From a virus, in IMG/VR virus record IMGVR_UViG_3300021197_001639, positions 1 through 44,403 of that record: DNA of 44,403 nt; one strand, 5' to 3'. Below are positions 1-44,403 of the stretch, one piece after another. The position numbers and the translations under genes were made by a program. Positions within the stretch are counted from its first letter, which is position 1; each line of letters opens with the position of its first letter. The notes under the pieces were generated by a model. It ran no database searches. It saw nothing but the letters and a program-made list of their open reading frames with translations, and was not told the origin of the DNA.

Positions 1-2100
1 GAGATTGTTAGAGACATCGTACTAATCGCAAAGACAGATTACGTTTCTCCAACCAATATTCGTAGATCAAAGATGCAACTGAAATCTATATCAGAACAAA
101 TTGCGGATCTTTTCAAGATTCCTTCAAAGTTCTCTCCGGAAGAATTGAAGCAAGCAAAACAAGAAGAAGCAGAGGACGAAGAGAATCAAGCTCTCACACC
201 AGTTGCTCAAGAGAATCTCGAAAATCAAGAGAACGATAATGGTGCGAATGTAACGCAAGATGGACCTACCATTGGACCTGGAGGTCAAGATCCCTCCGAA
301 TTTACACAGATCAAACAAGAAATCGATCAAACAAAAAACATATCCGAACCAGAAAGGGATGAATTGAAAGATGACGTAGATGAGTCTGCGAGCTGGTTCC
401 AGACCCTAGAGGGTGATAAAGAAGCCGCTGTTGTAGCATTCGGTGAACAACTGATAAAGGTAAGAAACCCAGTCAGCGAAGTTGAAATTCCACCAGGATT
501 TGATAAACAAATCGATACCAGCGAAGAGAAGATCGAAATCGCTTTTAACGCATTGTCTCCGGAAAATCAAACTATTGTTCAAGATGTTATGACCAAGGAT
601 ACAGACAACTTAGTTAAATACTTGCAAACTGTTTTAAACCTACAGAACAAAGCTGGAGATAGTCTGGCTAAGAAATTTTTAGATCTCTTGAAGAAGGGTG
701 CTGGGAAAGTTGCTGGGGCCGCTAAAGCTGCAATGAAACCAATCAAAGAATTGTACGACCAAATAAAACCACAGATACAACAAAAACTAAAGTCCCTTGT
801 GCGGGAACTGCCGCTAATAAAAGAAATTGTCGTCGTTGTTACTGATGAGACACGAAAGTTTTTGTGGGAAATGTTGACCTCATTCTTTAAGAAGAATCTG
901 AAAGCAATTAAATCTACAGGCGAAAGTTTATTTAAGAAAAAACTGGAAGAAGCAGCAAACTCAGATGACCTTACTGACGAGCAAAAACAATCTCTTGAAA
1001 AAAATAAAGGAAAGTTGATCGACTCATATGATAAAGTTTCATTCCCAGCAAAGAAGTTTATGGATTCTTTACCTGGAAGACTAGGGTCGTCATTTGCATT
1101 GTTTGCTATTCAACTAATTGAGTTAGTAGAATACATCATGAAGCTTCCCGCAGGCGCCTTCGATCTTGCAAAGTCCTCAAAAGCAGGCCAAGCAGCACTA
1201 GCAGCAATGCGACCTATTGCGCTTGCTATGTTCTTGAAATTTGCAAGCCCTGATAAATTTAAAGGACTTGATGAGCAAACACCTCAAGAACTTAAGATTG
1301 CACCAGAACAAATGACGCTTACTACTCAAGACACTAGTGTTGCAGGCGACGAAGAAGGAGAAGAAGGCGAGATGCCCGAGCCCGAGCAATTAGGTAAAGA
1401 CAATTCTGAACTAGAAGACGTCGATGGCTTTGATGATAACGAAGAGCGTGATGATTCAGCATCTCCAGAGGATGAAGACGATGTTCAATCCTTTAGTAAG
1501 GAAGTTAAATCTGTTGGAGAATTCCTGCCCAACCTTCAAGATCCATCTAGTCCCGCTGCACAAGAACTTCAGCCGATCAAGGATAGCTTTGTAGACACCT
1601 TGTCTCAAGGAAAAGTTCCAACCAAACGCGCTAAAGAAGTGTTTAACAAATTCTTCCTCTTGATCTTCAAACAGATGAATAAAGATTTGGTCATGGAGAA
1701 AGCTGCGTCGACAAGATTTAATATTCCAAAAATCAAGCAAGATGTGAAAGAATTTATCTCGAGTCTTAAAAGTGATGATTTAGAAATGAGAGATTTTAAA
1801 TTGTTTTTCGACAACATTGGGACAAAGGGTCTCGTAAAAATCCTCAGCTCAATCAAACAAAACAAACAACAGATAGCAAAAGCTATTTACGGAGAGAAGG
1901 GTGTAGCCAATCAAAGCAATCAAGGAAGCTCAGAAAAAGCCGTTAGAGGCAAAAAAGTTAGCCTTGGTGGAGAGAGCAAGCCCAAATCTACATATGCCGG
2001 CTCTGACCACCAGAAGAACCTGGATCACGTTGCCGGTAATCTTGAAGAAGCCCTCAAGCCAATCATCGAATCAATGTTAAAAGAGCAATACAACCACTAA
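1..2100 (+). CDS. Charged putative virion or internal protein, 5' partial
   Basis: The reading frame is open from base 1 with 24 sense codons before the first ATG at 73. That ATG has no clear Shine-Dalgarno sequence, so the real start is probably left of the window and the 675 residues from 73 are a minimum. Numbering from 73, the protein has an acidic Gln/Glu-rich start (about 25-60), a Lys-rich helical part (about 200-300), hydrophobic helices around 335-395, a very acidic linker (about 425-471) and a helical C-terminus ending in an amphipathic segment. No enzyme motif or signal peptide was seen. Alternating acidic and basic helices are common in phage scaffold, core or ejected internal proteins, but that role is only inference. 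It ends 9 bp before the PhoH gene, whose Shine-Dalgarno overlaps this stop codon. Confidence 0.75.
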   Translation, partial: EIVRDIVLIAKTDYVSPTNIRRSKMQLKSISEQIADLFKIPSKFSPEELKQAKQEEAEDEENQALTPVAQENLENQENDNGANVTQDGPTIGPGGQDPSEFTQIKQEIDQTKNISEPERDELKDDVDESASWFQTLEGDKEAAVVAFGEQLIKVRNPVSEVEIPPGFDKQIDTSEEKIEIAFNALSPENQTIVQDVMTKDTDNLVKYLQTVLNLQNKAGDSLAKKFLDLLKKGAGKVAGAAKAAMKPIKELYDQIKPQIQQKLKSLVRELPLIKEIVVVVTDETRKFLWEMLTSFFKKNLKAIKSTGESLFKKKLEEAANSDDLTDEQKQSLEKNKGKLIDSYDKVSFPAKKFMDSLPGRLGSSFALFAIQLIELVEYIMKLPAGAFDLAKSSKAGQAALAAMRPIALAMFLKFASPDKFKGLDEQTPQELKIAPEQMTLTTQDTSVAGDEEGEEGEMPEPEQLGKDNSELEDVDGFDDNEERDDSASPEDEDDVQSFSKEVKSVGEFLPNLQDPSSPAAQELQPIKDSFVDTLSQGKVPTKRAKEVFNKFFLLIFKQMNKDLVMEKAASTRFNIPKIKQDVKEFISSLKSDDLEMRDFKLFFDNIGTKGLVKILSSIKQNKQQIAKAIYGEKGVANQSNQGSSEKAVRGKKVSLGGESKPKSTYAGSDHQKNLDHVAGNLEEALKPIIESMLKEQYNH

Positions 2101-2109
2101 GGAGCCAAC

Positions 2110-3453
2110 ATGGCAAAAAAAAACTTAATCATCGACACAAACGTTTTCCTCTCGGATAGCGAATGTTTCGAGAAGTTCGAAAATAACGATTTATTTGTAC
2201 CAATCAAAGTTCTCGAAGAACTGGACAAACACAAGACACGACAAGACTCCGTCGGCTTTCATGCTCGCCAAGTCATTAAAAGATTTGACGCTCTGAGGGC
2301 CTCTGGTAGCCTCTCAAAGGGAGTTCGACTCGGCAAAGGGTTGGGAGTCATCCGTTTCGTTAAAGCGTCTGAGGGCGCCTTGGAGGCGCTCCCACAAGGT
2401 CTCTCGCATAAGTCATCGGACAATCTGATTCTTGCTGCCGCTTTAGCCATCAAGGCTGAATTTCCAAAGCGTAAGTGCATCGTTGTGTCTCAAGATGTTA
2501 ACATGCGAGTCATCGCTGATGCTCTCGGATTACTCACAGAGGACTACATCTCATCTCAAGTGGTATCTTCCCGAGACGTTATCTATCAAGGCTTCGTTAA
2601 GTTCTTGGTTGATGACTTCATGGTCGAAGAGTTCTACGATAAGCAAGATATATGGTTATATGAAGAAGACGCAGCAGAGCAAGGCATCGTCCTGTATCCA
2701 AATCAGTATGTAATGCTTGTCTCCGTTGAAAACGAAAAGAAGACAGCTATCGCTCGCTTTGTAAATTGGAACGTTCCAGTTAAGCCCTTGTTCAGAAGAG
2801 ACGACACATTCTCGTGGGGCGTTGCACCAAGAAACAAGGAACAGAAGTGCGGCATGGATATGCTCATGAACGACGATATTCCGTTTGTAAGCCTCATTGG
2901 ACGTGCTGGGAGTGGTAAGACCCTCATGGCTATGGCCGCTGGCTTAGAACAGGTTCTCGGGCTCGAGAAGGGACGTTACAACCGCATCATTGTTTCGAGA
3001 CCAGTTCAACCATTAGGTAAAGACATCGGATTCCTTCCGGGAACAATGGAAGAGAAAATGGCGCCATGGATGAAGCCCATCTTTGACAACATGCAATTCA
3101 TCATGGGATCTGATCGAACCATGCTTGATCTGTATCTAGAGAAAGGCGTGATTGAAATTGACGCCATCACATATATTCGAGGCCGATCAATATCTGACGC
3201 ATACCTCATCATTGATGAAGCACAGAATCTGACCGCTCATGAAGTTAAGACGATCTTAACTCGTGTTGGCGAGAATACCAAGATTGTTCTTACTGGCGAC
3301 ATTGAGCAGATCGACAATGTGTACACAAATGAAACTTCTAACGGATTAACTTTCGCAATCGAGAAATTTAAAGAGTCGACACTGTCGGGTCATATTACAT
3401 TCAAGAAAGGTGAGAGGTCAAAATTAGCGACTGAAGCATCAAAACTTCTTTGA
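2110..3453 (+). CDS. phoH: PIN domain-PhoH family ATPase
   Basis: This 447-residue protein has the PIN-plus-PhoH architecture of the YlaK type, at about the usual length. The N-terminal PIN nuclease fold starts with the strand-Asp motif IIDTN (D9) and has further acidic positions near 107 and 130. The C-terminal PhoH ATPase has Walker A GRAGSGKT at 264-271 and Walker B YLIIDEAQ ending near 372, followed by a conserved LTGD segment. PhoH proteins are nucleotide-dependent RNA or nucleic-acid enzymes and are frequent in T4-like and marine phages, where their role is unsettled. PIN domains cleave single-stranded RNA. A Shine-Dalgarno (AAGGAG, about 2099-2104) supports the start. The stop codon lies within the -35 hexamer of the next promoter. 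Confidence 0.95.
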   Translation: MAKKNLIIDTNVFLSDSECFEKFENNDLFVPIKVLEELDKHKTRQDSVGFHARQVIKRFDALRASGSLSKGVRLGKGLGVIRFVKASEGALEALPQGLSHKSSDNLILAAALAIKAEFPKRKCIVVSQDVNMRVIADALGLLTEDYISSQVVSSRDVIYQGFVKFLVDDFMVEEFYDKQDIWLYEEDAAEQGIVLYPNQYVMLVSVENEKKTAIARFVNWNVPVKPLFRRDDTFSWGVAPRNKEQKCGMDMLMNDDIPFVSLIGRAGSGKTLMAMAAGLEQVLGLEKGRYNRIIVSRPVQPLGKDIGFLPGTMEEKMAPWMKPIFDNMQFIMGSDRTMLDLYLEKGVIEIDAITYIRGRSISDAYLIIDEAQNLTAHEVKTILTRVGENTKIVLTGDIEQIDNVYTNETSNGLTFAIEKFKESTLSGHITFKKGERSKLATEASKLL

Positions 3454-3478
3454 CAAGTTATTAATTATATGTTATAAT
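3450..3478 (+). promoter_or_regulatory. Consensus sigma70 promoter P1, extended -10
   Basis: TTGACA at 3450-3455 and TATAAT at 3473-3478 are separated by exactly 17 bp, and TGT precedes the -10 (extended -10). The -35 contains the TGA stop of the PhoH gene. The expected start point is near 3485, which leaves a leader of only about a dozen bases before the metalloprotease ATG at 3497. Confidence 0.85.
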
Positions 3479-3496
3479 ATATTAAAAGAGGTACAT

Positions 3497-4171
3497 ATGT
3501 GGATTCATGAATCAATCAAGAGATCAAAAAAAATGAAAGATCATTTTGACTTAAATGGAATATCTGTTATTATAAAAGACAGGTTGCCGGAAGATGTTGA
3601 TCCTGAGTTTGTTCTCAACTATATCAGTTCTCGAATACCATTTTACCTCACTAAGAGCATTGAGATGATTTACATCGGTCAATTCCCCGAGATGAAAGAA
3701 CGAGACATCAACGCATTTTATGAAAACGATGCGATCTACGTAACGAACGAACAAGATGATGAGATGGATATGATTGACGATATCATTCACGAGATATCGC
3801 ATGCGCTTGAGAAATATAACGAGGAGTTTATTTATGGAGACGGAGCAATCCAAAGAGAGTTCACTGCGAAAAGAAAACGTTTGTCGCAATTGCTATCGCA
3901 AAAATATGCCGTACCTAGTGATTTTGCTATTAGTATCGATTATGACCGAGCCATTGATGGGTTTCTTTATGATACCGTCGGATACGATGCGCTTAACCAG
4001 ATTTGCGTTGGTCTCTTTCCTTCTGCTTATGCCGTTACTTCGGTAAACGAATATTGGGCAAAAGGCTTTGAGGAAGTATTCATTGGAGACAAGGACAACC
4101 TTAAACAATTGTGTCCCGTGCTGTACAAGAAAATGGCTTTACTGTTAAAAGAACTTAAAGAAAATACTTGA
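3497..4171 (+). CDS. Gluzincin-like metalloprotease
   Basis: This 224-residue protein carries the zincin signature HEISH at 98-102, inside a predicted helix preceded by an Asp/Ile-rich segment. About 80 residues later comes a helix NEYWAKGFEE (184-193). The pairing of HExxH with a downstream E-[YF]-[WF]-A-x-x-F-E helix is typical of gluzincins such as lethal-factor-like peptidases, so H98, H102 and E185 are the likely zinc ligands and E99 the catalytic base. There is no signal peptide, so it should act in the infected cell or be packaged. It has its own promoter (P1) and a GAGG Shine-Dalgarno near 3488. The target is unknown: phage prohead maturation or cleavage of a host factor are both possible. 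It does not resemble the usual serine-type prohead proteases. Confidence 0.75.
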   Translation: MWIHESIKRSKKMKDHFDLNGISVIIKDRLPEDVDPEFVLNYISSRIPFYLTKSIEMIYIGQFPEMKERDINAFYENDAIYVTNEQDDEMDMIDDIIHEISHALEKYNEEFIYGDGAIQREFTAKRKRLSQLLSQKYAVPSDFAISIDYDRAIDGFLYDTVGYDALNQICVGLFPSAYAVTSVNEYWAKGFEEVFIGDKDNLKQLCPVLYKKMALLLKELKENT

Positions 4172-4196
4172 CAAGTTATCTCCACCGTGTTACATT
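4168..4196 (+). promoter_or_regulatory. Sigma70 promoter P2, extended -10, with inverted repeat
   Basis: TTGACA at 4168-4173, 17 bp, then TACATT at 4191-4196 preceded by TGT. The first 12 bases, TTGACAAGTTAT, are identical to those of P1. The -35 contains the TGA stop of the metalloprotease gene. A 9-of-10 inverted repeat (TCCACCGTGT at 4181-4190, ACACGGAGGA at 4203-4212) brackets the -10. Its right arm includes the GGAGG ribosome binding site of the nuclease gene. Confidence 0.7.
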
Positions 4197-4215
4197 ATAA
4201 ATACACGGAGGACAT

Positions 4216-4992
4216 ATGACTAAACAACACATTTCATATTCAGAATTAAAAATATTCACAGAGTGCCCACATAAGTGGAAACTACAATACCTAGATGGCC
4301 TCAAAGGCTTCACAGGTAACATATATACAGCTTTTGGTACAGCCATACATGCCGTATGCGAACAATCTGCATTAGGCAAACTGCTACCCGAAGATTATGC
4401 AGAATACTTTGATATTGCGTTCTTAGAAGAACTCAAAGGACTGGATGAGAAACCATCCAACAAGTTGATCAAAGAGTTTCGCCAACAAAGCCGTGAGATC
4501 TTCCACAAGGTCTTTCCTGCCCTTCAAGAGCTTTTCCCGGGCTATGAGGTATACTCTTCGGAAGAAACGCTCTACGAGCCAATATCGGAGCTTAAATTCA
4601 ATAGATTCCTCAAGGGCTTCATTGACCTCGTTGTTAAGACACCAGATGGCAAATATCATGTTATTGATTGGAAGTCTTGCTCTTGGGGTTGGGATATGAA
4701 GCGAAAGAGCGAACCAATGACCACGTATCAATTAACATTGTACAAAAAGTTCTTTTGCGAGAAGCACGGAGTCGATCCTAAAGATGTGGAGACATACTTC
4801 GGGCTCTTAAAGAGAACAGCTAAAAAAGACAACGTCGAAATCTTTCGAGTAACGTCCGGACCAAAGAAGACAGAAAATGCAACAAAGGTATTAACAAATG
4901 CCTGCAACTTGATTCACAAAGGAATCACAATTAAAAATCGCAACTCTTGTAAGGGTTGCCCGTTCAACAATACTGAACACTGTAAGCGATAG
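4216..4992 (+). CDS. PD-(D/E)XK nuclease, Cas4/AddB-like with Fe-S cysteines
   Basis: This 258-residue protein matches the RecB-like nuclease family (PDDEXK_1). The start motif has the form S-x-S-x-L-x-x-F-x-x-C-P-x-x-W. The nuclease core shows H45 (motif I), GFIDL with D137, VIDWK with D151 and K153, and Q172-x3-Y176. Four cysteines, C17 near the N-terminus and C245, C248 and C256 at the C-terminus, match the iron-staple arrangement that holds a 4Fe-4S cluster in Cas4 and AddB. Such enzymes degrade or process DNA ends, so roles in recombination, host DNA degradation or replication are plausible. GGAGG lies just before the ATG. The NADAR gene follows after 8 bp and is probably co-transcribed from P2. 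No CRISPR array or Cas1 is present, so a Cas4 adaptation role is not supported. Confidence 0.88.
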   Translation: MTKQHISYSELKIFTECPHKWKLQYLDGLKGFTGNIYTAFGTAIHAVCEQSALGKLLPEDYAEYFDIAFLEELKGLDEKPSNKLIKEFRQQSREIFHKVFPALQELFPGYEVYSSEETLYEPISELKFNRFLKGFIDLVVKTPDGKYHVIDWKSCSWGWDMKRKSEPMTTYQLTLYKKFFCEKHGVDPKDVETYFGLLKRTAKKDNVEIFRVTSGPKKTENATKVLTNACNLIHKGITIKNRNSCKGCPFNNTEHCKR

Positions 4993-5000
4993 GAGGAAAT

Positions 5001-5591
5001 ATGCAATTTACAGAATCAATGATCTTCATTAGAGAAGATATCACTACTAACTGGAGAGACGGAAAAGTCACAATCAAACAAGGCTGGAGACCTCACCGAG
5101 AAGTCAACAGGACCCTTGGGTATAGCACAGGTCTGATTGACCGATGCGAAGCCAATTACGGCATTTATCTATGGGCTCCCGAGTTCGCAAACGTTCATGG
5201 TACTTTCCCATATGAAGAAAGACCCATAATGGTCGAAGGCAACAACTGGCCACATAGCGAAGGCTACTTCCAAGCAATGAAGGCTTTCGGAACACCTAAG
5301 TGGGAAGATACAAAGCGAAGCATACAAGTTGTAGATCCAATGGATTCATGGATTATCGGTCAACGACTGAATGGCTTGAGACCGAATTGGCACAAGATCA
5401 AAGACGGCGTCATGATGGATGGTATTCGCGAGAAATTTAAAGACCCATATCTCAGAGCTTTACTTCTCTCAACTGGAGATTATCCGTTAGTCCAGTTAAA
5501 AGGCTGCCCCCACTGGGGTTCTGGTCACGATGGAAAAGGAAGAAACGCTCTCGGCGTATTACTCCAAAACCTTCGAGATGAAATAAAATAA
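5001..5591 (+). CDS. NADAR domain protein (YbiA-like ADP-ribose-linked hydrolase)
   Basis: This 196-residue protein has the full NADAR/YbiA motif chain from about residue 55 to 190: LWAPEFANV, the WP-x-x-E-x-YFQ motif (W83, P84, E87, Y89-Q91), G120-x-R122, W130-x-x-K-x-GVM (to about 138), KF at 145-146, LLSTGD at 155-160 and WGSGHDGKGRNALG at 172-185. NADAR enzymes act on N-glycosidic bonds in ADP-ribose or riboflavin-precursor chemistry, and some reverse guanine ADP-ribosylation of DNA made by DarT-type toxins. The N-terminal 50 residues are an extension over the minimal domain. A strong AGGAGG precedes the start at 5001, and the gene sits 8 bp after the nuclease in the P2 unit. An anti-defence role is inference. 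The alternative is NAD or flavin metabolite salvage. Confidence 0.87.
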   Translation: MQFTESMIFIREDITTNWRDGKVTIKQGWRPHREVNRTLGYSTGLIDRCEANYGIYLWAPEFANVHGTFPYEERPIMVEGNNWPHSEGYFQAMKAFGTPKWEDTKRSIQVVDPMDSWIIGQRLNGLRPNWHKIKDGVMMDGIREKFKDPYLRALLLSTGDYPLVQLKGCPHWGSGHDGKGRNALGVLLQNLRDEIK

Positions 5592-5606
5592 TTTTTTTAT
5601 AAAAAA
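5585..5606 (+). promoter_or_regulatory. A/T tract resembling an UP element, upstream of P3
   Basis: A run of A, then T7 (5592-5598), then an A-rich tract ends three bases before the -35 of P3. Its order resembles the AAA-W-W-T-W-TTTT-nnn-AAAA pattern of UP elements bound by the polymerase alpha subunit. No GC-rich hairpin precedes the T run, so a terminator is less likely. Confidence 0.45.
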
Positions 5607-5609
5607 TAC

Positions 5610-5638
5610 TTGACAACCCCAATGACCTATGGTATAAT
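5610..5638 (+). promoter_or_regulatory. Consensus sigma70 promoter P3, extended -10
   Basis: TTGACA at 5610-5615 and TATAAT at 5633-5638 with a 17-bp spacer, and TGG before the -10. A perfect 8-bp inverted repeat, AACCCCAA (5615-5622) and TTGGGGTT (5648-5655), brackets the -10 and the expected start point near 5645. The leader before the glycosyltransferase ATG at 5697 is about 50 bases, with AAGGA at 5685-5689 as ribosome binding site. Confidence 0.87.
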
Positions 5639-5696
5639 AGGATTACGTTGGGGTTTCTTTGTTATGTGCCCCTAAAAATCGAAAAAGGATAGCATT

Positions 5697-6962
5697 ATGA
5701 CAAAAAAAATTAAAGTATTAACTTTGAGTGACCACCCTCTATCTCCATCTGGGGTTGGTACACAAACTAAATATGTTATTGAGGCACTACTAAAGAGTGG
5801 TAAGTTTGAAGTCTTATCTCTAGGTGGTGCAGTGAAGCATCGAAATTACACTCCATCGAATGTAGACCCTTATGGAGAAGATTGGAGAATTATACCTGTA
5901 GATGGATACGGCACACAAGAGATGATCCGCTCCGTTATTCGTAACGAGAGACCGGATATCTTGTGGTTTATGACCGACCCACGTTTCTACGAATGGCTTT
6001 GGGAAATGGAGAATGAAATTCGTCCCCTACTTCCAATGGTCTACTATCACGTTTGGGACAATAAACCTCTTCCAATGTTTAACAAGAAGTTTTACGAATC
6101 AAACGATCACATCGCAACAATCTCCAGAGTCACTCATGAATGTGTCCGAGGTGTTGCACCGGATGTTGACGCAACGTATGTTCCGCATGCTGTTGACTCA
6201 ACTGTATTCAGTCCTCTCTCTATTGAAAATAGACGAGAAGTCCGAGAACAGGTTATTCCAAAAGAAGATCAAGACAAGTTTATTGTTTTTTGGAACAATC
6301 GCAATGCACGTCGTAAACAATCCGGCACACTTTTATGGTGGTGGAAGGAATGGCTTGATAAGCGAGACTTGAATGATAAGGCGCAATTGATTATGCACAC
6401 AAATCCATTTGACGCTCATGGACAAAACCTAAATACAATCGCACAGGAACTCGAGTTGAACAACCGACAAGTTGTATTTTCAACAAACAAGGTTGCACTC
6501 AAGGGCATGTCTGCATTTTACCTCTCGGCTGACTGCACCGTCAACATTTCTGATGCTGAAGGTTTCGGACTCTCTACTTTAGAGTCTCTTGCTTGTGGTA
6601 CTCCAATCATCGTAAATATGACTGGTGGACTTCAAGAGCAAATCATGGGCAATGATGGTCCCTTTGGATTTCCTATTCACCCAACGTCAAAATCGATCAT
6701 TGGATCTCAACAGGTTCCATATATCTATGAAGATCGGATTTCAAAAGCGCAACTACACTCAGCGTTAGATAAAATGTATGCATTGTCCCCAGAGGACAGA
6801 CACGAACTAGGAATGAAAGGAGCAAAACATGTCCAAGAAAATTACAACTTTGAAAAGTTTGGAGAAAAGTGGGTCAATCTTATGCTTAAGGTTCATGAAG
6901 ACCATGGTTCTTGGGAGACAAGGCAAGGTCACAGTGGAATCACTTTTAAGGAAGTCGCATGA
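5697..6962 (+). CDS. GT-B glycosyltransferase, family 4-like (first of two)
   Basis: This 421-residue protein reads as a GT-B fold enzyme. The N-terminal Rossmann half begins KVLTLSDHPLSPSGVGTQ, the Gly-rich acceptor-side loop usual in GT4 enzymes. The C-terminal nucleotide-sugar half has N-x-R-x-x-RK around 203-208 and the E-x7-E motif AEGFGLSTLE with E288 and E296, followed by CGTPIIV. Length is normal for the family. There is no signal peptide or membrane segment, so it acts in the cytoplasm. The donor sugar cannot be read. It starts a three-gene unit under P3 and overlaps the next gene by ATGA. Substrates could be phage DNA, virion proteins or a host glycan. Nothing here decides between them. 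Confidence 0.9.
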   Translation: MTKKIKVLTLSDHPLSPSGVGTQTKYVIEALLKSGKFEVLSLGGAVKHRNYTPSNVDPYGEDWRIIPVDGYGTQEMIRSVIRNERPDILWFMTDPRFYEWLWEMENEIRPLLPMVYYHVWDNKPLPMFNKKFYESNDHIATISRVTHECVRGVAPDVDATYVPHAVDSTVFSPLSIENRREVREQVIPKEDQDKFIVFWNNRNARRKQSGTLLWWWKEWLDKRDLNDKAQLIMHTNPFDAHGQNLNTIAQELELNNRQVVFSTNKVALKGMSAFYLSADCTVNISDAEGFGLSTLESLACGTPIIVNMTGGLQEQIMGNDGPFGFPIHPTSKSIIGSQQVPYIYEDRISKAQLHSALDKMYALSPEDRHELGMKGAKHVQENYNFEKFGEKWVNLMLKVHEDHGSWETRQGHSGITFKEVA

Positions 6963-7270
6963 GCAAAGACGAACTAAAAGTGTACACGGATAATGGCCAA
7001 ATGAAAGTCTGGGCTTCTCGAGCATACACTAACATGCACATAAACGATGACTTCTATGATGGCGAGATCACATACAATGTACACGTCCGCCATTCGAGAG
7101 AGATCAACTCGGTAAAGCCCGGAAACCTTGTAACGACAAATGAAGGTGATATGGGGTTGGTTGTCGAGTGGGTCTCAAAAGACATGCAGGGCTTTGATGT
7201 GTACAAAGTGATGATAGAAGGAAAAGAATTATTATACTCAACGCTAGAATTAGCAATTATTGGAGACTAA
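6959..7270 (+). CDS. Small beta-rich protein, SH3-like barrel candidate
   Basis: This 103-residue protein starts by ATGA overlap with the first glycosyltransferase and stops directly before the ATG of the second, so the three are translationally linked. The C-terminal half has the pattern V-K-P-G-N-L-V-x13-G-L-V-V-E-W followed by Y-K-V-M-I-E-G-K-E. This resembles small SH3-like or KOW-like barrels common in phage proteins. There is no catalytic motif, signal peptide or membrane segment. Its place between two glycosyltransferases suggests an accessory or adaptor role for them, but it may simply be a conserved phage small protein. Confidence 0.8.
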   Translation: MSKDELKVYTDNGQMKVWASRAYTNMHINDDFYDGEITYNVHVRHSREINSVKPGNLVTTNEGDMGLVVEWVSKDMQGFDVYKVMIEGKELLYSTLELAIIGD

Positions 7271-8479
7271 ATGAAAAAGAAAATTTTTGTAAGAGCACCT
7301 GCATTGAGTGCTACTGGATATGGAGAACAGTCTAGATTTGCTCTCCGAGCATTGAGATCACGAGAAGATCTCTTTGATGTCTACATTCAACCAATCCCAT
7401 GGGGAAAGTCGGGTTGGATTTGGCAAGAAAACGAAGAACGTGAATGGATCGATGCTCGCATTGCCGAGACTCAAATCCTGTTGCAGCAAAAGAAGCTACA
7501 ACCAGACATGTCCCTTCAGATCACAATTCCGAATGAGTTCCAAAGAATGTGCCCGATCAATATCGGATACACAGCCGGAATAGAAACAGATCGAGTATCG
7601 GGAGAATGGTTGCAAAAAGGAAATGAGATGGACAAAATTATCGTCGTGTCTAATCACGGTAAGTCCTCTTACGAAGGAACAACTGCTACATTGCAAGATG
7701 GTTCAGAGTATCGCCTTGAAACACCAATTGAAGTTGTTCATGAAACAACACCTTTGGCGGAAGCGGAAGAAATTCCGGGATTCAACCCTCGACATGATTT
7801 CAACTTCCTCGTTGTATCTCAGTTCGGCCCTCGGAAGAACTTCGAGAACACAATCAAATGGTTTGTAGAAAAATTTAAAGATCAAGAAGTCGGTCTTGTT
7901 TTGAAGACATGTTTCAAGGGCGGATCAACTATTGATCTAGAGCACACTGAGGGGCGCTTAAATGGCGTTCTACGCTTTTATCCTGATCGTAAGTGTTCTG
8001 TGTCTCTGCTTCACGGAGATCTCTCTGAGGGGCAAATGAGAGCCCTCTATGAGCATGATAAGGTCAAGTGTCTTGTTAACATTGCACATGGTGAAGGATT
8101 CGGCCTTCCATTGCTTGAGGCATCCCGATGTGCACTTCCAATTATTACAGTGCCTTGGTCTGGTCAAATGGACTTTTTGCGCCACGACGATGTAAATTAT
8201 TTTGCTGCTGTTGATTACAAACTTGGTCACGTACATGCAGATGCAATATGGCCCAGCGTCGTAGAGAAAGATTCTCAGTGGGCTTATGCGGATGAAAACT
8301 CATTTAAGATGGCGCTACAATTAGTACACGAAAAGTGGGACAACTATAAGCAACAAGCCTCAGAACTTCAGGGAATTGTAAACACAAAGTTTAATGAAGA
8401 AGTTCTCTACGCTCAATTCTGTAACTCAATTATGGAGTTGGTATCTGAGCCTCAAACCGATGAGCAGAAACTGGCTTAG
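7271..8479 (+). CDS. GT-B glycosyltransferase (second of two)
   Basis: This 402-residue protein has the GT-B layout. The N-terminus KKKIFVRAPALSATGYGEQS carries the Gly-loop, a central VVSQFGPRKNFE segment begins the donor domain, and the E-x7-E motif GEGFGLPLLE has E275 and E283, followed by CALPIITVPWSGQ. It differs strongly from the first glycosyltransferase outside these motifs, so it is an old paralogue or an independently acquired enzyme, not a recent duplication. It starts immediately after the small beta-rich gene with a GGAG site near 7261-7264. No membrane segment is seen, so it acts in the cytoplasm. Donor and acceptor are unknown. Two different transferases in one operon suggest stepwise building of a disaccharide or two independent modifications. 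Confidence 0.9.
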   Translation: MKKKIFVRAPALSATGYGEQSRFALRALRSREDLFDVYIQPIPWGKSGWIWQENEEREWIDARIAETQILLQQKKLQPDMSLQITIPNEFQRMCPINIGYTAGIETDRVSGEWLQKGNEMDKIIVVSNHGKSSYEGTTATLQDGSEYRLETPIEVVHETTPLAEAEEIPGFNPRHDFNFLVVSQFGPRKNFENTIKWFVEKFKDQEVGLVLKTCFKGGSTIDLEHTEGRLNGVLRFYPDRKCSVSLLHGDLSEGQMRALYEHDKVKCLVNIAHGEGFGLPLLEASRCALPIITVPWSGQMDFLRHDDVNYFAAVDYKLGHVHADAIWPSVVEKDSQWAYADENSFKMALQLVHEKWDNYKQQASELQGIVNTKFNEEVLYAQFCNSIMELVSEPQTDEQKLA

Positions 8480-8480
8480 A

Positions 8481-8498
8481 AAGTTTTTTTAATAAAAG
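8481..8498 (+). promoter_or_regulatory. A/T tract resembling an UP element, upstream of P4
   Basis: T7 at 8484-8490 followed by AATAAAA sits ten bases before the -35 of P4, nearly the same spacing as at P3 (eleven). No stem precedes the T run. Confidence 0.4.
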
Positions 8499-8500
8499 AC

Positions 8501-8529
8501 TTGACGAACCATATCATTGGTGATATAAT
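8501..8529 (+). promoter_or_regulatory. Near-consensus sigma70 promoter P4, extended -10
   Basis: TTGACG at 8501-8506, a 17-bp spacer, TATAAT at 8524-8529 preceded by TGA. A perfect inverted repeat, ATATCA (8511-8516), TTGG, TGATAT (8521-8526), overlaps the spacer and the -10. It drives the operon that begins at 8557 and includes the sigma factor. Confidence 0.85.
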
Positions 8530-8556
8530 ATACATATAAGATTATAGGAGATTATT

Positions 8557-8751
8557 ATGGATCACAAATTATCAAATCAAGCTGTCGGAGCAATCATGAT
8601 GGCGCTACAAAAATCACTACTAGAACAATCAGACATCACACCGGTGTTGCAAAACTTCCGAGTCCAAGTTGATGACTCGGGCCAATTAGTTATTGTAAAC
8701 CCGCCAACTTTTGAAGTTAAAGATTCTATAAAGGTCGATAAGGATGCCTAG
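8557..8751 (+). CDS. Conserved small phage protein, 64 aa
   Basis: The protein begins with a helix, LSNQAVGAIMMALQKSLLEQ, then a short beta region rich in Val and Asp ending NPPTFEV. The same opening pattern recurs, as far as I recall, in small proteins of large phages, but no function is known to me. AGGAG at 8546-8550 supports the start. It is the first gene after P4 and its end overlaps the zinc-ribbon gene by 8 bp. There is no Cys pair, catalytic motif or membrane segment. A regulatory or assembly role is possible but not supported by any motif. Confidence 0.75.
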   Translation: MDHKLSNQAVGAIMMALQKSLLEQSDITPVLQNFRVQVDDSGQLVIVNPPTFEVKDSIKVDKDA

Positions 8752-8998
8752 ATACACTTACAAGTGTGATGATTGCCTTGAGGCATTTGATGTCGTTCAC
8801 GGAATGAACGAAGAACATTATACTTGCGGGTTTTGTCATTCAGTCAAGATTCGCAAGGTTCCTCAAATGCCTCATGTGGCTCGTAAGCAAGGCACGAAGG
8901 GTAGCAAGGTAGGCGACGAAGTAAAGCGCGCCATAGAGGAAAATAGAGAGCTTCTAAAGGAAGAACGAAAGAAACGAGTGGAGTTACCTGATGACTAG
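8744..8998 (+). CDS. FmdB-type zinc ribbon protein
   Basis: This 84-residue protein starts MPRYTYKCDDC, the standard beginning of the FmdB/CxxC_CxxC_SSSS zinc ribbon. The four ligands are C8, C11, C28 and C31. After the ribbon comes a basic tail and a charged helix of about 25 residues (VKRAIEENRELLKEERKK). FmdB-like proteins are small putative nucleic-acid-binding regulators and occur often in phages. The gene overlaps both neighbours by 8 bp, so it is translated with them in the P4 operon, upstream of the sigma factor. A role in transcription control fits the context but is inference. Confidence 0.85.
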   Translation: MPRYTYKCDDCLEAFDVVHGMNEEHYTCGFCHSVKIRKVPQMPHVARKQGTKGSKVGDEVKRAIEENRELLKEERKKRVELPDD

Positions 8999-9371
8999 TA
9001 TAATACTTGGAGCCTGTCTAGGCGTATCCATAGTGGTGAATGTAGTGTTGATTCGACTTGCGAGTTGGCAATCAAAAGATCTTGCAATCGTCTCTGATAA
9101 TGTCGGAGACCTCGTGGAGATTGTCGAAAGCTACCGAACCCATCTTAAGAAGGTTTATGAGCTTGACTCCTTCTATGGCGATGAGACTCTGAAAGGACTC
9201 ATGGACCACACAAATGCAGTTAGAGCGCTATTAGAAGAACAATATGGAGAGGTTATATCAATAACTGACCCAATTGAATACGAAACACAAGAGGAACAAA
9301 ATGCCGAGGAAGAGATCAGCCAAAAAGAAAAACATGTACTTTACGCAGGTACACGAAGACGCGATAGTTAA
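8991..9371 (+). CDS. N-terminally membrane-anchored small protein
   Basis: This 126-residue protein has one strong hydrophobic segment at residues 4-25 with very few charges before it, which fits an N-terminal membrane anchor or uncleaved signal. The rest is a helical, probably coiled, acidic domain (about 28-90) and a Glu/Gln-rich tail. No enzyme or lipobox motif is visible. The last 71 bp overlap the start of the sigma-factor gene in another frame. Spanin or lysis roles can be imagined from topology, but no lysis gene lies next to it and nothing specific supports that. Confidence 0.75.
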   Translation: MTSIILGACLGVSIVVNVVLIRLASWQSKDLAIVSDNVGDLVEIVESYRTHLKKVYELDSFYGDETLKGLMDHTNAVRALLEEQYGEVISITDPIEYETQEEQNAEEEISQKEKHVLYAGTRRRDS

Positions 9372-9993
9372 ATACTGCTCGACAGATGATATGAAAACAA
9401 AGGAGCAATTATACGGCTCTCTGATCCAACCAGCCTTTTCACAAATGGTTGATAAGATTGTTTTTACATATCGTTTTACGACCTTACCAGACATCGATGA
9501 CCTTCGAGAAGAATGCAAGGGATGGCTTGTAACCATCTTGGCGAAGTTTGACCCCAACAAAGGTCATAAGGCATTCTCGTATTTCTCAGTTGTTACAAAG
9601 AACTGGTTCATCCACAAGGTCAAGAAAAACAAGAAACGCCTCGAGAGGGAAGTATCGTATGACTCGGTCGATTATAATGTCGAGAGAGACCTTCTTGACA
9701 AAGGTGAATCATATCAAGACAAGACTATGCGTAAAGAGTTGATGAACAATTTAAAGGTTGAAATGGAATCGTGGAAACCGGACTTTCAAAAAGAGTCTGA
9801 AAAGAAAGTCTACGATGCTGTAATGATCCTCTTCGAATCTGCAGAAGACATTGAGATATTTAACAAGAAGGCTATATATCTTTACCTCCGAGAACTAACG
9901 GGCATGAATACAAAGCAAATCGTCGTCCAACTCAACAAAATGAGGTCCCGTTATAAAAACTTTAGAAAAGATTGGGACAACGGCGAAATTTAA
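9301..9993 (+). CDS. Phage sigma factor, gp55-like (late transcription)
   Basis: The ATG at 9301 with GAGG at 9291-9294 is preferred over an upstream TTG, giving 230 residues. The N-terminus is basic. A sigma70 region-2-like block follows: a helix with FSQMVDKIVFTY (46-57), DIDDL (64-68), FDPNKG (83-88) and AFSYFSVVTKNWF (91-103). This matches the order D-x-x-D-L, F-D-x-x-x-G, F-x-x-Y of region 2, including the core-binding and -10-recognition helices. Regions 3 and 4 are not evident, as in T4 gp55. T4 gp55 is about 185 aa and works with gp33 and the sliding clamp at late promoters. A C-terminal helical part (about 165-230) could hold a small extra DNA-binding helix. The protein probably directs late transcription. 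Confidence 0.8.
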   Translation: MPRKRSAKKKNMYFTQVHEDAIVKYCSTDDMKTKEQLYGSLIQPAFSQMVDKIVFTYRFTTLPDIDDLREECKGWLVTILAKFDPNKGHKAFSYFSVVTKNWFIHKVKKNKKRLEREVSYDSVDYNVERDLLDKGESYQDKTMRKELMNNLKVEMESWKPDFQKESEKKVYDAVMILFESAEDIEIFNKKAIYLYLRELTGMNTKQIVVQLNKMRSRYKNFRKDWDNGEI

Positions 9994-10012
9994 AGTAGAA
10001 CTAATTATTACC

Positions 10013-10297
10013 ATGAGCAGCAAAGATATTATAGATGAAGCAATCACAAACATCAGGGAAGATCGTGAAACCACTCGCGAACTCCTTGATGATGCGATGC
10101 GATATTTAGCCCAAGACATGTCTCGACATAGAGACATAGGTCAAACCCTTGCGAAGTACGTAGAAACGCTTCAGAGGTCAAATGAACAGCTTGTGAAGAT
10201 ATGTGGACTATTATCAAAGAATGAAAAGACTGAGGAGTTGACCGATAAAGATTTTGCTCAAATATTTGACGAAATTCAAGATTCGGAGAAGAAGTAG
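10013..10297 (+). CDS. Helical 94-aa protein following the sigma factor
   Basis: This small, almost entirely helical, charged protein contains heptad-like stretches (DRETTRELLDDAM, LAKYVETLQRSNEQLVKI). It lies 19 bp after the sigma-factor gene. Its TAG stop shares a base with the GTG of the peptidase gene. No strong Shine-Dalgarno precedes the ATG, so translation may depend on coupling with the sigma-factor gene. Its position and size invite comparison with the T4 late co-activator gp33, but I see no sequence match I would trust. It could equally be a small virion or chaperone protein for the tail module that starts next. Confidence 0.7.
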   Translation: MSSKDIIDEAITNIREDRETTRELLDDAMRYLAQDMSRHRDIGQTLAKYVETLQRSNEQLVKICGLLSKNEKTEELTDKDFAQIFDEIQDSEKK

Positions 10298-11337
10298 TGA
10301 GAAAATATGTCCCAAGGTCGATACAAAACATCCACGACAGAACCGAAGCCCGCAACGAAAGCATCACAGAAAAACTGTATACAGAAGATCTGGCTACAAC
10401 TTTCGAAGTAACCATTTACACATCTTTGAGTCCTGAGACAACAACTCCAATAATAGATTGCAATGCATCCAACAACGAATTGGGCTACCATATCTGTAGT
10501 GCTAGATCAAAAGCGGGACACCACGACAACCTAGAGTTCCCAGAGGTTGCTAAAACAAGAGACGAATATGAAAAGTTTAGAAACGCTCATTTCCAAGCAA
10601 TCATAAAAAAGTCTGATATAGAAAAAACGCCTCAACAAGGAGATGTGTGGCTTGCGACTCACAATGGCGGAAACCTCGTTACTCTTGTATCAAAACAAAG
10701 AGAAGGGACGATAGTCACCGAGTTCAAAAAAGATGGACCAGCAAGGAACGCACATGCAGCAGGCAATGAACCAGCACAATTGAATGCTGATTATTCGGAA
10801 ACATCGACAGAACAAGAAAACATGATGGATAGAAATAAAAAGTCTAGAGATATTTTAAAAGACCAGTTAAAAGGAGAGTTCGAGGCTCAAGGTATAACAT
10901 TCCATGTAACCAGTGAAGTTAGAAATGTTGACAAACAGGCGAATGTTTTGAAAAAAATGTATACAAACTCTGGTAGAGAGGAGGTCTTGAGCAAGTATGG
11001 TAGAACAGGAACTGGAAAAGAAATAGTTCAAGCAATTGAAACAGGCGACGATGTAGCTTTGAGAGTAGCTGCTCAAAAATCAACAAGACACTTAAGAGGC
11101 TTAGCCTTGGACATCAGAACGCGAAACCTAACAAACGAACAAGTCAACAAAGCGATAAATATTATCAAAGGTTTGGGCCTGCGTTATATATTAGAACAAA
11201 CGAAGACGGGATGTTGGGACAAACCAGGAACCAACGTAACAAACGTTAAGAGACTTGCATCGGCTGGCGGTGGCCCCGGCGAACCTTGTTATGCTGAACA
11301 TCTTCACGTAGATATACCGGAGGGCTACGGATCATGA
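10297..11337 (+). CDS. Virion-associated M15-type peptidoglycan peptidase
   Basis: The GTG start at 10297 has GGAG at 10285-10288. The 346-residue protein has an N-terminal region without recognised motifs (about 1-190) and a C-terminal domain with the peptidase M15/VanY signature: TRHLRGLALDI with H265 and D272, and EHLHVDI with H335 and H337. H265, D272 and H337 are the likely zinc ligands. M15 enzymes cut peptide cross-links in peptidoglycan, as D,D- or L,D-peptidases. It is the first gene of the baseplate module and overlaps the spike-like gene by ATGA. That suggests a tail-tip enzyme that opens the cell wall during infection, in the position where T4 carries lysozyme on gp5, more than a soluble endolysin, though a lysis role is not excluded. 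Confidence 0.8.
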   Translation: MRKYVPRSIQNIHDRTEARNESITEKLYTEDLATTFEVTIYTSLSPETTTPIIDCNASNNELGYHICSARSKAGHHDNLEFPEVAKTRDEYEKFRNAHFQAIIKKSDIEKTPQQGDVWLATHNGGNLVTLVSKQREGTIVTEFKKDGPARNAHAAGNEPAQLNADYSETSTEQENMMDRNKKSRDILKDQLKGEFEAQGITFHVTSEVRNVDKQANVLKKMYTNSGREEVLSKYGRTGTGKEIVQAIETGDDVALRVAAQKSTRHLRGLALDIRTRNLTNEQVNKAINIIKGLGLRYILEQTKTGCWDKPGTNVTNVKRLASAGGGPGEPCYAEHLHVDIPEGYGS

Positions 11338-12347
11338 AAAACATAAACTACAAAAGCAAAGCAGCATATAATGCGATATTTCACGTGAACCGATGCAAGA
11401 TCGAAGAGGAAATAGACCTTATGACCGAAGATAGGTTAGATGAATGTGTCGGAATATTTCTAACGAACAACGAAGAATCGATGCCGGTATTCGCACCCGT
11501 TGGTTCATGCGAGAAAGTCATCTCTAGAAAAGTATCGGAAACTGGTGACCATTCCGGCGCTAGAATTGTACTAACAAGAGATAACCATGGACACAGAGCG
11601 ACGGGTGTCGGTGGTGCTGGTGGAACTAAATGTGAGGCGATAGATATCGTTGCTGGATCGCTCTCCTGCGCAAAAGAAATTAAAAGAGGTAACACTCAAT
11701 CTAGAGCAAATTTTGCTGAAGACGGCGCTAGACTATATCTAACTGAGCGCGGAGATGTAAATGCATACTTCGCAACAGCCAAGTCAGATACTGCTGGAGT
11801 TTACGCATCCTCTAAACTTAAATCGGGTGCTGGACTAAAATCTGATCACACTTTAATCATAGGTCGAGAAAGAGTTAGAATCCTCGCTGGCGTATCAAAG
11901 TATGACGGTGGTGAGAGACTAACAACAGGAAATAAACCAGCAAAACCAATTATTGAAATAGGAGCAACATCCTCAGAAAGACACCACAAGGCAGTTCTCG
12001 GAGACAATCTGGTAGAGTACCTAAAGGAAGTTAATGATGCCGTGTCTTCTTTAAACAAAAAAATAGCATCAGTCGAAATTGATTTGTTGCGATACAAATT
12101 CGCTATGGCTAAACACGTACATGCTGGGGTCGGACAGGGAGTTATTGTAACCTTCCCAGATTTCTCATCAGCAGTCCCAGCGTTCCTAGAGTCTGTACCA
12201 GATACACTGAACAATATTACATCAACAATAGTGGATGAATACAATCAAGTTATGCTAGAACTAAAATACTTTGGTATGCCGAAGTTCGGCATTGAAGGGT
12301 CCAAAGATCACAAGATCCTCAGTTCAACAGTTTACATAGGAGAGTGA
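11334..12347 (+). CDS. Spike-like baseplate protein with beta-rich middle and HxH motif
   Basis: This 337-residue protein has a beta-rich, Gly-rich core containing DHSGARIVLTRDNHG (72-86) and a repeated strand pattern with DIVAG, YLTERGDVNAYF and IIGRERVRILAG. A helical stretch at about 225-258 leads into AKHVHAGVGQG (H261, H263). H-x-H after a trimer-forming helix is seen in phage spike proteins, where it can hold an iron ion. The family is one I associate with large-phage structural proteins, but I cannot name it. It lies between the M15 peptidase (ATGA overlap) and the giant protein. A hub or spike role is a reasonable inference. Confidence 0.75.
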   Translation: MKNINYKSKAAYNAIFHVNRCKIEEEIDLMTEDRLDECVGIFLTNNEESMPVFAPVGSCEKVISRKVSETGDHSGARIVLTRDNHGHRATGVGGAGGTKCEAIDIVAGSLSCAKEIKRGNTQSRANFAEDGARLYLTERGDVNAYFATAKSDTAGVYASSKLKSGAGLKSDHTLIIGRERVRILAGVSKYDGGERLTTGNKPAKPIIEIGATSSERHHKAVLGDNLVEYLKEVNDAVSSLNKKIASVEIDLLRYKFAMAKHVHAGVGQGVIVTFPDFSSAVPAFLESVPDTLNNITSTIVDEYNQVMLELKYFGMPKFGIEGSKDHKILSSTVYIGE

Positions 12348-12348
12348 A

Positions 12349-15300
12349 ATGTCCGAGAGCAAATTTAAACATTTACAGAAAGAAGTCTGTGATCCAGAAT
12401 TGGAGGCTCCTCCGCTAAAGAAGCTTTGTGCACCTTGTGTTCCCAACCAAAGTTATGTTGAGCCCGACTGGGAGTTCATAGAAGTAGCAGAGCCCTATCT
12501 GAATGAGAAGCAGTGCGAATATCAAATCACTGTAACTGTGAATAAATTTGGAGACTCATTTACAGCGAGAGAACTCAGAGAACTTAGAGGGAGACAAGAA
12601 AATTTCCGTTCTCGAGAAGCACTCTTGAGATCATTCGTTCATCCTGCGATAGTCCTTGTGTTAGAAGAATACGGTAAACTGGTTGCTGATCAGATAATTT
12701 GTGCGACATTTCCGAGCATCGATGGAGAACCAACAGAGATTATATCGGAACTCGACTCGTTCGAAGGAGCCTTTGTCAAGTTGCTAGAACAAGAAGTTGA
12801 CGACACAAGAGTTAGATGCGCAGACTTTGGAACATACTCCTTTCAAGAGATTGATCCATCAGAGCCATTTGACTTTCAAAGAACAATTGTTCAAATGGGA
12901 TCCAATGATGAAATACAAAATCCGTTTGCCTTAGAGCTTTATGCAAGAGTCAATGATTTTTATATTGACCCAATTGAGGATATATTGAAAGTCCACATCG
13001 GAATACCAGCATTCATTATGGATCAAGTACCAGAACTTCCTTCGAAAGAAGAGTTGGAAGAAGAAGCCCTCGCGACAAGAAAAGAAGTTGTTTTAAAAGT
13101 CGATAAGTTGTTTGGGCAAATGACAAGATTGGATTCATCCCTTAAGATCTTCGGAAAGTACCAGTCTTATTTTTACCAAACCCAAGATGGCTTTCTAAAA
13201 TTCAAAGAATCCGAGAAAAGCTTTTATGCGACAAGAATGTCTTCAAAAGTAGACCAGTTTTATTCTGACCTCAAGCAACTCGCAAAGAAGAATAAGGTGA
13301 ACATCCGATCAAACATTCCTAGCGTCATGATGTTAAATGCAGACAACATTAGAATAGAATTCAAGACTGGTCCGAACGGAAATCCATATGTAATTAAGGC
13401 AATCTATGTTTGGAAAGAAGGTTGCGAAGAAAAAAAGCTTAGAAAGGGAATCAAGAAGTTTAAGAAAATGTACGACAAGAAGCCAACGGTGATGAATTAC
13501 ATTGCTAAGTTGGACACCATCGATATGACGCTACAAGCGAGAGAGACTCCGCCATGGTTAGACTTCCTTGTGAAATATACATATCCACTTATCACTGTGG
13601 ATTACGGCTCTCTGAATATGCAATCCGTTGGAGATACCCTAGGAAAGTGCGTTGAAGAGAACGCTAGAGAATTTGGAGGAGAACTCCGAGATTACATCCT
13701 CAATGAAGCCTTGTCATTTATGGACTCTCTGTCTTTCCAGTACTCATCAGCCGCCTCTTGCGAAGAACTGTATTCAACAGAAAATCAGCCAGAAACTAAA
13801 GAGTTCGAAGAAATTGATTATGGCTTGGGAGAAGGTCGAGACGCAAGAAGGAGAACCAAGGATCGTCAAGAAGCCCAAGGATATACCGAAGAAGAATTGA
13901 GCAAAACTAAGCAAAGTCTAGAAGACTTAAGAGGACGAAAAGAAGATCAACTAAAAGCTAAAAAACAAGAACACGATATTAACAAGGCTAATTTAGATGT
14001 AATATCAAAAGACGTGGAAGCTGGAATACGAAATGAAAGTGAACTAACTGGTTTAAAATCAAAAACTATGGACTTGAAAAAACAGGTGGAACGATTGGAA
14101 CTATCTTTATCCCAGACTGAATCATCATTGTCCGAAACAAACTATAGACTTAGAGTTATCAATCAAGAAGACGGCGACAAAATTTTAAAAAGACAAGACA
14201 GGATTTCTAGAAAAGCTGCAGCGAAAAAAGCTCGCCGGACTGCGAAGGCTCACCCATATGCAAAGAAAGCTGCGAAGATAGCCATGGACGACATCAAGAA
14301 AAGCGATACGCTCTTGTCGTCTTTGATCGATTGGGAAAAATATGAAGCAGGTGGAAAGTTAACTCGAAAGAAGCTTGAAGCCAACATCGGAGATGAAGAC
14401 TTCTTAAAAGATGTTTTATCCAGATTATCAATTTGCGCAGCAAATGAACTAACTGTCAATGCGGTCCGTTGCCTGTTTTCCGGAGTAACAAAAGAAAGAG
14501 CATTCGACAAGATGTTCAGATCAGCCATGAGAGCAATGGATATGGATGTATTTGGCTTCTTTATTGGAGGATTACCACCCGATGCTCAATCCGAACTACG
14601 TCAAAAATTTGAAGCAGAGTTTGGAAACATTCCCTTACCTTGGGAAGAAGAGTATGAAAGCGGAGCCAACAAAGATAATCAGTACAAGACATACTTATCT
14701 TCAAAGAATGTTCCTGAGAAAAACACTTTGAGGCAAGAAAAGAGAGTCTTAAAGAGTCAAATTCGAGATTTAGAAAAAACTATTGGAAAAGAAGACACAA
14801 AGAAGATAGAGCAAATAAATGATTTTCTGAAATCAGACTTATCAAGAGTACCCGACATTCTAATAGAGAGTGCAAAAAAAGAACTGTCGGAAATCATCAA
14901 CGAACCAGAGTATACTCGATTGATCGAATTTACTGAAAGACTTAGAAAAGTAGAAGCTGAAATTTCAGAATTACCAACAGACATAGGTACAGCAGAGGAT
15001 CTAAAGTCTCTATCTGATGAAGAGAAAAACAAACTTATCGAAGAGCAAAAGAAAGCACAGGGAACATTTGGGACTGCACTTGGAAATATTCAAGAAGAAG
15101 TTGTTGATGCGTATATCGAATACATCTTTGACGTGATGAATATTGACCAGATCGGACAAGCCATGTCTGAGGTTCCCGGAGGAACATTGGTCTTCAACAC
15201 TCTAGATCAAATATTCAAATGCTCTTCTCAAGGATTGTTCAATCCACCAATTAAAAGTTTCTTGTCTTCTTTCGCTTTAGATGTTTGTGGCCCAGATCGA

Positions 15301-18300
15301 CACGTTGGATTGTCAATCCCATCTAAAATGAAAGAGATCGAAATTCCGGAATTTAGCAAAGCATTCTTTATCAAAAAACTCAAAAATGCTTTTATAGCGA
15401 AGATGGAAACGGTGATAACGAAAGTTATAACGATGCTTCTTCTCAAGCTTTTCGAGTCTATCGATAATGCGCTTTGTAAATCTTTGAATGCCGTCGGTCA
15501 AGCAGCAATTGGAACCCTTACTGGTGGCTCCGGTGCTAGCATGAGCGATGCATTCGCAGATGCCTTTTGTCCTGATGCGGATGAGAATGAATTGGACAAC
15601 GTTCAAAAGAATCTATTTGGTAACGCTCTCGGAAAAGGCGCGGCACCTGACTCTGCTTACGACTGTTTGTTTAAAGCAGTCAATGGTACAATGTCTAAGA
15701 GAGAAATCATTGATCTATTAACAAGTACTCCAAGTAACATGGATGAAGCAACTGTTGGCAAGTTTGCTCTTTTAGTGAATTCTCGATGCCCTGAGCTATC
15801 CGATCTTCTTGGAGATCCCGAAGATGTGAAGGATGCCTTTGGTTCAATGGGAAGGAATATCCCACCAGAACTCAAAGATTACCTCAGAAATCAAAATGAA
15901 ACCGACCTCGACGCTCCGATTTATGACGCGATCTGTCTAACTCAAGATGAGCTTGACTTGTGGAATGCTAATAGAAAGCAATTGTATCTAGATAACGGTC
16001 TAGATGAGACTACCGCTGATGAGCTCATAAATAAAGCTAACGACCGCGCACTCGATAATCTTGGTGCTCTATCGGACATCGTTCAAAAAGGCCCTCAAGG
16101 CCTATTAGAGGAAGCGATAGACGCTATTTTGAAACAACCCGACCCCGGATGTGCTAATGATCCTGCTGCAATTATAACAGAAGACGAAACTCTAGCAGCA
16201 GAAAAGGCCGACCTATTCAATGATTACTTTAAGAGAATTGAGAAGAAATTTCTTCAAGACCTCATCGGAGAAAGATCTTCGCTTATTGGAAACATCTTGA
16301 TTGATACGGAAGGTAATCATTTGCAACAACACAACCGACAAGTGAAAATTGGAGACAGAACGGTATTCTTCGCAAACTATGTCGATACGGAACAACAGTG
16401 GGATGAGCGAGAAGAAAATGCAAGTAGATTCAAGAAACTGTTCATGGAAGAAGATAAGAGGAGAGGGATGGTCCCCGAGACTGTTGGAGTTTCCATGTTG
16501 AATCAACTAAAGGAAATTGGCTTTAATTACAAGACCAACAAGGATGAGTCCCAACTAAAACTTGAATTTGAATCCACAGACTTTGAACTGTTCAGAGATA
16601 CAACTGTAGACACTGTATTGACTTACAAGCTTAATCACAACAAGAAGTCAACCCAGAGAGCTTTTGTTCGAGAAAATATTCACAATCCTCCATTCAAGCC
16701 AACTAGCGATGTTGTTCTTAACGCTCGCAGAAATCAAGTTTTCGAGGATGAGCAAGTATCTGGTGTGAACTACAATGTGGTCCCCAATGAGATAAAGGCA
16801 TTCTCAAATTTATTAAAGAGAAGGTCGAACTCTTCATCTTCAATTGCAAATTCTAAAATGATGGCTTTGTTTGACAACTTAAACAACAAGACATTGTCTG
16901 TTATACGAAACGCAATTGTCGAGACTCCCAGGGGCGATACTCCTGTCGGGTTTAACTATGGCTATGAAGATGAACAGACCATCGGATTTGAAGATCTGAC
17001 TTATGTTGATCCAGACGCAGATCCAAATAACGACAGCACTTGGGACTATACCTTCGATGAAGAGGATGCCGTCCTAGGCAAGTCCGCCACAGAGAATCCA
17101 AGAGTCCACTTCCTAGACCCAGCCGTACATGGCGGTCGATACAAGTTCCCGAAGATCTATATTGAACCAGCAACTTATAATGGGTGGCTAGGGGCCATAA
17201 GAACATTTATTCCTCAAGTACAAACTTGTGAAGATAAGGATAATGGATTCTTGAATATGACTGAGATAGCTAAGAGAACAAAGCAAGTTGAATCAACCCT
17301 ACCTATCGACTCTCGTATGAGTCAACCATTGGAGTGTAGACTCGAAGTACCATACGACAGGCAAATAATGCCGGCAAACCATGGATTAATTGAAGGCATC
17401 GTCATTTCAACTGTCCGAATGTATGCGACTGAATTTATGGTCCGCTCCTTTCCTGTGTTTGGGTCGATACAATTCAATGAACACAACTACGACTCTTTAA
17501 TCTCTAAAGCTTTGGCTGACCATATGCAAACTGAAATGTCTGACTCTGGTTTGTTTGCGAATATATCTCGCCTCGCATATTACCTTCTTTTTCTCGAGCA
17601 GTCCGTTCAAGTCGTACAGCGACAAATCATCGATGGCCTCATGGTCGAGACCGAAGAAATGAAAGAGGCTTCGAAGATAATCAACCGAGCCCAAAACAAT
17701 TATGAAAAACTGAAGGCAGTAGATCTTATATCCGGAAACCTTAGCTCAGATACACGCAAGCAATTATCTAAAGGGACCAGGATATTAGCATACGGCAACA
17801 AGTGGGAAACTAAAGCGTACGACGACTTTACCAAACTCAGAACTTTAAATGGTTATAAAATCAATCTTGCACGCAAGGTCGCAGTAATACATACCACTCA
17901 GAACGCCGCAGAGGTGTTTCTAGCCGCTTTGGTTTCAAAGGAAACCTCTACCCTATCCAAGAAGTTAAACCTCAACCTGAGGCCACGTCCACACGTATAT
18001 AACATACAAAGATATATGCTCTCAACGGAAGGCATTGTAGACCAATCAGATATCAAAGCTGGATTTGCATCTGTCGAACAAGAAGTTATTGAAGGTGGAT
18101 CTCAACCGGATTACGGAAGCATTATCGACTGTGCTGGGGAAGACTTGCAAAGCCCTCTGGGTTCTGTCTCCAAAACTCTCGAGGACATAAAAAAGACTGG
18201 CTTCATGTATCTAGAGAAGTACGTGAGAGTGATAAACAAAGATTCCACAGAACAGGTCATGAAGATATCTGAGTTTCAACAGATGATGTCTGATAGGTCC

Positions 18301-19041
18301 ACATATGATGAAGAACTAAGGCTATCGGATTACTTCGGGAATGCGTTCACAGTATCGAATACTGTGCAGGGCTCAATAGGTGTAAAGTTCGGAGTTAGAC
18401 TGATGATGTGTCTGGATAAGCATATCGGGCTACAGCCAAACCTAGAGACATCTGTAGAGAGAATACCTTCCTCAATGACTTCGGGAGAAGAAACTTTTGG
18501 AGTTCTATGTTTCCCAGTTGCCTCATATGAGTTGGACTTGATGGACGAACAAATAAAGGACTTAGATCTCGAGGATCCACACTTGGGCGAAGACATTAAG
18601 TGTTATGTAGATCAATTGACGGAGACCGAAGATTATAAGATCTTGTTTGACAAAGTTATCAAGACACGTTCATTCTGCTCTTTGTTCGGAATCTATTCCT
18701 TTCAAAACTTCATCAATGCCATTGGTCAAGTAGAAGTTGAAGACGAGGCTCGAAAAATCATGATCAATGATGGATGGAAAAAAAGAATTTTTAATGATAC
18801 CAAAAAGATATTAAGAAAACAGTTTGGATCCGTTTATAATTCTCAAGATGATGAAGGCGGAAAAAGGACCTCATCTAATAGAACATCGAATATTGATTTC
18901 CTTAGGAATTTAGTGCCCGACATCTATTTAAACATTAAGGGCGTAGGTTTCCTGAAAAGACTAAGGATTGTCGATGCGAATCCATTCGATGAAGATGGTA
19001 AACCTTGCGTTAATGAGTTTCAAAAAATGTTTGAGGATTGA
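12349..19041 (+). CDS. Giant virion structural protein, 2230 aa, baseplate region
   Basis: AGGAG at 12338-12342 supports the start. The N-terminus has a Cys-rich opening (C14, C27, C30 in a C-x-P-C setting, then VPN and W-rich residues) typical of a conserved phage family of unknown function. Two long coiled-coil segments are visible: about 511-645, ending in a strongly basic stretch rich in Arg, Lys and Ala, and about 791-880. A hydrophobic helical region lies near 1018-1060. The C-terminal third is mixed alpha/beta with no recognised enzyme motif. It is placed directly upstream of gp25 and gp6, so it is probably a baseplate or hub component. A tape measure is unlikely because most of it is not a continuous helix and the context is baseplate. 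Function is not established. Confidence 0.85.
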   Translation: MSESKFKHLQKEVCDPELEAPPLKKLCAPCVPNQSYVEPDWEFIEVAEPYLNEKQCEYQITVTVNKFGDSFTARELRELRGRQENFRSREALLRSFVHPAIVLVLEEYGKLVADQIICATFPSIDGEPTEIISELDSFEGAFVKLLEQEVDDTRVRCADFGTYSFQEIDPSEPFDFQRTIVQMGSNDEIQNPFALELYARVNDFYIDPIEDILKVHIGIPAFIMDQVPELPSKEELEEEALATRKEVVLKVDKLFGQMTRLDSSLKIFGKYQSYFYQTQDGFLKFKESEKSFYATRMSSKVDQFYSDLKQLAKKNKVNIRSNIPSVMMLNADNIRIEFKTGPNGNPYVIKAIYVWKEGCEEKKLRKGIKKFKKMYDKKPTVMNYIAKLDTIDMTLQARETPPWLDFLVKYTYPLITVDYGSLNMQSVGDTLGKCVEENAREFGGELRDYILNEALSFMDSLSFQYSSAASCEELYSTENQPETKEFEEIDYGLGEGRDARRRTKDRQEAQGYTEEELSKTKQSLEDLRGRKEDQLKAKKQEHDINKANLDVISKDVEAGIRNESELTGLKSKTMDLKKQVERLELSLSQTESSLSETNYRLRVINQEDGDKILKRQDRISRKAAAKKARRTAKAHPYAKKAAKIAMDDIKKSDTLLSSLIDWEKYEAGGKLTRKKLEANIGDEDFLKDVLSRLSICAANELTVNAVRCLFSGVTKERAFDKMFRSAMRAMDMDVFGFFIGGLPPDAQSELRQKFEAEFGNIPLPWEEEYESGANKDNQYKTYLSSKNVPEKNTLRQEKRVLKSQIRDLEKTIGKEDTKKIEQINDFLKSDLSRVPDILIESAKKELSEIINEPEYTRLIEFTERLRKVEAEISELPTDIGTAEDLKSLSDEEKNKLIEEQKKAQGTFGTALGNIQEEVVDAYIEYIFDVMNIDQIGQAMSEVPGGTLVFNTLDQIFKCSSQGLFNPPIKSFLSSFALDVCGPDRHVGLSIPSKMKEIEIPEFSKAFFIKKLKNAFIAKMETVITKVITMLLLKLFESIDNALCKSLNAVGQAAIGTLTGGSGASMSDAFADAFCPDADENELDNVQKNLFGNALGKGAAPDSAYDCLFKAVNGTMSKREIIDLLTSTPSNMDEATVGKFALLVNSRCPELSDLLGDPEDVKDAFGSMGRNIPPELKDYLRNQNETDLDAPIYDAICLTQDELDLWNANRKQLYLDNGLDETTADELINKANDRALDNLGALSDIVQKGPQGLLEEAIDAILKQPDPGCANDPAAIITEDETLAAEKADLFNDYFKRIEKKFLQDLIGERSSLIGNILIDTEGNHLQQHNRQVKIGDRTVFFANYVDTEQQWDEREENASRFKKLFMEEDKRRGMVPETVGVSMLNQLKEIGFNYKTNKDESQLKLEFESTDFELFRDTTVDTVLTYKLNHNKKSTQRAFVRENIHNPPFKPTSDVVLNARRNQVFEDEQVSGVNYNVVPNEIKAFSNLLKRRSNSSSSIANSKMMALFDNLNNKTLSVIRNAIVETPRGDTPVGFNYGYEDEQTIGFEDLTYVDPDADPNNDSTWDYTFDEEDAVLGKSATENPRVHFLDPAVHGGRYKFPKIYIEPATYNGWLGAIRTFIPQVQTCEDKDNGFLNMTEIAKRTKQVESTLPIDSRMSQPLECRLEVPYDRQIMPANHGLIEGIVISTVRMYATEFMVRSFPVFGSIQFNEHNYDSLISKALADHMQTEMSDSGLFANISRLAYYLLFLEQSVQVVQRQIIDGLMVETEEMKEASKIINRAQNNYEKLKAVDLISGNLSSDTRKQLSKGTRILAYGNKWETKAYDDFTKLRTLNGYKINLARKVAVIHTTQNAAEVFLAALVSKETSTLSKKLNLNLRPRPHVYNIQRYMLSTEGIVDQSDIKAGFASVEQEVIEGGSQPDYGSIIDCAGEDLQSPLGSVSKTLEDIKKTGFMYLEKYVRVINKDSTEQVMKISEFQQMMSDRSTYDEELRLSDYFGNAFTVSNTVQGSIGVKFGVRLMMCLDKHIGLQPNLETSVERIPSSMTSGEETFGVLCFPVASYELDLMDEQIKDLDLEDPHLGEDIKCYVDQLTETEDYKILFDKVIKTRSFCSLFGIYSFQNFINAIGQVEVEDEARKIMINDGWKKRIFNDTKKILRKQFGSVYNSQDDEGGKRTSSNRTSNIDFLRNLVPDIYLNIKGVGFLKRLRIVDANPFDEDGKPCVNEFQKMFED

Positions 19042-19044
19042 TCA

Positions 19045-19422
19045 ATGCCTTTGTCGATAATATTTCCAATAGATATGAACAGTGATACGAACGCTGGTAT
19101 ACACGGTCACTCCAATGACGACACGACGAGCGCTATTAAGCAAAACATGAAAATGTTATTATTGACTCGAAAGGGTGAGTATGTGTTTGACCCAAACTTT
19201 GGAGTTGGACTACAAAATTACTTGTTCGAGAATGATGCGACAATTTCAATTCCTTTAATTGAAGGTGAAATACGAAGCCAATCTGCAACTTATATGCCTT
19301 ACGTTCGGATTGATGGAATAAACATTCAAATCGATTCAGCCAATCAAATATTGAGGACTCAAATAAGATTCAGATATAACGGCATAAGTATTCCAGAGCT
19401 TTTTGAGGTCGAGGTGTCTTAA
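19045..19422 (+). CDS. Baseplate wedge protein, GPW/gp25 family
   Basis: This 125-residue protein matches the gp25 family in length and motifs: a helix IKQNMKMLLLTRKGEYVFDPNFG, then GLQNYLFE, then a paired-strand C-terminus with IRFRY near 110. The L-L-T-x-K-G-E and D-P-x-F-G segments are the family hallmark. gp25 is a core wedge protein that joins the baseplate to the first sheath ring and triggers contraction, and it belongs to the conserved contractile-injection core. It starts three bases after the giant gene's stop with GAGG at 19033-19036, and is followed by gp6, as expected. Confidence 0.93.
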   Translation: MPLSIIFPIDMNSDTNAGIHGHSNDDTTSAIKQNMKMLLLTRKGEYVFDPNFGVGLQNYLFENDATISIPLIEGEIRSQSATYMPYVRIDGINIQIDSANQILRTQIRFRYNGISIPELFEVEVS

Positions 19423-19445
19423 AGGTCAATCGCTTTTACTGGATC

Positions 19446-19457
19446 AACTATTTAGTT
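19446..19457. promoter_or_regulatory. CTATTTAG site 1, palindromic, upstream of gp6
   Basis: AACTATTTAGTT is a 5-bp perfect inverted repeat around TT. CTATTTAG ends 19 bases before the gp6 ATG, in a 52-bp gap. The same core occurs in the other two sizeable gaps of the structural module. It is a candidate late-promoter -10 for the phage sigma factor or an operator. Confidence 0.45.
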
Positions 19458-19474
19458 GTTGATGAGGGTCCCAT

Positions 19475-21277
19475 ATGTCTAAACAAAAGAAAACGCCAAT
19501 TAAGTATACTAGTCGAGATTTCGACACAATCCGAGAGGATCTAATAGAACACGCAAAGCGATTTTATCCGAACGAGTGGAAAGACTTTTCGAAGTCAACC
19601 ATAAACTCTCTGTTGGTGGATTCTGTTGCTTATGTTGGAGATGTACTGTCTTACTATCTAGACTATCAAGCAAACGAATCGTTCTTAGATACAGCGATCG
19701 AATTCAACAATGTTAGAAAGCACGCTAGATCTCTAGGGTTTAAGTATGCTGGTGCTCCGAGCACAAATGGCACCATTGCTTTATTTTGTATGGTACCTGC
19801 GAATACTGATGGTACAGCTCCTGATTTTGACTACATGCCTCTTGTTCGCAAGGGAGCGTCATTCTCCAGCTCAAACGGAGGAAACTTTATTCTTACAGAA
19901 GACGTCAACTTTGGTGATGCCTCAAATGAAATTGTAGCTGCACGATTCGACAACACCACCGGTGGTACAACATTCTTTGCCGTCAAGGCACACGGACAAG
20001 TATCTTCTGGTGTATTCTCTAGGGCAACTGTTGATTTGACCAACTCTTCTTTCGAAAGATTTAAGAGAGTCCGAGTTGGTGGAGATAATGTTGTCGAGAT
20101 TATTGATGTAGTTGATACCGATGGTAACAAATATTATGAAGTGGACAATCTATCTCAAGAAGTAGTGTTCGAAGAGACCACAAACAGAAACGCAACGACA
20201 GAAGGCGTTAGAAGTATATTGAAGCCTTTCTCAGCTGCACGACGCTTTGTAGTCGAGCAAGATGATACCGGTACATACCTACAGTTTGGTTTCGGCTCAG
20301 AGTCATCAGACGAAGATGAATTGGTTGATCCAGCAAAAGTCGCAATACAAATGCACGGAAAGTCTTACGTTTCAAATCTAAGATTTGATCCATCAAAGCT
20401 TGTGGGTACAACAAAGCTCGGCATCTCTCCGTCTGGTACAACATTGACGATTATTTTAAAATCAAATGATTCCAATTCGGCAAATGCAGCGGTAAACACG
20501 ATAACCAATGTTTTAAATTCTAGCTTCAAGTTTCCAAATGAAATAGCTCTCGTTCAAACCAAAAAGAATTCTGTAATTGGCTCTCTCGAGATTACCAATG
20601 AAGAGCCGATCGTTGGCTCTACAGAGCAGATGACGACTGAAGAACTCAAGCAAAGAGCCAAAGGCTACTACACCACTCAATCTAGAGCTGTTACTCGACA
20701 AGACTATGAGTCAATGATTTACAACATGCCTAACAAATTTGGTATCATAAAGAGAGTGAGTGTAATAAATGACCCTTCTGCGACAAACAGGAGAGCAGCA
20801 ATCTATGTTATCTCCGAAGATGAGAATGGAAAGCTCACAACAGCTAGCTCATCATTGAAGACAAACATGAAAAACTGGATCTCTCAATATAAAGCGATGA
20901 ATGATGTTGTTGATATCTTCGACGCAAAGATTGTTAATTTTGGCGTTGACTTCAAAGTGGTTCTCGACACAAGATTCAAGGACATCAACATTGTCGGCAG
21001 ATGCAATACAGCAATTAGCGAATACTTTTCAAACCAGCTTTATATCGGAGAGCCAATATACATCACAAGGCTCTATTCCATACTGGGCAAGGTCGAAGGC
21101 GTAGCTGATGTGAAAACCGTGAGAGTCACACAGAAACGTGGAGCGAACTATTCTTCTACCAACATAAACTTTGACGAAGCAATGTCGGCAGACGGTACAT
21201 ACATCGTAACTCCGAAAAATGCTATTATGGAATTGAAATTTCCAAACCGAGACATTAAGGGGACTCTAATCCGATGA
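19475..21277 (+). CDS. Baseplate wedge protein, gp6 / baseplate J family
   Basis: This 600-residue protein opens with the T4 gp6 signature: KYTSRDFDTIREDL, then a run containing FSKSTINSLLVD, VAYVGDVLSYYLDYQANESFL and an A-R-x-L-G-F motif. The middle is beta-rich and the C-terminal part contains the baseplate J-like domain (EELKQRAKGYYTTQSRAVTRQDYE). T4 gp6 is about 660 aa and forms the ring that holds the wedges together. Shine-Dalgarno GAGGG lies at 19464-19468. It follows gp25 after a 52-bp gap with a CTATTTAG site, and overlaps the next gene by ATGA. Confidence 0.93.
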   Translation: MSKQKKTPIKYTSRDFDTIREDLIEHAKRFYPNEWKDFSKSTINSLLVDSVAYVGDVLSYYLDYQANESFLDTAIEFNNVRKHARSLGFKYAGAPSTNGTIALFCMVPANTDGTAPDFDYMPLVRKGASFSSSNGGNFILTEDVNFGDASNEIVAARFDNTTGGTTFFAVKAHGQVSSGVFSRATVDLTNSSFERFKRVRVGGDNVVEIIDVVDTDGNKYYEVDNLSQEVVFEETTNRNATTEGVRSILKPFSAARRFVVEQDDTGTYLQFGFGSESSDEDELVDPAKVAIQMHGKSYVSNLRFDPSKLVGTTKLGISPSGTTLTIILKSNDSNSANAAVNTITNVLNSSFKFPNEIALVQTKKNSVIGSLEITNEEPIVGSTEQMTTEELKQRAKGYYTTQSRAVTRQDYESMIYNMPNKFGIIKRVSVINDPSATNRRAAIYVISEDENGKLTTASSSLKTNMKNWISQYKAMNDVVDIFDAKIVNFGVDFKVVLDTRFKDINIVGRCNTAISEYFSNQLYIGEPIYITRLYSILGKVEGVADVKTVRVTQKRGANYSSTNINFDEAMSADGTYIVTPKNAIMELKFPNRDIKGTLIR

Positions 21278-23073
21278 TCAAACGATACTTTGCAACGAAA
21301 GACAACACAATCTCAAATGCTTTTGAGTCCAACTTGACAACCCGAGCAGTCTCTGCTAGTATGGGACAATCAGATATTCTCGAGGTCTTTAGTATCTACG
21401 GTCAAGTGTCTAGTTCTAGCGGTTTCTCAGCGGAAGAAGCCAGAGTTTTAATTGAATTTGATTTGGTACAAATCGCAGCAGATAAGGCTGCTGGAATCAT
21501 TCCTTCAAACGCAAAGTATTTCCTGAGACTATTCAATGCAGAACATGGGATGACTGTCCCAAGAGAATATAGTCTCGAAGCTCATGCGGTAGATGGCGGA
21601 TGGCAAGAAGGTTATGGCTTAGACATGGAAGACTACAGCGACCTGTCTTCCGGCTTTGGTTCAAACTGGACTGTAAAGTCTGGCTCCAATGCTTGGACTG
21701 CACCTGGCGGAGACGTTCATGCTGCATCTTCCACAACCCAATCTTTCAGCACAGGTCTGGAAGATTTAAATGTCGAGGTAACAACTCAAGTTGCTGAATG
21801 GCTTGATTCTCGATCAAACGACGGTTTCTTGGTCAAGTTACCTACTGCTTTGACTGGTCAACAAAGATCGTACTACACAAAGAAGTTCTTCGCTAGAGGA
21901 ACTGAGTTCTTTCACAAGCGACCCTGCCTAGAGGTTCGATGGGACTCAACAATACAAGACGACAGAATTAACTTCTACGCCTCTTCATCTCTCGCACCTG
22001 CTGCAGACAACATCAACACCCTATATCTATACAACTATCACCGTGGACAACTTGCTAACATTCCAGACGTTGGAACTGGGAAGATATACGTGGACTTATA
22101 CGAGACCCTAGGAGGTACAGCGTTGACCCAATGTGTAGACACTCCGGCAACCGGAGGATACGTTGAGACGGGAATTTACACCGCTAGCGTCTGCGTTAGT
22201 ACAACAGCATCAACTATCCACGATGTGTGGCGCAGTGCAAACGCCTCAACAGTATTGACTTTCGGACCAGGAATTCCATCCGATGGACCATTAGCAATAA
22301 CCTTCGGAGCACTTGGAGCCTTCACTCTCACTTTTAACAGTGCAGCAGGCTCATCCGATGCCGATATCGGATCTGATAAAGCAGCAACAATTGACCCATC
22401 AGATGAAGGAAGTTCAGCTGCTAATGCTCAAAAGGTAATGGTGCTGTTGAGAGACGGCGTTACCGGAGACGGAATTAAGAACGCTTATGATTTCGCATAT
22501 GATGACTCAAGTGTTAACGCTGAGACTGTGACGATTACTGCTAAAGAAAGAGGTTCGACTCACAACATCACTGTGACTGAATCATTGAGCAACATCTCTT
22601 CTACTGTGACAAATGGAAGTGATACCAACTACCACACAGGAAGCATCGATGTAAAAAGCGCGACTGCCTTATCATCTGCACCAGACAATCATCTTGTGGT
22701 ATCAGTGTCCAACAATCGCAACTTCCACTACACCGAGCAGACCAGCCGGTTTTACTTTTACATTAGACAGAAGAAATGGAGCCCTGCGATCTTTACGACC
22801 GCAACGACAACTCCAACAACTGAAGTGTTCGAGAACCTTCATTTTAAAATTATTAAGGTTGTTACAGATGAAACGATCTTTGACTACGACACCACAAACA
22901 ATTCGACTTTGCTCTCATACGACTCTAGAGGGAACTATTTTGATTTAGACATAGGTATGTTAGAGCCAAACTACACTTATCAAATTGAGTTGTCTCTTTA
23001 CAATGTCGCGACAAAGACGTATGAACAACTATCCTTCAAGCACAAGTTTAGAGTGGTGAACAATGAGTATTAA
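21274..23073 (+). CDS. Beta-rich virion protein with DNRLRE-like domain
   Basis: This 599-residue protein begins RYFATKDNTISNAFE and has an N-terminal domain (about 1-225) resembling DNRLRE folds: a regular Ser pattern, then VLIEFDL, FLRLFNA, and W-x-E-G-Y-G-L-D. A second, probably inserted beta domain at about 322-455 resembles the shuffled domain in the next gene, with TVTITAKERGSTHNITVT near its end. The C-terminal part returns to short beta strands and ends in a fibronectin-like fold. It is placed after gp6 with ATGA overlap, where T4 has gp7 and gp8, but I see no homology to those. A baseplate or fibre-attachment role is inferred. Confidence 0.85.
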   Translation: MIKRYFATKDNTISNAFESNLTTRAVSASMGQSDILEVFSIYGQVSSSSGFSAEEARVLIEFDLVQIAADKAAGIIPSNAKYFLRLFNAEHGMTVPREYSLEAHAVDGGWQEGYGLDMEDYSDLSSGFGSNWTVKSGSNAWTAPGGDVHAASSTTQSFSTGLEDLNVEVTTQVAEWLDSRSNDGFLVKLPTALTGQQRSYYTKKFFARGTEFFHKRPCLEVRWDSTIQDDRINFYASSSLAPAADNINTLYLYNYHRGQLANIPDVGTGKIYVDLYETLGGTALTQCVDTPATGGYVETGIYTASVCVSTTASTIHDVWRSANASTVLTFGPGIPSDGPLAITFGALGAFTLTFNSAAGSSDADIGSDKAATIDPSDEGSSAANAQKVMVLLRDGVTGDGIKNAYDFAYDDSSVNAETVTITAKERGSTHNITVTESLSNISSTVTNGSDTNYHTGSIDVKSATALSSAPDNHLVVSVSNNRNFHYTEQTSRFYFYIRQKKWSPAIFTTATTTPTTEVFENLHFKIIKVVTDETIFDYDTTNNSTLLSYDSRGNYFDLDIGMLEPNYTYQIELSLYNVATKTYEQLSFKHKFRVVNNEY

Positions 23074-26000
23074 AAATCTTTTCGGTAAAACTGTAACAAA
23101 TTACGAAGATGTAGCAAAAGACGTTGAATCAACAGACTTCATTGACGAAGTCGTTGCCAAGCGCGAGACATATCTTCCTCCAATCGATTTCTCTGATCCT
23201 GCGAACTTCGTATTCTACGGATCTGCAGAGCTTTACTACGAAGCCGCCATCAAGAGAATTTACGAAGACTACCCTTACGATGGGTCGAAAGCTGAACAGA
23301 TTGACTTTGAAGAGAAGTCGTCATTCCTAGAGCGCTGGTTGTTCGAGAACAAATACCCAAAAACTACCGGACATGTTGAGCTTGGCTCCACCACAAACAT
23401 AACGGGAAAGACAGTTAATTACTCGACAACCTCAACACCAGAATATATTGAAGTTCACGGTGGACTACACATCAGCTCGAATGCTACAAACTTAGATGAG
23501 CATCTTGAGTACTCAGCTCGCTATGACGAAGCCAATAATAGAACGCAAAACTTTAATTGCGACTTTGTGAACAAAGGGATCACAATAGAATTCTGGATGA
23601 AGAAGGCTTCTTATGATGCATCTAATGAGCCAAAAGAAGTTATATTGGATCTTTGGAATGGTGTAGCTCGTGGGACAACCGGATACTCACGAGTTTTCCT
23701 TGAGACGCTTGACAACAGTGGTGCGAAAGAGATGGCCCTAACGATTGCTTCAGGCAGCACATCTGCTACAACTACTTTTACAATGGGGACAACTGAGACC
23801 AACTGGAATCATTATGCACTTTCTGTATTCGAGGGATCCTCAATTGGAACAGTTAGGTTTTACACAAACGGTGCAGAGACTGCATCGACCACTCTAGCTT
23901 CTCCTTTTACAACGCTACCTGGTCGCCTAGATGGCTTCATCGGAGCAATGCAGACGGAAATAGGCTCCGGGGATGGAGCAGCGAATGGCGGTAAACTATC
24001 CGCTCAACTTGACGAGTTCCGTTTCTGGAAGACTCGAAGAACTTCGAGACAAATCAAACTAAACTGGTTCCGCGAGATTGGCGGTGGAGCCAACACTGAC
24101 GACAACACTTCGGATCTTGGCGTATACCTAAAGTTCAACGAAGGTATTACCGGAACAAATTCAATTGACTCAACCGTCCTTGATTACTCTGGTCGTTTGG
24201 CTAATGGTACATGGACGGGCTATCCTGGTTCCTCAGCAAGATCGACAGATTCTGCAATGACCTTGTCTGGCTATGCTGAAGCATCAACTCCAATCGTCTA
24301 CTCAAGCCACCCAAGCGTTGTATCTCTCGAAGCAGAAATGACTCTTAGTGGTTCAGATTATGACGCTGGTCGAGGTCAAGCATTCTATAGGTCACTTCCA
24401 AACTGGCTTGTCGAAGAGGATCAAGAAGAAGGCGACGAGAACCTAAGAAAGATATCTCACATCTTGTCAAGTTACATGGATACCTTGAGAGTCCAAATCG
24501 ACTCACTCAGCAAATTACAAGACAAGCAGTACGTTTCTGCTAGCTATAAGGCTGCTCCATTCGCATCGGAACTTCTAACAAACAAAGGCTTTACAACAAG
24601 CGAGATGTTTCTGTCTTCAGAAGTATTCGAATCTTTCTCCAGTATTGACTACGGCTCTGGACAGTTCGACCTCAATATTGACGAGATAAAGAATTTAATA
24701 TATACAAACATCTACAACAACCTCGAGAACATCTACAACACAAAGGGAACCGAGAAGTCAATCCGCAACCTTATCCGATGCTTTGGTATCGACGATGAAT
24801 TAATCAAACTGAACCAGTACACAGACGGAGGAGTACAATATCTTGGAGACAAGTATCGTTCAACATCTGTTAAAAAGAAATACGTAAATCTCAACAATGT
24901 GAACCATCTCTCAGGGACCATGTACCAAAGTGGCTCTCTAACGTTCATTTCTGGGTCCTCCTCTGGCTCTGTAGCGGCTTTTACAATGGAAGCCGACATA
25001 GTAGTGCCCCACAAGCCGAAACTCGGCGAGAGTGGATATTTCGCAACCCCATTCCTATCTGCATCTGTAATGGGCTTCCACGAAGCGATTCCATACTTCT
25101 CGGCAAACTACACATGGTGGGCAACGGAAACTGCAACAGCCGCCGCCACAGGTCAAATAACCCTGAACAATACCGCCGCTGTTTCAACATGGGAAGGCGA
25201 AACAATAACTTTGACTGATGCGCGCGGACTAATAAGAACTTATGAATTTACAGCAACAGGAACCGGAACTAGTGGTAACCTATTGTCCAATGGCAATGTG
25301 GAAGTAACAATTGCCGCTTTATGGCTAACCACCAGGAACCTCCGCGACGCAATCAACAATATAACAAATGGTCACGGAAATACAATAACAGCAACATGGA
25401 CATCTGCATCTCCAAACTACAACATTGGTTTGACACAGGTTTTTTCCGGAGCAACCGGAAACACTACCATAACTTCAACATTTTCTACATCAATAATTAC
25501 TCTCACACACTTCACTGGTGGTACGTCTACACTCGCAGAGGCTCGAGATCTTCAAGTATATCTTGTTCGAGACTCTCTCGAATCCGATAATGCGAAGTTC
25601 GTCGTAAAGAACCAAACCGAAACAATCTATGCAGAATCAGATCTCGTGTACGACATTTACGATAACGATCACTACAACGTTGCCTTGAGAATTAAGCCTC
25701 AAACCTATCCGTACGCTGGTAACGTCACAAATGCAACACCAAGCTACGATATTGAGCTTTACGCGGTGTCGCACAACTTTGACGAATTGAAAGAAGAGAT
25801 CCTCATTACAACCACAGTAAACAATGCAACGGGATCTGCATACATGCAAGCACCAAAGCGAATCTACGCTGCATCTCATTACGAAAACTTCACAGGCTCA
25901 CTCCTGCAAAGAACCGACCTAGAGTTTGGACGTGTATCTGCATGGCTTGATTACTTGCCTAACTCTTCAATTCAAGAGCACAACAAAGACGTAATGAACT

Positions 26001-29000
26001 ATGGTAATCACAAATCTATTGACGGATCAACAGCATTTGCAATCGACGATATAGAAATACCAACAATGGACTTGTCAATCCTGAACTGGGACTTCGACAC
26101 AGTCACAACCTCGGACTCTTCCGGAGAGTTCGTAATTGAAGATACCACATCTGGATCTTCCGACACAATCTACGGTTGGGTGGACAACCTCATCCGTCGT
26201 GAACATGACGGTAAAGGCGACAACTTCCCAACGTCATCAACAGCATTTTTGGAAAACGAGTTCCTCTATGCTAGCAAGAAGCAGTTGCCCGAGACCTCAT
26301 TCAACACACACAACATCTATATCAAAGGCGAACAGGAGATCAACTTTGGCGAGGATGACGATGTAAGCGATAACCTATTCGTTCTTGAGAAGTCTCCCGC
26401 TGCTATTGTATCCGAGGAGATGCTAAAGCTATTCTCGACAACTCAAGAGTTCTCGAACTTGTTTGGACGTCACGTAGATCGATATCGAATCGAATACAAA
26501 GACATTGCGAAAGCAAGACAATTGTTCCACCAGAGAGTTGATACGGGTCTTGACTTTGACAAGTTCTTTACCTACTTCAAATGGATCGACCAATCAATCT
26601 CTGAGATGATCAATCAATTGATACCAGCATCGGTTAACTTTGCCGGTGGAGTTGTTGACGTTATCGAGCCGCACATTCTCGAGAGAGACAAGTACCAACG
26701 ACAAATCGGACTCCTTCAGACAGTTACGTCGACAGAAGCGTCTATCCGAGGTGTTCAAGAATTGAACTACAACTGGAGAATCGGACATGCGCCTGTACCA
26801 GGTCCAATCGACAACAGCAAGCTTACCAACTCCTTGTGGAGAATGGAGAGACAAGAGAGAACAGGCATAACAACATCTCCAGCAATCGCCGGTGTACAAG
26901 CCGAAAACGTAAGACAGGTCATTGTTCGACAAACAGATCAAGAATTCACAAACCCAATAAAACTATCAGGTTCGACTGCTGCAACAGCATTGATTATCAC
27001 CGTTCCTGAAGGGGCATTGAATGATACAAAAGACTTTACACTAACAGACGCAGCTGGTATTACGACAACATATAACATTTCTACAGGTTTAGCAATCAGT
27101 AACAATACTGATGCCTATATTCCCGGAGGTCAAGACGGAAAAGGACCGGCAGGTACAATCACAATTGGAATGCTTGGTGCAACCCCGGCAACAGATGTTA
27201 GAGATCAAATTATTACAAGAATTAATGCTGGTACCTCTATAGGATTCACAGCCACCACCTCAGGCGATAATGTGCTTGTGACTCAAAACACTCTAGGGTC
27301 AATAGGTAACACAGTAATCACACAACCAGACGGAGCTACTGGCCTAACCATACCAACTGAATTCACAGGTGGCTTTGGTGATGCCCCGGGCGTTTATAAC
27401 GGAAGAACTTATGCAACTCGAAGATTCTCGAGACCTTATCGTGCGAAAATAGAATTCGCCGACACAATCCACGGTGGAACAAACTACGTTAAAATCAAAG
27501 ACCGTGATTTGTTGAGATCTGGTATTGGTCTGCACTCCGCCATGGGTTCATCGGGTGCGCCATCAAACATTATCACAATTGGTGCCGGAACTGGATTTGG
27601 CTTGAACGTCGAAGAGGTTTCAAAAACCCAAGACCAGCTAGGACCATCAGAAAAAATAAGATATGATGGCTTCGGTATCTTCGGTAAGTTCACGGAACTT
27701 AACGGAGTAGGTTATGGACCTTTGTCTTCCGATGATGATTATACTTCCAGAAGAAAGATTTGCAACGTCTTCTTAGGCAACATAGTCTCAAGTAGCGTTG
27801 CTACCGGATACAACGAAGTAGTTAGTGCAAGCTTTAAGCCCGGTGTCAACATCGTCAATCTGCACTCGGATACGACCGATATCTCAAATGAGATCGCAAT
27901 CCAAGGACCTTTCACTGAAAGATGGGTCGGAGGTCACCAACATAGACACACGGCTCTCAATAGCGTTGGGAAACTTAGAAATCACACCAGTACCGTTCCT
28001 AATGACTTGGATAGCGAGTTCTCGCGACCAGAAGGGTATCGACTGCTTTTGGGAAAAAATCCGCTACTTGCACCAAGTGGATCAGACAGAGATAAAATTG
28101 ATGGTAACCCCGATGATGGAGCACTCGGTTTCACATCACCAGACTACGGTATCGGTAATGATGGTAATTTCCCAGATGAACAAAGAATGTATTCAATCTT
28201 CTATCGTGAAGAGCGAGCAAAGCGTCCGGTTAATATCAAGAACATTCAAACAACAACGTCCTCCGTATATCACGGAAACTACCAACATGAGTATGAGGTA
28301 CTCTCAACATTCGGAGACCAAGGTTACTTCTTAAAGAGAGCAGGGAATCTTTTACCAGAAGCTATATCATTGACTTTGCCTGAAACTACAAACTATGCGA
28401 CCTTGATGGCTCAGAAAGCCAGCACACAAGGTAACATCGCTGTAAACGAACCGGGCGGAGCGATAAGCAATAGATTCACTTCCGGAGCTTTCGCAACCAT
28501 GACGATCACTACAGTCACCGAAGCCACTCTTACTTCGTCTCCTACTAGTCATGATCGCAGATTTACTCTAACGGATGGTGATGGTGTAACCACAACATTT
28601 AAGATTAATGTGAATTCTTCCTATACTGGTAACTCTGCTGCATACTCTCCTGGCGGCGAGACTGATTTAAAAATTCTTGGACTAACTACCCGTACTGAAA
28701 TTAGGGATACAATTATAGTTAAAATCAATGCCGGAACAAACATTGGCTACACAGCTAGTCCTGTTGGCGACGATGTTCTTGTGACTCAAAATGTTGTTGG
28801 TACCATTGGAAATACTAATATTACATTCCCAAATGGGTCTATTCATCTAGGTTTCTCTGGTACTAATACATTCCAAGGCGGATCTTTCGGAGTCAACGAC
28901 CAACAAACTCAAGACAGAGAGAATACTGGATCTGCTCACGTAATCAGAACTCAATTCTCAGCACCCGGTGGTCCCGAAATTAATTCACCTGCGTATCTGG

Positions 29001-29932
29001 ATGTTGCAAACCAAGAATTCTCTGTGTACAACTCAATTAATTTCCGCAATCTGTCTGTAGTTGGAAATAGCTCTGGTGAAGTCGATACAATCAGAGTGAA
29101 TTCGCACTCACACCTTCGAGAAGGTTTGAGAACTTTGAGAGCAAGATATCAAGGTCAATTCGGTATCGATTCCAAACACGGAACAATAAGCTCAGCAAAT
29201 TACGCAGCAACGGCATCGTTCCACAAACAGCACAGAAATACACAAAAGGTAGCAAAACTTGGAGACTTCACAAATCCGACTTGGACAACAGAAGTAACAG
29301 ATGTTGTAGCTAGACACGACAATATGCACTTCAACACTCCAATCCCTGCCTCAGACTTTCAATACTCTTGGATCAATGCGGCCATTAGCGGATCAAATTG
29401 GGAAGCAGCTCAGAAAGTTTTAACCTACGCTCCAAGAAGTGGCGTTATAAGCTCTTCAGCCGGCATTGATTCCGCGATTAGTTTCCCAACAATATCTGAC
29501 GTTTCATGTTGTTCTGACTTTGATATTAATATAACGATCACTTACGATACGCAACATTCAACAGACTCTTTCAGTGTCGATAAAACTTTGACGGTCCTAG
29601 CTAATAATGTAGCAGAAGACGGCAGTATTTTTGACGAAGATATTGCAGATATATTAATATCTGCAACTCTTGGTGATTGCTGTCCGGACGATAGTGTTCA
29701 ATATAAAGTTGATGCCGTGAATGATCCAGCAACTGGAGTGTCTTATACTGGTTCGTATCAATCCAGTCCGGACGTTGCAGCAGTCTTTAGTAGTTTCCCA
29801 CAAAAAATTCAAAATGATTCTGGTGATGGAGCCGGTGATGTAATCTTAACGTTCTATGCGAAAGACTGTGAAGGCAATGAAGAATCTATAACAGTTACGC
29901 TAAACAATGCTAAGATGACAGATGAGCCATAA
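23063..29932 (+). CDS. Giant 2289-aa baseplate/tail adhesin with LamG and shuffled beta domains
   Basis: The start overlaps the previous gene by 11 bp. The N-terminal 100 residues are helical. A LamG/concanavalin-like jelly roll spans about 130-385 (GITIEFWMKK, NWNHYALSV, LDEFRFWKTRRT), typical of sugar or surface binding. A helical part follows with a conserved IRNLIRCFGIDDELIKL segment near 565-580. Three copies of a beta domain ending in F-x-G-G lie at about 697-828, 1298-1438 and 1813-1944, separated by baseplate-like regions. An Ig-like C-terminal domain (about 2146-2289) contains unusual Cys pairs (CCSD, DCC). The protein is probably an exposed tail component that contacts the host. Two of the inserted copies are clearly more alike than the first. 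Confidence 0.85.
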   Translation: MSIKNLFGKTVTNYEDVAKDVESTDFIDEVVAKRETYLPPIDFSDPANFVFYGSAELYYEAAIKRIYEDYPYDGSKAEQIDFEEKSSFLERWLFENKYPKTTGHVELGSTTNITGKTVNYSTTSTPEYIEVHGGLHISSNATNLDEHLEYSARYDEANNRTQNFNCDFVNKGITIEFWMKKASYDASNEPKEVILDLWNGVARGTTGYSRVFLETLDNSGAKEMALTIASGSTSATTTFTMGTTETNWNHYALSVFEGSSIGTVRFYTNGAETASTTLASPFTTLPGRLDGFIGAMQTEIGSGDGAANGGKLSAQLDEFRFWKTRRTSRQIKLNWFREIGGGANTDDNTSDLGVYLKFNEGITGTNSIDSTVLDYSGRLANGTWTGYPGSSARSTDSAMTLSGYAEASTPIVYSSHPSVVSLEAEMTLSGSDYDAGRGQAFYRSLPNWLVEEDQEEGDENLRKISHILSSYMDTLRVQIDSLSKLQDKQYVSASYKAAPFASELLTNKGFTTSEMFLSSEVFESFSSIDYGSGQFDLNIDEIKNLIYTNIYNNLENIYNTKGTEKSIRNLIRCFGIDDELIKLNQYTDGGVQYLGDKYRSTSVKKKYVNLNNVNHLSGTMYQSGSLTFISGSSSGSVAAFTMEADIVVPHKPKLGESGYFATPFLSASVMGFHEAIPYFSANYTWWATETATAAATGQITLNNTAAVSTWEGETITLTDARGLIRTYEFTATGTGTSGNLLSNGNVEVTIAALWLTTRNLRDAINNITNGHGNTITATWTSASPNYNIGLTQVFSGATGNTTITSTFSTSIITLTHFTGGTSTLAEARDLQVYLVRDSLESDNAKFVVKNQTETIYAESDLVYDIYDNDHYNVALRIKPQTYPYAGNVTNATPSYDIELYAVSHNFDELKEEILITTTVNNATGSAYMQAPKRIYAASHYENFTGSLLQRTDLEFGRVSAWLDYLPNSSIQEHNKDVMNYGNHKSIDGSTAFAIDDIEIPTMDLSILNWDFDTVTTSDSSGEFVIEDTTSGSSDTIYGWVDNLIRREHDGKGDNFPTSSTAFLENEFLYASKKQLPETSFNTHNIYIKGEQEINFGEDDDVSDNLFVLEKSPAAIVSEEMLKLFSTTQEFSNLFGRHVDRYRIEYKDIAKARQLFHQRVDTGLDFDKFFTYFKWIDQSISEMINQLIPASVNFAGGVVDVIEPHILERDKYQRQIGLLQTVTSTEASIRGVQELNYNWRIGHAPVPGPIDNSKLTNSLWRMERQERTGITTSPAIAGVQAENVRQVIVRQTDQEFTNPIKLSGSTAATALIITVPEGALNDTKDFTLTDAAGITTTYNISTGLAISNNTDAYIPGGQDGKGPAGTITIGMLGATPATDVRDQIITRINAGTSIGFTATTSGDNVLVTQNTLGSIGNTVITQPDGATGLTIPTEFTGGFGDAPGVYNGRTYATRRFSRPYRAKIEFADTIHGGTNYVKIKDRDLLRSGIGLHSAMGSSGAPSNIITIGAGTGFGLNVEEVSKTQDQLGPSEKIRYDGFGIFGKFTELNGVGYGPLSSDDDYTSRRKICNVFLGNIVSSSVATGYNEVVSASFKPGVNIVNLHSDTTDISNEIAIQGPFTERWVGGHQHRHTALNSVGKLRNHTSTVPNDLDSEFSRPEGYRLLLGKNPLLAPSGSDRDKIDGNPDDGALGFTSPDYGIGNDGNFPDEQRMYSIFYREERAKRPVNIKNIQTTTSSVYHGNYQHEYEVLSTFGDQGYFLKRAGNLLPEAISLTLPETTNYATLMAQKASTQGNIAVNEPGGAISNRFTSGAFATMTITTVTEATLTSSPTSHDRRFTLTDGDGVTTTFKINVNSSYTGNSAAYSPGGETDLKILGLTTRTEIRDTIIVKINAGTNIGYTASPVGDDVLVTQNVVGTIGNTNITFPNGSIHLGFSGTNTFQGGSFGVNDQQTQDRENTGSAHVIRTQFSAPGGPEINSPAYLDVANQEFSVYNSINFRNLSVVGNSSGEVDTIRVNSHSHLREGLRTLRARYQGQFGIDSKHGTISSANYAATASFHKQHRNTQKVAKLGDFTNPTWTTEVTDVVARHDNMHFNTPIPASDFQYSWINAAISGSNWEAAQKVLTYAPRSGVISSSAGIDSAISFPTISDVSCCSDFDINITITYDTQHSTDSFSVDKTLTVLANNVAEDGSIFDEDIADILISATLGDCCPDDSVQYKVDAVNDPATGVSYTGSYQSSPDVAAVFSSFPQKIQNDSGDGAGDVILTFYAKDCEGNEESITVTLNNAKMTDEP
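26955..27375 (+). repeat. Inserted beta-domain copy B (protein-level repeat)
   Basis: Encodes FTLTDAAGITTTYNIST, then RDQIITRINAGTSIGFTA, GDNVLVTQNTLGSIGNT and ends EFTGG. It aligns with copy C at 28499-28893 and more weakly with copy A at about 25151-25545. Identity is at protein level, since the DNA has diverged. Confidence 0.75.
28499..28893 (+). repeat. Inserted beta-domain copy C (protein-level repeat)
   Basis: Encodes FTLTDGDGVTTTFKIN, then RDTIIVKINAGTNIGYTA, GDDVLVTQNVVGTIGNT and ends TFQGG. It shares the full motif order with copy B. The flanks on either side are unrelated to the flanks of copy B, as expected for an inserted module. Confidence 0.75.
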
Positions 29933-29964
29933 CGGCTACATTAGAAAAAAATGCTAAGATGACA
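29906..29964 (+). repeat. 15-bp direct repeat at the 3' end of the 2289-aa gene
   Basis: AATGCTAAGATGACA occurs at 29906-29920 inside the last codons (Asn-Ala-Lys-Met-Thr) and again at 29950-29964 in the following gap. The second copy sits in an open frame reading ATLEKNAKMTSS and two stops, offset by 44 bp and so out of frame with the gene. Confidence 0.85.
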
Positions 29965-29973
29965 AGTTCGTAA

Positions 29974-29989
29974 TAAACTATTTAGTTTA
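29974..29989. promoter_or_regulatory. CTATTTAG site 2, palindromic, upstream of the 1449-aa gene
   Basis: TAAACTA-TT-TAGTTTA is a 7-bp perfect inverted repeat around TT. The CTATTTAG core (29978-29985) ends 18 bases before the ATG at 30004, almost the same distance as at site 1. Confidence 0.45.
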
Positions 29990-30003
29990 AAAAAGGGTGC
30001 TAA

Positions 30004-33000
30004 ATGACAACTTACAAAGATTTTCTCGGAATAAATATCTGCATTTATGATCCGATCCTAGGAGACAGTGGTGCGATTGGAGGCAATTACCTCGGATATA
30101 GCCCAACCTCTTCACTTAAATATAACGACAACATTGGCGTCGGTAATGTTTCAAAGTTAACGGCCCATGCTGCACCGCAAACTTTGGTGCTATTGAACCT
30201 ACATCGCAATGGTCCATTTGGGTATCCAATGTGGAAACAAACTCGAGTCTCTCAAAATCACTTGTCGAGAGCTCATCGATTAACAAACACATTTACGTAC
30301 GTGCAAGAACCCGGCGCAAAGATCGGAGACAAACAAGCAAGATATGGAGATATTGTAAATCTCACAGAACCAGTAATCGCTCAAAACTTACCAATTTCAT
30401 TGGTCGGAGAGGTTGCCGTCTATAATGAAGCACTGGGTGTATTCGAAAAGAAACCCGTAGAGATTAAGACAGCATTCAATAACGAGACGGAATTCTTTGC
30501 GAACACAAAAGCAAATGACCACTTCAACACCATCTTAGACACAGATGATAACTACGAAGCATTAATTGAGATGTACTTGGATGGAGGTCTTGACGACGAA
30601 GGTTCGCTGCTCGACTCATTCTCTCTTTTAACTTATCGTCAAACGATATGGCCGAAAGTAGAGCGCTCATTCTTGGACCAAACCCGCTCACGAAAGTTCT
30701 ATGTAAATACATTCTGGCGAGATAACCGAGAAGATCGAGAGAAAAATAACGTTGCTACCGAGTTCGGATTCACAGCACCCTCTCAATCAATGTGGCCCTT
30801 AGACGCAGCAAAAGATTTCAGAACAAGAACAGTGCCGATTGGTGACAATACTCCAGTCGTCTTTCATCGTATCGGTGGTAGCGCAGTATCTACTCAAAAC
30901 ACGAATGGCGGAGAGGGCATCTTGCAAAATTCTTACTCCCATGTTTATGGTAGATCGTATCTTATTACCGACGCCGACACTCCGGTTACAGGTGTTGCTG
31001 CTTTCTTAAACGATCCGGAGGAGATTTTGTCGGCCTCTGTTAGCTATGCATTTAGACACACCCTTAAATCAACATTTTCAAATTACAATCCATCATTTCC
31101 AACCTTCAATGCTGACGGCTTGGTTATACAAAAACGATACCAAGGTTACCTTGAGGGTGCTGACTTTTCGCTATTGACCCTAGATGGGTCTGCTTCTATG
31201 ATGGTGACCTCTTCTTTATTCGAGGGCGTAGCAAATTGGGATGCTCCTGCTCAAGCAGGCAAGACACCATTTTACGACTCATACGAAGATTATGCTCAAG
31301 AAATAAAAAGAAGTGGAAAGGGTTACTCGATTGTTCCTGAGTTTAGAATAAGCTCGCACGTTGATACATACGCCTCAAAAGGTGTGACCGAGGAGTTGAA
31401 AGAAATCTTTGAATTGTCTGGTGGACTATCGCAGAACACAACGACAGAAAATGAAAGCACTTTTTACAAAGTATTATCAAACTCAGACTTCCTCAAACAT
31501 TTTGATTTGATCAAGAAAGATCATGAAGGCTTCGCAGATGAAAAAATATTGACTCTTAAATGCAAAGCTATCAAAAAGTTCTTACCATATGAGGGTTTTT
31601 ATCCCGCACAAAGAACAGTTCAACTAGGCGAACAATTCGCAAGAAGCTATAAGAATCACGTTGTGTCTAGGAGGGGCTCCCTTGCCACCACTGTCGATGC
31701 CGGCTCAGTTAAGTTGCAACCATTAATGACTCCATTGTTCGCCCCCGGGATCCTTTTCAATACAATCAAATCAGGTGTTGGAGTTGACTTTCCTCTGTTC
31801 ACAGCAGATTCTATACCTTACGCACTGTCTTCATCTAACAATAATTACAATTCCGATTGGGAATATTCCGGAAATCCCGTTACTTCCTCTGCTGGACCTC
31901 ATCAGAATTATTATTGGACTGGTGGTGGTCATTTAGCAACCGGCACCATCGACTCTGCATACGATACAAGGATTCCGTTTGAAGCTCTTGTTGAGCCTGA
32001 GGAGTACCTTGCGAATCTAAGACTGATCCTGCAAGAGCCTCACCCTTTCGGACTTCCTTTTACGGGAGCAGTTTCTGGAGCTGCTGCATCAACCGGTGAT
32101 CAATTCTTGGACTATCACACCGAATGGGATGGTCGCGGCGATGGGTTGTACAAGAAGATGGCCAACAATCTCTTGGCGGAAATACCAGAACTATTCTTGG
32201 AGAACACTTCAATGACGACTATAGCATCATTGGAAGATGGAGATCCAACATTTGGAAATGCAGTGGCTGGAACCTATTACGCAATGAGGATCAAAATGAA
32301 AAGGTCTCGAGTGGAAACAAACCAACCCCTTGGTGGGAGAAAAGGTGTGTTGGTCGATCCACCGCAAGACGTTGTGACCTATCAAGATCGTGATGCTCTC
32401 CACTCGATTACTGGCGCTGTAGCTAATATTCCAAATAGATTTTCTACGAAAGAATCTCTGACTATGTATTCTCGACCATCTGCTTTTGGACCAGCCACAT
32501 ATGGCGGCAATGGCTTTGGGACATATAGAGACATTCAATTCAGAGAATGCGGTTCATGGTGGGGAACCAACTATCCCTATACAGCTCCCTATTACCATGG
32601 AGAAGCATGGTGCGATTTGATTTTCCACGCCACAGAATCTAAAAAATATACTTTAGACGATATTTTGGAATCAGTAAAAGAATACCCTTATTACACGAGA
32701 CACTGGTGGAATGGAACCAATGACGCGCTTAGAGATTTGACTGGCTATAACGAGTCATCAGCCTCAACACGCCCAATCTTCGCTGGTACCGCACCCGGAC
32801 TAGCGAATAACGGTTGGTCAGATGGTAAATATGAAACTTACTCCGGCAGCGCGTGGAGTGATTTGATTTCTGCTTCTATACCGGGCACCGGCACCATCAC
32901 CCCATGGCCAAGAGACTTCACAGCCACCCCGCAATTCACTCCCGGCGTCGCGGCAGCGGATGCAATTGACTTTGCTGTGGGAAATTGGGGAACACACACT

Positions 33001-34353
33001 ACAACCAATGGCCAAGGTCTTGTTGACGATGCTGGTACATTCAGATATCGTGCTAGACCAAATGTTAGCGCTGGTACCATTGCATCTAGTGACCAGTTGA
33101 TTCAACATCCGTTTTACATCAACTATAACGCAATGCAGTTGGACTCTAGTGTTAACTTGTTTGGAAAAGGAACGGTTCGAAAAATATTCAATCAGAACAC
33201 ACAACAGGTCGCGGAAGTTGCCTCTGCCGAAACAACCAGAGGAAAGACTCGATGGATTATTCAGCCTAAATTTGAAACACCGATTCTTAACTTTAAGAAA
33301 TATGAAGACCTCACTGGGAACGGAGTAACAATGCCTCTATATGCATCAGAATCGGTCCCTCGTGGAATGTGGCATCAATATGGCGATATCCCAGAGGATG
33401 CAGATACTGGCGTATTCCTCCAAGTTACAGATATTCCAGACTCTTGGCTACGTGGCGCACTTTGCATGGCTAAGAGTCAAACAAAGAAGATCAAATCACT
33501 AGCAGACTTGGTTGGATTCTCTAAAGAACAAGTACGCCTCGGTGAAATTGGATCAAAAAAAGAAGTATCAGAAGCAGTTGTAGCTGTTCCATTTATCGAA
33601 CAAGGCGCGACTCGCAAGTTCTTCTCGATCCCAAGAGCGGACATAGACTCTTCAATCGAAGCTTCTCGTCGAGAAATAGATGGAAACTTCCCAGCAGGTG
33701 GACCAGCAAAAGCCGGAGACACCGTCTACAAGATGGTTAAGAACATGCAGAAGTATGTCTTCCCACCGTCAATGGACTTTGTCCGATATAGTGAGGTTGA
33801 CCCGTTTGCTATGTACATCTTTGAGTTCAAACACACCTTCTCAAAGCAAGACCTTGCCGACATGTGGCAAAACTTACCGCCCGAACTTGGGAGAACTTTC
33901 GAAGAAGCAGAGGCATCAATCTCTCATGAGTTGTTATCAGCCGAACTTCTTGGCGATGGAGCTGTTATTAAGAACGGCGTCCTAGATGAGAATGCCGAAG
34001 GCAAAGGTATCCCATCAAACATCCAATGGATGGTGTTCAAAGTCAAGAAAAGAGCAAAGACAAATTATTTCGATAAGATTGTTGCGAAGAAAGGAACGAC
34101 ACAAGACACATCCGAAGTGCAGTTGGAAGGAGTAACAAACTCAGCGACAAGTAAAATGGATAAAGATATTACCTACAATTGGCCATATGATTTCTTTTCA
34201 CTCGTAGAACTAGTTAAGATTGACGCCGAAATCTCATTCGCAAACATTGAGAATGACGATAAAGGACAGAAGTCTATCAAGAAGGTGGAGTCGAAAAAGA
34301 CTCGTGATCCTTCGATGATTAACAAGGCGAGAGGAAAGGGACGAATTGAATGA
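30004..34353 (+). CDS. Large virion structural protein, 1449 aa
   Basis: A ribosome binding site AAGGG at 29993-29997 precedes the start. The N-terminal part contains an aromatic, beta-rich segment (LNLHRNGPFGYPMWKQ near 65-80) that I associate with a conserved structural family of large marine phages, without known function. The body is of mixed beta and loop character with many Tyr, Trp and Gly. The last 150 residues become helical and Lys-rich. There is no enzyme motif, transmembrane segment or signal peptide. It has its own upstream CTATTTAG site and overlaps the next gene by ATGA. A tail or baseplate periphery role is inferred from position only. Confidence 0.85.
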   Translation: MTTYKDFLGINICIYDPILGDSGAIGGNYLGYSPTSSLKYNDNIGVGNVSKLTAHAAPQTLVLLNLHRNGPFGYPMWKQTRVSQNHLSRAHRLTNTFTYVQEPGAKIGDKQARYGDIVNLTEPVIAQNLPISLVGEVAVYNEALGVFEKKPVEIKTAFNNETEFFANTKANDHFNTILDTDDNYEALIEMYLDGGLDDEGSLLDSFSLLTYRQTIWPKVERSFLDQTRSRKFYVNTFWRDNREDREKNNVATEFGFTAPSQSMWPLDAAKDFRTRTVPIGDNTPVVFHRIGGSAVSTQNTNGGEGILQNSYSHVYGRSYLITDADTPVTGVAAFLNDPEEILSASVSYAFRHTLKSTFSNYNPSFPTFNADGLVIQKRYQGYLEGADFSLLTLDGSASMMVTSSLFEGVANWDAPAQAGKTPFYDSYEDYAQEIKRSGKGYSIVPEFRISSHVDTYASKGVTEELKEIFELSGGLSQNTTTENESTFYKVLSNSDFLKHFDLIKKDHEGFADEKILTLKCKAIKKFLPYEGFYPAQRTVQLGEQFARSYKNHVVSRRGSLATTVDAGSVKLQPLMTPLFAPGILFNTIKSGVGVDFPLFTADSIPYALSSSNNNYNSDWEYSGNPVTSSAGPHQNYYWTGGGHLATGTIDSAYDTRIPFEALVEPEEYLANLRLILQEPHPFGLPFTGAVSGAAASTGDQFLDYHTEWDGRGDGLYKKMANNLLAEIPELFLENTSMTTIASLEDGDPTFGNAVAGTYYAMRIKMKRSRVETNQPLGGRKGVLVDPPQDVVTYQDRDALHSITGAVANIPNRFSTKESLTMYSRPSAFGPATYGGNGFGTYRDIQFRECGSWWGTNYPYTAPYYHGEAWCDLIFHATESKKYTLDDILESVKEYPYYTRHWWNGTNDALRDLTGYNESSASTRPIFAGTAPGLANNGWSDGKYETYSGSAWSDLISASIPGTGTITPWPRDFTATPQFTPGVAAADAIDFAVGNWGTHTTTNGQGLVDDAGTFRYRARPNVSAGTIASSDQLIQHPFYINYNAMQLDSSVNLFGKGTVRKIFNQNTQQVAEVASAETTRGKTRWIIQPKFETPILNFKKYEDLTGNGVTMPLYASESVPRGMWHQYGDIPEDADTGVFLQVTDIPDSWLRGALCMAKSQTKKIKSLADLVGFSKEQVRLGEIGSKKEVSEAVVAVPFIEQGATRKFFSIPRADIDSSIEASRREIDGNFPAGGPAKAGDTVYKMVKNMQKYVFPPSMDFVRYSEVDPFAMYIFEFKHTFSKQDLADMWQNLPPELGRTFEEAEASISHELLSAELLGDGAVIKNGVLDENAEGKGIPSNIQWMVFKVKKRAKTNYFDKIVAKKGTTQDTSEVQLEGVTNSATSKMDKDITYNWPYDFFSLVELVKIDAEISFANIENDDKGQKSIKKVESKKTRDPSMINKARGKGRIE

Positions 34354-35303
34354 CGTTTTTTAACAAAAAAGAAGATGTTCTTAAAATTGAATTGACCCCA
34401 TATGGGCGTTCGCTTCTTTCCAATGGGAAGTTGATGCCCAAGTATTATGCATTCTTTGATGACGATATTATCTATGACCTCCAGTATGGTGGAGACACAG
34501 AGAATCAAGATATTACCAAGGAGAGGATATTAGGTAGCACTCCAAGTCTGAGGCCTCAAAGAGATCTGGTGTCTCCGGAACTTCAACTATCCTCATTCGA
34601 GCGTGATGAAGATTCCTCACGACCTTATTCAAAGATCGCAATGAACTTCCTTACCGAACCCCTCGGAACTTCCGACGGTACGTTTGAAGAAGCCCCAAGT
34701 TGGAACGTATCTTTTCTCCTCGGCGAGATCTCAAGCAGCTCTGCTTTTATCGCTGTATCCGGATCCGATACGACCCACACGAAGAGAATTCCTCAGATTG
34801 AAACGACTCTCGAGTACACCATGGAGATTAGAAATCGTAGAAACGACTCTCCCGTGAGAGGGCAAGAGGTATCTCCTAATGTACCAGTCTCAGAAGTGTT
34901 CCCAGATGGTACATATATTAACCTGATTGACGAGCAGATTTTGTGTAAGATTCTCGAAGAAAAAGGATTTTTGCAGAAAGACGGCCTAGAAATGGAGGTC
35001 TTTCTTTACGAAGAAAACGAAGAAACTCCGAAGAAACTTAAGTTCGCACCCCGCGAGAAGACCGTAATTGACGGTATGATTGTGGAGGACAGTGTAGCAG
35101 CGATTAACCTGACTCCTGATTATGTAGAATATTGGCTAGACATTGAAGTTGACTCCGAGATTCCAGATTCCGAAATTTGCAAAGGCGTTCAGAAACTCAA
35201 AGCCGAAGATATCCTCGTCGATGTAGACGTTGTATGCCCGGACCTCGAAGGTGTAGACTTCGACATTTACAGAACAAGAGTAACCGATGTGGAGGATTGC
35301 TAA
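34350..35303 (+). CDS. Virion protein, LT-x-x-GR-x-LL N-domain (paralogue 1)
   Basis: This 317-residue protein starts MTFFNKKEDVLKIELTPYGRSLLSNG and continues with YYAFFDDDIIYDLQY. The pattern L-T-x-x-G-R-x-L-L-x-x-G, a variable link, then F/Y-A-x-x-D-D/E and Y-x-L recurs at the start of the gene at 40218. The remainder is acidic and beta-rich. It overlaps its neighbours by ATGA on the left and TAATG on the right, so translation is linked. The family is familiar from large aquatic phages but I know of no function. A structural role follows from the context. Confidence 0.82.
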   Translation: MTFFNKKEDVLKIELTPYGRSLLSNGKLMPKYYAFFDDDIIYDLQYGGDTENQDITKERILGSTPSLRPQRDLVSPELQLSSFERDEDSSRPYSKIAMNFLTEPLGTSDGTFEEAPSWNVSFLLGEISSSSAFIAVSGSDTTHTKRIPQIETTLEYTMEIRNRRNDSPVRGQEVSPNVPVSEVFPDGTYINLIDEQILCKILEEKGFLQKDGLEMEVFLYEENEETPKKLKFAPREKTVIDGMIVEDSVAAINLTPDYVEYWLDIEVDSEIPDSEICKGVQKLKAEDILVDVDVVCPDLEGVDFDIYRTRVTDVEDC

Positions 35304-38200
35304 TGTCTAATGGACTTGTAGGTCTCGAGAACCTCCCGAATACGTATATTGAAACAATTACAGTGGACGATAACAACCCAGCTACCTCAAAGATCACTAT
35401 TGAGTTGTCAATGAATGATGTTGAGAAAAACGGATTCTTTGTATGGTCTGATGATGATCTGATAATGGACTACATGAAGGTCGCAGTCATCGCCACATCA
35501 AACCAACAATTGATCAGTGGAATAACATCGGGCCAATTCAGTCCTCTGCCGCACATTATTCGTAGCGGTCCATTCATAATGGGCACTACCATAGTGGAGA
35601 TTCCTGCGAAGAATTTCATGAAAATGAAATCAAACCAACCTAATTCTAGAAGGTTCTACAAAAAAGAGTCCCTTATCATTCCCGAGGATGTACTAGGAAT
35701 GACTTTGTTTGTCTTGGCCTATGTAGACGCTCAAGAACTATCAAACGCGCTTAGGATAGTACTGACGGGCCCCCTAAAGCAATATTACGGCCCGGTCAAG
35801 TCTGAGACTGTTTTTGCCGGAGGACAGATAGAGCAAACATCATATCTTTACAAGGAAGCTGGTGGTTCCATATGGACCGGCCCCATCCACGAACATGCCG
35901 GAAAGTTTATGGGAGGCTCATATCACACTTCTGAACCACACCCACTACTCACAAGAGAGTCTGTGCTGAACACCAAGATAATCGATAAGCGCTCAGGTGC
36001 GTTACAATTAAGACCAGAGATAAACTTCAAGAACAAGCCAATGTTCTCCGAGTTGTCAACGTCCTACACGAACGAAGCTGATCTGATCGGAATGTTCTCC
36101 CTAGATATGAGAACCCTAATACTCACAAAGACAAAGCACGGTCGCAAGATGTTCAACGTATCAAAGGACTTGTTCGAGTCATTTGCTAGAGACGTCTACA
36201 TGAATTCATTTGAAATACGAAGACAACAAGTTAGGCTCAAAGTCGCAAGCACAAAACTTGGTACGAGAAAGCATGGGCAGAAGCTTATAGGCTCATATAA
36301 CACGGTTGCTGCATCAATAGAGAGAACTGGCCAATTAGTTGCTAGAGACAATCTATCGCAAATATTCATAACCCCAGATCGCTTAATTAAGTCATATCAA
36401 TTCACAGACGAAGAGATGACCGAGAGAACACGCGGCGAGTTTCGCTACGAAATAGCTATTTCATTTTCCGATACAACCGATGCGTTCTTAAGAAATATCT
36501 TGAGTCAAATGGAGAGAAACATCTCAGACCTGAAAGCTAAGCAAGAGTTCTTGTTCAGACCTCAACGATATGATCGAGATAACAATAGGCTTGTGAGCGG
36601 AACCCCCGTTCCCGACATATTCTCATCATCTATTGAGAATTACTATCAAAACCTATCAGTCCTCTTCAACATAGACGATGAAGAAAAGCAGGAAATGATT
36701 ACCAACAAGAAGAAGGCCTTCAAGTCTGATAACTACACGAACAACGACGCACTTAAATTCATAGCGGACTACACAGACCTGTTGATCAAATTTAGAAGAC
36801 GCTTCAACATTGAGAAGAAAACAGAGCGGCTGACCGGCGCTGTAAAGCCAAGCAGTGCGATAGCGCCCGGAATGATTTACGTTAACCACGTCTTTAAAGA
36901 GACAGTGAAGTTCGATAACGTTGTTGCATCATATGACTTTTTGGGGGTCCAATCGAACAAGTCGCTAGTTTCTTTTAGTAAAGAAGAATACATGAACAGA
37001 GCAAACATCGAGACAAGCAGGTTTTTTGATACATCTCGCTCAACGATGTCTGAAGACTTAGCAGACCTAGAGTCAGAAGATATGATCGCAATTCAAGATC
37101 TCGATACGGCAAAGATGTCATTTTTGTCTCCACTTAGTTTTAAGTTTAAGTCCGAGAAAAAGGATTTGACGTCCTTGCAAAATTTGGATTCAAATGGGAT
37201 ATCGAACAATTTTATATCTTACATAACCGAGAAGCAATCGGATCCAAGATTCGCATCGGCACCACCACCTCGTCAAAAAAACATTCAACCAAAAAGATCA
37301 AAAGCGAAAAACAGAAGATCATTTAAAAAGAAGAGAATTGGAAGAACAAAGCTGAACTTCAAGAGAGCACCTTTTAAGATCAACAATCTAAAAACCGAAG
37401 AGTATCTTGAGGTATCAAAATTCCTTGGGAACAATTCTGAAATGGTCGACATTGAATCAAAGCTTGACCAACCAGTTCTTTCGCCACAAACAGGTCAAAT
37501 CCAAACAAAACTAACGGCAACTCAAGGGCTTAGCATTAAGCGCGAGAAGATATCATATGACCTACAGTCAAAGAACAATATATTTGAGAAGTTTAAATCG
37601 TCTCCAAAATTCGATAGAAAAAAACTTAAAATGATGCCTGTCTCAATTAAGGCCTTGATCAACTCGAGATCAACAGCCGCAAAGAACAACGTTTTGCAAT
37701 CGGAGTCGGATATCCTCAAGGACTCTGAAACAAAAATATCGACAGAAATGATATTCCATACATCTCAAAAGGTGGAGTACCTCTCGGGTTTTGAGATGGA
37801 TATAAACGGAACACCGGACGTATCACAGCCGATATGGATAGAGGTAGAGCCGACAGCTCTCAATAACAACAAGCGACTCATGTGTCGACTTAGATATGCC
37901 GAAATACCTGAACTAGACATTAAGCCAGCTAAAGAGCTTAAGTTGCTAGCCCAAAATTCCATATTTGTAATCTCAGATGAAAACATCAACACCTTGCTGA
38001 TTGCACCGCCCGCAGAGCTAGAGTTGGACGTACAACAAGACATGTCGGAAACAGAAGAGATAGTGTTTGCTTCGTCAAATTATGTTAAGCAAAATCCGGA
38101 TAGGAAATCAAATATGATTCTATCGAAACCACAGAGAACAACACAAACAAATATACAACCAACCGGAGGAAGAGCAAGTGCCCCAATTAGTCGTTACTGA
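35303..38200 (+). CDS. Large virion structural protein, 965 aa
   Basis: The frame is open from 35177, but its first 42 codons give an Arg-rich sequence that overlaps the preceding gene. The ATG at 35303 has GGAGG at 35291-35295 and a TAATG overlap, so it is chosen. The N-terminal half is beta-rich with a helical part around 380-480. Residues about 656-690 form a very basic stretch dominated by Lys and Arg. The C-terminal part is beta-rich again. No enzyme motif was found. It overlaps the following gene by 23 bp. Its role in the tail or baseplate periphery is unknown. Confidence 0.85.
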   Translation: MSNGLVGLENLPNTYIETITVDDNNPATSKITIELSMNDVEKNGFFVWSDDDLIMDYMKVAVIATSNQQLISGITSGQFSPLPHIIRSGPFIMGTTIVEIPAKNFMKMKSNQPNSRRFYKKESLIIPEDVLGMTLFVLAYVDAQELSNALRIVLTGPLKQYYGPVKSETVFAGGQIEQTSYLYKEAGGSIWTGPIHEHAGKFMGGSYHTSEPHPLLTRESVLNTKIIDKRSGALQLRPEINFKNKPMFSELSTSYTNEADLIGMFSLDMRTLILTKTKHGRKMFNVSKDLFESFARDVYMNSFEIRRQQVRLKVASTKLGTRKHGQKLIGSYNTVAASIERTGQLVARDNLSQIFITPDRLIKSYQFTDEEMTERTRGEFRYEIAISFSDTTDAFLRNILSQMERNISDLKAKQEFLFRPQRYDRDNNRLVSGTPVPDIFSSSIENYYQNLSVLFNIDDEEKQEMITNKKKAFKSDNYTNNDALKFIADYTDLLIKFRRRFNIEKKTERLTGAVKPSSAIAPGMIYVNHVFKETVKFDNVVASYDFLGVQSNKSLVSFSKEEYMNRANIETSRFFDTSRSTMSEDLADLESEDMIAIQDLDTAKMSFLSPLSFKFKSEKKDLTSLQNLDSNGISNNFISYITEKQSDPRFASAPPPRQKNIQPKRSKAKNRRSFKKKRIGRTKLNFKRAPFKINNLKTEEYLEVSKFLGNNSEMVDIESKLDQPVLSPQTGQIQTKLTATQGLSIKREKISYDLQSKNNIFEKFKSSPKFDRKKLKMMPVSIKALINSRSTAAKNNVLQSESDILKDSETKISTEMIFHTSQKVEYLSGFEMDINGTPDVSQPIWIEVEPTALNNNKRLMCRLRYAEIPELDIKPAKELKLLAQNSIFVISDENINTLLIAPPAELELDVQQDMSETEEIVFASSNYVKQNPDRKSNMILSKPQRTTQTNIQPTGGRASAPISRY

Positions 38201-40175
38201 AAACCAAAGAGATACGGGCCTAATTTCATCCGGTGGTGGAACAGTTGTTGCTACAACTAGCTTCACCACAAGTCGTATCGAAGCACCCGCCCTCCAGCCA
38301 AAATATAACGTCGAGTTTATTAGCAGCGAGATGAAGCAGAATGAAGAGTTGCTTTACGAAGTCGCAACAATCAAAGTTAGACCTGCTGCAATACAAGGAA
38401 ATTTCTTTTCTTCAGTTATCTCCGACTTTAGTCCCGGTGAGAAATCTAATCACTTTTTTAAATTACCTGCAATGGTCGATTTAGGAGCGACACAAACAGA
38501 GAGTTACTCGACAGCAAAGTCTCAAGCATCTTACTCTTTTGAAACTGTGTTCAATTATATCTCCGAGGAATACGATAAGTTGCAAGTTGGGATATCTGAA
38601 TACAATCTATATGCGCCAATCGACAAAGTATCGAAACAAGATTTTTTAAGTATCGCAAAGGGTAGCTCCAACATCATAAACTTTGGTCGAGGCAATCAAA
38701 TGAAAAACTATGTGATTGATCAAGGAGCCAAACAGGGAAGTGCCGAATCTCCGTATTACAATCATCTAAGAATCAATCAACGAATCGACAACGGCCTATC
38801 CCATTTCGCAGTCAAACTTGGAATTTTTGACGATCTCTTACAGGATTATCTTTTCGGCGAAAAGAACATGGGTTCTTTCGACGTTCAACAGAATAGAGAA
38901 GTATCGGAAGGGTCTCAAGTTCCATTGTATAATCTATCGTCTTTCTTAAATACCGATCGAGAACTGGACATTGATAATTTCTTTACCCTGAGAGAGTCTG
39001 TGCGGCCCTCTAGGATGTCTTTGGACCTTCGCAAGCACTTGATGAAGGGTTTCCTCAAAGACGCCTCTAAGACCAAATTTCGGACTTACAAAGAGGTTCA
39101 CAATAACTCCGAGGCACACAAAGAGCTGTTTTGTTATTCTGTTGCCAAGCACGACGGAAATATTCTCGACAGCACACTAATCCAAACACTGTATGCACCA
39201 GCAATGAGAGAGTCCACACCTGTTATCGACACTCAAGTTAAGTACGGAAAGTCATACTCCTACAAAGTCGTAGGGCACTACATGATCGTTGGAAACAGAT
39301 ATACATATCAAATCAAATCAGAGTCTCGAGACCCTAGCAATGAATATGTCGAGGTTGAAGTTACCAACAGACCCAACGTAGTTATCATTCCATTTGACGT
39401 CCTTACAAAGCAAATCAATGTAGTCCAAATGCCGCCTGTATATCCTCAGGTGTCTTTCAAGACCAAGAACGACTCCGGCAAAATGATATCGATGTATCTG
39501 TCTCCGACAAAAACCGAGATGAAATCGCCATTTGTATCAATCACTAGAGAAGATGGATTGCAACTTGAATCGATGTATCGCTTACCAAATGCTCGAGACC
39601 TTGCTGGAAACTTTAGATTCAAGACATATGGAGACCAAGGTCTCTATGAAATTTTTCGACTTGAGGACGCTCCAAAGTCATACTCGGACTTCCGAGATGC
39701 GAAAATTGGAGAAATAAGCATGCCGTTTAACACAACGGATGCAATCTTTAAAGATCTTGTCGCACCGAATAAAAAGTATTATTACACGTTTAGATCGGTC
39801 AATCAGAAGGGAATGGTATCTAACCCTACGATGGTTTATGAAACTACCTTGCTAGTTGATGCTGATGACTCAAAAATAGTCACAGACACGTACCACTTTC
39901 CAAAACCTCGAGATAAGGAATCGTCTCTTGGTTTCAGGAAACTACTTAGAATTACCCCCGCTGTTGAACATATCTTATTCAACGAGTCCCAGTCAGCTCT
40001 GTTTGGAAAAAGAAGCTTGGTTGGTACATTGGACAACTTGAATCTCGGAATAAAGCAAAAAGCAGTTTGGGGTCGAAAATTTAAAATTCGAATAAAATCG
40101 AAAACTTCGGGAAAGATGATAGACATTATTTTGAACGTTGACTTAACAAAAAACAAAACAGAGGAAGAATTCTAA
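38178..40175 (+). CDS. Virion structural protein with fibronectin-like C-terminal part
   Basis: The GTG at 38178 has GGAGG at 38165-38169 with an 8-base spacer and begins MPQLVVTENQRDTG. The 665-residue protein has a mixed N-terminal region and, from about 395 on, repeated beta strands such as KKYYYTFRSVNQKGMVSNPTM, which resembles the end of a fibronectin type III fold. The C-terminal 50 residues are basic (KFKIRIKSKTSGK). There are no catalytic motifs. The 23-bp overlap with the preceding gene indicates linked expression of the two products, perhaps partners in one structure. That is inference. Confidence 0.82.
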   Translation: MPQLVVTENQRDTGLISSGGGTVVATTSFTTSRIEAPALQPKYNVEFISSEMKQNEELLYEVATIKVRPAAIQGNFFSSVISDFSPGEKSNHFFKLPAMVDLGATQTESYSTAKSQASYSFETVFNYISEEYDKLQVGISEYNLYAPIDKVSKQDFLSIAKGSSNIINFGRGNQMKNYVIDQGAKQGSAESPYYNHLRINQRIDNGLSHFAVKLGIFDDLLQDYLFGEKNMGSFDVQQNREVSEGSQVPLYNLSSFLNTDRELDIDNFFTLRESVRPSRMSLDLRKHLMKGFLKDASKTKFRTYKEVHNNSEAHKELFCYSVAKHDGNILDSTLIQTLYAPAMRESTPVIDTQVKYGKSYSYKVVGHYMIVGNRYTYQIKSESRDPSNEYVEVEVTNRPNVVIIPFDVLTKQINVVQMPPVYPQVSFKTKNDSGKMISMYLSPTKTEMKSPFVSITREDGLQLESMYRLPNARDLAGNFRFKTYGDQGLYEIFRLEDAPKSYSDFRDAKIGEISMPFNTTDAIFKDLVAPNKKYYYTFRSVNQKGMVSNPTMVYETTLLVDADDSKIVTDTYHFPKPRDKESSLGFRKLLRITPAVEHILFNESQSALFGKRSLVGTLDNLNLGIKQKAVWGRKFKIRIKSKTSGKMIDIILNVDLTKNKTEEEF

Positions 40176-40180
40176 TAAAT

Positions 40181-40194
40181 AAGCTATTTAGGTT
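40181..40194. promoter_or_regulatory. CTATTTAG site 3, upstream of the 314-aa gene
   Basis: AAGCTATTTAGGTT contains CTATTTAG at 40184-40191, 26 bases before the ATG at 40218. Here the outer arms are imperfect (a G faces a G). The preceding bases read AATAAATA, which resembles the T4 late promoter element TATAAATA. Confidence 0.45.
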
Positions 40195-40217
40195 CTAGAA
40201 TCGTAGGAGAAAATTTA

Positions 40218-41162
40218 ATGGGATTTTTGGATAACAGTGGAGACATCATTTTAGATGTAGTGTTGACGGACCACGGTCGAATGTTGTTGGCTAAAGGTGA
40301 TGGTTCATTCCAAATCACAAAATTCGCATTGAGCGACGAAGAAGTCGACTACTCACTATATGACAAGAACCACCTTAGTGGGTCTGCTTACTATGACTTG
40401 GAAATTCTTCAAACTCCAATCTTGGAAGCATTCACTAACAATAGTTCAACAATGAAGACTCGTCTTCAAACTTACACAAACATGGAGCTTCTGTTCTTGC
40501 CTGTTTTACGTTTGAACCAAGGAGTTAGTGTTAACATGTTAGCCGGCGAAACAGGAGTATCAGGATCTTTTGCTATACCGGTCAATGGCGAGACTGAAGA
40601 TAACAACGGTTCAAGCGATGCGCTTGGTATTGGTAGAGATCTTGATGGCTCGATCAAAAAAGGATTCTTGTTCGGAGAATCGTTGATAGGTACGGTCATC
40701 AAAGTTGATCAAGGTCTCGACACAACAGAGATCTCTCCCAAACGCCGCCTAGACGACGAGTTAAAAGAAACAAGTTACACAGTTCAAATGGACAACCGCC
40801 TTTGTAAGTTGGTTGATTCTCAAGGGACTCTTGCTACATTTGATTATTTAGATGACGACAACATCGCATACTACACCGTAGATCTTGGAGATACTTTTGT
40901 AACAGAAATCACTGACGACACAGTAAGTGCTTCACAAGTAATTCAAGGGCCTCGAGGAACAAGTCTAGAATTTAGACTTCAATCTTCAATGGATTTGAAC
41001 ACAAGTCCTTTCTTGTTCGAGCAGTTGGGTGGAACAGTTAGTCTAATTATGCAAAAATCCGGTGCCGATCCGGATGTAAAATTCATCGACTCAAATATCC
41101 GAGTTGTTGGCGTAAAAACTGGTGTTATGATCGACATCCCAGTAAGATTCTTGAGATTATAA
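40218..41162 (+). CDS. Virion protein, LT-x-x-GR-x-LL N-domain (paralogue 2)
   Basis: This 314-residue protein begins MGFLDNSGDIILDVVLTDHGRMLLAKG and then FALSDEEVDYSLYD, a conserved opening I have seen in large phage structural proteins. It shares the L-T-x-x-G-R-x-L-L-x-x-G pattern with the protein encoded at 34350 and is nearly equal in length (314 versus 317). The rest is beta-rich with a Gly-rich loop near 130-150. AGGAG at 40205-40209 gives a strong start. It opens a three-gene group of mid-sized structural proteins after a CTATTTAG site. High expression and many copies per virion are plausible but not shown. Confidence 0.85.
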   Translation: MGFLDNSGDIILDVVLTDHGRMLLAKGDGSFQITKFALSDEEVDYSLYDKNHLSGSAYYDLEILQTPILEAFTNNSSTMKTRLQTYTNMELLFLPVLRLNQGVSVNMLAGETGVSGSFAIPVNGETEDNNGSSDALGIGRDLDGSIKKGFLFGESLIGTVIKVDQGLDTTEISPKRRLDDELKETSYTVQMDNRLCKLVDSQGTLATFDYLDDDNIAYYTVDLGDTFVTEITDDTVSASQVIQGPRGTSLEFRLQSSMDLNTSPFLFEQLGGTVSLIMQKSGADPDVKFIDSNIRVVGVKTGVMIDIPVRFLRL

Positions 41163-41175
41163 TAAGGGGAAACAA

Positions 41176-42261
41176 ATGACTTTCAAACCACTAAACGAAA
41201 ACGACACAGTAAACACTAGAACACTTCTTCATGAAGCAATTCCTCTTACGGGAGCTATTGTTAGCGGAACATACGCAACAGACAACATCAAGACTTATTC
41301 TCATGGAATGTTTCAATCTGTATATGACTACCCATATCTCAGTTCTTCTGCAAACCATATCTTTGATATCACAGCAGGGATGCACCTTGATGGTACGATT
41401 GCAACATCCGACACTCAATATTCAAAGAAGCGCAACATCTACAATCAAATGGCTCAAATTCTTATGGGATATGATGCGACCGGTTCAATTCGAAAGTTTG
41501 ATGAAGATGGAGACATAGTTGGCGGTGGAAATAAAATACAAGACTGTTTTATCGTTCCTTTCTCTCGCTTGCTTGTAAAGGATGAGATTAAGAAAGAAAG
41601 CTTCTCTATGACTCTAGGAGTTGATAGTGGCCATGGGTCTCCATTTAGCGATCTAATTACGATCACGGACCACCTTGCATCCACTAGTTATAAAGTAAAC
41701 TCTCCTGCTGGAGACTATGGGATTTTGTACGCAACAGCTTCAGCGCCTGCAACGATTATGAACGCATCCTCAACTAACAAGGTGGTCTTTGGTAGTGATA
41801 CTTATTGGTATGCTGGTTTGATTTTCTATCAGGCAGGCATTGTAGTTTTAACCGGCTCTGTTTTTGGCACACAACTAGATCCTGCTCAGAATCAGCCGGT
41901 CATGATATCCTCTGGGGATAAGATTGATGCATTGTTGACTGGTTCTACAATCGACGTTATTGGAGATGCACTACGAAACCGCATCCAGAACATCCAGTTC
42001 AACAACACAACCGAACTGAACTCTACCGTATACTTCTGTCGCGTTAACCACAACGAGTTTAACTACTCTTCGAACCCAACTTACGTAAGTGGCTCTAAAA
42101 TCCAAGTTAAGACTCAAGCATCTGATGAGCCTTTAGCGTACATCACAACAATCGGTCTATACAACGACAACAACGAGTTGTTGGCAACTGCTAAGCTATC
42201 TGAACCATTGAAGAAATCAGCAAGTAACGAATTCACAATCCGCGCACGATTGGACTACTAA
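41176..42261 (+). CDS. Virion structural protein, NPTY family (tandem paralogue 1)
   Basis: This 361-residue protein has AAGGGGA just before the ATG. The C-terminal domain contains HNEFNYSSNPTY (about residue 290) followed by ITTIGLYNDNNELLATAKL and a closing R-A-R-L-D-Y. The next gene ends the same way (GELNHSNNPTY, ISKICIYDKNKRLVGICKL, FKMKLDL), so they are tandem paralogues. The middle also shares a strand pattern with an I-x-(V/L)-L-T-(G/S)-S ending. The N-termini differ. Sequence type is beta-rich without enzyme motifs. A neck, collar or fibre component is possible. Confidence 0.83.
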   Translation: MTFKPLNENDTVNTRTLLHEAIPLTGAIVSGTYATDNIKTYSHGMFQSVYDYPYLSSSANHIFDITAGMHLDGTIATSDTQYSKKRNIYNQMAQILMGYDATGSIRKFDEDGDIVGGGNKIQDCFIVPFSRLLVKDEIKKESFSMTLGVDSGHGSPFSDLITITDHLASTSYKVNSPAGDYGILYATASAPATIMNASSTNKVVFGSDTYWYAGLIFYQAGIVVLTGSVFGTQLDPAQNQPVMISSGDKIDALLTGSTIDVIGDALRNRIQNIQFNNTTELNSTVYFCRVNHNEFNYSSNPTYVSGSKIQVKTQASDEPLAYITTIGLYNDNNELLATAKLSEPLKKSASNEFTIRARLDY

Positions 42262-42274
42262 TCGGAGGGCTTCT

Positions 42275-43435
42275 ATGTCTTATTACGAACTAAAAGACAA
42301 CGATGTCTTTGTTAACACCATAGAAGCAAATCCGAGCTACAAGTTCTATGCTCAAGGCGGTTCGGTTTACATCAACGATCAACAAGCGGTATCCGGAGCC
42401 CACGCGCACAACATCCTTGGTGTACCCGAAGGTTTCATATCTTTGTACGAATACAACGTAAACCGTGATACAACAGTTTCCGCATCGCTCATTCGCCCAT
42501 TCATCACAAAAGGCGGCCACAAGCAAAAGTTCAAGACAATGACCGATACAGAATTCAACACTCAGTTCGGTTATGGCGGAGACGTGCTTTCTGGATCATA
42601 CATCATGTCTTCTTCTGTAACAAGAATGTTGATATCGTCCTCAGCAGAAAGTAACTATAGAAAGCTTCGATCTCTCAAGTCTGCATGCAATCATTACATG
42701 TTCTATTCTCAGAACTTTGACTTCGCTGTGCATTACGAAGATGTCGCGACAACTCCAGTCAACATGATTAACATTCCATCGATCTTCTACGGCAAGTGCT
42801 TAAAGAAAGGCTCTCTAAGTTTGAAGTATTACATCTCGGGAACCTTGGCTGCTACAGCTACAGATCTCCGACAGAACGGCGAACTAGTTCAAACTCAAGG
42901 TCTAACCACCGGTTCTGTGGTGGGAACCGTTATGTACAATGAGGGCATTATACTACTGACCTCTTCGGCAACTATCGACTCGACCGCACTGGCGTATGAA
43001 ACTTCCACTAGTTCATCGTGGATAAGATATGGATTTGGAATGAATGACGGCTCCTCGGTCCTGACGACAGCCCTCTCTGCTTCATTTGCCTTAGAGTTTG
43101 AATCCATTTCTCAGGTGCAAAACATGACCGTACTTGCGAAAGCTCCATATGGAGAACTTAACCACTCCAACAATCCGACTTATCTTAAGTACACAGGGAA
43201 AGATCCGGTGACCACCGCAAACAAACACCAATTCATCGAATCAAATAGGGTAATCAAGAATATAGTACCGGCAGCACAAACTGATGAAGAACCTCCGTTT
43301 CAAAAAGAAACGTATATCTCGAAGATCTGCATCTATGACAAGAACAAGCGACTCGTTGGAATATGCAAACTTGCGACTCCAATTCGCAAGACTGAAGTCA
43401 ATGAATATTTGTTTAAAATGAAATTAGATCTGTGA
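42275..43435 (+). CDS. Virion structural protein, NPTY family (tandem paralogue 2)
   Basis: This 386-residue protein starts 13 bp after its paralogue with CGGAGGG as ribosome binding site. The opening Y-E-L-K-D-N-D-V-F-V-N-T-I resembles the start of a short bracket-type structural family. The C-terminal motif GELNHSNNPTY lies at about residue 291, the same distance from the start as in its paralogue, followed by a longer insert before the final strands. Its TGA stop lies within the weak -35 position of the promoter before the resolvase gene. No enzyme motif is visible. Confidence 0.83.
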   Translation: MSYYELKDNDVFVNTIEANPSYKFYAQGGSVYINDQQAVSGAHAHNILGVPEGFISLYEYNVNRDTTVSASLIRPFITKGGHKQKFKTMTDTEFNTQFGYGGDVLSGSYIMSSSVTRMLISSSAESNYRKLRSLKSACNHYMFYSQNFDFAVHYEDVATTPVNMINIPSIFYGKCLKKGSLSLKYYISGTLAATATDLRQNGELVQTQGLTTGSVVGTVMYNEGIILLTSSATIDSTALAYETSTSSSWIRYGFGMNDGSSVLTTALSASFALEFESISQVQNMTVLAKAPYGELNHSNNPTYLKYTGKDPVTTANKHQFIESNRVIKNIVPAAQTDEEPPFQKETYISKICIYDKNKRLVGICKLATPIRKTEVNEYLFKMKLDL

Positions 43436-43458
43436 GACCCTAAAATATATGTTATAAT
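43430..43458 (+). promoter_or_regulatory. Extended -10 promoter P5, weak -35
   Basis: TATAAT at 43453-43458 preceded by TGT gives an extended -10. The 17-bp-spaced -35 position holds CTGTGA, only three of six matches. The block ATATATGTTATAAT is nearly identical to the P1 -10 region. It would drive the resolvase gene. Confidence 0.65.
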
Positions 43459-43522
43459 GTATTATGTCTAAAACTATTACTTTTCGACAAAAATTATTAC
43501 AAATGAACCAAAGGCAACTAAA

Positions 43523-44038
43523 ATGATATTAGGATTAGATGTCTCGACCACAAGAATCGGTTGGGCAATTATTAACGATAAGCAAGAGCTTATTGATTCA
43601 GACTTCTTCAAGACCAAACCGAAGACACCTTTGGAAGAACGAGCGACTGCTCTAAAGAACAATGTTCTCGAGCCAATCATGAAACTGCACGACATCACCG
43701 AGATAAGAATCGAAGAACCATTCTCGATGTTCTCAGGTGGTAAAACAACAGCAAAGACCATGAGCTCTCTACAGCGTTTTAACGGCATGGTTTCGCTTAT
43801 AGCACACCAACTACTCAAGAGACCTCCAACGCTCGTAGGAGCCACCACAGCGCGTTCTAGAGTGGGAATAAAGGTTCCTCGAGGAACAAAGGCGAAGGTG
43901 GTTGTATTAGCATGGGTTGACGACAAGTTTGACAACTTTATTATGGAGCATACACGACACGGAAACCCAAAGCCGGGATTAGATGATGAAGCAGACGCAA
44001 TTGTAGTTGCTCTTTCCCATTTTGATTTGCGAGACTAA
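43523..44038 (+). CDS. RuvC-like Holliday junction resolvase
   Basis: This 171-residue protein has the RuvC/RNase H fold signature: ILGLDVSTTRIGWA with D6, a central strand IRIEEP with E64 or E65, and a C-terminal helix DDEADAIVVAL with D155 and D158. These acidic residues bind the two metal ions. Its length fits RuvC-type resolvases (about 170 aa). In phages such enzymes resolve recombination and replication branches before packaging, the job done in T4 by the unrelated endonuclease VII. AAAGG precedes the ATG. It follows the structural module and has its own promoter P5. Confidence 0.87.
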   Translation: MILGLDVSTTRIGWAIINDKQELIDSDFFKTKPKTPLEERATALKNNVLEPIMKLHDITEIRIEEPFSMFSGGKTTAKTMSSLQRFNGMVSLIAHQLLKRPPTLVGATTARSRVGIKVPRGTKAKVVVLAWVDDKFDNFIMEHTRHGNPKPGLDDEADAIVVALSHFDLRD

Positions 44039-44063
44039 TTACTTGGTCACAGGAGATACCAAA

Positions 44064-44403
44064 ATGAAACTTACAGAATCAAAGCTAAAAAAACTAATAA
44101 TTGAAATGATGGACGAGAAGAGGCAGATGGCGGAAAAAATATTCTCCTTGATCGAGCAGTCCATGAACACGGACGACCAATCGGCCTATAATCAGGCTGT
44201 GTCTTTAACGGTTGGCGCAGAACTGGTGAACGAAGTCTTGGAACTTTATGATGATTATATCAGCAAAGAGATGATGCAACCAGAAAAGTACCTAGGTCCT
44301 GGTGGCTACGGCCCCACGGATGTTATGGGAGATGTGTATAAATCCCTGAAACGTGCACGAGATCAATTTTATCAAGATGTCTCTAAGGAGATAGGTCTAT
44401 CGG
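44064..44403 (+). CDS. Unknown protein with N-terminal MKLTESKLKKLIIE tag, 3' partial
   Basis: AGGAG at 44051-44055 and an ATG at 44064 open a frame that continues past the window edge (113 codons visible). The N-terminal helix MKLTESKLKKLIIEMM belongs to a recurrent opening of the form MK-(L/I)-T-x-S-x-L-(K/R)-x-(L/I)-I that I recall from many unrelated phage proteins. The following part is helical and acidic. A Pro/Gly-rich loop (KYLGPGGYGPTD) lies near 80-91. No function can be assigned to the body of the protein. Confidence 0.8.
   Translation, partial: MKLTESKLKKLIIEMMDEKRQMAEKIFSLIEQSMNTDDQSAYNQAVSLTVGAELVNEVLELYDDYISKEMMQPEKYLGPGGYGPTDVMGDVYKSLKRARDQFYQDVSKEIGLS

Follow-up and report, generated by a model that had tools for sequence, protein, structure and literature searches.

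In the late system of T4 (gp55/gp33/gp45, Straboviridae), late structural genes are closely preceded by a lone -10-like element, TATAAATA, that has no -35 (PMC2988020, PMC7892883). Residue Y97 of the sigma factor gp55 stacks on adenine -12, N13 and H95 contact position -9, and T99 contacts position -8 (PMC7892883). The late consensus of the Aeromonas phage Aeh1 has diverged within the T4 family (PMC2988020). Far-T4 phages are reported to be common in both fresh water and the sea, and T4 core transcription-regulation genes were not detected in Far-T4 contigs (PMC4360716). No late promoter was described in the papers we found on Rhodothermus phage RM378, Flavobacterium phage immuto or Microcystis phage Mel-JY01. 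Among the matches listed in our search of the open-licence literature, none linked CTATTTA or TATTTA to late genes or to promoters, and none reported a Far-T4 sigma factor.

We analyzed a window of 44,403 bases, the complete IMG/VR virus record IMGVR_UViG_3300021197_001639, in which all genes lie on one strand. The genes identified encode PhoH, an exonuclease, glycosyltransferases, gp25-like and gp6-like baseplate proteins, and a RuvC-like resolvase. Early/middle units start at predicted sigma-70 promoters at 3450, 4168, 5610 and 8501. The promoter at 3450-3478 (TTGACA-17-TATAAT with TG, 12 of 12, + strand) represents the early/middle contrast class, and the one at 8501-8529 (TTGACG-17-TATAAT with TG, 11 of 12, + strand) belongs to the unit 8557-9993, which ends in a sigma-factor gene. 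Two of these regions have further structure. Before gene 4216 (4168-4215), the -10 of a middle-type promoter lies within the inverted repeat CCGTGT...ACACGG, which overlaps part of the Shine-Dalgarno sequence and is possibly an operator or a leader hairpin; CGTGTTA and ACGGAGG are enriched in the gaps of relatives. A hairpin (CCCCAA...TTGGGG) at 5610-5660, with a T-rich run behind it, has in its loop the -10 of a perfect TTGACA-17-TATAAT; the arrangement looks like that of a promoter inside a terminator. The tail region contains two giant genes, at 12349-19041 (2230 aa) and 23063-29932 (2289 aa). The first 600 residues of the 2289-aa product had no tblastn match in 160 related loci (the best 80 from each of two scans that found at least 595), and a distant relative of this gene is present in the long relative G001.

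The initial annotation had reported CTATTTAG at three places in the structural region, 18-26 bases before start codons. Exactly three copies occur in the window, all on the + strand, at 19448-19455, 29978-29985 and 40184-40191, and the measured distances to the start codons at 19475, 30004 and 40218 are 19, 18 and 26 bases. The description of this region as otherwise almost gap-free was also accurate: each sizeable gap of the structural module (52, 71 and 42 bases) holds one copy, and all other gaps between 10013 and 43435 are at most 13 bases long. No good sigma-70 -35/-10 pair was found with the three sites, as the annotation had stated. G002, the closest long relative, keeps each of them at the orthologous position, upstream of genes 59262, 69293 and 79398.

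Chance or A+T composition was one alternative to weigh. The window-wide count that the annotation had asked for is compatible with chance (3 against 1.21 expected; at least three copies in 13 of 100 shuffles) and is unremarkable by itself; it is the placement in the gaps that stands out. Among 20,000 dinucleotide shuffles of the three gaps, an 8-mer common to all of them arose once and CTATTTAG itself never did. Every comparative test described below also speaks against chance, which is refuted by the orthologue test and which we regard as negligible.

We scanned for relatives with the sigma gene and with gene 41176, found at least 595 in each scan and kept the best 80 of each (160 related IMG/VR loci). 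Together with the window, and with genes called by a simple home-made caller, these gave 573 unique intergenic gaps. CTATTTA was the most enriched 7-mer in the gaps (143 occurrences against 12.3 expected, z 36.6, in relatives that are not independent of each other), and the enrichment 15-30 bases before structural genes that the initial annotation had proposed to test was borne out. CTTGACA, from sigma-70 promoters, ranked second. CTATTTA ran along the gene direction in 136 gaps and was reversed in 9. The two classes of element rarely share a gap: CTA[TAC]TTA occurred alone in 185 gaps, a sigma-70 pair alone in 36 and both together in only 5. The sequence logo reads A-C-T-A-(T 69, A 23, C 9%)-T-T-A and little else, and the end of the motif lies mostly 16-23 nt from the start codon (173 start-proximal sites). 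A strong -35 signal was absent both from 199 sites and from the 31 sites with non-coding flanks. G is enriched about 20 bases upstream of the element and may come from the coding ends of preceding genes; we claim no -35 because this enrichment stays weak in the 31 sites with non-coding flanks. T is depleted at offset 13 from the C of the element in a small sample, which would suit a purine start point. In the small sample of 31 sites, A or T is most favored around -26, -15 and -5 relative to the C, at spacings of roughly one helical turn, a pattern that may be due to chance. The raw strand bias of the word (89 forward, 19 reverse) was dropped as proof, as the reversed word has stops in two frames, and intergenic counts alone were therefore used. 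An EM motif search mostly settled on sigma-70-type elements or noise and was not used.

The element marks genes that head operons rather than genes at large. CTA[TAC]TTA occurred in 71 of 73 unique upstreams of the 40218 orthologues (4.6 in shuffled sequences), with CTATTTA, CTAATTA or CTACTTA before the ATG in nearly all of them at protein identities of 37 to 92%. The corresponding counts were 33 of 39 for 19475 (1.25 shuffled) and 17 of 70 for 42275 (2.5 shuffled). It was absent from the unique upstreams of the in-operon gene 41176, the next after 40218 (0 of 76), and from those of other in-operon or middle genes: the sigma gene (0 of 67), 8557 (0 of 58) and RuvC (0 of 68). In four long relatives (127-191 kb), CTATTTA was start-proximal 13, 18, 21 and 15 times, with about one expected in each. 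The genes behind it include those for tail sheath, tail tube and baseplate proteins, the first gene of the capsid operon and the 40218 orthologue, and a few elements precede genes of unassigned role outside the structural module. Sigma-70 promoters in these genomes precede the genes for primase, helicase and polymerase as well as numerous small ORFs. The same pipeline applied to T4 as a control recovered TATAAATA in 12 upstreams against 0.9 expected.

The initial annotation had offered two readings of the sites, a late-promoter -10 or an operator. An operator would be a dyad close to late genes to which a repressor or an activator binds. Sites 1 and 2 are indeed inverted repeats around TT (AACTA-TT-TAGTT), as it had noted, and this symmetry is what an operator would have in its favor. 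In the relatives, however, only (A)CTA[T/A/C]TTA is conserved: the palindrome and the final G of CTATTTAG are not kept, and the middle base varies. The operator is disfavored because the dyad is not conserved; the asymmetric use of CTANTTA (136 forward against 9 reversed gaps) and the absence of any separate visible promoter at the three gaps also count against it. We consider an operator very unlikely. The late-promoter -10 is supported by the enrichment, the placement at operon heads and the presence of a gp55-family sigma factor.

Our analyses predict late promoter -10-like elements (CTATTTA, + strand) at 19448-19454, heading the baseplate operon 19475-29932; at 29978-29984, heading the operon 30004-40175 and kept in the closest long relative before the orthologue at 69293; and at 40184-40190, heading the operon 40218-43435. 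The first and third are also predicted from the upstreams of orthologues. The operons begin, respectively, with a gp6-like baseplate wedge gene (19475-21277; phrog_6, E 9.6e-28), a 1449-aa gene without a PHROG match that is presumed structural by position (30004-34353), and a 314-aa gene assigned to the tail region by position and homology to immuto gp107 (40218-41162). The variant CTAATTA at 10001-10007 (+ strand), separated by 5 bases from the start codon (ATG) of gene 10013, is a probable late promoter of 10013-19422. A second CTAATTA at 44035-44041 (+ strand), before ORF 44064, is kept in the single orthologue found (L084) and is possibly a further late promoter.

Gene 10013 (10013-10297) directly follows the sigma gene, and its orthologue accompanies sigma directly after it in 80 of 80 loci (the best 80 of at least 595). 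The 94-aa product is small, helical and acidic-looking and is possibly a transcription partner. A gene of similar size with a matching ...NDEQLIKM-like stretch directly follows sigma in immuto and Mel-JY01. Of 79 orthologues of gene 10013, 41 have CTANTTA 4-8 bases upstream of the ATG, and 35 of these 41 have no Shine-Dalgarno-like sequence. The arrangement of bases here suggests that the late mRNA of gene 10013 is leaderless. This short spacing leaves no room for leader function, and it bears on the alternative that the element acts at the RNA level, as a processing site or translation enhancer. The fixed distance to the start codon would fit such a signal, but in-operon genes that are translated equally lack it (0 of 76), and the element takes the place of sigma-70 promoters at gaps. 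An RNA-level role is thus extremely unlikely in our view.

The putative reader is encoded at 9301-9993 (+ strand, 230 aa). All 35 aligned sigma members matched phrog_234 (late sigma), 7 of them weakly matched Pfam Sigma70_r2, and the window protein had no significant Pfam match in its own right. When its profile was compared with a 19-member gp55 alignment, hhalign gave E-values of 1.9e-6 and 7.9e-7, in a match that is colinear from the N-terminus through region 2. Comparisons of the profile with single gp55 or RM378 sequences were uninformative; alignments were needed on both sides. The AlphaFold model is all-helical and of moderate quality (pLDDT 77, pTM 0.44), with mainly sigma factors as its nearest PDB folds, at weak E-values of which none was below 0.001. 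A PDB sequence search with the profile found nothing. We interpret the protein as a remote gp55-family sigma with a region 2 homologous to that of gp55. Of the -10 pocket residues of gp55, Y97 aligns with Tyr94, which is invariant in both this clade and the immuto clade. The counterparts of H95 and T99 are Phe92 and Ser96, and the immuto clade does not keep Ser96. With the TA of CTATTTA set at -13/-12, its place in TATAAATA, the A's at -12 and -8 would be retained and the A at -9 would become T, where the contact residue has changed. The likelier correspondence to T4 would be the TA step of TATAAATA. The ATAAA-like bases upstream of sites 2 and 3, on which the initial annotation had based a likeness to T4, are only part of a loosely A-rich upstream flank, and that likeness is not supported.

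We examined a second clade, around immuto (80 loci, 508 gaps). There, CTATTTAT occurred in 54 gaps against 9 reversed, although many may be one orthologous site. It was upstream 14 times in immuto itself (1.0 expected), as were ATATTTAT 20 times in Mel-JY01 (3.1 expected) and TTATTTAA 27 times in RM378 (1.2 expected). The immuto elements stand before portal, tape measure, sheath and tube. Its early genes carry a distinct element, TATATTTAGGTATC, similar to the host promoter of Bacteroidetes, which makes the TATTTA core by itself less diagnostic in immuto. In the early region of immuto (NC_055915, L207), the genes share the repeated element TATATTTAGGTATCAATAATTAA, and GTTGC lies some 20 bases upstream of it. 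Homologues of the window sigma are encoded by immuto, Mel-JY01 and LR756508 (484 kb), the last of which had no clear motif in the 50 kb examined. The window has no capsid, terminase or portal genes, and its placement was tested on G001. The bit scores of these three proteins were 244/245/155 to RM378 against 110/178/118 to T4, and they were higher still to immuto and Mel-JY01. We place the window with the Far-T4 phages because G001 is closer to RM378, immuto and Mel-JY01 than to T4 in these protein scores.

The late promoters might be read by another factor, such as a host alternative sigma or a phage activator, instead of the 9301-9993 protein. The pairing of element and sigma comes only from genome context, and their co-occurrence is not an independent test, as the relatives were fetched by shared genes. 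However, phages that infect Flavobacterium, Microcystis and Rhodothermus share the element although the sigma factors of these hosts are different; the homologous sigma is present in immuto and Mel-JY01; and the window protein belongs to a late-sigma family. We find another reader unlikely. It is highly probable that CTA(T/A/C)TTA forms the -10-like core of phage late promoters with the gp55-like sigma as its reader, and we regard the three CTATTTAG sites as very probably genuine switches, most likely late promoters read by this sigma. That the element is a promoter, that the sigma reads it and that its timing is late are all inferred from sequence and genome context.

In the mechanism that we propose, sigma-70 promoters of the host type would drive the early and middle genes, among them the sigma gene in the unit from 8557. 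Its product, the gp55-like sigma, would then bind the host RNA polymerase and would open and read the element without a -35. Each late operon (19475-29932, 30004-40175, 40218-43435 and probably 10013-19422) would have its transcript start a few bases upstream of its ribosome-binding site. Late units would begin at 10001 (as CTAATTA), 19448, 29978, 40184 and perhaps 44035. With a late-promoter word and its probable sigma, late operons could be marked in hundreds of uncultured genomes, and early genes could be sorted from late ones without cultures. Diverged pairs of sigma and element (TATAAATA with gp55, CTATTTA with the window sigma) could help show how region 2 reads the -10. This reading is testable in immuto, Mel-JY01 and RM378, which have named hosts.

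The locus resembles the T4 late system in its lone -10-like element close before late structural genes, which has no -35, and in encoding a sigma whose region 2 is gp55-like. It differs in the element itself, CTA(T/A/C)TTA instead of TATAAATA, and in a sigma of 230 aa, against 185 aa for gp55, with a different C-terminal part. The hydrophobic-acidic clamp-binding C-terminus of gp55 was not seen: the sigma lacks an LDFLYE-like end, and this clade has a conserved end of its own, DWDxGxI. The gp33 model (PF16805) gave nothing above its cut-off in 15 records, where a diverged analogue is possible; in the T4 control it matched at E 6e-28. The gp45 models (PF02916, PF09116) exceeded theirs in no relative. 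T4 was positive for PF09116 and is thus a working control for two of these three models. Mel-JY01 has annotated clamp-loader genes, and a clamp too diverged for the gp45 models may exist. Our analyses suggest a system that works like that of T4, with a sigma in the gp55 family, and that is probably not a member of the full clamp-coupled system. Aeh1 differs in another way, with -13/-12 changed (a/gC for TA); the element described here probably retains the TA and has T's in place of the A's behind it. The closest likeness is to the Far-T4 phages RM378, immuto and Mel-JY01, in capsid, terminase and portal and in a TATTTA core before structural genes, although the annotated sigma of RM378 is of a more ordinary two-domain type. 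With this core in all three, CTATTTA looks like a Far-T4 late promoter. More tentatively, and with a chance that we put below even, all Far-T4 phages may have an ancestral TATTTA-core late promoter and a gp55-family sigma that works without gp33 or a replication-clamp activator. If so, the clamp-coupled late switch of T4 would be a more elaborate form of something simpler. The element is most likely a late promoter whose sequence departs from that of the textbook T4 late promoter.
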